Shown: in pieces, positions 1-64,000 of the stretch
Numbering within the stretch: the first letter of the stretch is position 1
How the letters are laid out: each line of letters starts with the position of its first letter
NCBI GenBank assembly: GCA_019828595.1
Contig: JAHQRK010000022.1
Coordinates: 310,001-374,000, forward strand
Reading direction: 5' to 3'
DNA: 64,000 nucleotides
Source of the DNA: Aphanomyces cochlioides
Lineage: Eukaryota; Oomycota; Saprolegniomycetes; Saprolegniales; Verrucalvaceae
The notes under the pieces: generated by a model
Seen by the model: the letters and a program-made list of their open reading frames with translations, nothing else
Told to the model about the DNA's origin: nothing
Databases searched by the model: none
Position numbers and translations under genes: made by a program

Positions 1-533
1 CACCTTGTGCGAAATGAATCAGAAGTCAAGATGGGTTTCTCTCTTTCCCAGCTGCATACGAAGGAATGCCTTGCTTCGATCGACGAGACAAAAACGAAAA
101 GAAGTTCAACAAAGTCGTCGTTTCTCAAAATATGAAGACCGCCACAACTGGTGGCACGAGCACAAATGTTAGTCATTAGCAAGGATATCAGACTGGAAGA
201 GACGGACAACCCTGAGGAACCCATTTACAGTACTACAGTGATGAAGAATGACGACAGAAAGGAAGAAGAATTCAAAAGAAGCATTTTTTGCACAGAGGAA
301 TTTTGGCGAGTCATGACCAACGAATATTGTCTGATTTACTGAGAATCCGAAAAATGTTGTGTTGTACAGATAAACCTGCTTGTTTGAACAACGCGCGGTG
401 GAGTGGGATTCTTGTTCAATTCCAAAGGTGTTCAGCTATAGCTTTATCGAAGCGTTTGTATAGGCATACAAATTTCAAGTTACTAATGTACCGTATGGTA
501 TCAGGACATTTCCATAAGTAACGTCTGTCGTTC
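1..533. other. No recognisable gene
   Basis: Short open frames are present (for example 151-342 plus) but none shows a known motif, signal peptide or paralogue elsewhere in the window. Nothing structural was seen. Confidence 0.4.
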
Positions 534-577
534 ATCAATCAATACACTCTACTCTATCAATCAATACACTCTACTCT
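534..577. repeat. 22-bp tandem duplication (2 units)
   Basis: Two perfect adjacent 22-base units, 534-555 and 556-577, each beginning ATCAATCAATACACTC. The array abuts the truncated transposase N-terminus that ends near 576. Confidence 0.85.
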
Positions 578-680
578 GTCTCAACGAGCACTTGAAGCGC
601 TTCTTGATGTCTTCGTATGGGGTGCCTTCATCGATCATCTTCAGCATGGTGACTTTGTCTTCCATGCTCAAGTCGACCAT
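576..680 (-). pseudogene. pogo/Tigger-type transposase N-terminal fragment
   Basis: The minus strand from the ATG at 680 reads about 34 codons (MVDLSMEDKVTMLKMIDEG then TPYEDIKKRF). This closely parallels the N-terminal helix-turn-helix of the Tigger-like transposase at 51364 (MVEIDLMKKAEVLKMLDEN then IPYKDIVHKY). It is a DNA-binding domain fragment only; the DDE part is absent and the frame ends at the 22-bp tandem duplication. The assignment rests on internal similarity within the window. Confidence 0.6.
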
Positions 681-1624
681 CCTTCCACCAAGACTAACAA
701 TGTGTGGCTAACCAACGATGTGTTCTGACGTTACGTTGTACAACTTATATTTGATCAAATTACTTCGTTTAGCATGAGAGGTTTTTGTTCAATCTACCAG
801 GGTCGACATATATGGAATTCTGTCCGTGGATTGAAAACCTGTTCAGTTCGAAAGGCGTTTAGCTATCCGAGGTGTTTAAACTAGCAGGTTTTTCTGTATA
901 CGGATATTTAGTGGAAACGTTGTGCTCATACCCCAACATTTTCTTTTTTTGAAGCTTAAATCTATCTCGATATTCTTTAAAAATCAAATTTTGACTTGAA
1001 TATTGTAAGGAATAAAAAACACTCTTTTCATGAGCCAGAAAGAAAGAACGTAGGGTAGAAATCACAACGCTAAGAGCAGCCAATCAATGTGTCGTAAAAA
1101 CCAAATCAAGGCACAACAACGGAATTGATCATGAATAAAGTAGAGTACCTCGCGCTTAAACCAGCATGACATAGTCGTCCGATGAACAACTCTGTTGAAT
1201 AGCATGTTGAATTGTTGCAGTTAGATTGAATTTGGAGCTTAACACACTAGTTATAACTCATCAAGTGTCCGACAAAACAAACTGCACGACTGTCATACAC
1301 CCTTGGTCATTTAATGCATTTCATTTGAATGTCCTTTGCTCTATTTCTCTCATTTGCTCTTAGTCTTATTACAATTTTATGCTTATCTAACAAAAGCCCA
1401 CAAAGGTTACATTTCAGGTATAGAAGAAGTTGTTATTCTGGCATCCCAAGCTGGACGCAACGAGTGCTAACCTTAAGTGCCATGAAAACGTCTATAAACA
1501 AAAGTACATGTTGCTTCTAGAAGCTAACAGATTAATATGAAGGAGCTGAACTCGAGTAAACTTTTATGCAATCTACAAACTAGTATGCCAATCAAGTGAG
1601 ATCATGTTAAACAGCACTGACAGG
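681..1624. other. Intergenic, no recognisable gene
   Basis: AT-rich sequence with only short, motif-free open frames. No clear repeat or paralogue was recognised. Confidence 0.4.
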
Positions 1625-2255
1625 TTAAAGATATCTCTTTCGCATGACCTGGAATGAGGGGTAAAGAGTTGACTGGAAAACATCCATCGCTCGCTCTTTT
1701 TGATACATTCTATTCTACACAACGGAGGGGTGGTAGGTTTCTCGCAGCCATAAATTCCTTATCTTGGCTTTGAAAGGACCCATCACTCCCACGTCTAGTG
1801 GTTGCAGCACAGACGTTGTGTTGGGAGGGAGTGTACAAACGACAGAACTAAGCTCTTCTTCGACGAAGGCAATGTTCTTTGATGTCGTATGTGCATCAAA
1901 GTTGTCAATGACAATCAGAGAAGGCCTTATAATTTCAGGCCTAGCATTAATTCATCTTAAATCAAATCACTTGTAAGAATTACCTTAAGACGTTGCCAAG
2001 AAGAATTTCCATCTTTCACCGTCGATCCATGCATTTTGTTGGACGGCATATAGATGCTCTGGAGGATACAAATATCTTGTCCTTCTCACGCACGAAGTTT
2101 TGAATCGTGCGTAGTGGGATGCCGCTGCGAGTCGAAACTTCCTTTTGTGTGCATTCATTTAGTGCACGAAGAATGTTTCGCTTTGTGTCGAGACTATAGC
2201 GGCGGCGTGTCTTGATAATTTCGACGCTGCTTTCCATTATAAGAATGCAATTCAT
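1625..2255 (-). pseudogene. Decayed pogo/Tigger-type DDE transposase
   Basis: Two blocks on the minus strand belong to one broken transposase. The upstream block (2255-2016) has a psq-like helix-turn-helix (RRRYSLDTKRNILRAL then IPLRTIQNFV). The downstream block (about 1950-1625) has the second catalytic Asp in LIVIDNFDAHTT and the PPNTTSVLQPLDVGVMGPF signature of the DDE_1 family, then a C-terminal stretch interrupted by an in-frame TAG near 1700 and ended by TAA at 1625-1627. The first catalytic Asp region between the blocks is deleted. It is inactive. Confidence 0.75.
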
Positions 2256-2740
2256 CAGCCTCCACAGCGACCCATTTTTCCCTCCATAATGTGTTTCCTG
2301 TAGAACTTATTATATTAATTTATACAGCACATAGTTGGATGGCCCCAAACTGCAAGTACAACTGTACATGTATATTTTCCAGGGCTCTATAGATTTTGAC
2401 TATATGCTAGTGTAACGAATGACAGAGGTTCTGAGTGGTCGTGATTGCTTGAACAACTGGATATCATGCTTGCGCTCGACAATGCTATTTCTGCCCGAAC
2501 TATATGGTTAATAATACCTCAAGAACGGTTTCAAATTGAACCCTTGAACGACGTGATTTGCGTGGCCTTGTTTCGATTTATGAGAGCAGGAACAAAGGGG
2601 GCATGCGGATTATTCTCTCAAATCCTATTCATTATTTGCGACTTCATCAATATTATATGCCACAGTATATAAATCTACAAAGGAAATATTTCATGATTAT
2701 AGAGGGCGATCTATAATCATTTTTCATCAAAATTTGACTA
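2256..2740. other. Intergenic, no recognisable gene
   Basis: AT-rich. The ORF at 2445-2672 plus shows no recognisable motif. Nothing else seen. Confidence 0.4.
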
Positions 2741-3195
2741 CCGTATTTCCTGTAAGGTTGTCACCACTATTTTTTCCCATTGAGTTGTCACCACTGATAT
2801 ATTTATTTAAATTATGCATACAAATTTATAGTATACATTTATAATACAATCTGATGAAATTTTTCGGAGTTCCCCTTGAGTTGTCACCAGTCAGATCTTA
2901 TTGGAAGAAATGCAATGGCTCAATTTGATACAAGAGCCATAAATTTGTCGTGTTCATGCGTTGCAGTCAGCAAACCTGGACCCAAATGAGCGTTGCAGGT
3001 TTTCATCCTCCCAAACTGGAGTCAGCCACTCGTAAAGTCGACATACGACTGCCAGGTGTTCATGATAATAATATGATTGGTAAATAAGTCTAATTTTTAC
3101 CCAATCAAATGTACCTCGTTTTGATATCTGATTTCCTTTGGACTTGTCACCATTTTCGAAAATCATTCGTGGTGACAACCTTACGGGAAATACGG
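2741..3195. mobile_element. Non-autonomous TIR transposon (MITE-like), about 455 bp
   Basis: The ends are 27-bp inverted repeats, 2741-2767 (CCGTATTTCCTGTAAGG...) and 3169-3195, with one mismatch. TA precedes the left end and a TA lies one base beyond the right end, as expected for a TA-targeting Tc1/mariner-class element. The motif AGTTGTCACCA, or a close variant, recurs inside at about 2756, 2783, 2880 and 3141. Such subterminal repeats are typical transposase-binding sites. The internal minus-strand ORF (2954-3250) overruns the right TIR and matches nothing recognised. Confidence 0.75.
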
Positions 3196-3736
3196 GTATA
3201 GATTTATGAATTATCAGAGGCACTCTCGAAAATCGATATTCTATAATCAAATCTATAGTATAATCGAGTTTGCGAAAACTCCGTATTATCCTGGCTTAAT
3301 TTTTACTAAAGCTGTCGAAATTTTATAACCTAACCCTCAATTTCCGCTCTGTTAAAGCATAGTGAATATAAGTATAAAAACAGGACCTTAAATTGGAGCG
3401 CAGTGTTTCAGACACTGCTACTTATGACGAATCTCTTTTCATTGATAACCTGCTGTTTATCATAAATTTATTTGTGCAGTTACTGGATAGTCCAGAGTTT
3501 CGTTTCGCGACGCTTTTTTGTCGCATGTCCATATCCTCTCTCGTTCCCGAGATATGGCGAGCCGTCTCAAAAACACGACCTTAAATTGGAACTTTACGTT
3601 AGCGCAAACGATAAATATATGTGAAATCTCCTTGGAAGCGCTTTATCAGGTATTTCGAGAATATGCAAATGTGTATTTTGTTGTTTATGTAAAATCTAGA
3701 AATACAGTGGTCACCGTGCTGCCATCTTGATGCCTG
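3196..3736. other. Intergenic region downstream of the first elicitin-like gene
   Basis: AT-rich. The phrase ACCTTAAATTGGA occurs twice (about 3384 and 3581), perhaps the edge of another small repeat. No gene recognised. Confidence 0.35.
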
Positions 3737-5026
3737 CTACATCAAGATTGCTGTCGCAGCCAGCACAACCCCCCCCCATAGACTATCCAGGTGTACATGA
3801 TTGCCATTTGATTTTGTGGGTGTTGGAGTCGCAATGGAAGGAGATGGTGTTGCTGCTAGGGGATAAAGCGCTTTGCACACAGAAGAAAAAACACCGCCAT
3901 ACAAAGTAGGTTGTGATAGTCCATACATTTGACAATTGGGAATTTGGGCTGCCATGGAAATCGACGCATCGACGCATGACTTTTGCGAGCAGAATTGGTC
4001 AAAATAGCGTAGTGTGATTGGCGCAAGAACATCCTGAAGTGTATCTGCGGTACACGACGGATCGGGTGTGGATCTCAAGATTGTGTCTTCAACAGTTGTC
4101 ATCTGTGACGTACAATTTGGCTGGGTCGCGGTGGCCGTCATATTATATGCGCAGTAAGCTTGGATAGCTTTGACGTCTGATGCAACAATAGAGCGACATG
4201 CGTTCGTGGGCAAAAGCGCTATTGCGGCATTGATATCTTGAATGCAGCTGCTTTGGGGGCAAATCTGGGCGAAATCTTTCGGGTTACCGTCAAGAATGAA
4301 ATCACTCATGAAGTTGTAGCGGTACTTGTAGTACCCAAAGACGGAACTGCACGTCGTTGAAATGGGGTACATCAAGAAGGGACTAAGTTGAGCAACACAG
4401 TTGGTGAGCGAGGCAGACGGAGTCGCTGGAGACCCAGCGCACAATCCCGTCAAAAATGTCGTCAAATAATCGCCAAAGCTCCCATACGTGTACACGTCTT
4501 GGCATGGGGACGTCTTTGGGATGGTCGACGACAGAAGCTCATCCATACAGTCTTTCGCAGCTCCCGTCGATGCACATAATGTCTGATAGTTGTTCGCGAT
4601 GGAATATTGTATGAACTCGCTCGTGTTGGAGGGGACGAGAACCTGGCATTTTGGTCCAATTGAGCGCCACCTATATTGGCTGTTCACGTTGCACAACGGT
4701 AAGATGGAGCCAAACTTGTTGCTGGCGCACACTGCACGAATGCCATTGATGACAGCGAGAGGCGACTTGGCTTCATCGCAAGATGGGAAAGCGGCGGCGG
4801 CGGTGTCAAGGTCTCGACGACAAGAACTCGACCAGCAAAGATCTCTCAACTCCAAGCCAGCAACGCGGTGGATGAGGCATGCGACGTCGTTACAGTACGT
4901 AAATGTTTTGCATTCAGATAACAAGTTCATGGCATTCACGGCTTGTAGTGTTGTTGCATCTTGTCCCGTGCATGGAGCGCCCACAACCAGTGGAACCAAG
5001 AATGCAATCAAAGGCAAGGCTTTCAT
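3737..5026 (-). CDS. Secreted, GPI-tailed four-domain elicitin-like protein
   Basis: This 429-codon uninterrupted gene starts at the ATG at 5026, which opens a hydrophobic signal peptide (MKALPLIAFLVPLVVG, cleavage likely before APC). The frame is open further upstream but has no ATG, so 5026 is chosen. Four cysteine-rich units follow, each with a C-x4-C (CWSSSC, CSQKSC) or longer pair, then about 13-14 residues to another Cys and 16-20 to the last, recalling the six-Cys elicitin fold. Elicitins are oomycete-specific sterol/lipid-binding secreted proteins. The C-terminus is Ser/Thr/Pro-rich and ends in a hydrophobic stretch (VVLAATAILM), typical of GPI anchoring at the cell surface. It lies in the left arm of inverted repeat IR1 and has a TATA-like box about 200 bp upstream. 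A divergent elicitin-like class is the best call; lipid binding is inferred. Confidence 0.8.
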   Translation of the reverse strand: MKALPLIAFLVPLVVGAPCTGQDATTLQAVNAMNLLSECKTFTYCNDVACLIHRVAGLELRDLCWSSSCRRDLDTAAAAFPSCDEAKSPLAVINGIRAVCASNKFGSILPLCNVNSQYRWRSIGPKCQVLVPSNTSEFIQYSIANNYQTLCASTGAAKDCMDELLSSTIPKTSPCQDVYTYGSFGDYLTTFLTGLCAGSPATPSASLTNCVAQLSPFLMYPISTTCSSVFGYYKYRYNFMSDFILDGNPKDFAQICPQSSCIQDINAAIALLPTNACRSIVASDVKAIQAYCAYNMTATATQPNCTSQMTTVEDTILRSTPDPSCTADTLQDVLAPITLRYFDQFCSQKSCVDASISMAAQIPNCQMYGLSQPTLYGGVFSSVCKALYPLAATPSPSIATPTPTKSNGNHVHLDSLWGGVVLAATAILM

Positions 5027-5229
5027 GGTTGTGATCTCAGTGTTTCTCGTTTGATGCCGGACTTTCAAGGTGATTGTGTTGCAGCAGTGGTTGGAGAGGT
5101 AGTTTTGGCTTGGTTGAGCTGCGGTGGGGGCTGGTCGGAGCAAATTTCACAATGAAAAGGAGTCTGTTGAGTCAAATGCGAGGAGATATCGTATCAAGCG
5201 TTGCCGATTGTTTTTTGCTCAATGACAGT

Positions 5230-5240
5230 TTTAAATAGAC
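5230..5240 (-). promoter_or_regulatory. Elicitin-family TATA-like box
   Basis: On the plus strand this reads TTTAAATAGAC, that is GTCTATTTAAA in gene orientation, about 200 bp upstream of the ATG at 5026. It is the degenerate member of a box shared by all elicitin copies in the window. Confidence 0.55.
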
Positions 5241-5316
5241 TCAAGACGACTTCAACCAGAAACGATTAGAAACGAATGCAAGATATAGGTATAGGTCACT
5301 CCTAAAATATCTAGTG

Positions 5317-5989
5317 GATATTGTACCTGTATTCACAGTGGGTCCTGACTTGGGTCCTATACAAAAACTTATATTTTGAGACCCAAGGAGGAATATCCAT
5401 TTATAGCATTTGAAAAGATTTGATTGGTTGTACAAAGAATATAATTATTGGTTAGAAAAAATGAAATTGGAGAAATTTCATTGGTTATATTTTCCATTTC
5501 AAGAGGAATGACAACATGAACCAAGCATCCATACACTGCGAAATTTATGAATAAAACCAGGATACATGTTCATTTTTCAATCCTATTATAGTATGGCATA
5601 TGGAGGCTAATTTCCGCTGTCGATGGACTTTGGTCTTGCCCTTGCTGCGAGAACAAAAGCCACCCTGTCTAGGTTGCGTGCATATGTATGCTCTCTTGCG
5701 TTGTTAAGCTATAGATTTGAGCTGTATTCCTACTATTTTGCTCGTTTTAATTCCATTTGCAGCTCTAGTGTAGCTTATTGCTTGGTTGTTCATGAATTCT
5801 ATTGTCATGAAGTGTACTTTTATCTTGATATGCCTAACAGTGGATGGAAATGTAAGTTATATTTTAGCCCATCAGTGGTGTGGGACCTGATGGAGCAATA
5901 GTTACCCAAGATATTTTCACTCTGGACTTAAAATAACTTGGGTTTCATCCGGATAAGTCTCGGACCTGACGAGACCTCCAGGTCCGATA
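5317..5989. other. Insertion specific to the IR1 left arm (about 0.67 kb)
   Basis: In the right arm the flanks AAAATATCTA and CACATCTCGCGAC are adjacent (9395-9425, reversed), while here they are separated by about 670 bp of AT-rich sequence. Short open frames (5623-5901 plus) have no known motif. An insertion here is more parsimonious than a clean deletion opposite, but no clear terminal repeats were found. Confidence 0.55.
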
Positions 5990-6007
5990 CCTACACATCT
6001 CGCGACT

Positions 6008-6432
6008 ACCGTATTTCGGGTGGATCTGTAACTACTTTTTCCTGGGTTGGAGCTATAACTAAATTTCTGAGAATTGGAGAACATTTGCATTGCCATGTTT
6101 TGGACGGACCTGTAACTAAATTTTTTGTGATTGGCTGTATTATAGCCAGTTAATGCTCTCGGCGAGAGAACGAGATCATGGATTTGAAGAAGGTAGACAT
6201 CGTTAGTGTTTCAAGTGGAGCTGGCGTGAGATCGTGCACATGCCATGAAGTTTGCGGTGACTGGCTGACGCGGGCATGAGAGACAACATGATAGAGTCAG
6301 CCACTGAATGAGACAAAATTTCTACCAATCACTGCCTTTCTCGAAAACATTTTGCCTCATCGATTTTGGGTGGATCTATAACTAAAAAGAGTGGGATTTG
6401 ACGACAAATTTTTAGTTATAGCATTACGCGTC
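6008..6432. mobile_element. Probable small DNA-transposon insertion in the IR1 left arm
   Basis: The right arm reads CGCGACGAGTC...GTCGTCATC (reversed) without this block. It starts TACCGTATTTCGGGTGGATC, resembling the CCGTATTT end of the element at 2741. It contains repeated GGATCTRTAACTA motifs (about 6020, 6105, 6366). Terminal inverted repeats are not convincing, so class and exact ends are uncertain. Confidence 0.45.
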
Positions 6433-7652
6433 GTCATCAAGTTCACTTGAATATCTAACAATTAACGTGACGGTAGTTGGCTTGGAATGTCGTCGATATA
6501 AGCGCTAATGCAATGCTCCTGAGCTTTGGTGAATTTCACCATCAGCTCTGAATAACTCCAATAGCAATGCTTACAGCTCTTCACTTGAAAACGGATGGAT
6601 AAGAAAGCAGGATATGCCATTGCTGTTTATTACAAGTAGAGGATATCCAACGCGGCCACACGACGAACCGCAACCCCAGTTAAATTTTATTGGCGTTCTA
6701 GCATGGGCCAAACTGTGCCACGCTAAGAATAGCGCGTAACGCAATTCTGACGTGTAAGTGTATACCGGCCAACTCGAATAAAGCTTGTGGTTCGAGCTCA
6801 TGAAGCAGATGACGTTGATGGCTGCGAGTTAAATCTACGATGCGTCACAAGACGGGAGAAGAGCGGCAAGGGTGTCGAGGTATTGGTGACGTGCGCTCAA
6901 CTCGCAGATGTAGTCCCGGGCATTTCGGTTCGAGCACGATATTATGCATTCGATTCCAAATTGGACTGGGCTGTCGAATCGAATCGACTTGCCAGAATCG
7001 ACTAACAATAGACTAGCCAATCATATATCAGTATTTTCAATATTTTGACCAATCAAATCACATGACTTGGGGAAAGGCCGTGGGGAAAGGCCATGATGGA
7101 CGCTGACTCGCGGAAGATACGCGCGGCGTCTTGACACTTCATAACGAGGTTGTATTGGGCGTAGAAATCATGCATGACGGTATTCTGGGATGCAGGTGTT
7201 AGTGAACTTAGCTCAGTACCATTGCCTGGACGAAATTGTACTGAATTTTGTATACTATACGATATTTCATATTAAATTAAGTATACTAGTAGTCGATTAA
7301 CATGCGATTTGGCCAATGACCTCCAAGTCCACATTTCACTGAAAAGGACAATAAGACCTGCAACGTCGCCAGAACATTCTCAACTAGGTTACATCTTGGA
7401 GTTTCACATACTCTGTACCTCAGTGCCAGCTTGACCCAAACACCGACAGTCAGGTAGCAGCAATCCATCAGAGAGCAGACCGTCGAGACTGTGCTATTTG
7501 CGTTGCTTGTTTGCTCCCCCGAAATACGAGAGTCGGCGCGATATGCCTTGATTTGATCAGTCTGGAGTGGTTTCTTCTCTTGAATGGATTGACTTGTGCA
7601 AATGCAAGAGAGATGAGCTGCTTGTCGGTTGCCGACCGTGTTCTTTCGCTCT

Positions 7653-8553
7653 GAGTTGTTTCATCAAAGCAAAGTCTTCAAATATAGATATCTATATACG
7701 TGAACGATGTTATCGAACGTAAACTCGCTGAGCCAAGTGTGGAAGGGAAACAGAAAGATTTGTTCGATTTGATTTTGCCAAATGCAACCACACGGGAAGC
7801 TGTCATTCACACCATGACGTTCCTCTCTGCTGGCCATGAAACAAGCAGTTCTGCTTTGAGTTGGATCTTTGCTACCATCAGCGGTCATCCCGATGTCATT
7901 GTACGTCTTCGTCAAGAGTACAGCGATGTCATTGAGAAGCATGGCTCGTTGACAACCTGTGAGCCAGCTTACATACACCATGGCTGTCATTCAGGAAACC
8001 ATGCGATTGAATGTAGTCGTGCACGCTCTCGCCCGTCGAATCTGCATCAAAGACGACCATGTGCCAATGGAAGATCGCGATCCAATCTTCATCCCATCGG
8101 TATTGCAGTCGTCGCATCAACCAAGATCTCACATTTTCCATGACTAGGGAAAGAGCATGCTGGTGAGCGTCTCAGCGTTAAACCGGCACCCCAAGTATTG
8201 GACCAACGCTGACGCGTTCGTTCCCGAGCGATTTATTGAAGGCACGCCTGATTGGGATGCAACGGAGTGACGATGGCACCGGCAAAGATTGAAGTGACAT
8301 TAGAAAGAGCAACGACACCAGTTAACGCTACTAAACTTGGAGAATCCTTTCAAAACGCGAGGACCGAGATCATCACTGACAGAGTCGCAGTGACTGCTTG
8401 ACGAGAATGCTATGCAATGTGGAATGGTGGTTTCTTCTCTTGATTGACTTGTGTAACTTGTCTCCGTTCTTTCGGTTCTCCTGAGTTGTTGGAGGGCAGA
8501 TAAGCTTCTTGCCCACAGCGATCTAATCAAGTTCCATGCTCTCCATCTCTCCA
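7653..8553. repeat. IR1 spacer containing a P450 fragment
   Basis: This is the region between the inner ends of the IR1 arms. Most of it is the P450 pseudogene fragment at 7697-8336; the remaining 8337-8553 shows nothing recognisable. Confidence 0.6.
7697..8336 (+). pseudogene. Cytochrome P450 fragment (exon 4 C-terminal part plus exon 5)
   Basis: It begins inside exon 4 (VNDVIERKL) and keeps the I-helix oxygen-binding motif AGHETSS and the ExxR motif (ETMR). A frameshift near 7955 separates SLTT from VSQLTYTMAV. An intron with a CTAG acceptor near 8149 leads to exon 5 (LNRHPKYWTNADAFVPERF). An internal deletion at about 8262 then removes roughly 150 bp, including the heme Cys loop, before the C-terminus (NGVTMAPAKIEVTLERA). 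The spacer copy at 20555 has the same frameshift, so both derive from one already dead copy. Confidence 0.85.
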
Positions 8554-10690
8554 AAGAACACGGTCGGCAACCGACAAGCAGCTCATCTCTCTTAGATTTG
8601 CACAAGTCAATCCCCAGACTGATCAAATCAAGGCATATCGCGCCGACTCTCGTGTTTAGGGGGAGCAAACAAGCAACGCAAATAGCACAGTCTCAACAGT
8701 CTGCTCTCTGATGGATTGCTGCTACCTGACTGTCGGTGTTTGGGTCAAGCTGGCACTGAGGTGCAGAGTATGTGAAACTCCAAGATGTAACCGAGTTGAG
8801 AATGTTCTGGCGACGTTGCAGGTCTTATCGTGCTCGAAATGCCCGGGACTACATCTGCGAGTTGAGCGCACGTCACCAATACCTCGACACCCTTGCCGCT
8901 CTTCTCCCGTCTTGTGACGCATCGTAGATTTAACTCGCAGCCATCAACGTCATCTGCTTCATGAGCTCGAACCACAAGCTTTATTCGAGTTGGCCGGTAT
9001 ACACTTACACGTCAGAATTGCGTTACGCGCTATTCTTAGCGTGGCACAGTTTGGCCCATGCTAGAACGCCAATAAAATTTAACTGGGGTTGCGGTTTGTC
9101 GAGTGGCCGCGTTGGATATCCTCTACTTGCAATCAACAGCAACGGCATATCCTGCTTTCTTATCCATTCGTTTTCAAGTGAAGAGCTGTATGCTTTGCTA
9201 TTGGGGCTATTCAAAGCTGATGGTGAAATTCACCAAGCCAACTCGAATGCTTGAGCTGTCGTTTGACTGAACAGCTTCCTTCTCTTTCGGACATAAAGCT
9301 CAAGAGCATTGCATTCGCGCTTTTATCGACGACGTCCCAAGCCAACTACCGTCACGTTAATTGTTAGATATTCAAGTGAACTTGATGACGACGGTTTGAC
9401 TCGTCGCGAGATGTGTAGATATTTTAGGAGTGACCTATCTTGCATTCGTTTCTAATCGTTTCTGGATAGTCTATTTAAAAACAATCGGCAACGCTTGATA
9501 CGATATCTCCTAGCATTTGACTCAACAGACTCGTTTTCATTGTGAAACTTGCTCCGACCAGCCCCCACCGCAGCTCAACCAAGCCAAAACTGCCTCTCCA
9601 ACTACTGCTGCAACGCAATCACCTTGGAAGTCCGGCATCAAACGAGAAACACTGAGATCACAACCATGAAAGCCTTGCCTTTGATTGCATTCTTGGTTCC
9701 ACTGGTTGTGGGCGCTCCATGCACGGGACAAAGCTTAACGACACTACAAAACGTGCGTGCCATGAACTTGTCATCTGAATGCCAAGGATTTACGTACTGT
9801 AACGACGTTGCATGTCTCTTTGACAGCTTTACTTACTTCGGGTTTGGAAATCTTTGCTGGTCGAGTGCTTGTCGTCGAGACCTTGACACCGCCGCCGCCG
9901 CCTTCCCGTCTTGCGATGAAGCCAAGTCGCCTCTCGCTGTTATGAATGGCATTCGCGCAGTGTGTGCTAGCAACAAGTTTGGCTCCACCTTACCGTTGTG
10001 TAGCGAGGACATCGACTATAGGTTGATCCCACTTGGACCAAAATGCCAGGCTCTCGCCCCCTCCAACACGACAGCGCTACGCGATTTCCTAAAATATTCC
10101 ATCGCGAACAACTCGCAGGCATACTGTGCATCGACGGGAGCTGCGAAAGACTGTATGGATGAGCTTCTGACGTCGACTATCCCGAAGATGCCTTCATGCC
10201 AAGATGTGGTCATGTATTGGAACCTTGGCGATTATCTGTCGACATTTTTGACGGGATTCTGCGCTGGGTCTCCAGCGACTCCGTCTGCCTCGCTCACCAA
10301 CTGTGTTGCTCAACTTAGTCCCTTCTTGATGTACCCCATTTCAACGACATGCAGTTCCGTCTTTGGTAAATACAAGTACCGCTACAACTTCATGAGTGAT
10401 TTCATTCTTGACAGTAACCCGAAAGATTTCGCCCAGATTTGCTCCCAGACCAGCTGCATTCAAGATATCAATGCCGCAATAGCGCTTTTGCCCACGAACG
10501 CATGTCGCTCTATTGTTGCGTCAGACGTCAAAGCTATCCAAGCTTACTGCGCATATAACATGACGGCCACCGCGACCCAGCCAAATTGTACGTCACAGAT
10601 GACAACTGTTGAAGACACAATCTTTAGATCCAAACCCGATACGTCGTGTACTTTAGCTAGCTTCCCACTTCAGTATGTTCTTGCGCCATG
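8554..10690. repeat. IR1 right arm
   Basis: Inverted counterpart of about 4000-7652 without the two left-arm insertions. Outward it carries the shared 8700-9260 block, the promoter region at 9469-9480 and the 5' half of the elicitin-like gene at 9666. It ends where the younger inverted duplication IR2 begins (10691), in the middle of an elicitin domain. Confidence 0.75.
9469..9480 (+). promoter_or_regulatory. Elicitin-family TATA-like box
   Basis: GTCTATTTAAAA, 186 bp upstream of the ATG at 9666. It is the mirror copy of the box at 5230-5240 in IR1. Confidence 0.55.
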
Positions 10691-12131
10691 GTCGGTACGC
10701 TATTTTGACAAATACTGCTCGCAAAAGGCATGTGTCGATGCGTCGATTTCCATGGCAGCTCAAATTCCCAACTGTCAAGTGGATGGACTCTCACGCCCTG
10801 CAGTTTATGGAGGAGCTTTCTCGTCCATATGCAAATTCTGTTGGGGACAAAATGCAACAAAGCTGCAAAATGCACTATCCATGAAATTATCGCCTGAATG
10901 CAAAGCCTTCTCGTCCTTTGACGACGTTGCGGGTCTTATCAGAGGCTTCAATGAGCTCGCGTGGGGAAATATTTGCTGGTCGAGTGCTTGCCGTCGTGAC
11001 CTCGACACTGCGGCCGCCGCCTTCCCGTCTTGTGAGGATGCCAAATCACCTCTCGCTGTCATCAATGGCATTCGCGCTGTGTGTGCCAGCAACAAGTTTG
11101 GCACCACCTTACCGTTGTGTGACAAGAAAGTCGACAACAAATCGATCCCACTTGGACCCAAATGCCAGGCCCTCGCCCCCTCCAGCACGACCAAGCTATT
11201 GGACTTCATCCGAGACCCCGTCTTGAACAACTCCCAGACATACTGTGCCTCGACTGGAGCTGCGAAAGGCTGCATGGATGAGCTTCTGTTGTCGACTATC
11301 CCGAAGATGCCCGCATGCCAAGATGCGACTACCTTTTGGAACATTGGCGACTATCTTTCGACCTTTTTGACGGGATTCTGCGCGGGGCCTCCAGCAACTC
11401 CGATTGCCTCGCTCACCAACTGTGTTGCTCAACTCGAACCCTTCTTGACATACCCCGTTTCAACCGCCTGCATGTCCAATTCCAGAATCTCCAATCTCTT
11501 TGCTAACAAAGGTCCAAAAGAATTCGCCCAACTTTGCTCGCAATCCAGCTGCATTCAAGATATCGCAGGTGCCATCGCTCGCTTGCCCACTGGCTCCTGC
11601 GCGTCCATTATCGCATCAGAAGTCAAAGTTATTCAAGCATACTGCGCATTCAATATGACGGCCACCACAGCCCAACCGGCGTGCTCATTGCAAATGGTCA
11701 GTCTTGAAAACACCGTCTTGGGATCTACACCCGACCCGACCTGCAATTCAAGCACACTTCAAGATGTCATTGCGCCAACCTCGCTACGCTATTTGAACAA
11801 CTTCTGCTCGCAAAAGTCATGTGCAGATGCGTCGATCTCGATGGCATCTCAAATTCCCAACTGTCAAATGGATGGACTGTCCCAACCTGCTTTGTATGGC
11901 GGCGTTTTCTCGTCCGTGTGCAAGACGCTGTATCCCCCACCAGCAACACCATCTCCCACCATTGCGACTCCAACTCAAACACCATCACCAACCAATGCGA
12001 CTCCAACTCAAACACCATCACCAACCAATGCGACTCCAACCCCAACCCCCACAAAATCAAATGGCAACCGTGTGCACCTAGAGAGCCTACTGGTTGGTAT
12101 CACATTGGTAGCCACAGCAATCGTGATGTAG
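9666..12131 (+). CDS. Secreted, GPI-tailed eight-domain elicitin-like protein (chimeric)
   Basis: This 821-codon open gene begins with a signal peptide (MKALPLIAFLVPLVVG) at the first ATG. It has eight elicitin-like cysteine units arranged as two rounds of a four-unit block (units 1-4 about residues 17-395, units 5-8 about 400-760). A Thr/Pro/Ser linker with a 33-bp minisatellite (TPTQTPSPTNA units) follows, then a hydrophobic GPI-type tail (LVATAIVM). The first half, up to about 10690, is nearly the four-domain protein at 3737-5026. From 10691 on, the DNA is nearly identical to the gene at 29640-32117. The IR2 breakpoint lies in domain 4 and preserves the frame, so this gene is probably a product of the rearrangement. 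Expression is unknown. Confidence 0.8.
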   Translation: MKALPLIAFLVPLVVGAPCTGQSLTTLQNVRAMNLSSECQGFTYCNDVACLFDSFTYFGFGNLCWSSACRRDLDTAAAAFPSCDEAKSPLAVMNGIRAVCASNKFGSTLPLCSEDIDYRLIPLGPKCQALAPSNTTALRDFLKYSIANNSQAYCASTGAAKDCMDELLTSTIPKMPSCQDVVMYWNLGDYLSTFLTGFCAGSPATPSASLTNCVAQLSPFLMYPISTTCSSVFGKYKYRYNFMSDFILDSNPKDFAQICSQTSCIQDINAAIALLPTNACRSIVASDVKAIQAYCAYNMTATATQPNCTSQMTTVEDTIFRSKPDTSCTLASFPLQYVLAPWSVRYFDKYCSQKACVDASISMAAQIPNCQVDGLSRPAVYGGAFSSICKFCWGQNATKLQNALSMKLSPECKAFSSFDDVAGLIRGFNELAWGNICWSSACRRDLDTAAAAFPSCEDAKSPLAVINGIRAVCASNKFGTTLPLCDKKVDNKSIPLGPKCQALAPSSTTKLLDFIRDPVLNNSQTYCASTGAAKGCMDELLLSTIPKMPACQDATTFWNIGDYLSTFLTGFCAGPPATPIASLTNCVAQLEPFLTYPVSTACMSNSRISNLFANKGPKEFAQLCSQSSCIQDIAGAIARLPTGSCASIIASEVKVIQAYCAFNMTATTAQPACSLQMVSLENTVLGSTPDPTCNSSTLQDVIAPTSLRYLNNFCSQKSCADASISMASQIPNCQMDGLSQPALYGGVFSSVCKTLYPPPATPSPTIATPTQTPSPTNATPTQTPSPTNATPTPTPTKSNGNRVHLESLLVGITLVATAIVM
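11958..12048 (+). repeat. 33-bp minisatellite in the Thr/Pro linker
   Basis: Between two and three copies of a 33-base unit encode TPTQTPSPTNA in the stalk before the GPI-type tail. The same array is at about 29723-29813 on the minus strand in the other IR2 arm. It is a likely site of length variation. Confidence 0.8.
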
Positions 12132-12228
12132 CTGGAATTTATTCGGCAGCTCGCAGACCATTGCATTGCTGGATAGTGCCTTAACAACAAAGTACACATT
12201 TACATTTTTCTCGGAACAATAAGTGCTT

Positions 12229-12600
12229 TCATGGAGATCTCACAATTGAAGTCGTATTGACCAACGACCATGGCGAAAAGCATCTTCGCGAGGGCGCTGA
12301 CCAATTCAGTTCATCGTATCGCCACTGCAGAGGCATTTGTTCACTAGTGTATGTAACTCTATTCTTAAGGCTAAACTGTTCAAGCCATTCGCGTGCTTTA
12401 CACGAGACGGCCACCGCCATGCCACCTCTGTCTACTTCAGGTAGCAATATCCTTGGAGATTCTATCGTGCAATCACCATCCGATCTGTCCTGCACTTCAC
12501 TCCACCTCTTCAGACAATACACGACTTTCTCCTTTGGCATGTGACCTAAACAGCGACCGAGACGAGACTTTGTGGTCATTCGTTTGGTTGACGACCGCAC
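12229..12600 (-). CDS. Hypothetical ORF, IR2 left copy
   Basis: A 123-codon minus-strand frame of unknown function. A segment near its middle (TIESPRILLPEVDRGGMAVAV) has a diverged relative at 33101-33304 plus (KIESPRIFLSQV...CVAVAV), which suggests a once-coding family. Next to the C-terminal part, at about 12236-12290, is a scrap of P450 exon 5 (KMLFAMVVGQYDFN read on the minus strand). In both places the unknown segment sits next to P450 3' sequence. It may be only a relic. Confidence 0.3.
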   Translation of the reverse strand: MRSSTKRMTTKSRLGRCLGHMPKEKVVYCLKRWSEVQDRSDGDCTIESPRILLPEVDRGGMAVAVSCKAREWLEQFSLKNRVTYTSEQMPLQWRYDELNWSAPSRRCFSPWSLVNTTSIVRSP

Positions 12601-13093
12601 TTTGTATGTGGTTCAGACGAACAAGTAGTGCCGAGAGAAAGGATATTGGACGCATTTGAGATTTCCGCTCTGGGTTTGCCGACATGTACGGACAACTCGT
12701 CCATTCCCAGATCAATAATAAGAATTGATTCTTTGACGAAAGAATGCAGGAATTCGACCAAGATGTGATGCTGCTAGAGAATATGCAGACCGTTTTCAGT
12801 CATTGCACAATACGCTCGCGATCGATGTCGTTTAGCGAAATTGCCAGCAGTTTCATACTCGACAGCAGATGAACTATATTCTTTAAACGTTGCAAAGGAA
12901 ATGTGTTTCCATTTCCCACTCAAGTGAGCGACTTGGAAAACCGGACTTGTGAAATCTCCGTGCCCAAACTACAGGTAGAGTACATTTATACACGACACAA
13001 GAGATATTGAAAAACACTTTGCATGACCTCGGTCTTGAAAGCAAAGCTGCCGTTGTTCAAGATCGTTTTTTTCTGGGTAAAGTGCAGTAAGCT

Positions 13094-13115
13094 CCATCTT
13101 GGGTCGATTTAAAGC
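13094..13115 (+). promoter_or_regulatory. Elicitin-family TATA-like box, IR2 left copy
   Basis: CCATCTTGGGTCGATTTAAA plus GC, one base different from the consensus, 167 bp upstream of the pseudogene ATG at 13282. Confidence 0.6.
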
Positions 13116-13281
13116 TGGCAAGAATCGACGATGCATGTAGCGTTATGTCATAAACTCCTTTTCATTTTGAAATTTGCTCTGAGAAGCCGGCACCGCCGTT
13201 TATTAAACTCCCTCTCCAAACTCCAACGCAATCACTTTGAAAGAACTGGCATCCAAAGAGAATATCACTGAGATCAAAACC

Positions 13282-14079
13282 ATGAAAAGCTTGTTCTTGT
13301 CTGCTGTTGTTTCCACGGGTAGCGGGCTCTCCAAGCACCAACCAAGAGATATCGACACTACAAACGGTGCTCTCCACGAATTTGTCGTCTGAATGCAAAA
13401 TATTGAATGGCTGCGGCAACATTGGATGCATTATTCAAAGCTTTGCTTGGCCCGAGTATGGAAATATTGGCTGGTCCAGATCTTGTCGTCGAGACCTCGA
13501 CAATGCCGCCGCCGCCTTCCCAACGTGCGATCAAGCCAAGTGGCCTCTCACAATTATTAATGGCATTCGCGCTGTGGGTGCCAGCAACAAGTTTGACTCT
13601 GCATTACCGTTGTGTGACGGGAAAGGCGACTACGAGTTCCCACTTGGACCGAATGTCAGGCTCTCGCCCCTTCCAAGTTGGAGGTCAGAGACATCATCTT
13701 GAACAACTCCCAGACATACTGTGCCTCGATTGGAGCCGCAAAAGACTGCATCGATGAGCTTCTGACGTCGACGATCCCGAAGATGCCCGCATGACAAGAT
13801 GCGTATAAACGTTGGGTAGTACCCGCATGCCAAGATGTGTACATTGGAACGTTGGCGATTATCATTCGGCATTTTTGACGGGATTCTGCGCTGGGCCTCC
13901 AGCGACTCGCTCACCAATTGTGTTGCTCAACTTAGTCCCTTCCTTACGTACCCCATTTCAAGCGAATGCATTTCCACTCCTGGTTCCAGATTCATGTCCG
14001 ATATCATTTTGGACAGTCGCTGGACAATATTCGCCCAGACCAGCTGCATTCAAGATATCAATGCCGCAATTGCGCTTTT
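13282..14079 (+). pseudogene. Truncated elicitin-like pseudogene, IR2 left copy
   Basis: The ATG at 13282 begins a signal-like MKSLFLSAVV but the frame is soon lost. The readable part (13307-13702) keeps SECKILNGCGN, a CRRDLDNAAAAFPTC segment and INGIRAV, with several Cys replaced (GWSRSC, AVGAS). There are more frameshifts after 13680 and a short local duplication (CCCGCATG.CAAGATG) at about 13788-13840. It ends abruptly at the Ty3/gypsy LTR at 14080, in the middle of the INAAIAL segment; the rest of the gene is not found beyond the element. Confidence 0.85.
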
Positions 14080-14342
14080 TGTAACCGTGCCATGTCTGGC
14101 AGGTACATAAAATGAGGGCGCGGTCTGCGCATTGACCTGGCGCCCTGCAGTAGCGGTTCCCCGCGCTCTGCTGTGTGAACGACTGGCCTTGGGAGGCCAC
14201 AGAAGTTGAAGCTCCTAGCGAGGCTGTGCGATAGCCAACGAGAAACAAGATAGGAACAAGACTTAGGTTGCTTTAACTTTAATTCACTCTTACACTTCAG
14301 TCGCAGTTCACACGCGCCTGATATCCTCTGCGCCCGGTTACA
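14080..14342 (+). repeat. 5' LTR, left element
   Basis: It runs from TGTAACCGTG to CCCGGTTACA. By eye it is identical to the 5' LTR of the right-hand element (27429-27691). Confidence 0.9.
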
Positions 14343-14344
14343 CC

Positions 14345-14358
14345 TGGTAGCACTCTAG
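14345..14358 (+). other. Candidate primer binding site
   Basis: TGGTAGCACTCTAG lies two bases inside the 5' LTR. Its first eight bases fit the 3' end complement of initiator Met tRNA (TGGTAGCA...), the usual Ty3/gypsy primer; the rest is imperfect. Confidence 0.5.
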
Positions 14359-14371
14359 TTCGTCCAGGACC

Positions 14372-15368
14372 ATGGACGCTGCGCCCGCGACGTCGACAAT
14401 CGACGTTTCCCACTTCTCACCCGAACAGCAAGCTACTCTGACCGAGCTGCTTCGCTTGATCCCCGAGAACATCGTTCGGGGATTGTTCAGTGGGGTAAAC
14501 GAACCCTCAAGACCAGATCATAGTCATTGAGAGCTTCCGCCTGCATGGTGAAGCAACCGCGCAGTCAGCGGCCCATGCCGCTGCGCAACGCACTCAAGAA
14601 GAGGCGGCGTTGCTCTATGAAGCAGACCTGTTGAAGGCCACGGCAAAGATCGCCAGCCTTGAAGAGTCCAACAGGGACTTGGCTGACCAAGCCAGACGAC
14701 CCGAAAACCCCTCACCGGGAATTGACGACATCTTCATCGACTCCAGAGTGTCGCGCGACCGACCTCTGAAGCTCGAAGTGTCAAAATATGGCGGCGCCGC
14801 GGACGAGCACCTGTTCCGCTGGGATTGCGAAGTGAAACTTGCAAGGACGAGCCCGAGACTGGGCCTACAACCTTCACATGTTGGACGACGAGGCTTTTCC
14901 CACGTTCGAATCCTTGATTGAACAACTCAAGGAGCAGTACGTTCACTCGAACGTCGAAATGCGCTATCGCGCAAAGTTCAACCAAGCCAAACAAGGCAAG
15001 GGGACTATTCAGGAGTTTGTGAACGAACTTCGTTCCATCCTCGGGTCCTTCGAGAACGCCTACAAGATCGACGAGATCGGTCGAGTCTCGGTCTTTATGT
15101 ACGGCCTGAATCAAGGCCCAGCTCGTGACGAGCTTTTCCGTTTGCAGCCTCAAAGGTTCAATGAGGCAATCAGCATCGCGCTGAACACGGAACATTCGCG
15201 CGGCCTGGCGCGCTCTTCCGGTGGATCCCACGATGTCTCAGCGGGCATGGAGATCTCGCGTATGGAAGCGGCCTCTGGTGAAGAGCGCCGCTGTTTCAAT
15301 GTGGCCAGACTGGTCAGTTCGCAAGAAAATGCCTTCAGCCTTCACAGGCGAGGAAGAATCTCTGACTG
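14372..15368 (+). pseudogene. gag: gag, frameshifted, left element
   Basis: The ATG at 14372 opens a capsid-type protein split by at least two frameshifts (near 14512 and 14845). The last piece (14839-15368) contains a retrotrans_gag-like helical segment (FNQAKQGKGTIQEFVNELRS...). A CCHC zinc knuckle survives only in the third frame near 15293-15340 (CGQTGQFARKC), where Gln replaces the usual His. The same lesions occur in the right-hand element, so gag was already dead before the duplication. Confidence 0.75.
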
Positions 15369-18300
15369 AGACTGTGCGCGTCAAGTTGGGTGATGGGTCG
15401 GTAGTGACCGCACCCAAGAGATCAGTGCGCCTGTTAACACAGGTTGGCACGTTCAGTAGTCTGGAAGACTACTTCGTTATAGACCTAGATGAGCGCTGGG
15501 ACGTCATCCTAGGCATGGGCTGGTTGGAGAAACACCAGCCCTGCATAAACTGGCGGGCCAAGACCATCCATGAGGTCGGCCCCGACTTTCTCAAAAGCCA
15601 TATGGGCATGGAGAGTAATGAGCCCATCCCCTCGCCAGCTGGCGATGAGCAGTTAGCTACGCTGCGTCAGCTCCCGGCTACGGGAAAGTCGACACGCCAG
15701 GGCGGTCCTATGTCTTCCAAGGAAGATATCGGCCGTCAGGCCTTCAACAACACTTGGGCAAACACCCGACGGACTGGGTTGCCTGTGTACAAGAATAATG
15801 CCCAACGGACCGGGCTTAAAGTCTCCTTCGCGAGTGCACCGACGGACCGAATGCACGGAGACGAGATTGTTGAAGAGGATGCGTTGGAGCGCAGTCCTAT
15901 GCCGACGCTGCCCGTGTCTGGGCGCGTCTTTGTTGAAGATGTCATCTTGTCGCATTGCGACTTGACTGAGCTGCCGAAGACAGCTGAAGAAATATGCAAG
16001 CTCAAAGATATGAGCTTTGCCGAGTTTAGAAGTGCTCTGCGCTCCAAGCGCATCACCAGTATCGCAGTGATACAGAGTGTCGATGAGATTGACCTCTATA
16101 CGACGTCCGCGGAGGATCCGGACGTAGCTGGCGAGACACCGCCAGCACACTCTCGCGTATGGGATAGGCTCCGAACGAGCCCGTTTTACCCCCTCGTGAA
16201 GGAATACGAGGATATCTTCCCGGAGGAAGTTCCCGCGAGACTGCCCAAGGACAAGGGCGTACGTCATGAGATTGACTTGACGCCAGAGACAAAGTGGTGT
16301 GTCACTCGACAGTGGCCACTACCACGTGAGCAAGTCGAGTTCATCGACTCATTCTTCGTTGCACGCAAGAAGGCGGGGCACGTACGGGAGAGTACGTCGC
16401 CACACTCGAGTCCGACCTTCTGTGTCAAGAAGCCTAGCGGCTCTTGGCGAATCGTTCATGCTTATAACAAGCTGAACGCAGCCACCATCCCGGCGCAAAC
16501 GCCGATTCCCAGGAAAGATGTCATCATTGACAGCATGGGTGGCTCGACGATCTTTTCAACGATCGATCTGCGCGATGGATTCTATCAAATCCTCATGCGC
16601 GCATGTGACGTTCCCAAGACAGCTGTCTCGACGCCATCGGGCATGCTGTGGGAGTGGCTGGTGATGCCACAAGGGCTCGCTAATGCCCCAGCGACCTACA
16701 ACCGAATGGTCACGCAAAGGTTGCGCCCGCTGCGCGACTTTGCGCCGTCGTACTTCGATGACATATACGAGCACAGCCGTGCAGACGAGAATCGCACCGA
16801 CGTGCAAGTCCATTTTGGACACCTGCGGCAGGTCTTTCAGACGCTGCGAGATGCAGGATTGTACGCCAACTTACAGAAGTGTATGTTCGGCGTTGACGAA
16901 ATACCCGTACTCGGGGAGTACGTTGGTATCAATGGATGTCGGCCAGACCCGGCCAAAGTCACCACGATCACAACTTGGCCTGTCCCGGCCACGGTGACAG
17001 AGCTCCGCAGCTGGCTTGGTCTTGCGACCTACCTTCACAAGTTTTCAAAGAACTTTGCCGACATCGCGACGCCACTGACGCGGCTACTAATGAAGGATGT
17101 CCAGTGGGACTGGACACAAGAATGTCAAGAGGCTTTTGACGGCATCAAGGCCAGCCTCACGCAAGCGCCGATCCTGGCGTTGCCTGACTTCAATCGACCA
17201 TTCTCGGTCGTCTGTGATGCATCTGTGCGAGCAATAGGTTGCAGCCTCATGCAAAAGGATGACGAGGGTCATGACCGACCCGTCTACTATCAGTCACGGC
17301 AGCTGCGCGCTGCTGAGCGCAACTATCCGGTCCATGACCTAGAATTACTGGCGATGAAATACGCCTTGGTCAAATTCCGCATCTACCTTCTCGGCTCGAA
17401 GCCGTTTACGGTATACACGGATCACGCGTCCTTACGGACTGCTGTGAACTCGCCGCACATCTCTGACCGGATGGCCAGGTGGCTCGCGTTTTTCGCGGAA
17501 TACAACATGACTGTTGAGTACAAACCAGGTCGTACCAACGTCATTGCAGACGCGCTGTCGCGCCGTCCAGCGGAGGAGGAACCTCCCTGCCTGTCTGCCC
17601 TATCCGAAGTCCGTTCGGACTTGTTTGATCGCATTCGAGGAGCGTACAGCCTCGATCCTGCCCTTCACCGGACGATTGATGCCATTACCGCTGGCAAATC
17701 GCTTTCCACCAAGGTAGTCCAGATCGGACGTTTCACCTTCCACGACGATTTGTTGTGGTATTCAGTCACTCCGGGGGACGCCCCACGAGTGGCTGTGCCG
17801 TGCGACCCGACTCTCCGTGCGGAGATCATCCGCGAATTTCACGACACCCCGAGCGGCGGCCATTTTGGCCGCGAGAAGACATATCTGTCCGTCGCCCGTT
17901 CATTTTGGTGGCCTCGCCTGTATAAGGCGGTGGCACGTTTTGTCGCATCGTGTGGCGTATGTCAGGCCGTCAAGGCCGCCCCACACTCACAGGCTCCGCT
18001 ACAGAGCCTCGACGTCCCACTGGAACTGTGGGAGGCCGTCAGCATGGACTTCATTTTTGGCTTGCCCAGTGACAAGTCGGGCAATACAGGTATCTTCACC
18101 CTTGTCGATCGCGCATCCAAGTACTTGATCGCGCTGCCTGATAAGGCATCCGTTACGGCGGAGCAGTCAGCTCGCCTTATCTTTGACAACGTCTATTGTC
18201 ATTTTGGACTCCCGTCCAGTATCGTCTCGGATCGAGACCCTCGGTTTACGTCCCATTTTTGGCGAGCGCTGTTCGCGCTCTGCGGGACGACGTTAAACAT

Positions 18301-18712
18301 GTCCAGCTCGGACCATCCAGAGTCTGATGGTCAGACCGAACGCGCGAATCGCGTTCTCGAAGACATCCTTCGAAGCTATGCCTTGTCTAGGCCGAAAACA
18401 TCGAGTTCCATGTTGCCAACAGCGTGCTTTGCCTACAACACGTCCGTTCATGCGCCAACGGGCTTTACACCCTTCTACGCGGTGCATCTGAAGCACCCGC
18501 GGCTTCCCACGGACGTGGACCGTCCTGTTTTAAGTGTGGGAGGAATCTCCGATGACGTTCCGCGGCGGACAGCCGCTTCTGTCGAAACATTTCGCGTCGT
18601 CACGCGAATCATTGTTACTGCGCCTACGCGAGAATATCGCCAGTGCTCAAGCGAAACAGGCCCGTCAGACCAACAAACACAACCGAGGAAATACAAATGT
18701 GTATTCGGTTAA
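15361..18712 (+). pseudogene. pol: Ty3/gypsy pol, frameshifted, left element
   Basis: The region codes for a protease remnant (DVILGMGWL at about 15500, but no D[ST]G active site upstream), reverse transcriptase with the YFDD catalytic box at 16751-16762, RNase H (DASVRAIG..., DALSRRP) and integrase. The integrase has an HHCC zinc finger about 17835-17970 and DDE residues in SMDFIFG, SDRDPRF and DGQTERAN. An extra A near 18588, absent from the right copy, shifts the frame and truncates the product at 18712. The remaining C-terminus (GPF/Y-like LGPFPIRKV) continues in another frame to about 18912. The polyprotein would reverse-transcribe and integrate the element. Confidence 0.9.
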
Positions 18713-18909
18713 CGACCTAGTCTACGTGCATCGGTCGGTCGTGAAAGGACCTAGCGGCCCTTCGAAGCTTCGCTGCCCTTGGTTGGGGCCGTTCCCTATT
18801 CGAAAAGTTATTAGTCCAGTGGACTACGAGCTCGAACTGCCCGATGACTGGGACATCCATCCCGTCATCTACACGGGCAAGCTCAAGAGACACATACCTC
18901 AGGACGCAG

Positions 18910-20141
18910 TTACCCCTTCTTCAGTTCCTCAAACGGAACGTAGTCCTGTCGGATCTTCCAGTAGAGCGCTTGAAGATGCGCGTCCAGACGATCTCTCTCC
19001 TTCGCGAGACGCTCAACAAGTAGCTCGAGCTCCGCGGGCCCAGTTCTTCAAGCCCTCGGCGGTCGCCGCGTGTTGCTCGCAGAGCTTCGACGTCTTCTCG
19101 AAGCGCGATTGCAAGTCGCGACGCTTCTCGCGCTCAGTCTGGAGCTCATCTTGAAGGTCCTGACGCCGACCTTCAAACTCCTGTTCGGAGTGACCAAGTT
19201 GGCGGGTCAGCTCCGCAACTTCATCACGCAGCTGGTACAGATTTTCGTCCAGCGCATATCTCGGGCGGTCCCGACTCGGACTACGCCCTGCCACTCGGCG
19301 CGAACGTTTCGCCTCAGGCTCGGTCGAGCGAGAGCGAGAACGAGGGGCGCGATGACGGCGCGCGGATTGTCGCGCAGCGCTGGGGCCAGCACGGCCGCGA
19401 GCATCGCCCCCTGGCGCAAAATTCGGAGGCGGCTCCTACGAACACATGGGTGAGAGAAGCGGACCTTGGTCCAGACTCACATAGACTACTCTCAGCTTTT
19501 GGTACGCGACAGCGATCGCTCCGACGGTCTCGGCAGCGAGGCGTACCTTCAAGCCATGGCGCTCACGCGCAAAATTAACAACACGCTCTTGGAACTTAGC
19601 GTAGTTGTGGGGCCACGTCGTGGTGTCGAGCGAAATACGCGCCAGCATTCGGTTGGCCCAGATGGCCACGTACTCAAATTTCGTTTCGTCCCGCAAGGGA
19701 GAAACAGGAACAAACGCGCGCATACCACCAAAGCGGCGCTGGCCTTGTCGGATCGAAGGCCATTCGGCCATATCGACGATGACGGGGTTGCAGGTTTCCC
19801 ACAAAGTCACTGCAAAGGCAACCCCCGCCGCAAAATCACTTTTAGAATCGCCGCGCAGGCGAGAAGGCAATTGCGCCAACAAATCTCGAACTTGCCCGGA
19901 ACGGGCGTGCCACTGCGAGAGGCTGTGAAGCCTGGCATTTGATCAAAGGTCAGATCGCATCCTGTGTCGGATGCCTGACAACGCGCGTGGACACCACCGC
20001 CAAGTCGAGTTTGGCCCTCACGGATCCAAAGGTTCTCAAGGTATTTGGGGCGCCTTTGCGCCGGCGCTGCGCTTTGCTCGCGACTGCCAGATCGGGCGAG
20101 GGCGGCGTGTACTCGTAATCGACCTCTTCGTCGGCGTACAT
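18910..20141 (-). pseudogene. Antisense coding region between pol and 3' LTR, left copy
   Basis: Reverse-oriented coding blocks follow one another: an acidic start (MYADEEVDYEYTPPSPDL), a conserved central block (19882-19436, WETCNPVIVDMAEWP...), an Arg/Ser-rich stretch and a coiled coil (19294-19013, LYQLRDEVAELTRQL...), ending YVPFEELKKG at 18910. It overlaps the 3' end of pol tail to tail. A missing G near 20090 breaks the first block here, and further frameshifts lie between blocks. Function unknown. Confidence 0.6.
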
Positions 20142-20280
20142 TCTTGAAAATGTTCCTGATTGGCTCAGCGAGAGCCAATGTGATAGTTGGAACACACCAG
20201 TCCCAGTTCAGATGGGACTGTGAAGGGATTACCCCCAGCGAGGGAGGCATCTCTGCAAAGCTTACGGGCTGTCGCCCTAA

Positions 20281-20291
20281 GTGTGGGAGGA
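20281..20291 (+). other. Polypurine tract, left element
   Basis: GTGTGGGAGGA directly before the 3' LTR, in the position where plus-strand DNA synthesis is primed. Confidence 0.65.
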
Positions 20292-20554
20292 TGTAACCGT
20301 GCCATGTCTGGCAGGTACATAAAATGAGGGCGCGGTCTGCGCATTGACCTGGCGCCCTGCAGTAGCGGTTCCCCGCGCTCTGCTGTGTGAACGACTGGCC
20401 TTGGGAGGCCACAGAAGTTGAAGCCCCTAGCGAGGCTGTGCGATAGCCAACGAGAAACAAGATAGGAACAAGACTTAGGTTGCTTTAACTTTAATTCACT
20501 CTTACACTTCAGTCACAGTTCACACACGCCTAATATCCTCTGCGCCCGGTTACG
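20292..20554 (+). repeat. 3' LTR, left element
   Basis: It differs from its own 5' LTR by one T-to-C, three G-to-A changes and a changed last base (TTACG for TTACA). Directly beyond it is P450 sequence (CGGGAAGCTG). Confidence 0.9.
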
Positions 20555-21217
20555 CGGGAAGCTGTCATTCACACCATGACGTTCCTTTCTGCAGGCCATG
20601 AAACAAGCAGTTCTGCTTTGAGTTGGATCTTTGCTACCATCAGCGGTCATCCCGATGTCATTGTACGTCTTCGTCAAGAGTACAGCGATGTCATTGAGAA
20701 GCATGGCTCGTTGACAACCTGTGAGCCAGCTTACATACACCATGGCTGTCATTCAGGAAACCATGCGATTGAATGTAGTCGTGCACGCTCTCGCCCGTCG
20801 AATCTGCATCAAAGACGACCATGTGCCAATGGAAGATCGCGATCCAATCTTCATCCCATCGGTATTACAGTCGCATCAACCAAGAACTCACATTTTCCAT
20901 GACTAGGGAACGAGCATGTTGGTGAGCGTATCAGCGTTAAACCGGCACCCCAAGTATTGGACCAACGCTGACGCGTTCGTTCCCGAGCGATTTATTGAAG
21001 GCACGCCTGAATGGGATGCAGATCTCAAACTGCGCGGTGGAAAATCCCATGCGTACTACTACTTGCCGTTCAGCATTGGTAGTACAAACTGCATCGGCCA
21101 GCGTTTCGCCCTCTTGGAGATGCAAGTGATTCTCGCCATGGTCGTCGGTCAGTACGATTTCAAAGTGACTCCGTCGTCGAATCGATGCCAGAAGCACAAC
21201 GGAGTGACGATGGCACC
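20555..21217 (+). pseudogene. Cytochrome P450 fragment forming the IR2 spacer
   Basis: Exon 4 from GREAVIHTMTF through AGHETSS and ETMR (same frameshift near 20717 as the copy at 7697), an intron with CTAG acceptor at about 20906, and exon 5 with PERF and an intact heme loop (PFSIGSTNCIGQRF). Unlike the copy at 7697, exon 5 is not internally deleted. The fragment is cut at both ends exactly by LTR termini: on the left after the left element, and on the right at ATGGCACC before the right element. Confidence 0.9.
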
Positions 21218-21480
21218 TGTAACCGGGCGCAGATGATATCAGGCGCGTGTGAACTGCGACTGAAGTGTAAGAGTGAATTAAAGTTAAAGCAACCTAAGTC
21301 TTGTTCCTATCTTGTTTCTCGTTGGCTATCGCACAGCCTCGCTAGGGGCTTCAACTTCTGTGGCCTCCCAAGGCCAGTCGTTCACACAGCAGAGCGCGGG
21401 GAACCGCTACTGCAGGGCGCCAGGTCAATGCGCAGACCGCGCCCTCATTTTATGTACCTGCCAGACATGGCACGGTTACA
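21218..21480 (-). repeat. 3' LTR, right element
   Basis: It shares the T-to-C change of the left 3' LTR, lacks that copy's three G-to-A changes, and has its own change (ATCATCTG for ATCCTCTG). Confidence 0.9.
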
Positions 21481-21491
21481 TCCTCCCACAC
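21481..21491 (-). other. Polypurine tract, right element
   Basis: TCCTCCCACAC on the plus strand, that is GTGTGGGAGGA in element orientation, next to the 3' LTR. Confidence 0.65.
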
Positions 21492-21630
21492 TTAGGGCGA
21501 CAGCCCGTAAGCTTTGCAGAGATGCCTCCCTCGCTGGGGGTAATCCCTTCACAGTCCCATCTGAACTGGGACTGGTGTGTTCCAACTATCACATTGGCTC
21601 TCGCTGAGCCAATCAGGAACATTTTCAAGA

Positions 21631-22863
21631 ATGTACGCCGACGAAGAGGTCGATTACGAGTACACGCCGCCCTCGCCCGATCTGGGCAGTCGCGAGCAAA
21701 GCGCAGCGCCGGCGCAAAGGCGCCCCAAATACCTTGAGAACCTTTGGATCCGTGAGGGCCAAACTCGACTTGGCGGTGGTGTCCACGCGCGTTGTCAGGC
21801 ATCCGACACAGGATGCGATCTGACCTTTGATCAAATGCCAGGCTTCACAGCCTCTCGCAGTGGCACGCCCGTTCCGGGCAAGTTCGAGATTTGTTGGCGC
21901 AATTGCCTTCTCGCCTGCGCGGCGATTCTAAAAGTGATTTTGCGGCGGGGGTTGCCTTTGCAGTGACTTTGTGGGAAACCTGCAACCCCGTCATCGTCGA
22001 TATGGCCGAATGGCCTTCGATCCGACAAGGCCAGCGCCGCTTTGGTGGTATGCGCGCGTTTGTTCCTGTTTCTCCCTTGCGGGACGAAACGAAATTTGAG
22101 TACGTGGCCATCTGGGCCAACCGAATGCTGGCGCGTATTTCGCTCGACACCACGACGTGGCCCCACAACTACGCTAAGTTCCAAGAGCGTGTTGTTAATT
22201 TTGCGCGTGAGCGCCATGGCTTGAAGGTACGCCTCGCTGCCGAGACCGTCGGAGCGATCGCTGTCGCGTACCAAAAGCTGAGAGTAGTCTATGTGAGTCT
22301 GGACCAAGGTCCGCTTCTCTCACCCATGTGTTCGTAGGAGCCGCCTCCGAATTTTGCGCCAGGGGGCGATGCTCGCGGCCGTGCTGGCCCCAGCGCTGCG
22401 CGACAATCCGCGCGCCGTCATCGCGCCCCTCGTTCTCGCTCTCGCTCGACCGAGCCTGAGGCGAAACGTTCGCGCCGAGTGGCAGGGCGTAGTCCGAGTC
22501 GGGACCGCCCGAGATATGCGCTGGACGAAAATCTGTACCAGCTGCGTGATGAAGTTGCGGAGCTGACCCGCCAACTTGGTCACTCCGAACAGGAGTTTGA
22601 AGGTCGGCGTCAGGACCTTCAAGATGAGCTCCAGACTGAGCGCGAGAAGCGTCGCGACTTGCAATCGCGCTTCGAGAAGACGTCGAAGCTCTGCGAGCAA
22701 CACGCGGCGACCGCCGAGGGCTTGAAGAACTGGGCCCGCGGAGCTCGAGCTACTTGTTGAGCGTCTCGCGAAGGAGAGAGATCGTCTGGACGCGCATCTT
22801 CAAGCGCTCTACTGGAAGATCCGACAGGACTACGTTCCGTTTGAGGAACTGAAGAAGGGGTAA
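21631..22863 (+). pseudogene. Antisense coding region between pol and 3' LTR, right copy
   Basis: This copy reads farther than the left one. 21631-21966 runs from MYADEEVDYEYTPPSP through EGQTRLGGG and PGFTASRSGT to the first frameshift near 21895. 21891-22337 is the central conserved block (AQLPSRLRGD, WETCNPVIVDMAEWP, FVPVSPLRDETKFEYVAIW). From about 22340 an Arg/Ser-rich, basic stretch leads into a coiled coil (22479-22740) and, after one more shift, ELELLVERLAKERDRL...FEELKKG with TAA at 22861-22863. The total is about 410 codons opposite to gag-pol. No known domain recognised; the region may be a retrovirus-like accessory or a captured gene. Confidence 0.6.
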
Positions 22864-25777
22864 CTGCGTCCTGAGGTATGTGTCTCTTGAGCTTGCCCGT
22901 GTAGATGACGGGATGGATGTCCCAGTCATCGGGCAGTTCGAGCTCGTAGTCCACTGGACTAATAACTTTTCGAATAGGGAACGGCCCCAACCAAGGGCAG
23001 CGAAGCTTCGAAGGGCCGCTAGGTCCTTTCACGACCGACCGATGCACGTAGACTAGGTCGTTAACCGAATACACATTTGTATTTCCTCGGTTGTGTTTGT
23101 TGGTCTGACGGGCCTGTTTCGCTTGAGCACTGGCGATATTCTCGCGTAGGCGCAGTAACAATGATTCGCGTGACGACGCGAAATGTTCGACAGAAGCGGC
23201 TGTCCGCCGCGGAACGTCATCGGAGATTCCTCCCACACTTAAAACAGGACGGTCCACGTCCGTGGGAAGCCGCGGGTGCTTCAGATGCACCGCGTAGAAG
23301 GGTGTAAAGCCCGTTGGCGCATGAACGGACGTGTTGTAGGCAAAGCACGCTGTTGGCAACATGGAACTCGATGTTTTCGGCCTAGACAAGGCATAGCTTC
23401 GAAGGATGTCTTCGAGAACGCGATTCGCGCGTTCGGTCTGACCATCAGACTCTGGATGGTCCGAGCTGGACATGTTTAACGTCGTCCCGCAGAGCGCGAA
23501 CAGCGCTCGCCAAAAATGGGACGTAAACCGAGGGTCTCGATCCGAGACGATACTGGACGGGAGTCCAAAATGACAATAGACGTTGTCAAAGATAAGGCGA
23601 GCTGACTGCTCCGCCGTAACGGATGCCTTATCAGGCAGCGCGATCAAGTACTTGGATGCGCGATCGACAAGGGTGAAGATACCTGTATTGCCCGACTTGT
23701 CACTGGGCAAGCCAAAAATGAAGTCCATGCTGACGGCCTCCCACAGTTCCAGTGGGACGTCGAGGCTCTGTAGCGGAGCCTGTGAGTGTGGGGCGGCCTT
23801 GACGGCCTGACATACGCCACACGATGCGACAAAACGTGCCACCGCCTTATACAGGCGAGGCCACCAAAATGAACGGGCGACGGACAGATATGTCTTCTCG
23901 CGGCCAAAATGGCCGCCGCTCGGGGTGTCGTGAAATTCGCGGATGATCTCCGCACGGAGAGTCGGGTCGCACGGCACAGCCACTCGTGGGGCGTCCCCCG
24001 GAGTGACTGAATACCACAACAAATCGTCGTGGAAGGTGAAACGTCCGATCTGGACTACCTTGGTGGAAAGCGATTTGCCAGCGGTAATGGCATCAATCGT
24101 CCGGTGAAGGGCAGGATCGAGGCTGTACGCTCCTCGAATGCGATCAAACAAGTCCGAACGGACTTCGGATAGGGCAGACAGGCAGGGAGGTTCCTCCTCC
24201 GCTGGACGGCGCGACAGCGCGTCTGCAATGACGTTGGTACGACCTGGTTTGTACTCAACAGTCATGTTGTATTCCGCGAAAAACGCGAGCCACCTGGCCA
24301 TCCGGTCAGAGATGTGCGGCGAGTTCACAGCAGTCCGTAAGGACGCGTGATCCGTGTATACCGTAAACGGCTTCGAGCCGAGAAGGTAGATGCGGAATTT
24401 GACCAAGGCGTATTTCATCGCCAGTAATTCTAGGTCATGGACCGGATAGTTGCGCTCAGCAGCGCGCAGCTGCCGTGACTGATAGTAGACGGGTCGGTCA
24501 TGACCCTCGTCATCCTTTTGCATGAGGCTGCAACCTATTGCTCGCACAGATGCATCACAGACGACCGAGAATGGTCGATTGAAGTCAGGCAACGCCAGGA
24601 TCGGCGCTTGCGTGAGGCTGGCCTTGATGCCGTCAAAAGCCTCTTGACATTCTTGTGTCCAGTCCCACTGGACATCCTTCATTAGTAGCCGCGTCAGTGG
24701 CGTCGCGATGTCGGCAAAGTTCTTTGAAAACTTGTGAAGGTAGGTCGCAAGACCAAGCCAGCTGCGGAGCTCTGTCACCGTGGCCGGGACAGGCCAAGTT
24801 GTGATCGTGGTGACTTTGGCCGGGTCTGGCCGACATCCATTGATACCAACGTACTCCCCGAGTACGGGTATTTCGTCAACGCCGAACATACACTTCTGTA
24901 AGTTGGCGCACAATCCTGCATCTCGCAGCGTCTGAAAGACCTGCCGCAGGTGTCCAAAATGGACTTGCACGTCGGTGCGATTCTCGTCTGCACGGCTGTG
25001 CTCGTATATGTCATCGAAGTACGACGGCGCAAAGTCGCGCAGCGGGCGCAACCTTTGCGTGACCATTCGGTTGAAGGTCGCTGGGGCATTAGCGAGCCCT
25101 TGTGGCATCACCAGCCACTCCCACAGCATGCCCGATGGCGTCGAGACAGCTGTCTTGGGAACGTCACATGCGCGCATGAGGATTTGATAGAATCCATCGC
25201 GCAGATCGATCGTTGAAAAGATCGTCGAGCCACCCATGCTGTCAATGATGACATCTTTCCTGGGAATCGGCGTTTGCGCCGGGATGGTGGCTGCGTTCAG
25301 CTTGTTATAAGCATGAACGATTCGCCAAGAGCCGCTAGGCTTCTTGACACAGAAGGTCGGACTCGAGTGTGGCGACGTACTCTCCCGTACGTGCCCCGCC
25401 TTCTTGCGTGCAGCGAAGAATGAGTCGATGAACTCGACTTGCTCACGTGGTAGTGGCCACTGTCGAGTGACACACCACTTTGTCTCTGGCGTCAAGTCAA
25501 TCTCATGACGTACGCCCTTGTCCTTGGGCAGTCTCGCGGGAACTTCCTCCGGGAAGATATCCTCGTATTCCTTCACGAGGGGGTAAAACGGGCTCGTTCG
25601 GAGCCTATCCCATACGCGAGAGTGTGCTGGCGGTGTCTCGCCAGCTACGTCCGGATCCTCCGCGGACGTCGTATAGAGGTCAATCTCATCGACACTCTGT
25701 ATCACTGCGATACTGGTGATGCGCTGGGAGCGCAGAGCACTTCTAAACTCGGAAAAGCTCATCTCTTCGAGTTGCAT
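22862..25777 (-). pseudogene. pol: Ty3/gypsy pol (RT, RNase H, integrase), right copy
   Basis: One long frame from about 25777 covers RT (YFDD about 25010-25021), RNase H, the integrase zinc finger and DDE core, and a GPF/Y-like C-terminal module (LGPFPIRKVISPVDYEL). The frame stays open to 22619, but those last 80 codons lie opposite the antisense gene and are probably not real pol. A divergent patch with a one-base deletion at 25755-25780 separates it from the protease part. Compared with the left copy it has substitutions such as F for Y (ANAPATF) and C for Y (DAGLC). Confidence 0.9.
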
Positions 25778-26410
25778 ATTTCTTCAGCTGTCTTCGGCAG
25801 CTCAGTCAAGTCGCAATGCGACAAGATGACATCTTCAACAAAGACGCGCCCAGACACGGGCAGCGTCGGCATAGGACTGCGCTCCAACGCATCCTCTTCA
25901 ACAATCTCGTCTCCGTGCATTCGGTCCGTCGGTGCACTCGCGAAGGAGACTTTAAGCCCGGTCCGTTGGGCATTATTCTTGTACACAGGCAACCCAGTCC
26001 GTCGGGTGTTTGCCCAAGTGTTGTTGAAGGCCTGACGGCCGATATCTTCCTTGGAAGACATAGGACCGCCCTGGCGTGTCGACTTTCCCGTAGCCGGGAG
26101 CTGACGCAGCGTAGCTAACTGCTCATCGCCAGCTGGCGAGGGGATGGGCTCATTACTCTCCATGCCCATATGGCTTTTGAGAAAGTCGGGACCGACCTCA
26201 TGGATGGTCTTGGCCCGCCAGTTTATGCAGGGCTGGTGTTTCTCCAACCAGCCCATGCCTAGGATGACGTCCCAGCGCTCATCTAGGTCTATAACGAAGT
26301 AGTCTTCCAGACTACTGAGCGTGCCAACCTGTGTTAACAGGCGCACTGATCTCTTGGGTGCGGTCACTACCGACCCATCACCCAACTTGACGCGCACAGT
26401 CTCAGTCAGA
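25759..26410 (-). pseudogene. Protease-remnant part of pol, right copy
   Basis: It carries DVILGMGWLEKHQP, typical of retropepsin C-terminal halves. The catalytic D[ST]G triad expected about 60 residues upstream is missing, because the frame meets the scrambled gag zinc-knuckle region instead. It ends in NSKR at the frameshift at 25759. Confidence 0.7.
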
Positions 26411-27399
26411 GATTCTTCCTCGCCTGTGAAGGCTGAAGGCATTTTCTTGCGAACTGACCAGTCTGGCCACATTGAAACAGCGGCGCTCTTCACCAGAGGC
26501 CGCTTCCATACGCGAGATCTCCATGCCCGCTGAGACATCGTGGGATCCACCGGAAGAGCGCGCCAGGCCGCGCGAATGTTCCGTGTTCAGCGCGATGCTG
26601 ATTGCCTCATTGAACCTTTGAGGCTGCAAACGGAAAAGCTCGTCACGAGCTGGGCCTTGATTCAGGCCGTACATAAAGACCGAGACTCGACCGATCTCGT
26701 CGATCTTGTAAGCGTTCTCGAAGGACCCGAGGATGGAACGAAGTTCGTTCACAAACTCCTGAATAGTCCCCTTGCCTTGTTTGGCTTGGTTGAACTTTGC
26801 GCGATAGCGCATTTCGACGTTCGAGTGAACGTACTACTCCTTGAGTTGTTCAATCAAGGATTCGAACGTGGGAAAAGCCTCGTCGTCCAACATGTGAAGG
26901 TTGTAGGCCCAGTCTCGGGCTCGTCCTTGCAAGTTTCACTTCGCAATCCCAGCGGAACAGGTGCTCGTCCGCGGCGCCGCCATATTTTGACACTTCGAGC
27001 TTCAGAGGTCGGTCGCGCGACACTCTGGAGTCGATGAAGATGTCGTCAATTCCCGGTGAGGGGTTTTCGGGTCGTCTGGCTTGGTCAGCCAAGTCCCTGT
27101 TGGACTCTTCAAGGCTGGCGATCTTTGCCGTGGCCTTCAACAGGTCTGCTTCATAGAGCAACGCCGCCTCTTCTTGAGTGCGTTGCGCAGCGGCATGGGC
27201 CGCTGACTGCGCGGTTGCTTCACCATGCAGGCGGAAGCTCTCAATGACTATGATCTGGTCTTGAGGGTTCGTTTACCCCACTGAACAATCCCCGAACGAT
27301 GTTCTCGGGGATCAAGCGAAGCAGCTCGGTCAGAGTAGCTTGCTGTTCGGGTGAGAAGTGGGAAACGTCGATTGTCGACGTCGCGGGCGCAGCGTCCAT
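26403..27399 (-). pseudogene. gag: gag, frameshifted and with a stop, right copy
   Basis: It has the same two frameshifts and off-frame zinc knuckle as the left copy. In addition a CAG to TAG change near 26835 (KEQ to KE-stop) separates the capsid-type segment from MRYRAKFNQ. Confidence 0.75.
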
Positions 27400-27428
27400 G
27401 GTCCTGGACGAACTAGAGTGCTACCAGG

Positions 27429-27691
27429 TGTAACCGGGCGCAGAGGATATCAGGCGCGTGTGAACTGCGACTGAAGTGTAAGAGTGAATTAAAGTTAAAG
27501 CAACCTAAGTCTTGTTCCTATCTTGTTTCTCGTTGGCTATCGCACAGCCTCGCTAGGAGCTTCAACTTCTGTGGCCTCCCAAGGCCAGTCGTTCACACAG
27601 CAGAGCGCGGGGAACCGCTACTGCAGGGCGCCAGGTCAATGCGCAGACCGCGCCCTCATTTTATGTACCTGCCAGACATGGCACGGTTACA
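27429..27691 (-). repeat. 5' LTR, right element
   Basis: By eye identical to the left element's 5' LTR. It abuts the elicitin pseudogene at the same base as in the left arm. Confidence 0.9.
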
Positions 27692-28489
27692 AAAAGCGCA
27701 ATTGCGGCATTGATATCTTGAATGCAGCTGGTCTGGGCGAATATTGTCCAGCGACTGTCCAAAATGATATCGGACATGAATCTGGAACCAGGAGTGGAAA
27801 TGCATTCGCTTGAAATGGGGTACGTAAGGAAGGGACTAAGTTGAGCAACACAATTGGTGAGCGAGTCGCTGGAGGCCCAGCGCAGAATCCCGTCAAAAAT
27901 GCCGAATGATAATCGCCAACGTTCCAATGTACACATCTTGGCATGCGGGTACTACCCAACGTTTATACGCATCTTGTCATGCGGGCATCTTCGGGATCGT
28001 CGACGTCAGAAGCTCATCGATGCAGTCTTTTGCGGCTCCAATCGAGGCACAGTATGTCTGGGAGTTGTTCAAGATGATGTCTCTGACCTCCAACTTGGAA
28101 GGGGCGAGAGCCTGACATTCGGTCCAAGTGGGAACTCGTAGTCGCCTTTCCCGTCACACAACGGTAATGCAGAGTCAAACTTGTTGCTGGCACCCACAGC
28201 GCGAATGCCATTAATAATTGTGAGAGGCCACTTGGCTTGATCGCACGTTGGGAAGGCGGCGGCGGCATTGTCGAGGTCTCGACGACAAGATCTGGACCAG
28301 CCAATATTTCCATACTCGGGCCAAGCAAAGCTTTGAATAATGCATCCAATGTTGCCGCAGCCATTCAATATTTTGCATTCAGACGACAAATTCGTGGAGA
28401 GCACCGTTTGTAGTGTCGATATCTCTTGGTTGGTGCTTGGAGAGCCCGCTACCCGTGGAAACAACAGCAGACAAGAACAAGCTTTTCAT
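27692..28489 (-). pseudogene. Truncated elicitin-like pseudogene, IR2 right copy
   Basis: Mirror copy of 13282-14079 with the same frameshifts, lost cysteines and truncation point at the LTR. It was therefore broken before the inverted duplication. Confidence 0.85.
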
Positions 28490-28655
28490 GGTTTTGATCT
28501 CAGTGATATTCTCTTTGGATGCCAGTTCTTTCAAAGTGATTGCGTTGGAGTTTGGAGAGGGAGTTTAATAAACGGCGGTGCCGGCTTCTCAGAGCAAATT
28601 TCAAAATGAAAAGGAGTTTATGACATAACGCTACATGCATCGTCGATTCTTGCCA

Positions 28656-28677
28656 GCTTTAAATCGACCCAAGATGG
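28656..28677 (-). promoter_or_regulatory. Elicitin-family TATA-like box, IR2 right copy
   Basis: TTTAAATCGACCCAAGATGG on the plus strand, 167 bp upstream of the pseudogene start at 28489. Mirror of 13094-13115. Confidence 0.6.
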
Positions 28678-29170
28678 AGCTTACTGCACTTTACCCAGAA
28701 AAAAACGATCTTGAACAACGGCAGCTTTGCTTTCAAGACCGAGGTCATGCAAAGTGTTTTTCAATATCTCTTGTGTCGTGTATAAATGTACTCTACCTGT
28801 AGTTTGGGCACGGAGATTTCACAAGTCCGGTTTTCCAAGTCGCTCACTTGAGTGGGAAATGGAAACACATTTCCTTTGCAACGTTTAAAGAATATAGTTC
28901 ATCTGCTGTCGAGTATGAAACTGCTGGCAATTTCGCTAAACGACATCGATCGCGAGCGTATTGTGCAATGACTGAAAACGGTCTGCATATTCTCTAGCAG
29001 CATCACATCTTGGTCGAATTCCTGCATTCTTTCGTCAAAGAATCAATTCTTATTATTGATCTGGGAATGGACGAGTTGTCCGTACATGTCGGCAAACCCA
29101 GAGCGGAAATCTCAAATGCGTCCAATATCCTTTCTCTCGGCACTACTTGTTCGTCTGAACCACATACAAA

Positions 29171-29542
29171 GTGCGGTCGTCAACCAAACGAATGACCACA
29201 AAGTCTCGTCTCGGTCGCTGTTTAGGTCACATGCCAAAGGAGAAAGTCGTGTATTGTCTGAAGAGGTGGAGTGAAGTGCAGGACAGATCGGATGGTGATT
29301 GCACGATAGAATCTCCAAGGATATTGCTACCTGAAGTAGACAGAGGTGGCATGGCGGTGGCCGTCTCGTGTAAAGCACGCGAATGGCTTGAACAGTTTAG
29401 CCTTAAGAATAGAGTTACATACACTAGTGAACAAATGCCTCTGCAGTGGCGATACGATGAACTGAATTGGTCAGCGCCCTCGCGAAGATGCTTTTCGCCA
29501 TGGTCGTTGGTCAATACGACTTCAATTGTGAGATCTCCATGA
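29171..29542 (+). CDS. Hypothetical ORF, IR2 right copy
   Basis: Identical mirror of 12229-12600. Its last part overlaps a short P450 exon-5 scrap (about 29481-29535) in another frame. The relative at 33101-33304 is next to P450 3' sequence too. Function unknown. Confidence 0.3.
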   Translation: MRSSTKRMTTKSRLGRCLGHMPKEKVVYCLKRWSEVQDRSDGDCTIESPRILLPEVDRGGMAVAVSCKAREWLEQFSLKNRVTYTSEQMPLQWRYDELNWSAPSRRCFSPWSLVNTTSIVRSP

Positions 29543-29639
29543 AAGCACTTATTGTTCCGAGAAAAATGTAAATGTGTACTTTGTTGTTAAGGCACTATCC
29601 AGCAATGCAATGGTCTGCGAGCTGCCGAATAAATTCCAG

Positions 29640-32117
29640 CTACATCACGATTGCTGTGGCTACCAATGTGATACCAACCAGTAGGCTCTCTAGGTGCACA
29701 CGGTTGCCATTTGATTTTGTGGGGGTTGGGGTTGGAGTCGCATTGGTTGGTGATGGTGTTTGAGTTGGAGTCGCATTGGTTGGTGATGGTGTTTGAGTTG
29801 GAGTCGCAATGGTGGGAGATGGTGTTGCTGGTGGGGGATACAGCGTCTTGCACACGGACGAGAAAACGCCGCCATACAAAGCAGGTTGGGACAGTCCATC
29901 CATTTGACAGTTGGGAATTTGAGATGCCATCGAGATCGACGCATCTGCACATGACTTTTGCGAGCAGAAGTTGTTCAAATAGCGTAGCGAGGTTGGCGCA
30001 ATGACATCTTGAAGTGTGCTTGAATTGCAGGTCGGGTCGGGTGTAGATCCCAAGACGGTGTTTTCAAGACTGACCATTTGCAATGAGCACGCCGGTTGGG
30101 CTGTGGTGGCCGTCATATTGAATGCGCAGTATGCTTGAATAACTTTGACTTCTGATGCGATAATGGACGCGCAGGAGCCAGTGGGCAAGCGAGCGATGGC
30201 ACCTGCGATATCTTGAATGCAGCTGGATTGCGAGCAAAGTTGGGCGAATTCTTTTGGACCTTTGTTAGCAAAGAGATTGGAGATTCTGGAATTGGACATG
30301 CAGGCGGTTGAAACGGGGTATGTCAAGAAGGGTTCGAGTTGAGCAACACAGTTGGTGAGCGAGGCAATCGGAGTTGCTGGAGGCCCCGCGCAGAATCCCG
30401 TCAAAAAGGTCGAAAGATAGTCGCCAATGTTCCAAAAGGTAGTCGCATCTTGGCATGCGGGCATCTTCGGGATAGTCGACAACAGAAGCTCATCCATGCA
30501 GCCTTTCGCAGCTCCAGTCGAGGCACAGTATGTCTGGGAGTTGTTCAAGACGGGGTCTCGGATGAAGTCCAATAGCTTGGTCGTGCTGGAGGGGGCGAGG
30601 GCCTGGCATTTGGGTCCAAGTGGGATCGATTTGTTGTCGACTTTCTTGTCACACAACGGTAAGGTGGTGCCAAACTTGTTGCTGGCACACACAGCGCGAA
30701 TGCCATTGATGACAGCGAGAGGTGATTTGGCATCCTCACAAGACGGGAAGGCGGCGGCCGCAGTGTCGAGGTCACGACGGCAAGCACTCGACCAGCAAAT
30801 ATTTCCCCACGCGAGCTCATTGAAGCCTCTGATAAGACCCGCAACGTCGTCAAAGGACGAGAAGGCTTTGCATTCAGGCGATAATTTCATGGATAGTGCA
30901 TTTTGCAGCTTTGTTGCATTTTGTCCCCAACAGAATTTGCATATGGACGAGAAAGCTCCTCCATAAACTGCAGGGCGTGAGAGTCCATCCACTTGACAGT
31001 TGGGAATTTGAGCTGCCATGGAAATCGACGCATCGACACATGCCTTTTGCGAGCAGTATTTGTCAAAATAGCGTACCGACGATGGCGCAACAACATCTTC
31101 AAGTGAGAGCCACGATGTCGTGGAACAGGACGGGTCGGGTTTGTTTCCCAAGACGGTGGCTTCAAGAGTTGTCATCAATGGCGTACACACTGGCTGGGTT
31201 GCTGGAGCCGTCCTGTCGAAGGTGCAGTAAGCTTGGATAGCTTTGACGTCGGATGCCACAATAGATCGGCATTCGTTCGTGGGCAATAGCGCAACTGCGG
31301 CATTCATATCTTGAACGCAACTGGTTTGGGAGCAAAACTGGGCGTACTTTGTCGAGCCAGCTTGAAAGAGCAAATCGTGCATGAAACGGAATTTGTAGCT
31401 GTATTTACCAAAGACGGAACTGCATGTCGTTGAAATGGGGTACATCAAGAAGGGACTAAGTTGAGCAACACAGTTGGTGAGCGAGGCAGACGGAGTCGCT
31501 GGAGACCCAGCGCAGAATCCCGTCAAAAATGTCGACAGATAATCGCCATAGTTCCAATACATGTAGATATCTTGGCAGGCGGGCATCTTCGGGAAAGTCG
31601 ATGTCAGAAGCTCATCCATGCAGTCTTTCGCAGCTCCCGTCGATGCACAGTATGTCTGAGGGTTACCCACGATAGAATATTTTATGATATCGAATAGCTT
31701 CGTCGAGTTGTAGGGGGAGATAGCCTGGCATTTTGGTCCAAGTGGGGTTAACATATTCATACTGTACTTGTAATCGTCGTCACACAACGGTAAGGTGGAG
31801 CCAAACTTGTTGCTGGCACACACAGCACGAATGCCATTCATAACAGCGAGAGGCGGCTTGGCTTCATCGCAAGATGGCAAGGCGACGGCAGCGGCGTCAA
31901 TGTCTTGACGACAAGCGCTGGACCAGCAAATGTTGACCAACTCGAACGCAGTAAAGCGATCGATGAGGCATGAAACGGCATCACAGCGCGTAAATATTTG
32001 GCATTGAGATGACAAGTTCGTGGCACGTACGGTTTGAAGTGTTGTCAAACTTTGTCCCGAGCATGGAGCACCCACAACCAGTCGAGCCAAGAGCGCAACC
32101 AAAGACAAGGCTTTCAT
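29640..32117 (-). CDS. Secreted, GPI-tailed eight-domain elicitin-like protein
   Basis: An 825-codon open gene from the ATG at 32117, which opens a signal peptide (MKALSLVALLARLVVG). Eight elicitin-like units follow in two rounds of four, then a Thr/Pro stalk with the 33-bp minisatellite and a hydrophobic GPI-type tail. Units 5-8 and the end of unit 4 (29640-31080) match the gene at 9666-12131 almost base for base; units 1-4 are clearly diverged from it (VSCLIDRF, YKFRFMHDLL). A TATA-like box lies 165 bp upstream. N-x-S/T sites (NAT, NNS, NMT) suggest glycosylation. Probably the parent of the 3' half of the chimeric gene. Confidence 0.8.
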   Translation of the reverse strand: MKALSLVALLARLVVGAPCSGQSLTTLQTVRATNLSSQCQIFTRCDAVSCLIDRFTAFELVNICWSSACRQDIDAAAVALPSCDEAKPPLAVMNGIRAVCASNKFGSTLPLCDDDYKYSMNMLTPLGPKCQAISPYNSTKLFDIIKYSIVGNPQTYCASTGAAKDCMDELLTSTFPKMPACQDIYMYWNYGDYLSTFLTGFCAGSPATPSASLTNCVAQLSPFLMYPISTTCSSVFGKYSYKFRFMHDLLFQAGSTKYAQFCSQTSCVQDMNAAVALLPTNECRSIVASDVKAIQAYCTFDRTAPATQPVCTPLMTTLEATVLGNKPDPSCSTTSWLSLEDVVAPSSVRYFDKYCSQKACVDASISMAAQIPNCQVDGLSRPAVYGGAFSSICKFCWGQNATKLQNALSMKLSPECKAFSSFDDVAGLIRGFNELAWGNICWSSACRRDLDTAAAAFPSCEDAKSPLAVINGIRAVCASNKFGTTLPLCDKKVDNKSIPLGPKCQALAPSSTTKLLDFIRDPVLNNSQTYCASTGAAKGCMDELLLSTIPKMPACQDATTFWNIGDYLSTFLTGFCAGPPATPIASLTNCVAQLEPFLTYPVSTACMSNSRISNLFANKGPKEFAQLCSQSSCIQDIAGAIARLPTGSCASIIASEVKVIQAYCAFNMTATTAQPACSLQMVSLENTVLGSTPDPTCNSSTLQDVIAPTSLRYLNNFCSQKSCADASISMASQIPNCQMDGLSQPALYGGVFSSVCKTLYPPPATPSPTIATPTQTPSPTNATPTQTPSPTNATPTPTPTKSNGNRVHLESLLVGITLVATAIVM

Positions 32118-32281
32118 GGTTGTGATCTCAGTCTTTTGATGCGAGTCCTTCAAAGTGATGGTAGGAGTTTTGGCTTGGACGAACTGTGAACTGCTTGGGA
32201 GCAAATTTCAAAATGAAAAAGCAGTTTGGTCAATCAATCGATAGGCAATATCGCACCAGTCGATACTTTTGCTCCATGATC

Positions 32282-32303
32282 GCTTTAAATAGACCCAAGA
32301 TGG
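32282..32303 (-). promoter_or_regulatory. Elicitin-family TATA-like box
   Basis: TTTAAATAGACCCAAGATGG on the plus strand, 165 bp upstream of the ATG at 32117. It matches the consensus exactly. Confidence 0.7.
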
Positions 32304-32498
32304 AGCTTACTGCATTTCACCCAGAAACGATTGGATAAGAAGGCAAGACCGACGTCAGTCGATACAAGCGCTTAGCATTGTTTTCGAGCTTTGTGTTATG
32401 CCAGAAAGAAAAGGAGTCTGTTGTGTAGTCAATCGATAGGATTACACCGTCACAAGCATGACCGATTCTCGTTTGCTACGTGAAATATTTCGCCAGCA

Positions 32499-32520
32499 GC
32501 TTTAAATAGACCAAACATGG
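32499..32520 (-). promoter_or_regulatory. Orphan elicitin-family box
   Basis: TTTAAATAGACCAAACATGG. A block preceding it (about 32440-32500, GTCAATCGATAGGATTAC...AAGCATGACCGATT) resembles 34895-34977. No elicitin gene follows within 165-205 bp; the next one already has its own box. Probably a footprint of a lost or duplicated promoter. Confidence 0.5.
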
Positions 32521-33066
32521 AGCCCTGCGCTTGTCCTGGAGTAGACGATTGGATAAGAACCCACGATATGCCACTGCAGTTGAACGTGGCTTAAGGGACG
32601 ATAAATTTGGATTTCTTATAGTTTGGCAAATGTCCAGCCCAACCACGCCACGCTATTACACTGTTGACTGACTTGGATGATGGCAGGTTTCCAGGAGGTT
32701 TCCCAGGTCATTCCAAGTTCATTTCAATATCTTTTTGTTTCGTGTATACATAGGAATATCACACGAAACACAAGCAATAAATATTTCGCAATGGTCACCT
32801 GCTGTCTGGTTTGAAACTGCTCTAGTGTGGGCAGTTTTGCCAGACTAAAACGATTGAGAGAATATTGCGACACGCTGCTTGCAGCCGCTGAGGACCTTTT
32901 GCCAGCTCGTGAGATCCAACCGAGTGCGAAAGATCCCAGTATGTAGTGGCTTCGAGTGTGTTATTATCTGTTTCAATTCGTCGCCTTCTGGCGTTTCCTG
33001 TGGCTCCCACCGTTCCGACTTGATTTTGCTTTGTTGTGGTAAGCTGCTGCTGCTGTAGCTGCCAGC
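32521..33066. other. Intergenic, no recognisable gene
   Basis: No open frame with a known motif and no strong repeat seen. Confidence 0.35.
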
Positions 33067-33100
33067 CTACAATAGTTTACATTGATTCAAAAACTTATCA

Positions 33101-33436
33101 TTGGATCGATTTCGACACACTATTGACAGATCGGATGCAGAGTGCAAGATAGAATCGCCAAGGATATTTCTATCCCAAGTACACGGAGAATGCGTTGCCG
33201 TGGCCGTCGCGTATAGGACAGTGTTGGGTCTGAAGGCAGCAATTGAGATACATGCTCTAGGGCGACACGCTGCCGTCTTTACTCTCCTGTGGAGATACAA
33301 GTGATATTTGCCAGAATCGTTCATCAGTACGATTTCAATGTGACCCTGTCGTCGAATCTTCGCCAGTAGCAGAGCGGAGAGGCGGCGACGATTGAAGTGA
33401 CACTGGAAAGAGCAACGGCCCCAAGCAGCTCCTAAA
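33101..33436 (+). pseudogene. Unknown fragment joined to P450 exon-5 tail
   Basis: 33101-33304 is a diverged relative of the hypothetical ORF in the IR2 arms (IESPRIFLSQV). From about 33285 in another frame it reads P450 exon 5 (EIQVIFARIVHQYDFNVTLS then EVTLERATAPSSS and a stop at 33434-33436), downstream of where the heme loop would be. The region is a mosaic relic. Confidence 0.5.
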
Positions 33437-33593
33437 CTCGAAGAATAAGATCATCACTGACAGAGCAATCGAATCGATGACTATATTATGCAAGCTTTTC
33501 ATCAGTTGCTGCGAGAATACATGAATGCGAACTCTGTTGGTCGGGCACAATCTAGAAATACAAATGGTCTCTGTGCTGCCAAGTTGATCCCTG

Positions 33594-34620
33594 CTACATT
33601 AAGATTGATGTAGCAACCAGGACAAGACCTCCCAGTAGGCTCTCCAGGTGTATTTGGTTGCCATTTGATGTTGTGGGTGTTGGGGTTGGAGTCGCATTGG
33701 TTGGAGATGGTGTTGCTGGTGGGGGATACAGCGTCTTACACACAGACGAGAAAGCACCGCCATACAAAGCAGGCTGGGATAGTCCATCCATTTGGCAATT
33801 TGGAATTTGAGCAGCCATCGAAATCGCCGCATCCGCACATGACTTTCGCGAGCAAAGTTTGTTCAAATAGCGTAGCGAGGTTGGCGCAATGACATCTTGA
33901 AGTGTGCTTGCATTGCACGACGGGTCGGGTGTAGATCCCAAGACGGTGTTTTCGAGACTCACCATCTGCAATGAGCACGGTGGTTGGGCTGTGGAGGCCG
34001 TCATGTTGTATGCGCAGTATGCTTGGATTGTTTTGACGTCTGATGCGATAATGGACGCGCAGGAGCCAGTAGGCAAACGCGCGATTGCACTTGCGATATC
34101 TTGAATGCAGCTGGATTGCGAACAAAGCTTGGTGAAATCTTTCGGGCCTTTGTCGGCAAAGAGATTGGAGATTCTGGAATTGGACATGCAGGTGGGTGAA
34201 ATGGTGTACGTCAAGAAGGGTTCGAGTTGAGCAACACAGTTGGTGAGCGAGGCAGTTGGAGTTGTTGGAGGCTCAGTGCAGAATCCCGTCAACAATGTCG
34301 ACAAATAATCGCCAATGTTCCAAAAGGTGGTCGCATCTTGGCATGCGGGCATCTTCGGGATCGTCGACGACAGAAGTTCATCCATACAGTCTTTTGCAGC
34401 TCCAGTCGAGGCACAGTATGCCTGCGAGTTGTTCGCGAGTGAATATTTGAGGAAATCGCGTAGCGCTGTCGTGTTGGAGGGGGTGAGAGCCTGGCATTCT
34501 GGTCCAAGTGGGATCCACCTATAGTCGATGTCCTCGCTGCACAAAGGTAATGCAGAGCCAAACTTGTTGCTGGCGCACACTGCGCGAATGCCATAGATGG
34601 CAAGGCTCTCATTCTCAGTG
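33594..34620 (-). pseudogene. Start-deleted elicitin-like gene
   Basis: It is open from 34706, but the 5'-UTR-like segment RQTRNTE is joined directly to SLAIYGIRAVCASNK. About 80 codons, including the ATG, signal peptide and first cysteines, have been deleted. The rest encodes the end of unit 1, units 2-4, the Thr/Pro stalk and a GPI-type tail (LVLVATSILM), without stops. The promoter box at 34756 survives. The upstream Met at 34706 (TTG context) would not give a secreted protein, so it is treated as a recent pseudogene. Confidence 0.75.
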
Positions 34621-34755
34621 TTTCTCGTTTGACGGCAGTCTTTCAAAGTGAGTTGGTGTCTTGGCTTGGTTGAACAGCGGTGGATGTTGCTCGGAGCAAA
34701 TTTCACACTGGAATTTGTTCAGGAGACATCGTGTCAATTCCTTTGCTGCACAACA

Positions 34756-34777
34756 GCTTTAAATAGACCCAAGATGG
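34756..34777 (-). promoter_or_regulatory. Elicitin-family TATA-like box of the start-deleted gene
   Basis: TTTAAATAGACCCAAGATGG, consensus, upstream of the deleted start. Confidence 0.65.
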
Positions 34778-34976
34778 AGTTTACTACACTTCGCCAAGAA
34801 AAGATTGGATACGAAAGCAAGACCGCCGTCAAGAAGAGCGCATTGCAATGCTCTTGAGCTTTGTGTAATGTCAGAAAGAGAAGGAACGTCTGTAGTCAAT
34901 CGACGCAGGATACATCGTCCCAAGCATGGCCGATTTGGCTTTGCTACGTGAATTATTTCGCCTGTAGCTTTAAATA

Positions 34977-34998
34977 GACCCAACATATAGCTTTCAGT
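34977..34998 (-). promoter_or_regulatory. Second, orphan elicitin-family box
   Basis: TTTAAATAGACCCAACATAT, 220 bp beyond the previous box, with flanks like those of the orphan at 32499. It shows that the promoter block was tandemly duplicated at both loci. Confidence 0.5.
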
Positions 34999-35627
34999 TC
35001 TCTACTTGGAGACGACTGGATCAGAACGCACGATTTTCCCATTCGGTCTCTACTTTTGACATGAATGGGAAATAAATGACAGTTTAGACTTACTTGGATT
35101 GCAGAGTGCACAATCTTAGAGGGACGACGAGCTTTTCGTTGCCAATGCCATTCTTTCGCTGACAAATCAAAGTGGTCACCAATCGAGTGCTGTTGGCACC
35201 TGCAAGCCCATGTTGGTATCGATGCAACCTCCAGACTCATTGGCGTGATAAAAATACGCTAAAAATGTGCAGTCTTGCTGTTCCAGAGCTGTGTCCCATG
35301 CAACGAAGGAAGCCAAGAGAATGGGCTAGACATGGTAGGCACAAAGCTACACATGAAGGAGCGTCCTTTTCATACTTCGAATTGCATCCGATTGTAGGCT
35401 TGTATGAGCTGCCGTAGTGCCATTTACGAGGGATAGCGTCAAGTATACACCAGCTTACACTTTCTTTTGCTCTTTACTGTTCTGCTTGGCACAGGATCTG
35501 TTATTGGCTTCATGCAGAAAGACTATGAGAAATTCATGCGTCCAACTGAAGTTCCACAATCTTGATTGGTTACACGAATCTATAAATAGAATTTCACTTT
35601 TCCGATTGAAGTTCTTTCGGATCTTTC
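34999..35627. other. Intergenic, no recognisable gene
   Basis: Short frames only; nothing recognised. Confidence 0.35.
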
Positions 35628-36050
35628 GTCCTTGAGCTCACATGGACGTCTTCCAAGGACCACGAAGGAATTCAAGGTTGCCTCTCGCTTGGATGATCAA
35701 GCTCGATTGCAGACGGGTTGCACATTCTTCGATGAATCTTGAAGACGTACCAGCCAGCCACGAAACTACGGTAGTTGTTCTGCCGTGAGGTGGATCTCGG
35801 CCACAAGAAGCTGCCACCGATCTCCGCAGAGCCAAGATTACTACGTCGTGGTAATAAAGTACGGTACGTTGTCATCTTGGGAGGCTGTGAGCCAATTCAC
35901 ATATCCCGTGGCTGTCATTTCAGAAACAATGCAATCACATGAAAAGATGTCGTAAAAGCTGTCGCCCATCGAAACTGTATCAAAGACGACCAGGTGCCGA
36001 TGGAAGATCGCGATTTAATCTCCATTCCATCAATATTTCGTCTTAGAGAA
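35628..36050 (+). pseudogene. Scattered cytochrome P450 remnant
   Basis: The start resembles the first exon of the neighbouring P450s (GAGCTCACATGGACGTCTTC; compare GAGCTCATGTGGACATCGTT at 39783). From about 35875 an exon-4 scrap reads WEAVSQFTYPVAVISETM and, after a frameshift, CIKDDQVPMEDRDLISIP. All else is lost. Confidence 0.6.
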
Positions 36051-37107
36051 TCTCCACCAGTCAACCTATTTGCCTATTTTAAAACTATGAGTGACTGCTA
36101 GTGGATGAGCAAAACTGGTGCGCGATGGCATGCGCCGTCCACGACGAATATCCGAGCTTGTATGGAATATGGCTGTTCGTACGATATTCAAGTCAGAATG
36201 CTGCGCCGGAGGAGATAGACATGCTCGATTATTCGCCAAGAAACTCAAGTCTTGTCGCTCAATTTGTGTAATAATAGAGGCCTATGATTGCAATGTACGG
36301 TAACACAACTGCAGGCAAATGAGTAACGCAAATAACACAGTGACGAAAGTCTTTGCACTTTGATACATTGCTGCTACCACTGGCCCTGGACAGTCAGTGT
36401 TTGGGTCATGCTACCAATGAAGTGTGCTAACCTCAAAGTTGTCACCAAGTAGAGTACAGCTATATATACAGCTATATATAGAGACCAGCTATATATGTGC
36501 TACCGCATTTCCGCAAACGACGAAAATGTAAGAATATTACTACAAAAACTATCTAGGGCCAATCTCTTGCTTTTAAGCCATGCTCTTGTGGTTTTGGAAG
36601 TGTTAAAGTCTGAAAATTTTGGCCCGTTGTCAATCGATGTGCGAATCGATTAGCCAATCAAAATGAATTATTTTCAGCCAATCAAATTCTTGTATATTAC
36701 GTTTCCTCTTTTTCCTGTCTTTTATCGCAACTTGAGACGCTTGACGAAACAACGAAGCGAAATTATAGCGATATTTCCCAGTACTAACTTGGGAGAAATA
36801 CAATAAATCGAATTAACAAGAAGCCGTCGATAAAGTCTGGGACGTTGTGGTCTTGTACCAAGCTTCCTTGGTAAGAAGAGGGGTTTCATAACCTGCCCGA
36901 GGCAATATGTGCAAAAAACCAGCTTCCTCTGAGCATCGCACACTAACCAAGATCGATTTATCTTACTTTCCATTGATCTTAAAGCGACATTTTGCGGAAT
37001 GACCTTCCTCAACTTCCTGCAGGACGGCGGATTTCAAAATTCCGCATATTGTAAAAAATATCTACAAAATTCGGAATAATTTGGGGAAATTTCAACGGCA
37101 CACAAAG
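36051..37107. other. Intergenic upstream of the P450 cluster
   Basis: AT-rich with a small CAGCTATATATA repeat near 36460-36500. No gene recognised. Confidence 0.35.
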
Positions 37108-37207
37108 TCGATCAGGAATCCTTAGTCGAGTGATCTTTGAGTGTTGAAGGTATCCAATCGATCAGGAAGCCTTTGTCGAGTGATCTTTGAGTGTTGAAGG
37201 TATCCAG
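37108..37207. repeat. 50-bp tandem duplication (2 units)
   Basis: Units 37108-37157 and 37158-37207 begin TCGATCAGGAA and differ at about four positions. They lie 135 bp upstream of the P450 start, so may affect its promoter. Confidence 0.85.
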
Positions 37208-37342
37208 GGGATATGTACGCTCAAATGTTGTGATTGGTCAACCTGATCTATTTATACATACGAGTCCAGTATACTGTAATCCTTCAACCAGCTGGACCAT
37301 CACCTGCAAGATCTACATTGGATTTTTCTCTCGGGACGTCAT

Positions 37343-39084
37343 ATGTGGACGTCATTCGAGGACTATGGCGACTTAGTGCTGCCTCTCGTGGTGACGGCCA
37401 GCTCGCTTTTGGTCGGACGATTGATTCTCCGATTTTTATGGAAGACCTACCAGCTCAGTTCAATTCCCCAACCAAAGTCGTCGAGTTTACTCCTTGGGAA
37501 CATGTATGGTATTTCTAACTCAACGATGTGCCAACGAGCGTTTGATTGTAGACTCGACACACTTGGAGGCGTGGCCAAATGGCGCGAGAGTGGAGCGTAC
37601 CCTGAACCATTCCTCGGTTGGGTCAAGCAATTCGGCAATGCAGTCCGACTACGTAGACTCTTGAGCTATTCAATCATGATCACCGATCCAAAAGCTATCC
37701 AACATGTGCTCTCGATCAACGCAAACAACTACCATCGGACCGACTTTGTTGAAAAATTCTTGGCTGTAAGTCTTGTCCCCGAATGCATCATTGGTCTATC
37801 CCATAGGATTTCACATTCGGCCCTGGTTTACTAAGTACAAGAGGAGCTGTCCACGATGGTTATCGCAAAATGCTCAATCCGTTGTTCAGCGCAGGCCAAA
37901 TAAAAAAGTTTATACCGATCTTTGAAGCCCAAGCTCGTCATGTTTGTGACACAGTGCTTGCCCAAGCTGCAGCCTCGGGGGAACCGATCAATTTGTACGA
38001 TGGTACAACATTCAATCAAAGAACGAGTGGAGTTTTATGACCAATGTAGTCTTCTCCGACTTGACTTTGCGAGTGATTGGCATGGCTGGCTTTGGATTCA
38101 ACTTTGAAGACCATCCTGAAGCGCATGAAGCATGTCAAATGGTCCAGCAAGATGTCACGCCACGGATTTTGCTCGGGCTAAACATGATTCCTGGTTTCTT
38201 TGACTTTCCACTGCCTGGCTTCATTCGACGTCGAAAGGCTCAAGTCACACTGCGACGTGTTGTCAATGAAGTCATTGAACAGAAACTGGCCCAAAAAGAC
38301 GCCGACGACAAGCCAAAAGACTTGCTCGACTTGATCTTGCCGAATTCAACAACCCATGAAGCTATCATCCACACCATGACGTTCCTCTCCGCTGGCCATG
38401 ACACCAGTAGTGGCGGCTTGAGTTGGATCTTTGCAACAATTAGCAACCGCCCTGATGTCATTCAACGTATTCGAGAAGAGTACACGACTGTGATTGCCAA
38501 ACTTGACTCGTTGTCAACGTGGGAAGCTACAAGCAAGCTCAAGTACACGATGGCTGTGATTCAAGAAACCATGCGCCTCAACGGTGTCTTGCTTGCGCTT
38601 GGTCCTCGAGTTGCCGTCAAGGATGACAGCATTCCCATGCTCGATCGGACTCCTATTTTCATTCCAGCGGTATTATCATCCGTCCCGACACTGAAAAATT
38701 GTTTTCTATAGCTAGGGCACAGTAGTTTCAATTAACATTGCGGCTTTGCACCGCCATCGAAAATACTGGACGAACGCTAACTCGTTTATTCCTGAACGAT
38801 TCCTCGAAGGCACGCCAGAATGGGACGCAGATCTCAAACTGCGCGATGGAAAGTCTCATGCGTTCTACTATTTGCCATTCAGCTTTGGCAGTGCCAATTG
38901 CATCGGTCAGCGGTTTGCCCTTGCGGAAATCCAAGTGATTCTAGCCATGATCGTTGGCGAATTCGATTTCAAATTGACATCCGCGGCGGATTTGCGCCAA
39001 AAGCACAACGGCGTGACGATGACCCCAGCGAACCTCGAAGTGATAATTCAGCGAGCACCGAATGCTCCTGTTCCCGCCGCGTAG
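37343..39084 (+). CDS. Cytochrome P450 monooxygenase, intact, five exons
   Basis: Exons 37343-37503, 37552-37765, 37807-38002, 38050-38669 and 38716-39084 join to a 519-residue protein. All introns (41-48 bp) have GT-AG ends. An N-terminal membrane anchor (about residues 10-37) and IP-x-P hinge place it in the ER. The I-helix AGHDTSS (about 305), ExxR (ETMR, about 363), the PERF motif and the heme loop FSFGSANCIG with Cys about 459 are all present. It should bind heme-thiolate and oxidise a lipophilic substrate with electrons from a P450 reductase. The substrate cannot be told. It heads a cluster of paralogues with the same exon layout. Confidence 0.9.
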
Positions 39085-39787
39085 TCTACTCAACAAAGAA
39101 TATGCACACTTTGGCTCTATCTAAGCAGACTAAACCTGTTTATATTCATCTTGATTCTATTTCTGAGCTGAATTTATAGAAAATCAAAACCAACAGAGTT
39201 CACCATTGCAGTGAATTCAAGTTTCGGGGCGTATATCAGTTCGAATGGGGGAATGGTCGCTTCAAACGCATCGAGCAAGAAAAACTGCAGATGAGAAGAA
39301 AACTTTGCGTGGCCGTGGAGAACGTAACGTGGAAATTGTCGGTCGATTGTGGAGTCCCAGCGTATCACTTGCAAATTGCCACAAAGAGTTGAGGAATGCT
39401 ATCGAGACACCTCTCGAGGATTTTTGCTACTCTACTATTTGAGCAAACCGTCATATTCCTCTTGTGGATGTACCAAAGCGTTGATTGCTCTTGTTCACAA
39501 TGACGTGCGGTCGACCATCCACAAATCTCCCTGTGGATGACGCGATCGCAGCGACAGAACGTGGACCAAGATGGAACGCACGATACCTTTGAATACTCTG
39601 TTCTTCACTGATCTGGTCGGTACATGAACTGTTGGATTCATGCAGAATGGCGCAAGCATGTCGGTCAGAAAGTCACGACCCAGCGACTTTTCGTAGCATT
39701 GAAGTGAAGATTCCAAAGATCTGTATGCCAACTATTAATAGCTGGATCGGATGTTTGCGTACTTTGGATTTTTATCTTTTCGAGCTC
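39085..39787. other. Intergenic between P450s
   Basis: No P450 sequence or recognised gene. Open frames (39245-39442 plus, 39495-39731 minus) lack known motifs. Confidence 0.35.
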
Positions 39788-41317
39788 ATGTGGACATCGT
39801 TCAAGGACCATGGAGACTTGGTGGTGCCTTTCATCGCGACGGCCGTTTCGATTGAGATCTTTGAAGCTCAAGCTCGTTGTGTTTGCGACACAGTGCTTGC
39901 CCAGGCTGCAGCCTCAACCGTGAACTGTTCAACTATGCGGTGATTCTCTCCGATCCACGGGCGATCCAGCACGTGTTGGTGTCCAATGCTCGCAATTATC
40001 CCCGCGACACGATCATCACACGCTTTACCTCTGTTCGATATCCACAGGCTCGTCCAGCACACTCATCGATGGACTAGGATGCTGCCCTCGGCCATGGCTT
40101 GCTCAGCACGGAAAGGTCGGTCCATGATGGATATCGCAAGATGCTCAATCCGCTCTTCACCTCCCAGCATGTGAAATCCTTCGTCCCCGTCTACGACCAT
40201 CAAGCTCGCCTCGTCTGCACCGAAGTGCTGGCTAAAGCAGCAGCGAGTGGCCAATCACTCAATTTGTCTGATGGTGCTCCCCTCCTCCTGAGATTTCAGC
40301 GATCTCACGGCCTCTGTAGTGTTTTGCGACTTGACATTGCGCGTCATTGGCTTGGCAGGTTTTGGATTTGACTTCCAAAACGATCTTGAAGCTCGCCAAG
40401 CTTACAACTATGCGCAACTTGTGCCCGCGACGCTGGTTTTAGTTGGCACGCGTCTCATTCCTGGGTTTCTCGACTGGCCTCTTCCATCGCTCCGTCGTCG
40501 TCGAGAAGCACAAGACAAACTACGTCAAGTGGTCAACGCCGTCATCTGGCACAAGCTTGCTGCGACCAAGAAAGAAGGCGCTCAGGATTTGTTGGATCTC
40601 ATCTTGCCCCACTCAACTCCTGAAGAAGCGATTGTCCACACCATGGCGTTCCTTCTAGCTGGTCATGAAACCTCGTCGTCCGCCATGGGATGGACTTTTG
40701 TGAATATCATGAAATATCCAAATGTGGCGGCGCAAATCCGCCGGGAATATCACGACATTCTCGCGAGATTTGGCTCGTTCAGTAGCTATGAAGTGTCAAC
40801 GAGCTCAAGTACACCTATGCAGTTCTCCAAGAGTCGCTGCGGTTGAATCCAGTCGCTCCTCGACGCCGCCGCATGGCCGTCAGCGACGACAGTGTGCCAA
40901 TGTCTGATGGAACTCAAGTCTTTCTTCCAGGCGTACGTCGAGGCACACGTTGAGAATGCTTGATTTGTTTCTCTAGGGCACGATCATTGAGATCTACATG
41001 GTTGCGATGCATCGCCATCCAAAATATTGGGCAAACCCAGATGCGTTCATCCCGGAACGTTTCCTCGAGGGCACGCCGGCATGGATTTGGCATTGCGGGA
41101 TGGCAAATCCCATGCGTATCATTTCCTGCCTTTTAGTGTTGGCAGCAAGAGCTGCATCGGGCAACGCTTTAGCTTGGTGGAAATGCAGCTCTTTGTCGCG
41201 ATGTTTGTCGGCCAGTTTGGTTTCAAATTGGGTCAAGATGCCGACACGGGCGCGAAATACAACAATGCGACCATCGCACCAATGCGTGTATCTGCCCACG
41301 TGTCATTTGCCAAGTAG
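39788..41317 (+). pseudogene. Rearranged cytochrome P450 pseudogene
   Basis: The start (MWTSFKDHGDLVVPF) matches the P450 upstream. Most of exons 1-2 is then missing and a piece of exon 3 (IFEAQARCVCDTVLAQAAAS) is inserted before the exon-2 remainder (FNYAVILSDPRAIQHVL, off frame). A second, correctly placed exon 3 follows (about 40081-40273). Exon 4 (from 40319) keeps AGHETSS but shifts frame near 40792. Exon 5 shifts near 41085, leaving the heme loop FSVGSKSCIG in another frame. It cannot make a P450. Confidence 0.85.
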
Positions 41318-41898
41318 TTTCCCAACAAATGAGGCTTTGAAAAGTCCAATTGACGCAGATCGAGTTGAATAATATCCTAAGAGAGCTTGTCCACTGCTTC
41401 AGGTCGATCATGCTGAGTAAATCGCCTTGACAAACTGCACTGAGACTTCCAAATGTGCTGGAAATGCAGTCACGCCATTGTATTTTGCACGGAGATCGCC
41501 ATGGTTTGTCAATGCAAAGTCGAATTGACCGATCATCGTGGCGACAATGACTTGCATTTCCACGAGCCCAAAGCGTTGACCGATGCAGTTCTTACTGAAG
41601 GGAATGTAGTAGAACGCATGGGATTTGCCGTTCCGAAGCGCCAAATCTGCGCTCCATGCCGGCGTGCCGTCGAGGAATCGCTCGGGAATGAACAAATCCG
41701 GGTTTGTCCAATACTTTGGATGCCGATTGAGCGCTGCGATATTGATCTTAATGGCTTTACCCTACGCCATTCCATTGAGAAATTCCACGGGAAAGCGCGT
41801 CATACCGCTGGGACAAAGATGGAGGGGCCTTCTTGCATCGTTACAATGTCGTCGTGGGCACAAGTTCGTCGCGCAACTTTGGCCACGACGGCATTCAA
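41257..41898. repeat. IR3 left copy (inverted duplicate of the window's right end)
   Basis: It matches 63359-64000 reversed (positions sum to 105257), through the 3' part of exon 4, the last intron, exon 5 and the intergenic DNA into the end of the neighbouring plus-strand P450 pseudogene. Confidence 0.9.
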
Positions 41899-43138
41899 CT
41901 GCATGGACTCTTGGATGGCCGCCGAGGTGTACTTGAGCGCGTTGACTGCTTCCCAGTGATTCAGCGAGCTGAACTTAGTCATGACTTGGTTGTATTCTTG
42001 GCGAACTTTGGCAGCAGCAGCTTGATGGGTAATAAGAGCAGCAAAGATCCAACTCAGGGCGGACGTCGACGTCTCATGGCCAGCGCCGAGGAACGTCATC
42101 GTATGGACAATAGCTTCTTGGGACGTCGACTGGGGTAGTATCAAATCGAGCAAGTCTTGCGGGCCCTCTGCGTTGTGGCCAGCTAATTTATGCTCAATCA
42201 CTTGTCGAAGAATAGCTTGGGCTTGCCGCCGACGGAGCAGCGATGGAATTGGCATGCTGAGGAAGCCTGGAAGGACTCGCGTGCCGATTAAAACCCACGG
42301 TGTCAGCACAATTTGTGCGTTTTCATAAGCCCAATGCGCTTCAGGGTCAGCTTCAAAGTTAAATCCAAAGCCAGCGAGGCCAATAATGCGCAAAGTCACG
42401 TCGGAAAACACTATCGCGATCGTTAGCTAGTTAAACCAGCAAGAAATGACTTACCATGGGCCAGATTAAGTACTTGGCCAGTGCTTGCGACTTGACTTAG
42501 GATGCTATCACACGCATAGCGCGTTTGGTTGTCGTAAATGGAGATGAACGACTTGATTTGGTTGGGTGTGAAGAGAGGATTGAGCATTTTGCGATAGCGA
42601 TCGTGTTCTGCACCATCCGTGTCGAGTAAACCATGGCCAAGCACCATATCCTACAAGATTTAGTTGTAAATTTTCAATCCCCTGGGCTATATCATACTGA
42701 TAGAAAGCTCTCGAGGACTTTATTCCGTGGATAATTCCGTCCATTCGTGGCCAAGACGTGCTGCACTGCTTTCGGATCCGTGAAAATCACAACGTAGTGG
42801 AAAATCTCCCGACAGAGAATTGCATTCCCAAATTGTTGCACCCAACTCACGTACGGCTCGGGGTAATCCCCAGCCACTTGCCATTTTGCCGCACGTCCGA
42901 GCGTGTCTAGCCTACTCTGAAATATCAAGATATTTCAGAGTCCAATTGGGGATGAAGAGCGTCGTACACATGGCCAAAGGAGAAAACTTGACGATTTTGG
43001 GCTTGGAATGTGTCGGACTTGATGCGAAATCCACAGAAATTGCAGCAAAAGTCGTCCAAACACGAAACAAATCGCCGTGGCTGCCTCCAAGATGGTGAGA
43101 TTCATCACAGACGGCTCGAAATATGAAGTTGTTGCCAT
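41408..43138 (-). pseudogene. Cytochrome P450, nearly intact but with altered motifs
   Basis: Five exons with GT-AG introns: 43138-42968, 42911-42698, 42650-42455, 42410-41806, 41761-41408. One extra T in exon 1 (CTCCTTTGGCC for CTCCTTGGNC) shifts the frame at the exon 1/2 junction, so exon 1 is 171 rather than 170 bases. The I-helix AGHETST is normal. The ExxR motif reads ESMQ (Arg to Gln), and the heme loop is shortened to PFSKNCIG, losing three residues including the conserved Gly. Five codons are also missing before IEHKL. These changes should harm heme binding. It may be a pseudogene with otherwise open exons; an inverted copy of its 3' end at 63359 keeps the Arg. Confidence 0.75.
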
Positions 43139-43379
43139 GTTAGACGTCGTCTTGTTGTCCCAGAGGAAAATTGAAAAATGACAACGACGAGACTCTTTCC
43201 AGCGTGATCATTGACTGTCTCGCGACGACTTGACATGGAAAAAATCCGAAGTGACTGGTGTCGTAAATTTGGAAGGCTGAAGAATGCTAGCATGGAACTT
43301 TATACCACGATAAGCTAGAGATGGCGCCATCCATTTAAAAGTACCGTAACGAGAGTCGAACGGCTTTGATTGTAACGCT

Positions 43380-44290
43380 GGAACTCGGGCTTGGCCCAAT
43401 ATTTCGGATGGCGATTTAATGTGGCAATGTTGATATCAATATTTGCGCCGTAGAAGAGAAACTCTATTATTTTCCGACGGGGGCAGGATGGACGGACTGC
43501 TGGAACAAAGATTGGAGTGGCACTGTGTCGTCGCTGGCACAAGTTCGTCGTGCAACCGTAGCGATGGCTGCATTCAGTCGCATCGACTCTTGCATCACAG
43601 CCAAAGTATACTTGAGCTCCTTGACAGCTTCCCAGCTATTCAGCGAGCCAAATTTCGCCACAATTTGCTCATACTCTTGACGAACTTGCGTCGCCACGGC
43701 AGGATATTTCATCAAGTTCACATAAACCCAAAGCAAGGCGGACGATGTGGTTTCGAGTGCCCCGCATTGAAAATCGTCAAGACAATAGCCTCTTGGAAGT
43801 CGACTGTGGCTGGATTAAATCGAGTAAACCTTTTGGCCCCTCCACGTTCCTGTCAGCAGCTAGCTTGTGCTCAATAACATTCAAAGTCAAATCCAAAGCC
43901 AGCGAAGCCAATGACTCGCAGCGTCAGGTCGCCAAAGACTACAGAGGTCCTTGATAACTCCACACGATTGCGCGGAGAATATCTACCATGAGCGATATCG
44001 ACAACTTCGCGGTTGTTGGCAGCTGGCTTCAAAATATCTTCAATCACAAGGCGCGCTTGGCTTTCGTAAATTGAGACGAAGGATTTCATCTGGCTGGCTG
44101 TGAAGAGTGACTTGAGCATTTTGCGGTATCGATCGTGTTTTTCTGTATCTCCAATGTGCAATCCGTTGCCAAGTACAACATCCTAACCGATTTGAGTCAA
44201 CTCGTCAGTACAATTCTAATGGGAAACTACCGCAAAAAGCTCTCGTTGACTTGATTCCGTGGATAATTCCGTCTTCTCGTGGCCAAATTG
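43380..44290 (-). pseudogene. Decayed cytochrome P450
   Basis: It has the end of exon 2 (about 44230-44290), exon 3 (about 44182-43990, RYRKMLKSLFTASQMKSF), exon 4 pieces (VVFGDLTLRVIGFAGFGFDF, then a deletion to IEHKLAADRN) and the ExxR region (ESMRLN, ARRTCASDDTVP). Exon 5 stops after LNRHPKYWAKPEF. Several frameshifts lie in the I-helix part, and the heme loop is absent. Confidence 0.8.
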
Positions 44291-44317
44291 TGCTATGTCG
44301 AATCGACACCGAACGCC

Positions 44318-44413
44318 AGTGTACGCCAGAAGAACAATGGAGTGACATTGGCTCCAGCTAATGTCGAAGTGACCATTCAAAGAGCTGAATTCTCGTCTGT
44401 CGCCGCTGCGTAA
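44318..44413 (+). pseudogene. P450 C-terminal scrap on the opposite strand
   Basis: It reads RQKNNGVTLAPANVEVTIQR and ends AAA-stop, matching the C-terminus of the P450 at 37343 (RQKHNGVTMTPANLEVIIQR). It sits head to head with the minus-strand exon-2 scrap ending at 44290, so a rearrangement joined two P450 copies here. Confidence 0.8.
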
Positions 44414-44502
44414 TCCACTCAAAGAGTCATTGCATCTCATAGCCTCTATTTCTTGATGAATATATATATATGCATGTCAAAGTTAAGAGTTTTAAAGGAG
44501 CA

Positions 44503-46197
44503 TTACTCAATGCTTTGTACAATCACCTCGAGTTTAGCTGGAAAGAGGACTGTGCCATTGTACTTGGCACCTAAATTTGCATCTCCCGTCAGAGCAAATC
44601 CAAACCGACCAAAGAGAGTCGCCACGGTTACTTGCATTTCAGCCAAGGCAAAGCGCTGGCCGATGCAATTCTTGCTGCCTGCACTGAACGGCACATAATA
44701 GAATGCATGAGGTTTGCCGTCGCGCAGTTTGAGATCGACATCCCATTCTGGTGTGCCTTCGAGGAAACGCTCAGGGATAAAAGTGTCTGCCTTGGCCCAA
44801 TACTTTGGATGACGATTCAGCGCAGCAATATTTACTTCAATAGTGGTGCCCTAGAGAATTGAAGTCATGGTCGTAGGGAGCTGACGTACCGCAGGGACAA
44901 AGATAGAAGGACCTTCTTGCATGGGAACGTAGTCATCTTGCATACATGTTCGACGGACTACCATGTACACGACTACATTTAACCGCATGGTTTCTTGGAT
45001 GACTGCCAAAGTGTACTTGAGCGAGCTGACAGCTTCCCAGCTATCGAGTGATCCATATTTGGCCACAGTATCGTTGTATTCTTGGCGAACTTTGGCTGCA
45101 GCGTCAGGATAAGTTATGAGGGCCGCAAAAATCCAGCTCAAGGCGGAGCAGGTCGTTTCATGACCAGCTTGAAGAAAGGTCATCGTGTGGACAATGGCTT
45201 CAGTCGTTGACGAGTGTGGCAAAAACAAATCCAGCAAGTCTTTTGGACGGTTTGGATCCTGCCTGGAGGCTAACTTGTGCTCAATGACATCGTTGACTAC
45301 TTTTCGAATCTTGGCTTGGGCTTTGCGACGATGCAGCAGCGATGGAAATGGATAACTGAGGAAATTTGGAATCAAATACGACCCGATTAAAATCAACGGC
45401 GTGATGTCAAGATGGCCGTCCAAGTAGGCTAAATGCGCATCGGGGTTGCTTTCAAAGTCGAATCCAAAGCCAGCGAGACCAATCACTCGCAGGGTTAAAT
45501 CGGAAAAAACTACAGAGATCCCGTCGAGTGTTTGTTGTAGCCAAGACATCAATCTTACCGTCAGCTAGATCGATCGCTTTCCCCGACTTTGCCGCAGGGG
45601 CTAGAACTGTGTCGCAGACTCGTCGCGCTTGACTTTCGTAGATGGGGACGAATTGTTTAATTTGATTTGGTGTGAACAATGGATTGAGAATCTTGCGGTA
45701 CTCGTCGTGAGTCGTTCCGCTGGTGCTGAGTAAACCAGCGCCCAATGTAATATCCTATGCAATAATCTGAGCCTCTGAACACGAGGTATGAACTTACAGC
45801 GAGAAAGATTTCGAGGACATTATCCCGCGGATAATTGCGGCCATTTGTCGCGAGCACATGCTGGACAGCTTTCGGGTCCGTGAAAATGATCGTGTAGCTG
45901 AAGAATTCCCGACAGAGAATCGCATTGCCAAATTGTTTGACCCAAGAAAGGAACGGCTCTGGGTAGTCGCCCGCTTCGTGCCAATTGGCAACTCGACCCA
46001 GCGTGTCAAGCCTAGCAAAACAGAGCATTGAGGATGTCGTTGATAGTTTGGGGATCTTACAGGTGTCCGAGGAATAAAGTGGATGCCTTTGGACCTGGAA
46101 TGCCGCGCAGTTGATATGTTTTCCAAAGAAATCGGAGAAGCAGCGACGAAATGGCAAAGCAAGTGATGGTGACCATAGCACCAAGAGCAGCTTGCAT
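44503..46197 (-). CDS. Cytochrome P450 monooxygenase, intact, five exons
   Basis: Exons 46197-46061, 46011-45798, 45754-45559, 45509-44890 and 44850-44503 give 504 residues, with GT-AG introns of 38-49 bp. The ATG at 46197 is the first in frame; the open frame upstream has only a TTG. A membrane anchor, hinge (GIPGPK), I-helix AGHETTC, ExxR (ETMR), PERF and heme loop FSAGSKNCIGQRF are all intact. It is an ER-bound heme-thiolate monooxygenase of unknown substrate, closest by eye to the altered P450 at 41408. Confidence 0.9.
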
Positions 46198-46611
46198 TGG
46201 GGATAGTTGAGAGAATGCTGTTCCCACGATCAATATCAAGCAGCTTGATGTGGAGGCACGTTAGCACGACAGCTTGAGTTTGATAGCCAAGTTTGAAAAA
46301 TGACAAACAGAGAAATGGTCGGCATGTTCTGAGACGACGTCCACGTCTCTAGCAATGAAGTGCAACGAAGGACTGGTCCAAGGGGATACGGAGTCGACAA
46401 GTCCACAAGATTGCGTTCATGAGAGTTGGATGACAAATGCCACTTTGGATGGAGTAATCGAATTTCCGCCTGACTGATACGGAAGTTTGACCAGAGATTC
46501 TTTAGTCAACTCGTTCCAGCTTGTACGATGTTGTTGCGATTGACAACAACGTCGCAGAGTTGGAGGTTCCAACTCAGCAAGCGATAGATTCTCAATCTTG
46601 TCAATTCCAGA
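46198..46611. other. Intergenic between P450 and a TIR element
   Basis: Nothing recognised. It probably contains the promoter of the minus-strand P450. Confidence 0.35.
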
Positions 46612-47850
46612 CTGTACTGCTGTAAAGGCTGAAATAGTACCCCCCGTAATAGTACCTCCCTCAAATACCACGATACTCTAATAATTGATTTTGTCTTTTC
46701 GGGCAAAAACTCGAATTTTATCCCGATTTCTTCATTTTTGGAATCGTTAAATATCCGGTTATTTGTCCAATTAACCGGAATTCAGAGCTTATCCGGACAT
46801 ACTTTATGATAAAATCCGGATAATAGGTGTAGTTCACACATCAAAATGCGAAATAATAGCTACTAAAGTGTATTTAGTAATGCTAAAATACACGACAAAC
46901 ACACGTCAAAACACACACAAATCGATTTGTAAAATCGATTAAATCAACCGGCGATTCGAAATTTGAATCGAAAAGACAATACCTAGTATAAATTATACTA
47001 AGGTTAAAAAAACTGATAATCATATGCTAGAGGTTATTGTGGAGTGCTGCACTCTTCATCGACAAGTATTCAAGATATCAGCTAGTCGTCATAGATAAAA
47101 TACATAAAAAATTACAGTAATACGTTTGCCTGATTACTTAGATCGTATACGCTCTGAAATTTTTTTTATCGTCATCTGGGGCAGAAAGTGTACCAATTAC
47201 GTTATGCCCAATAATTTGTAAGCTACATTGATGTTGTGTTTGCATTGTGATATAACAAACTGTTGGAATTGAATTTGTATGGTTTCACAATTGACCACTT
47301 TTGCAATTGTCTGGGAAAACTGTACGACTGGTTGAGACGAAGTACCTTGTAGTTGCAGAAAATGATTTTCTGTACATTTAATACCCACCCCTGTCCAAGA
47401 GATACTTCGTATCTCGCGAATGCTGTCGGACAAAACATAACGCCGATAAACTTATTCCCTCTCTCATTATGCATTGACAATCATACATCTTTATTGTATT
47501 ACTACAAGTAAATCTTACACTTTTGTCCAATTTTGTGAAATCTATATCATTAACACCGAAAATTTATCTAGTGGTCTTCATATCAAGTATATTACTGCAT
47601 TAATGCCCTGGTTTCTCCTGAGGTGTCGATGTAGCCTTCGACCTTGCAATGCAGTTTCAATCACACTTTATCGTTTGCACAAAATAAGGAATTAAATCAT
47701 ATTCTCTTTCATCTTATCCTTGCATCCTTTTATATATCTCACAAAGCACAAAATATAAAATTAAAGAGAATTTTATTTATACCGCCATTCTTGAGGGAGG
47801 TACTAAGTTAGTAACTCCGGTGGTACTAATACAGCGTTAACAGTGTACTG
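46612..47850. mobile_element. Non-autonomous pogo-like TIR element, about 1.24 kb
   Basis: The right end reads inward CAGTACACTGTTAACGCTG and continues TATTAGTACC. The left end, CTGTACTGCTGTAAAGGCTG then AAATAGTACC, is an imperfect match, and both continue with a second AGTACCTCCCTCAA motif about 15 bases inside. The CAG end and the TA after the right end are pogo/Tigger-like; the left TA is not preserved. The interior is very AT-rich with no transposase sequence. Confidence 0.6.
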
Positions 47851-47936
47851 TATCTGTGTTATGAACTGTTAAGATGAAGAAGAAATGGATATATCTCTTA
47901 CGGATTGCCTACTGACGCATAATTAACAGCATTCCA

Positions 47937-49621
47937 TCATGCACATGGAGAGATGCGATTGAATTTCATCTCGGGATTGACTGGTCGCATTGCAATGCCA
48001 GTGAACTGATGTCGCAAGTTGGCATTCGGCGTTAGATTGAAATCGAACGTCGAGGCAACCGTCGACACGATGATTTGCAGTTCGACCAGGGCAAACTTTT
48101 GTCCCATACAGCTCATGCTCCCCAAACTGAAGGGGAAGTAATGAAACGTGTGGTTCTTTCCATCCCGCAGTGCCAAATCGGCATTCCACGCGTCTGTACC
48201 TTCCATAAATCGCTCAGGAATAAAATCTCCAGCATTAGTCCAGTATTTTGGATTGCGGTTGATCGTTGCAATATTCAATTCGATCGCAGTGTCCTAGCAA
48301 AAAGGACGATGAGTCAGTTACCTCGTTTGAAAGCCTTACTTTGGGTAGAAAGACTGAAGTTCCATCCGACAAAGGCATTTGATCGTCGCCTTGGGCGATT
48401 CGTTGGATCAAAGCGTATGCGACAGCATGCAACCTCATGACCTCTTGAATCACTGCCAACGTATATTTCAGATCGCCCACAGCTTCCCACGACTCCAACG
48501 AGCCGTGCTGGGCAATCACACAAGCATATTCGTCTCGGATTCTAGCCACAGCTTTAGGTTGAGAGGACAGCACTGGAAAAATCCATTGCAGCGCTGTACT
48601 GGTCGTCTCATGACCAGCAGTCATAAAGGTCATCGTATGGACCAAAGCCTCGTTTTCAGTGGCACTTGGGAGGATCAAATCCAGTAAATCCGTCGCTTCT
48701 TTCGTTGGCGCCGTCAACTTTTGGTTAATCACATCCTGCATGACTTTCTTCAAAACATTGTGGGCTTTACGGCGACGCAAGAGCTGAGGAAGCGGCCACC
48801 GAAGAAAATTTGGAATGAGAAAGATGCCAATCAGTGTAAATGGTGTAAATTCCAATTGAGATGCTTGAAACGCCTCGAAAGCTTCAGGATGTGCGTCGAA
48901 GTCAAAGCCAAATGCTGCCAAAGCGATCACACCAAGAGTTAGCTTTTGAAAAGCTATCCAGCGTTTAAATTGACGGGAATTTGGTGAACGTCCTACCTTC
49001 GGCCATGTTGATGGCTTTGTCGCACGGGAGTTGATCACAGAATCTCTTGGTTTGGTTGACAAAGATTGGCAAAAACGTTTTGATTCGACTGGTGGTGAAG
49101 AGTGGAGTGAGGATTTTGCGCATTCCATCATGGGCAGCGCCATTCGTGCTCAATAGACCATTCCCAAACATGATATCCTAGTCAAAGCCGCGTTGAGCAC
49201 GTGCAGATTTGTTGGAGAGCGCACCGAGAAGTACGAATCGAAGAGCGTGTCGCGGGAATAGTTGGGAGCATTCGTGATGAGCACATGCTGAATCGCCTTG
49301 GGATCTGTGAGTTGCACGACATGCATGCCCAATTCTCGAATGTGATACGCTCCACCATATTCATGCGCCCACTTTAAATATGGCTCGGGGTACGTGTCGT
49401 TGTTTCTCCAATCGGCGACGCTACCAATACTGTCCAGGCTACAATCAACAATGAGATGCGCGCTCCAGAGAGAAGGGTTCTTACGCATGGCCAAATAGAA
49501 AACTGCGAGCTTTCGGGCCTGGAAGCTTGTCGAGAGGATGTGGCTGCAGTAGATACCGAATGAGGAACGCGCCAAGGATGGCGCTGGCAGTAGTCGCTGC
49601 GAGTATGAGCTGCGCATCCAT
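47937..49621 (-). CDS. Cytochrome P450 monooxygenase, intact, five exons
   Basis: Exons 49621-49485, 49438-49225, 49177-48997, 48953-48340 and 48293-47937 give 500 residues; introns are GT-AG and 43-47 bp. It has a membrane anchor, hinge (KLPGPK), I-helix AGHETTS, ExxR (EVMR), PERF and heme loop FSLGSMSCMGQKF. It is the most diverged member of the cluster (for example AFQKLTLGVIALAAFGFDF where others have VFSDLTLRVIGLAGFGF). Exon 3 is 15 bases shorter than in the paralogues. The substrate is unknown. Confidence 0.9.
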
Positions 49622-51138
49622 CGATATCGTCAGGTTCGCACAAAGAAAATATGCAAAATAACGAGCAAACAAAGTGTGATTGGCAAAATCTTCATAAGTC
49701 GGAAAATGTAGGAGTTATATTTGATATTTTGACGAATCGTAGGAACAATATTCTGATATTTTCCATTTTTTCGAAAAAAATACCTCACACATTAACTTGA
49801 TTAAAGTATGAATTTCGTTTTGACTGAAATTTTTGCCAAATTGTAGGACCGAAATTCCTACGTTTCATTGACCAATCATACATCTATAAAATCTCTTTAT
49901 ATTGACCAATCATGTTGTTGGTATCATCTATCGAGTGTTTTGAGCGTGCACAAAAGATCACGAGCCGGTAAGAGCGGCACGGCATGCATGCGCACTTTCT
50001 ACTTATGTAATGCGAAGTCGCAAGAAGCTTTAGGCGACAGCTGAAGCTCGATATAGAGAGAAAGGCTTGAATATACGATCATGGTCTTGATACCCTCAAA
50101 CAAAGGACACTTGCCGTATCTCGCTTCCGACCTTAACATTCCTCAATAACTAAATTACATAGGATACCGTAGCTCCACCTTTGTTGTAGGTGTATAATCT
50201 AACCACTGTTTGACTTGGTTCATATTCGTCTCGTGATGAATAGACCATGAGACGAGTATGAACAGAGTCAAACCGTGGTAATGCAAACTGCGTCGTCAGA
50301 CTGCATTTCATATCTCTATGCATGTGCGCAGTATTGAGCAACCCCCCTGAGTAAGGTGTTTGACGCTATCTAGCAATGCTGATACCTTTGCCATGAAACA
50401 GGTAACGTTTTTCGCGACACGCAATCGTGATAGTGTATTAAATTCATTTAAAAAGCGATTCGTTCGGCATTAGAATAGTACACGTTACGTCTGAGCTGGA
50501 TACAAGCTCATGGTGTGTGCTCACCGGGATGGTGCTCGCAAAGTTTCAACTTGGCGCAACAGCAAGATCTCAAATCAATTCAATTCAGCCAATTAAAATT
50601 AAAAGTTACTTTGATTCGTCAAAATCGAAATGTAGGAAATCTGTTCCTGCGATTTCCAATCACAATACAAACTATTGCGAATTATCATGATAATTAGTGG
50701 TATCCAGACTGGCCCTAATAATTTCATTTTCGTCCAATAGTCCTTTCATCGAATTGTTGTTTCGAAGACCAATTTGATTGATTGCATGGTGATGTTTAGA
50801 TGCTGCAGAGTACCGACAAGCAGCGATAGTCTGCTTTGTCCAGGGACTTGAAGCTTGTTCACAATCTCCTGACACAGCTTTTTCATTAAGAGACCTGACT
50901 CCGATGAGCTTGGTTATCGATGAGAGCCGTTCATCAATCTCTCGCATCAATCACTCTTGAGCCGTCAACGATTTTGTTGACGGCCCAATGTTTGATTGAT
51001 GGAATAAAAAATACCCAGTTTCAACCAATAGAATTGATTTATTTAATTTTGCCATCAGTCAAGTGCTTTCATCAAGCATAACTATTGGATGAGTGCAAAT
51101 TAGAACAGTACTTTCCCTCATGGGGATACAATAGTATA
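49622..51138. other. Gene-poor AT-rich region
   Basis: No recognised gene. It contains the imperfect hairpin at 50203-50278 and many short frames without motifs. Confidence 0.4.
50203..50278. repeat. Imperfect 33-bp hairpin
   Basis: Arm CCACTGTTTGACTTGGTTC... (50203-50235) pairs with ...GAACAGAGTCAAACCGTGG (50246-50278) at about 29-30 of 33 positions, around a 10-base loop. The stem length would suit a small-RNA precursor or a tiny foldback element; no other copy was seen. Confidence 0.7.
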
Positions 51139-53074
51139 CAGATAAAACTGCCAAGTGAAACACCTCTGTATGTGAAACACCTTGTATGATAAACACCATA
51201 TCATTCCACCGTGCTCTTCGCCACTCAAATGAACCTTTCAAGTGAAACGTAGAAACCTCACCCGAGAAACGCTTTTCCAATTGAAATATATAGGAAACAC
51301 TATTCGATTCACGCAGTTTTAAATAACTGAATGACTGCTATCATTTTGACTTTGTCGATCGCCATGGTCGAGATTGACCTCATGAAGAAAGCTGAGGTTC
51401 TCAAGATGCTTGATGAGAACATTCCCTACAAGGACATCGTACACAAATATGGCATATCGAAAGCCATGGTCACTCGTATCAAGAAGAAACGACCTGAAAT
51501 CATGGCAAAACTTCAGCAAAACGCTGATCCTGGGTCTATACGGCCGTGCCGACTGGCTGGCGCTGCGCTGGAGCTCGATCGCAGGGTGTACTTATGGTTT
51601 TGCAAAGCTCGTGCCACGAAAGTCATTCCTGTTAATGGACCTAAGATTCAGGAGAAGGCTCTTCGTGTAGCCGCAACTCTCGGCATGGTCAACTTCACAG
51701 CCTGAAACGGATGGTTGCAAAACTTTCGCGCTCGTCACAACATCAAATTTCGATCGCTCTCGGGATCTGCCTTAGTCAACATGGAAACAGTTGATCAATG
51801 GTCTAAGTCAATAACAAGCATTGTCAGCAACTTTGATCCCAAAGATATTTTCAACTGTGACGAGACTGGACTGCAATGGCGCGATTTACCAAGCAAGTCA
51901 CTCGTGATGAGAGATGAGCAGTGCAAAGGAAACAAAAAAAGCAAAGAAAGGGTGTAGGTCTTGCTTACTGCGTCTGCGATTGGAGAGAAAATGCCACTTC
52001 TCATCATTAACAACTCCCTCATGCCAAGAGCCTTCAAGAAGAAGGTCCCCCTTGGTGTCCAATGGTATGCCAACTCCAAGGCTTGGATGAGAGGAGACAT
52101 TTTCTCTCAATATTGTTTATGGCTTGACAAAAGAATGGCAGCTCAAGGCAGACACATCCTCTTGCTCATGGATAACGCCCCTTGTCACATTGTACCGGAG
52201 GATATGCTCACGAACACAAAGGTTGTCTTCTTACCACCAAACACAACCTGCTTTACCCAACCGCTTGACGCTGGAGTAATAAAAAATTTCAAGGTGAAGT
52301 ACAGAATGCTGCTTGTGAATTACCTTGTATCGTCGCTCGATTCACTTGGACCAAGTCCAAGTCCTTCAATGTTCAAGGGCGTTGATATGAAAATGGCTGT
52401 GGAATGGATGAAAAGTGCGTGGGCGGATGTCTCAACTACAACAATATCAAATTGCTTTAAGCACTGCAAGGTTCTTGATCCCTCAAGATACGTTGCCAGT
52501 GTGTGCGACCCTTCAACCGTTACAATATCAAGTGGGATGTTGATGTCGCTTTGGCCAATGTGGAATGTATTGACGAATCTCTATCAAATGCTACTTCTTT
52601 GGACGATCACAGTGATGAAAATCAAGTTCGTGTGATGCTACAATTGCTGGCCTGTGATCCTGAAGATATTATTCTTGATGAGGACATCCCTGCGTTTGAA
52701 ACAGACGCTGCAAGTTGGGAGAGAGACGTTCTTGAGGCTCAAGAGGCTGTTGATTCCGCCAATGATGCTGATAGTGCGTCTGACGACGACAACCCACAAG
52801 TTCCAAGGATCGTGGATGTGCAGCAAGCCGTGGCATTACTGGAGACTTGGGCGAAGCACTCCAAAATTGATATTGCGAGAGACATCTCGTCTCTTCGATC
52901 TGCCATTGCTGTTTATCGTTCAAAGCTCCCAAATGGAACCATCGAGTCATGGCTGTTGTGATGTGCGTCAGGAGATAACCATTTACTCTAATAAAACCTT
53001 CTATACTGAAACACCTCGTATGTTGAAAATAAAAATATTCCACGCACATCCGTTTCATTTGGCAGGTTTAACTG
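51139..53074 (+). mobile_element. pogo/Tigger DNA transposon, full length with TA target site
   Basis: The ends are CAGATAAAACTGCCAAGTG (51139 on) and, reversed from 53074, CAGTTAAACCTGCCAAATG. TIRs are about 23 bp with four mismatches, flanked by TA on both sides (51137-51138 and 53075-53076). Size is 1936 bp with one transposase gene. The CAG ends, TA duplication and CENP-B-like protein define the family. Confidence 0.8.
51364..52961 (+). pseudogene. Tigger-like (CENP-B/DDE_1) transposase, broken
   Basis: From the ATG at 51364: a psq-type helix-turn-helix (PYKDIVHKYGISKAMVTRI), a CENP-B/Tc5-type DNA-binding domain and a DDE_1 catalytic domain. The acidic residues are in FNCDETGL, LLLMDNAPCH and QPLDAGV. 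An acidic C-terminal tail completes it. It is interrupted by in-frame stops TGA at 51703 and TAG at 51955 and by a frameshift near 52500. Two stops and one shift in an otherwise clear protein suggest fairly recent inactivation. Confidence 0.85.
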
Positions 53075-53076
53075 TA

Positions 53077-54032
53077 TTGCTCTTCTGTCGGCCGACTTTA
53101 AGATGAACCAATCATGTAATTTTAAATTCTATCATTTCAACCAATCAAAAAGCATCACAGTCATCATGAAGTGAGCTCGGGCAGCTGGAGTTTTCTGAAG
53201 TGCTAGGAATCTCACTGCTAACATCGATTCTTGCATTACAATGCATGTAAATGATTTACTGACCATGGGCAATGTGAACTCTCGTTTCTTCGAGCAGAGT
53301 CATGGACGTTGAGCATTTGTTTCCTCTTTAGTTTTCTATGAAAGACACACAGAATATCGAGAAGTCGTCCAGATCATTCTGTATTTCTTGTAAATTAAAG
53401 CTGTGAACCGTTCCTTTTGTTTGTTGATCTCACATGCTCATTGTTCACTTTGTTATCTCGTTAATCTCGCATGCTCATTGTTCACTTTATTACCACGATA
53501 CCAGAAGAAATCCAAAGTCCTCGTGGGCAACTCCAAGTTGGCAGGTGAGTCGTGGGCAGAGCTCTTTTCTCTGAAATACATCTATTCAGCATCAAAACTA
53601 TTGCAAATATGTTGGTCGACGACTTTAGGAATACATAAACATAAATCTCATATAAAGATTAAGATAAAAGTATACATGATCGAAATATGTCCTGTTTTCG
53701 ACGCTAAATCTTGGATTCAGTATACTTGCTCAGCCGACTTTTAGCCGACGTTAGTCTTTACAGTAGTACTTTCTCTCAAATTTTATTCAGCCAATCACAA
53801 TCGCCCAAAATATTTATTAGCCAATGGCGTCGATTGGTGAGTCGATCCGCCGGCGTGATTCGATTGAAAGGGGTCTGTATCAAATCACCAATACAGGTCA
53901 TCCCTCGAGATAGTCACACCCTTCAAACTAAATATACTCTATTTTCTAATTTATACTTCGATAATATTATTTTTGAGGGTCGGAGACGGCGCGACTTGAA
54001 ATTCAAATCTTTAATCGAACGATTGGAGTGTC
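53077..54032. other. Intergenic, no recognisable gene
   Basis: Two near-copies of a TCGCATGCTCATTGTTCACTTT phrase (about 53430 and 53467) form a short direct repeat. Nothing else recognised. Confidence 0.35.
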
Positions 54033-54273
54033 ATGGCGCGAAGACAGAGAATAACGATAACACAGAAGAGTTTAATCCAAGAAGAGTACAACAATCATCC
54101 TCTTCGAGGTGGACATTTTGGAAGCGATGAAATGGACCGAAACTGCATGGCAAGAGGTGGCTAATTCAACAATAGTCAACTGCTGGCGTCACACAGGTAT
54201 TCTTGATGAAGGAATGTATGCATTAAATGATTCATTTACAGACCGCGACACCATCGAGACTGCTTCCGGATAA
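54033..54273 (+). pseudogene. Internally deleted pogo-like transposase
   Basis: ATG at 54033 begins MARRQRITITQKSLIQEEYN, a transposase-like N-terminus. After about 24 codons it is joined, with a frame change, to a C-terminus of the jerky/Tigger type (ILEAMKWTETAWQEV then STIVNCWRHTGIL) ending in TAA at 54271-54273. The whole catalytic domain is missing, as in deletion derivatives that give rise to MITEs. Confidence 0.6.
54239..54266 (+). repeat. 28-bp inverted repeat, left copy
   Basis: ACAGACCGCGACACCATCGA plus GACTGCTT. It pairs with 56040-56067 with one mismatch, 1.77 kb apart and on either side of the intact transposase gene. It overlaps the C-terminal codons (TDRDTIETAS) of the deleted pogo-like transposase. 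Confidence 0.8.
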
Positions 54274-54370
54274 CTGATAATTTTAGACAGCGGCTGTACA
54301 AAAACCTTTGAACATCTATAATATAGAACAAAAGAGGTATATTTACTGTTAATTATTTACTTTCACAAGC

Positions 54371-55774
54371 TCACTCCATATCACTGCTCGACCCGCTACA
54401 ATTATCGGAAGAATCCTCGCTGCATTCTTGGGTATCAATGATTTGCAAATGAGCCATGATTTCCAGTAAATGCTCCTCGGCTTTGTCTATGCACTTCTTG
54501 ATTGTCGATGATGATAAGGCATCAAAAGCAGCAGAGAGAGAGGGCTTGACATCAGCAAACTTCGTGTCAATTGTATATTGCCGACCAACAGTTCCCTTGA
54601 CGAGTGCCCATACCAATTCGATAGGCTGCAGGTCACTGTGATGCGGAGGGGTATATCGAACTTCGTGCCCTGCCGCCTTGGCCATCGTCACCACGATTGG
54701 TTCAACGTTTGTATCGATAAAATGCTTCAGCTTGGACCACAACACAGACTTTGTTTCCCAGGATTCAAAAGGTAAACCATATCGCACACATGCAAGCTGT
54801 AGTGCTTCTTTCTTGTCCTTGAACTGCGGCGTATCGGGCGGCTTACTGCAGTGGTAACTTGCATTATCCAGTGAAATAACAGCATTCGCAATACCCTTGG
54901 AATCAAGTTCATCAAGCAATCGTTTGAACCAAGCAATGTAGTAGGTAGTATCGAACATTCCATGATAGTCCTTGGGAATCTTCTTGCCAATCTTTTTGCC
55001 GCCTTGAAATATATCAAGGCAAACAAGTGAACTAGGTCCATGCCAACCCTCATCAATAATGGCTGCTATGAAGCACAATCTCTGTCCCTTGTGGCGCATA
55101 TTTGGGGTCTTGTCGTGGACGTCGCTTGGATCATACAGCGAGTCCTCGTGTCTGGAGTAGTGATGGTGAATAAACGATTCATCAGTGTACACAAATGTCC
55201 GCCGGGCAGCCGAGTTGACAAGCTGGGTCTCTGAAATCGTCGCCATGACATATTTATCACGCAAGACTCTGTTCTTCTCAGCAAGGTGATACGACTGGGC
55301 ACCTTTTTTGCGTCCACGTTTGTATCCAAGTTGCTGAAGCCATCGTTGGACAGCTCGCAAAGCCGAGGCCAATCCTTGTGGTTTAGCTCGGTCCACAAGA
55401 ATGTGGCCTTCGGCTTCGAGAAGGCCAAGGATGTCTTTGGCAACAGTCCTCTCTTGACGCTCACGACGATCTCGCACGAATCGTTGTACTTGGGATATAA
55501 TTGACGAGGATTTTGGCACTCGGGAGTCATGTCGTTTAGAGTTCCCTGGAGGTGTGGCGATTGTAAGCTTCCCAGTGGCTTGAAATTCTCGCCATACGTC
55601 TTGTACAAGAGGTCTTCCTCTGCTCAACATTGTAGCTATGGTGTCACTGACTCTTTCCGCTCCAGCCGCTCGCATGTTTGCCTGAAGGATTAGTATGTCG
55701 AGCTTCTCCTGTAGGGTCAAGGCGCGTGGTCTATTGGCCTTGACGTAGCTGATGGCTTCATCGAGATGCGGCAT
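54371..55774 (-). CDS. Tc1/IS630-like DDE transposase, intact ORF
   Basis: A 467-residue uninterrupted frame from ATG 55774. An N-terminal helical DNA-binding part (residues 1-150, with RALTLQEKLDILIL and basic GYKRGRKKGAQSY) is followed by a DDE domain with catalytic acids in FVYTDESFIHHHY, AVISLDNASYHC and HSDLQPIELVWALVKG (last residue Glu). The tail is Asp/Ser-rich. It should cut and paste a cognate element. The frame is free of stops in a region where every other transposase is broken. It lies between 28-bp inverted repeats at 54239 and 56040. Whether it is active or recently arrived cannot be told. Confidence 0.8.
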   Translation of the reverse strand: MPHLDEAISYVKANRPRALTLQEKLDILILQANMRAAGAERVSDTIATMLSRGRPLVQDVWREFQATGKLTIATPPGNSKRHDSRVPKSSSIISQVQRFVRDRRERQERTVAKDILGLLEAEGHILVDRAKPQGLASALRAVQRWLQQLGYKRGRKKGAQSYHLAEKNRVLRDKYVMATISETQLVNSAARRTFVYTDESFIHHHYSRHEDSLYDPSDVHDKTPNMRHKGQRLCFIAAIIDEGWHGPSSLVCLDIFQGGKKIGKKIPKDYHGMFDTTYYIAWFKRLLDELDSKGIANAVISLDNASYHCSKPPDTPQFKDKKEALQLACVRYGLPFESWETKSVLWSKLKHFIDTNVEPIVVTMAKAAGHEVRYTPPHHSDLQPIELVWALVKGTVGRQYTIDTKFADVKPSLSAAFDALSSSTIKKCIDKAEEHLLEIMAHLQIIDTQECSEDSSDNCSGSSSDME

Positions 55775-55883
55775 TTTGAATGAACTGGCTCAATATCATA
55801 TTTCAGAGGTTACTACTTCATTATTTTATATTTGATAATTCTCCTATCTTTATTTGTTTTGAGGAGATACAGCTTTAAAAGGG

Positions 55884-55914
55884 CAAAATAAACTTCACTC
55901 TGAAGTTTATTTTG
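55884..55914. repeat. Perfect 14-bp palindrome
   Basis: CAAAATAAACTTCA, three-base loop CTC, TGAAGTTTATTTTG. It lies 110 bp upstream of the intact transposase start. It could be a terminator-like or transposase-binding hairpin. Confidence 0.75.
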
Positions 55915-55938
55915 GTCTTGAACGCAGGTCATTTTGTT

Positions 55939-56127
55939 TTAGAGACTATTGATTATTACAGGGAGTTCCCACTTTTTAGATCTTTCAAAAAAGCCCACTT
56001 CTGCTCTGATTGGATCAATGGGTGGGAAGTAACGCCTGAAAGCAGTCTCGATGGTGTCGCAGTCTGTTAATTGCAATATTTGAAAGCAATCAGCTTCAAT
56101 ACAAATGAGTTTACAGTTAAAAATCAA
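55939..56127 (-). pseudogene. pogo-like transposase C-terminal scrap
   Basis: The minus strand reads LTDCDTIETAFRRYFPPIDP, matching the end of the deleted transposase at 54273 (FTDRDTIETASG) and extending beyond it. It contains the right copy of the 28-bp inverted repeat. Confidence 0.5.
56040..56067 (-). repeat. 28-bp inverted repeat, right copy
   Basis: AAGCAGTCTCGATGGTGTCG plus CAGTCTGT, the partner of 54239-54266. Confidence 0.8.
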
Positions 56128-56210
56128 ATACTGAAGTAATTAATTTTGCAATCAGCTTAAATACAAATGCATTTACAGTTAAAAATCAAATATTGAAGTA
56201 ATTAATTTTT
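56087..56210. repeat. 62-bp tandem duplication (2 units)
   Basis: Units 56087-56148 and 56149-56210 begin CAATCAGCTT and differ at about five sites. Strongly AT-rich. Confidence 0.85.
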
Positions 56211-56483
56211 CATTATTGAACTTTATAAATTAGTAACTCTATAAATTTATTCAAAACCTGTTCAAAATTGATGTGATTATCTCGAGGGACGACCTGTATT
56301 GCCAACTTCGTCGATTTGCCAAATTGATTTTGAATGTATTTTTCTCCTTAAATGTATCTTTTACCAATACAGGGATCCTCCTAGAATCATCTACGCTGGG
56401 GATGCGCGAGGTACCATTGTTACATCTTACCATAGCTTTAAGCTAACGCTTGTGCTCCATGCACCTTACATAATACACTTCTT

Positions 56484-57571
56484 CATATGAGACCCCAGCA
56501 GACCAAATGATGCTTAAGGGGTTTTGTTGAAGTTGGAGTTAGCTATACAGGGCGATAGAGCGTTATCTTAGCTACATTTCACGGTTTAATATCCCCAGAA
56601 CTCGTCATGGTTATAGAGATATGGTTGTCGGCGCGACGGCCTTGCCGCGGCTTTCAATTTTTTTATTTCACCATTGGATAATACTCGACACGAGCTACCG
56701 ATTTCTGGCGTCCAATTGGCTTAAAACGTACTGGAAGATGCTCAAACAGCAAAAATAAAAAATAACTGGATTTTTCCGGTAAATTTTTTGATGAATTTTT
56801 TAAAAATTTCGTTAGCCATCATTTTGTATGACGTGTCAGCAAATAAACATCATTTTGTTTGTTGGCTGAGTAACATTTATTGAATCAAGTATACATCGTG
56901 TTCAAGTGCTCAGTTAATCATCAAGCCGCTTTCGCTTTTGTTGTTGTGCTCTGGCTCGCTTGACTCATTTAGCAGCTTCGGTCACTACCTCATTTGGCTT
57001 GTCATAGTAGCCGCAGTTGCGAAATTGCAGTGGCACGTATGGACGAATCTTCTTGTACAAGTCTCGAGCCTTCTCAGGATTGGACCGAGGACGGTCTATC
57101 GTTTGCGCTTGCTCCCACAACATTATCGCTTAGACATTAATGCTGTTGAAGCGAGAAAGTTAGAGATCTCCTTCTCTTTGCCAACTTTGCAATTTTTGTC
57201 GCAACATTCCGTCGCGTAAGGATCACAAGAGTTCGAGGGGTTCTCTGCAATGGCATGGTCTGAACCGTCACTGTCGTCGCTCATGCTATCGTTGGCTTCA
57301 GAGTCATTCCAGTATTCGCTCTCGTCGGAGCCTTCAGCGCACCACGCAGACTCGGACCCAGCGCCATCGGAACTTTCAGCATGGTCACTCACTTTATTTT
57401 ATTGTCCGTAATATAATGAATGCTTTATTTTATTACAATTTCTTCCCATGACCATATCTCAAATGAAGTGGAGGTGGCTGAAAGAGTGGTACTTCAGATT
57501 CAAAGCTGATTATCTCTAAAGTCGAAAAATGGCTTAAGCATCACTTTGTCTGCCGGGGTCTCATATGTAAT
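56484..57571. mobile_element. TIR DNA transposon, about 1.09 kb, unknown family
   Basis: The left end (56484 on) reads CATATGAGACCCCAGCAGAC and continues to GATGCTTAAG. The reversed right end reads CATATGAGACCCCGGCAGAC and continues to GATGCTTAAG. TIRs are about 34 bp with four mismatches; CATATGA may include the target duplication. It carries the broken ORF at 56936-57392 in antisense. The ends do not fit pogo or Tc1. Confidence 0.75.
56936..57392 (-). pseudogene. Unknown acidic/Cys protein inside the TIR element
   Basis: ATG 57392 starts an Asp/Ser/Glu-rich region (SDESEYWNDSEANDSMSDD) and then CDPYATECCDKNCKVG. A stop at 57123 follows; in the next frame it resumes as MLWEQAQTIDRPRSNPEKAR and ends VPLQFRNCGYYDKPNEVV... 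at about 56965. Cys spacing and acidic start could be an N-terminus of a transposase or of a captured host gene. No family recognised. Confidence 0.4.
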
Positions 57572-58291
57572 GTTCCTGTTGCACAACGTGTTGTACTAAC
57601 AGCATTACATATCAAGAGCCTGCCACTGACATCGCCGCCTCCCCCCGACCTCTTTTCAACGTCATGGTCAGCCTCACGATGGGGAAAGGAATTGAAATGC
57701 AGGCGTCAACTAAAGTTTCACATCCTTGAGCATGGCGTTTTGTACAATCGAAAGCCCGAGAAAGCGTGCTTACGACTTGAAATTTGATGACGACAATGGA
57801 CTTTTTGCCGTCGCAATGCCCATGTGCGTGCATGGCGACAATATCAAACGGACGGTTTCAATGGGAAATCTATGGGTTCACCTTGAACCCATGTAACCAG
57901 CGACGACAACTCCGTTCAGTTTTCAGATTGAAATGAAAGACTGTCCTGCCATTGCTCCAGGGCTGGAAACAAGCTACAGAGTGTACCTTGTTGAGCAAAA
58001 ACTCAAAATCGTGTTGTACAACATACCATACTACGGAGGCATCAATAGCCACCATTTCATGCATCCGCCGAAGGCAGTTCGACAGCGAGATGTCCAGAGC
58101 ATTGCAAAGCGTCTCCAAGGTTTTATACATAGTTTTTGCAATTATTGCTCAATGTTTTCGGAGATTCCCCCATTCGAGCTTATATAGGGTCGAAACTTTG
58201 TGATTCACTGGTAGCGGTATACAGTATTCTGTTGGCCCCAATATCTATTACTTAAAGCTCTAACGCAACACGTAAGTACGAGACTAAGTAC
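57572..58291. other. Unassigned region with partial open frames
   Basis: ORFs at 57933-58187 plus and 57870-58130 minus overlap, and neither shows a known motif. No repeats seen. Confidence 0.35.
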
Positions 58292-58435
58292 GAGAGTAAT
58301 TTTTACATACAAACGTCAAGTCAACAAATGAGCAATTTTTATATACTAATTCCAAGTACAAAAATGACTAATTTTTATATACAAATTCCAAGTACAAAAA
58401 TGAGCAATTTTTACATACAAACGCCAAATCAAAAA
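58292..58435. repeat. 36-bp tandem array (4 units)
   Basis: Four 36-base units (58292, 58328, 58364, 58400) around GAGCAATTTTTATATAC...AAGTACAAAA, with point differences. It lies upstream of the Helitron remnant. Confidence 0.85.
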
Positions 58436-58888
58436 AGAGTAATTTGAGACAAGTTCGTTCATAGTAGTCAGCACTTCCAACCAACATCAACTAATTTGAC
58501 CACTCAAGGTTGTATTGCCCGATATCCATGGCAAATATCCATTTGCCAATTATTTGGTGTGTTGCTCAATACTTGGTGTCATGTTTTGTCACGATGTAAC
58601 CCATGTTGCTGGACGTGCCAGTTGTCGATAATATTAATAATCAAACAATTCCACATACAAAATGAAAATATTGTCCTACTATTTAAAATAATACCTGCCA
58701 ATTTCATTCGGCATATGACCCGCTTCAATACCCTTTGCTCTTTCCCACTGGGACTTTGGGGTGGTCGTTTGACAACAAGAGCGGTCGCAATCATGGAAAC
58801 GTGAGTTTGAACGATTATGCTCGGTACCATTTGTACGAGCGCGGTGCATTTTCTCCATTACAAAAGGAGATTGTTTTCTCCTAGCACA

Positions 58889-58981
58889 AATATATCGAAG
58901 CCTTTGGTTTTCCACCGTTGCAAAATTGTCGACTGCAAACACAATTTTGCAAAGGTGGAAAACCAAAGGCTTCGATATATT
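58889..58981. repeat. 41-bp foldback in Helitron Rep
   Basis: Arms 58889-58929 and 58941-58981 are reverse complements with one mismatch, around an 11-base loop (CGACTGCAAAC). The right arm is authentic Rep coding sequence (VENQRLRYI). The left arm is its inverted copy and replaces the true upstream codons. Confidence 0.9.
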
Positions 58982-60899
58982 CGTGACCAAACCAACAACC
59001 TCCGCAGCGACACGTACCGCGCACTTCATGACGCTGTTTCGGATGATGTGGACCTCAGAAGCATTGGAAAAAGGATTGTTTTGCCGTCATCTTACACGGG
59101 TGGACCTCGGTACATGAGACAACGTTATCTTGACGCCATGCAATTGTTCGCAAGTTCGGTCGATCGACTAGACCTTTTTATCACTGTGACATGCAATCCA
59201 AAGTGGGTTGAAATCGACAGGGAGCTGGAATTGGCGAAAGACGACTATGGATTTAAACGATCTCCAGCTGATCGACCTGACTTAGTGACGCGCATGTTCC
59301 GCCTCAAGCTCTTAGCCATTGAAGCCATGCTGTACAAGGGGGCAGTTTTGGGTCGACAAGCTGCGTGTGTTCGTTTTGTCGAATTCCAAAAGCGTGGTCT
59401 GCCTCATGCCCATATGTTGGTCATATTCACTGGGGACGACAAAATCAAGACAGCTGCCGATATTGACAGAATTATCAGTGCAGAAATCCCCGACAAGGAA
59501 AAGAATCCAAGACTGCACGAAATTGTTACAACCTGCATGATTCACAAATGCAGCGACCGATGCCTGGAAAACGGGAAGTGCAAGAAAAACTTTCCAAAAA
59601 CATACTGCAACGAAACATCAGAAGGCAGTGATGGATATCCACTCTACCGTCGTCGCCGCTCTTCGGCAGAGCGGCCCTCTGAGTATACCAACCAATATGT
59701 TATTCCGTACTGCCCAACGTTGAGTGCCATGTTCGACTGCCACATCAATGTCGAGGCGTGTACAAGTATATCTGCAGTCAAGTACCTGTACAAGTACATC
59801 TACAAGGGCTCAGACCGCTCAAATTTTCAACTTGAGTCCGGTGAACTTGACGAAATCAAGCAATACCAAGATGCCCGCTATGTATCGTGCTGTGAGGCCC
59901 TCACACGACATGTTCAAACGATCTCACGCTGTCGAGAACCTCGAAATACACTTGGAAGGTGAACAAGTTGTATGCATTCCTACCGACCGCCCGATGAGCC
60001 CTCAGGAATTGGCAAGGAGGAACCGGACGAAACTCACCGCGTTTTTTTAACTGTGCCGTGAAAACAGTGATTCACAAGCACTTGCGCGTGAATGTCTGTA
60101 CCATGATATCCCCGAGCATTTCGTATGGAACTCAAAGCTCCGCAAGTGGACATCACGTAAAAGGGGTGGTGATCGTATGATCGGGAAGATGCTGACGGTG
60201 TCACCCCGCTCGGGAGACTGTTTTTTTATGCGAATGCTCTTATGCTACCGACGAGGTCCGACATCGCACGAACATTTGCGAACCGTCAATGGCGTGGTTC
60301 ATCCGACGTTCAAGTCAGCCGCACTTGCCCTTGGCTTCCTTGAAAATGACGAGGAATGGCTAACCTGCATGCGAGAAGCAACTGAAACAGCAACTCCCTA
60401 TGAGCTCCGAACACTTTTTGTCAGTATTCTGATTCACTGTGAACCTGCGGATGCACGAGGGCTATGGAACAAATTCGAAGATGAAATGAGGCAAGATTTC
60501 CACCGCATGTACCCCGACGATTCTCAAAAATCTACAGCTTTCGCAAGTCAGGCTTTATCAAGATGCCTCGAGTCGAATGCATCAAGCTTGGATCGTTTTC
60601 CGGAGCTTCCACAGCTTGCACATTTCGAACAATATTTTGCTCTTGAGGAAACAAACAGGGGCCGTCAATCCAACCGATTAGTGGCTATGGAATCTTCGCA
60701 CAACCAAGAACAAATCCAAGGCATTTTGGAAGGCAAGTCTACGATGACCGAAGAGCACGAGGTCTTCTACAACGACGTTATGAGCGAGATTACGAAGGAA
60801 AGCACTGTTCGAAGAGGCAAAGTATATTTTCTCAAAGTTGAGGGCGGTCAGGGAAGACGTTCGTCTCAAACATTTTACTGGCTCAAGTGCGCTCAATGA
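58941..60899 (+). pseudogene. Helitron RepHel, Rep and middle part, decayed
   Basis: The Helitron-like N domain (NQRLRYIRDQTNNLRSDTYRA, YTGGPRYMRQRYLDAM, LFITVTCNPKW) is followed by the HUH nuclease motif (QKRGLPHAHML, about 59390) and the two-tyrosine segment (KYLYKYIYKG, about 59780). These nick and ligate single strands in rolling-circle transposition. A frameshift near 59900 and a stop near 60048 in a T run break it. It continues at 60177-60899 (SPRSGDCFFMRMLLCYRRGP). A further frameshift falls in the Walker A box near 60855. The 5' end is replaced by the foldback. Confidence 0.9.
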
Positions 60900-62195
60900 A
60901 CAAAATTGCGTTGGCTGTTGCTTCGTCCGGACTTGCTGCTCTGAATTTGATCGGAGGTACAACTGCGCATTCGAGATTCTGTCTTCCAAGATCATTGCAC
61001 GAGCTTAGCCGATGTGACGTTCGGAAGCAGTCGCATCTTGCGGAACTATTACGTCTCACAGAACTTATCATTTGGGACGAGTGTTCGATGATGCACAAGT
61101 ATGCTGTGGAGGCCGTTGATCACATGCTACAAGATTTGATGGACAACGCGCTTCCTTTTGGTGGAAAGGTCGTCATATTCTCGGGCGACTTCAAGCAAAT
61201 GCTTCCAGTCATTTTGAAGGGCTCACCTGGGCTAATCCTCGAAGCATGCTTGAAGAACAGTTACCTTTGGAGAAATGTCGCAAAGTTTTATCTGACGGTG
61301 AACATGAGGTTGACCAACAACAACTCAGAGAGTGTTCGAGAGTTTGCTGCATTGCTCAAGTCTATTGGTCATGGAACATACCCCACATGTACCGAACTCG
61401 GTGCCGATTACATTCGACTACCTGATGATTTGGCGATTCCATACAAGTCGCCTGATGATTTGGGGTCATTTTTACACAACGTCTATCAAGACATGAACAA
61501 CCTGCGCATCAATGCACTACGATCGTACTTTGGATGTCGAGCTATCCATGCACCCAAACATAGTGTTGTTGCTGACATCAACACAACACTTCTTGAGCGA
61601 CTCACTTCCGACTGCGAAATGACATATTTGTCCGCCGATTCTGTTGCTGACAAACCCAACTCGGACACAAATGCATGCGAGTTCCCCATCGAGTTTCTGA
61701 ATTCTATAGACATCAACAACTTCCCCAGCCACAAGTTGCATTTGAAAGTTGGTTGCCCCATTATTCTGCTTCGTAATTTGTGTACTTCGGAAGGCATGTG
61801 CAACGGAACACGTTTAATTATCATAATTTGAGCTGAAAACACGATGTATCAAGGCTCAAATTATGAACGGCTCCCACACGAACAAGATCGTTTACATTCC
61901 CCGAACTACTACAATTCACGATGGTGAGCAAAACAATTACCCATTTGAGCTACGCAGAAGACAATTTCCTGTTCAAGTTGCCTTTGCAATGACGATTCAC
62001 AAGGCTCAAGGTCAAACGATTTCTCACGTGGGTGTCTACCTTCCAGAACCCGTCTTCTCGCATGGACAGCTTTACGTCGCCATGTCAAGAGCCCAAGCAA
62101 AAGGCAACATTATGTTTTTGGTCGCCAATGGACAGTACGATGGACTGCCTGGAATCTACACGAAAAACATTGTGTATCAAGAAGCATTAGAATAG
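60887..62195 (+). pseudogene. Helitron RepHel, PIF1-like helicase part
   Basis: Superfamily 1 helicase motifs follow in order after the broken Walker A: Walker B (LIIWDECSMMHKY, about 61060), motif III (IFSGDFKQMLPVI, about 61180), a PIF1-type 2B region (KLHLKVGCPIILLRN), then after a frameshift near 61825 motif V (FAMTIHKAQGQTI) and motif VI (LYVAMSRAQ), ending with TAG at 62193-62195. It would unwind DNA during Helitron transposition. No CTRR terminus with a nearby hairpin was found directly downstream. Confidence 0.9.
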
Positions 62196-62594
62196 TCAGG
62201 ACTCCATAAAACTTCATCCATAACTAACAAACGTTATCATGTTCTTACAAATATATACACTGTGTTGTTGTGGAATTGCCGTGACTTCCTGGATCAAGTC
62301 CAATTGCATCGTACCGATGAATTGGACGATAAATCCTCGAGATTAGCTAACCCCAAACTACGCACCTTATACTTAGATTCAACGTTACAGTATTACAAGA
62401 GGAAGAAGTAGGTGGTTGTCAACCAACGATGACCTCGATCTACTAATCGATCGCACAGATTGTGCAATCTGAACTTGGGTATATTCTGCTTAGATTCAAC
62501 CTCAGCATTAAAATGGGAGAAGCATATCGAACAGCGGCAAGCTATAAAATTATCAAAGAGTCTGCTTCTTGGAAACAGTCTTTTTGCCGTTCAC
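62196..62594. other. Downstream of Helitron, no recognisable gene
   Basis: Probably residual Helitron 3' DNA. TAACTAAC near 62221 contains CTAA but no hairpin precedes it. Confidence 0.35.
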
Positions 62595-62645
62595 ATAGAG
62601 ATCTTTCCCGTTGCGGCAACTTTGCGCAACGGGAAAGATCTCTAT
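62595..62645. repeat. Perfect 21-bp hairpin
   Basis: ATAGAGATCTTTCCCGTTGC plus G (62595-62615) is perfectly repeated in reverse at 62625-62645, around a 9-base loop GCAACTTTG. It is too long for a typical Helitron 3' hairpin. Confidence 0.9.
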
Positions 62646-62974
62646 ACCAGCAGTACAACCAGCTGCTGAAACTTCGGCATTTAAATTGACCTTCTTGACC
62701 GTGCTCCTAGAACCTCCACCCACCACATGCCACGCTCACATTGGACACAACCCTAGATTACCATCTAAGGTTCGCCTTTCTCCATCTAGATATACTATGT
62801 CTCCGACAGTAGTCGCCTTGAGCATCATCTAAGCGCATGGTCATCAGTGTCTTGGCGTCAAATGCGCCGTGAATAGGACTGGGTACCTCGAGCGTCTGTA
62901 TTATCACTGATAAGTCGTTCGTGTTATCTGTGCAAGAACTGGCATTTTTGCACATCAAAACAGGGAAACTATGG
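62646..62974. other. Intergenic, no recognisable gene
   Basis: Short frames only; nothing recognised. Confidence 0.35.
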
Positions 62975-63211
62975 AGGCCAATTCGAAGTAAAATAAGAAA
63001 GAAGTGAATAAGGAGTGCGAAGTAAATGCCATCTCCTTAGTTTCAAAATAATATGATCTCTGATTGGATAATTTATTTTTCTTTTGGTACGAGTCGACGG
63101 TTTTTTGGTCAGGACATGATTTATCTCCTGACGAAAAAAAATATTCGTCAGTCAACAGTAGCCAATCAGAATGCTCGGCGTTAACTTATTTTTTTACTTC
63201 GAACTGGGCCT
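62975..63211. mobile_element. Small foldback/MITE, about 237 bp
   Basis: The left end AGGCCAATTCGAAGTAAAAT pairs with the reversed right end AGGCCCAGTTCGAAGTAAAA; TIRs are about 24-27 bp with a short gap. An inner hairpin is also present (GTCAGGA...TCCTGAC, about 63109-63138). No coding sequence. Confidence 0.6.
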
Positions 63212-63358
63212 GAATCAAATTCAAAATTCATAGTATGGCTTCAAACGTTTCATGTGTGTGAGCAAATCTTTGTTATTTCCAAAGCAAAACGCTCCACCCA
63301 GGGGCGTAGCCCTGGCCTCACCCTAGTAACTAATTTCAGCTCAGGAATGTCCGTGCGG

Positions 63359-63849
63359 TTGAATGCCGTCGTGGCCAAAGTTGCGCGACGAACTTGTGCC
63401 CACGACGACATTGTACCGATGCAAGAAGGCCCCTCCATCTTTGTCCCAGCGGTATGACGCGCTTTCCCGTGGAATTTCTCAATGGAATGGCGTAGGGTAA
63501 AGCCATTAAGATCAATATCGCAGCGCTCAATCGGCATCCAAAGTATTGGACAAACCCGGATTTGTTCATTCCCGAGCGATTCCTCGACGGCACGCCGGCA
63601 TGGAGCGCAGATTTGGCGCTTCGGAACGGCAAATCCCATGCGTTCTACTACATTCCCTTCAGTAAGAACTGCATCGGTCAACGCTTTGGGCTCGTGGAAA
63701 TGCAAGTCATTGTCGCCACGATGATCGGTCAATTCGACTTTGCATTGACAAACCATGGCGATCTCCGTGCAAAATACAATGGCGTGACTGCATTTCCAGC
63801 ACATTTGGAAGTCTCAGTGCAGTTTGTCAAGGCGATTTACTCAGCATGA
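63359..63849 (+). pseudogene. P450 3' fragment, inverted copy of the gene at 41408
   Basis: It holds the last part of exon 4 (RLNAVVAKVARRTCAHDD..., to 63451), a 44-base intron and exon 5 (63496-63849). Exon 5 is identical in protein to the copy at 41408, including the shortened heme loop PFSKNCIG. It differs by keeping Arg where that copy has Gln (ExxR) and Pro for Thr in DDIVPMQ. All upstream exons are absent: the homology begins at 63359 in unrelated DNA. Confidence 0.9.
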
Positions 63850-64000
63850 TCGACCTGAAGCAGTGGACAAGCTCTCTTAGGATATTATTCAACTCGATCT
63901 GCGTCAATTGGACTTTTCAAAGCCTCATTTGTTGGGAAACTACTTGGCAAATGACACGTGGGCAGATACACGCATTGGTGCGATGGTCGCATTGTTGTAT
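63359..64000. repeat. IR3 right copy, running off the window
   Basis: Reverse complement of 41257-41898. The final bases already correspond to the neighbouring P450 pseudogene, so the duplication continues beyond 64000. Confidence 0.9.

What the first reader, a model, noticed from the sequence alone, without database searches (positions are those of the whole stretch)
10691..31080. 20-kb inverted duplication with a 663-bp P450 spacer (IR2)
Two arms of 9.86 kb are nearly identical in reverse and contain, in order, elicitin 3' half, ORF, elicitin pseudogene and a whole Ty3/gypsy element. The arms differ at real positions (an added A near 18588 on one side, a CAG-to-TAG in the other gag, a divergent patch at 15996-16022), so it is not a simple read-through foldback. 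Large young palindromes are unstable in eukaryotes and are seldom seen whole.
Basis: partly seen in the sequence, partly recalled or inferred. Interest (0 to 1): 0.8.

Follow-up and report, generated by a model that had tools for sequence, protein, structure and literature searches.

The report
LTR-bounded palindrome in an oomycete genome
A 20-kb stretch of an Aphanomyces (root-rot water mould) genome is a near-perfect mirror image around a scrap of a cytochrome P450 gene; its edges suggest that DNA repair copied one side onto the other, guided by mobile-element ends and duplicated genes, which is a known kind of rearrangement with an unusually readable history.

Summary
The inverted duplication is in the sequence. 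Arms 10691-20553 and 21218-31080 (9,863 bp each) are 99.8% identical in reverse (15 substitutions, 3 one-base indels), around a 664-bp P450 fragment (20554-21217). The assembly is most likely Aphanomyces cochlioides.

Neither arm's gypsy element has a target-site duplication; 7 of 7 other copies with both ends in hand do. Both inner junctions lie at, or within one base of, LTR ends inside the P450. Both arms share 44 alleles (of 6,254 positions) seen in no other sampled copy and a private deletion: one element, duplicated. The outer junction lies inside an inverted pair of elicitin-like genes, where identity falls from 100% to about 83%. Substitutions cluster in 14935-16863 and the last 40 bp of the 3' LTR, with none in the outer 4.2 kb.

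Best reading: repair copying between inverted sequences, seeded by tail-to-tail LTR ends, closed by the paralogous genes, then partial arm-to-arm gene conversion. Two genes now share an identical 479-residue C-terminus behind different N-termini.

Direction of copying is unresolved; no reads could be checked. New member of a known kind.

The parts
9647..10690 (+). Outer left flank: 5' part of elicitin-like gene A, about 83% identical in mirror to 31081-32136
10691..20553 (+). Left arm of the palindrome
   Evidence: 15 substitutions and 3 indels against the right arm
9666..12131 (+). Elicitin-like two-unit gene A, 821 aa; last 479 aa identical to B
   Evidence: no Pfam hit at E 0.01
13304..14079 (+). 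Elicitin-like remnant cut off by the element (mirror copy in the right arm)
   Evidence: tblastn match to unit 1 of A, 43% identity; BLASTN similarity begins near 13154-13205
14080..20553 (+). Ty3/gypsy element, left copy; LTRs 14080-14342 and 20292-20553
   Evidence: LTRs; RT, RNase H and integrase zinc-binding domains above their Pfam cut-offs, integrase core below
20515..20553 (+). Anomalous tail of the left 3' LTR: three G-to-A changes and a changed or lost last base
   Evidence: pattern found once in the whole assembly with up to 1 mismatch, here
20554..21217 (+). Spacer: interior fragment of a cytochrome P450 gene, frame broken
   Evidence: paralogs; alignment; three-frame translation
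21218..31080 (-). Right arm of the palindrome
21218..27691 (-). Ty3/gypsy element, right copy; LTRs 21218-21480 and 27429-27691
29640..32117 (-). Elicitin-like two-unit gene B, 825 aa
31081..32136 (-). Outer right flank: 5' part of gene B, diverged mirror of the left flank

Best explanation
It is a repair-made inverted duplication. Before the event, retroelement LTR ends lay tail to tail about 660 bp apart in one P450 gene copy, and two diverged elicitin-like genes (A and B) lay inverted on either side. A broken end, pairing through the inverted LTR (fold-back on itself or on the sister), used the flank from the LTR to the elicitin-like gene as template for about 10 kb of new DNA. Copying ended where the new strand could pair with the paralogous gene on the other side (about 10681-10691), which closed the break; the loop of the fold-back remains as the spacer. 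Later the arms diverged and were partly made alike again by arm-to-arm gene conversion, leaving 14935-16863 and the LTR tail as unconverted patches. Shown: the anatomy, common descent of the two elements, the missing target-site duplications, the sharp boundaries, the clustering. Inferred: the break, the copying route, the later conversion.
For: Inner boundaries at or within one base of LTR ends, at two different points of the P450 gene. No target-site duplication in either arm vs 7 of 7 other copies with both ends in hand. Common descent of the two elements: 44 of 6,254 compared positions carry an allele shared by both arms and by no sampled copy, a shared private deletion, a shared change in the 3' LTR. 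Outer boundary inside paralogous inverted genes. Left LTR tail with 4 of its 5 changes in the last 40 of 263 bases (p 0.0024), as if left from an older LTR. Substitution-free stretches of 4,244 and 3,651 bp (sum of two largest gaps not reached in 20,000 random placements). Retroelement-type inverted repeats seed fold-back in yeast (PMC10164571, abstract and passages).
Against: Direction of copying is unresolved and its indicators conflict. The element is already recombinant in both arms, so at least one earlier step (loss of the elicitin-side 3' junction, not found in the assembly) must be assumed. Two insertions of one family within 664 bp of each other are unlikely a priori; the left junction may instead be an end-joining junction with a 2-base overlap (AC), since its LTR lacks or has changed its last base. 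The LTR tail could be a local mutation cluster. Consensus polishing could have homogenised the arms. No reads.
Confidence: 0.5

Rival explanations
1. Double-strand gap repair (ectopic gene conversion) between two pre-existing, diverged inverted segments, without fold-back: a gap between one elicitin-like gene and the neighbouring LTR was filled from the opposite arm, with elicitin-like and LTR homology as the two anchors.
For: Both ends of the near-identical tract end in homologous sequence on the recipient side. Genes A and B are inverted paralogs whose homology extends beyond the tract.
Against: Needs a conversion tract of nearly 10 kb and an LTR already present on both sides of the spacer; the anatomy does not separate it from fold-back.
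Confidence: 0.3
2. Another inverted-amplification route (ODIRA, or a dicentric break-fusion step) made a larger palindrome that later shrank; the LTR ends are incidental.
For: The region holds two more inverted repeats. ODIRA is proposed as a general source of inverted copy-number variants (PMC10766186, abstract).
Against: Predicts neither inner boundaries at LTR ends nor an outer boundary inside a paralogous gene pair.
Confidence: 0.1
3. Assembly artefact: the arms were joined or copied by the assembler or by polishing.
For: Multi-copy element inside the arms (134 LTR candidates, 40 scored); arms near-identical; no reads available to me.
Against: Each arm has its own derived substitutions (8 left, 7 right), outer flanks are diverged paralogs with open reading frames, and the junctions follow element and gene homology.
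Confidence: 0.1

Closest known systems
Fold-back inverted duplications with a disomic spacer (PMC3907307; abstract only)
   Same: Single spacer between inverted copies; inverted sequence at the spacer boundary.
   Different: Those were bordered by short inverted sequences and tied to terminal deletions or dicentric chromosomes; here the duplication is interstitial, the border is an LTR, and it is closed by a paralogous gene.
Inverted-repeat fold-back in yeast single-stranded DNA (PMC10164571; abstract and passages)
   Same: Inverted retroelement-type repeats with kb-scale spacers can pair and lead to inverted dimers.
   Different: An engineered assay with Alu repeats and telomere uncapping; here a natural, fixed structure.
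Gene-converting palindromes such as human Y-chromosome P8 (PMC6790999; abstract only)
   Same: Gene-bearing arms of very high identity with a spacer; arm-to-arm gene conversion inferred.
   Different: About 10-kb arms in an oomycete contig; conversion inferred from clustering in one sequence, not from population data.
Recombinant LTR retrotransposon copies (unequal recombination between elements; recalled)
   Same: Chimeric flanks without a target-site duplication.
   Different: Here the chimeric element is present twice, in mirror image.

Membership tests
Fold-back inverted duplication | Single-copy spacer between inverted copies | tested here: met
   664-bp spacer; the exact fragment occurs once in the assembly, best other match 98% over part of it
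Fold-back inverted duplication | Inverted sequence at the spacer boundary that predates the duplication | tested here: inconclusive
   LTR ends at both borders; that they predate the duplication is inferred from the LTR tail only
Ty3/gypsy LTR retrotransposon | LTRs, and RT-RNase H-integrase order | tested here: met
   (RVT_1, RT_RNaseH, Integrase_H2C2 above cut-off; rve below); LTRs
Ty3/gypsy LTR retrotransposon | 5-bp target-site duplication at this copy | tested here: not met
   absent in both arms; present in 7 of 7 other copies with both ends in hand
Elicitin (PF00964) | Pfam cut-off score reached | tested here: not met
   0 families at E 0.01 for A, B and the 3737-5026 gene; relative P0003 17.5 bits vs 25
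Gene-converting palindrome | Arm identity maintained by gene conversion | tested here: inconclusive
   clustering of differences; no population data

The most novel reading that the evidence does not exclude
The cluster is built by a recurrent cycle: P450 fragments act as palindrome centres, retroelement insertions in them supply inverted seeds, and each round of fold-back copying mirrors the neighbouring elicitin-like gene and joins its 3' part to a different paralog's 5' part, producing in-frame chimeric secreted proteins. The adjacent older inverted repeat around a 97.5% identical P450 fragment, and the third paralog that is itself a unit-1/unit-2 chimera, would be earlier rounds.
Probability: 0.2. 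Interest if true: 0.6.

Novelty: new member of a known kind. Interest (0 to 1): 0.38.

Why it matters
If reads confirm it, this is a base-level record of how an inverted duplication forms and is then homogenised in an oomycete: anchors at both ends, common descent and unconverted patches are all legible. It would show one way by which families of putatively secreted proteins in plant-pathogenic water moulds gain chimeric members. It also warns that mean arm identity can overstate the youth of a palindrome.

Tried and rejected
Independent insertion of two gypsy elements as the source of the whole arms: rejected, since both arms share 44 private alleles, a private deletion and the same 3'-LTR change. 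At most the last ~128 bp of each 3' LTR can be independent. Conversion of the divergent patch from another gypsy copy: not supported by the copies sampled, because the differing alleles are private to one arm at all substitution sites but one (16863, where the right-arm allele occurs in 1 of 28 copies). Only 40 of 136 candidates were scored and 27-39 copies were read at those body sites, so an unsampled donor remains possible.

Left arm as recipient, judged from the paralog at 3737-5026: first accepted, then withdrawn, because that paralog turns unit-2-like at about 10620-10640, before the arm boundary (by eye). The expected original 3' junction of the element in the elicitin-like remnant, searched as an exact 16-base pattern, was not found. 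A P450-side 5' junction gave three one-mismatch places, none followed by recognisable P450 sequence by eye.

Structure prediction of the A. euteiches relative gave pLDDT 31.7 and was not used. Paper searches for a genome paper on this species and for oomycete or Aphanomyces palindromes gave no direct precedent among the papers listed (listings, and passages of PMC8780586). That is no proof of absence from print.

A first recount of target-site duplications misread the strand of some loci, because the LTR begins alike on both strands, and reported 3 of 7 matches; the corrected recount gives 7 of 7, as read. In one search one entry (C6) of the deletion table was dropped afterwards because its left piece does not reach the point.
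Full report
What was checked. The window is C15:310001-374000 of a 76,215,617-base, 94-contig assembly. A database protein named AC1031_010111 of Aphanomyces cochlioides is listed with a contig of exactly C15's length, 1,508,571, and by eye it closely resembles the ORF at 33594-34385. I therefore take the organism to be A. cochlioides, a sugar-beet pathogen (host recalled).

The palindrome. Self-BLASTN shows one dominant inverted match, 9647-20553 vs 32136-21219. Base-level alignment splits it into a near-identical part, 10691-20553 vs 21218-31080 (9,863 bp each), and an outer part of about 83% identity. The near-identical part has 15 substitutions and three one-base indels (16000, 18585, 20086). 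The spacer is 20554-21217, 664 bp.

Contents, from outside in: the 3' portion of a two-unit gene (A, 9666-12131; B, 29640-32117 in mirror); intergenic DNA; an elicitin-like remnant (13304-14079); a Ty3/gypsy element with 263-bp LTRs (262 bp for the left 3' LTR) and RT, RNase H and integrase domains (the integrase core model is below its cut-off). A and B share their last 479 residues exactly; their N-terminal parts are 72% identical. The name elicitin is not secured: no Pfam family at E 0.01 for A, B or the 3737-5026 paralog, and 17.5 bits against a cut-off of 25 for an A. euteiches relative. The 3737-5026 paralog has no sequence match among solved structures up to E 5.

Inner boundaries. The left arm ends at the 3' LTR with the last base missing or changed, and P450 sequence follows; the right arm ends at the exact LTR end, and P450 sequence follows at another point of the gene. 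In the alignment, four paralogous copies run on past both points (by eye). Among the other element copies, seven had both outer ends in the fetched loci (six with two LTRs, one of these 12.4 kb long; one solo LTR), and 7 of 7 have a perfect 5-bp target-site duplication. Neither arm has one. The elements in the arms are therefore recombinant with respect to their flanks.

One element, not two. Of 6,254 element positions covered by at least five other copies, 44 carry an allele shared by both arms and seen in none of those copies; thirteen of the 44 lie inside the divergent patch 14935-16863. The 3' LTRs of both arms share a change at LTR position 134 that their 5' LTRs lack. Both arms also lack a segment at about 15358 that other copies carry: 30 of 31 tabulated copies have 331-370 bp more there and one has 708. 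So the arms descend from a single insertion at least as far in as 20425; only the last 128 bp of each 3' LTR could come from another insertion.

The LTR tail. The left 3' LTR differs from the left 5' LTR at five places, four of them in the last 40 of 263 bases (binomial p 0.0024). Three are G to A; a 29-base pattern holding them occurs once in the assembly with up to one mismatch, at this place. The simplest reading is the tail of an older LTR in the P450 gene, into which the copied tract ran. A local mutation cluster is the alternative.

Uneven divergence. No substitution lies in 10691-14934 (4,244 bp) or in 16864-20514 (3,651 bp, which holds two of the one-base indels); 11 lie in 14935-16863 and four in the LTR tail. 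The largest gap alone has p 0.003; the sum of the two largest was not reached in 20,000 random placements. Against 27-39 other copies at the body sites and 33 at the LTR sites, the left arm holds 8 derived substitutions and the right 7, counting as derived the right-arm allele at 16863, which occurs in 1 of 28 copies. In the patch the arms differ by 0.57%, comparable to the single LTR-LTR difference of the shared element (1 of 263). The duplication may thus be about as old as the insertion, with the rest made alike later. A polishing artefact could mimic part of this.

Outer boundary and direction. The mirror identity begins inside genes A and B. From 10375 to 10680, 74 sites join A with the 3737-5026 paralog against B, and 8 sites join A with B; after 10680 none join A with the paralog against B. 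This looked like proof that A was overwritten, but the paralog itself turns unit-2-like at about 10620-10640. The A. euteiches two-unit protein P0001 is closer to A (79%) than to B (69%), though the tree's supports there are weak, 40 and 49; that favours A as the native gene, while the LTR tail favours the left arm as recipient. I leave the direction open.

Neighbours. A second, older inverted repeat (3913-7646 vs 8553-10794; pieces 86-97% identical, with insertions in one arm) surrounds a P450 fragment 97.5% identical to this spacer over 472 bp. A third, 40800-41908 vs C15:373349-374457 (window 63349 and beyond), is listed as 100% over 1,109 bp, 99.5% over the 652 bp inside the window. The region is thus prone to inverted duplication.

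Mechanism. Fold-back duplications leave a single-copy spacer bordered by inverted sequence (PMC3907307, abstract), and inverted repeats can seed fold-back over wide spacings in single-stranded DNA (PMC10164571, abstract and passages). That fits the inner side here; closure through the paralogous genes fits the outer side. Gap repair with the same two anchors is the main rival. An ODIRA-type origin (PMC10766186, abstract) does not predict the LTR-end boundaries.

Limits. No reads, no second isolate, no DNA of a sister species. The LTR and body searches scored 40 of 134 and 40 of 136 candidates.

Noticed in passing
3913-7646 vs 8553-10794: Older inverted repeat (pieces 86-97% identical) around a P450 fragment that is 97.5% identical to the spacer of the palindrome studied; one arm holds a ~410-bp repeat found at dozens of places in the assembly and a further ~1.1-kb insertion.
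   Followed up: partly
40800-41908 vs 63349-64000 (continues beyond the window to C15:374457): Third inverted repeat, about 1.1 kb or more per arm, with P450-related sequence, arms about 21 kb apart; 99.5% over the part inside the window.
   Followed up: partly
3737-5026: Single-unit elicitin-like paralog that looks like a unit-1/unit-2 chimera with a switch near the position that corresponds to 10620-10640.
   Followed up: partly
37343-49617 and C15:301769-306939: Many P450 genes and pieces on both sides of the palindrome: a P450 cluster interleaved with the elicitin-like genes.
   Followed up: no
58817-59962: ORF with a Helitron-like N-terminal domain (E 7.8e-40).
   Followed up: no
54371-55774: ORF with a DDE_3 transposase-type domain (E 5.6e-09).
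   Followed up: no
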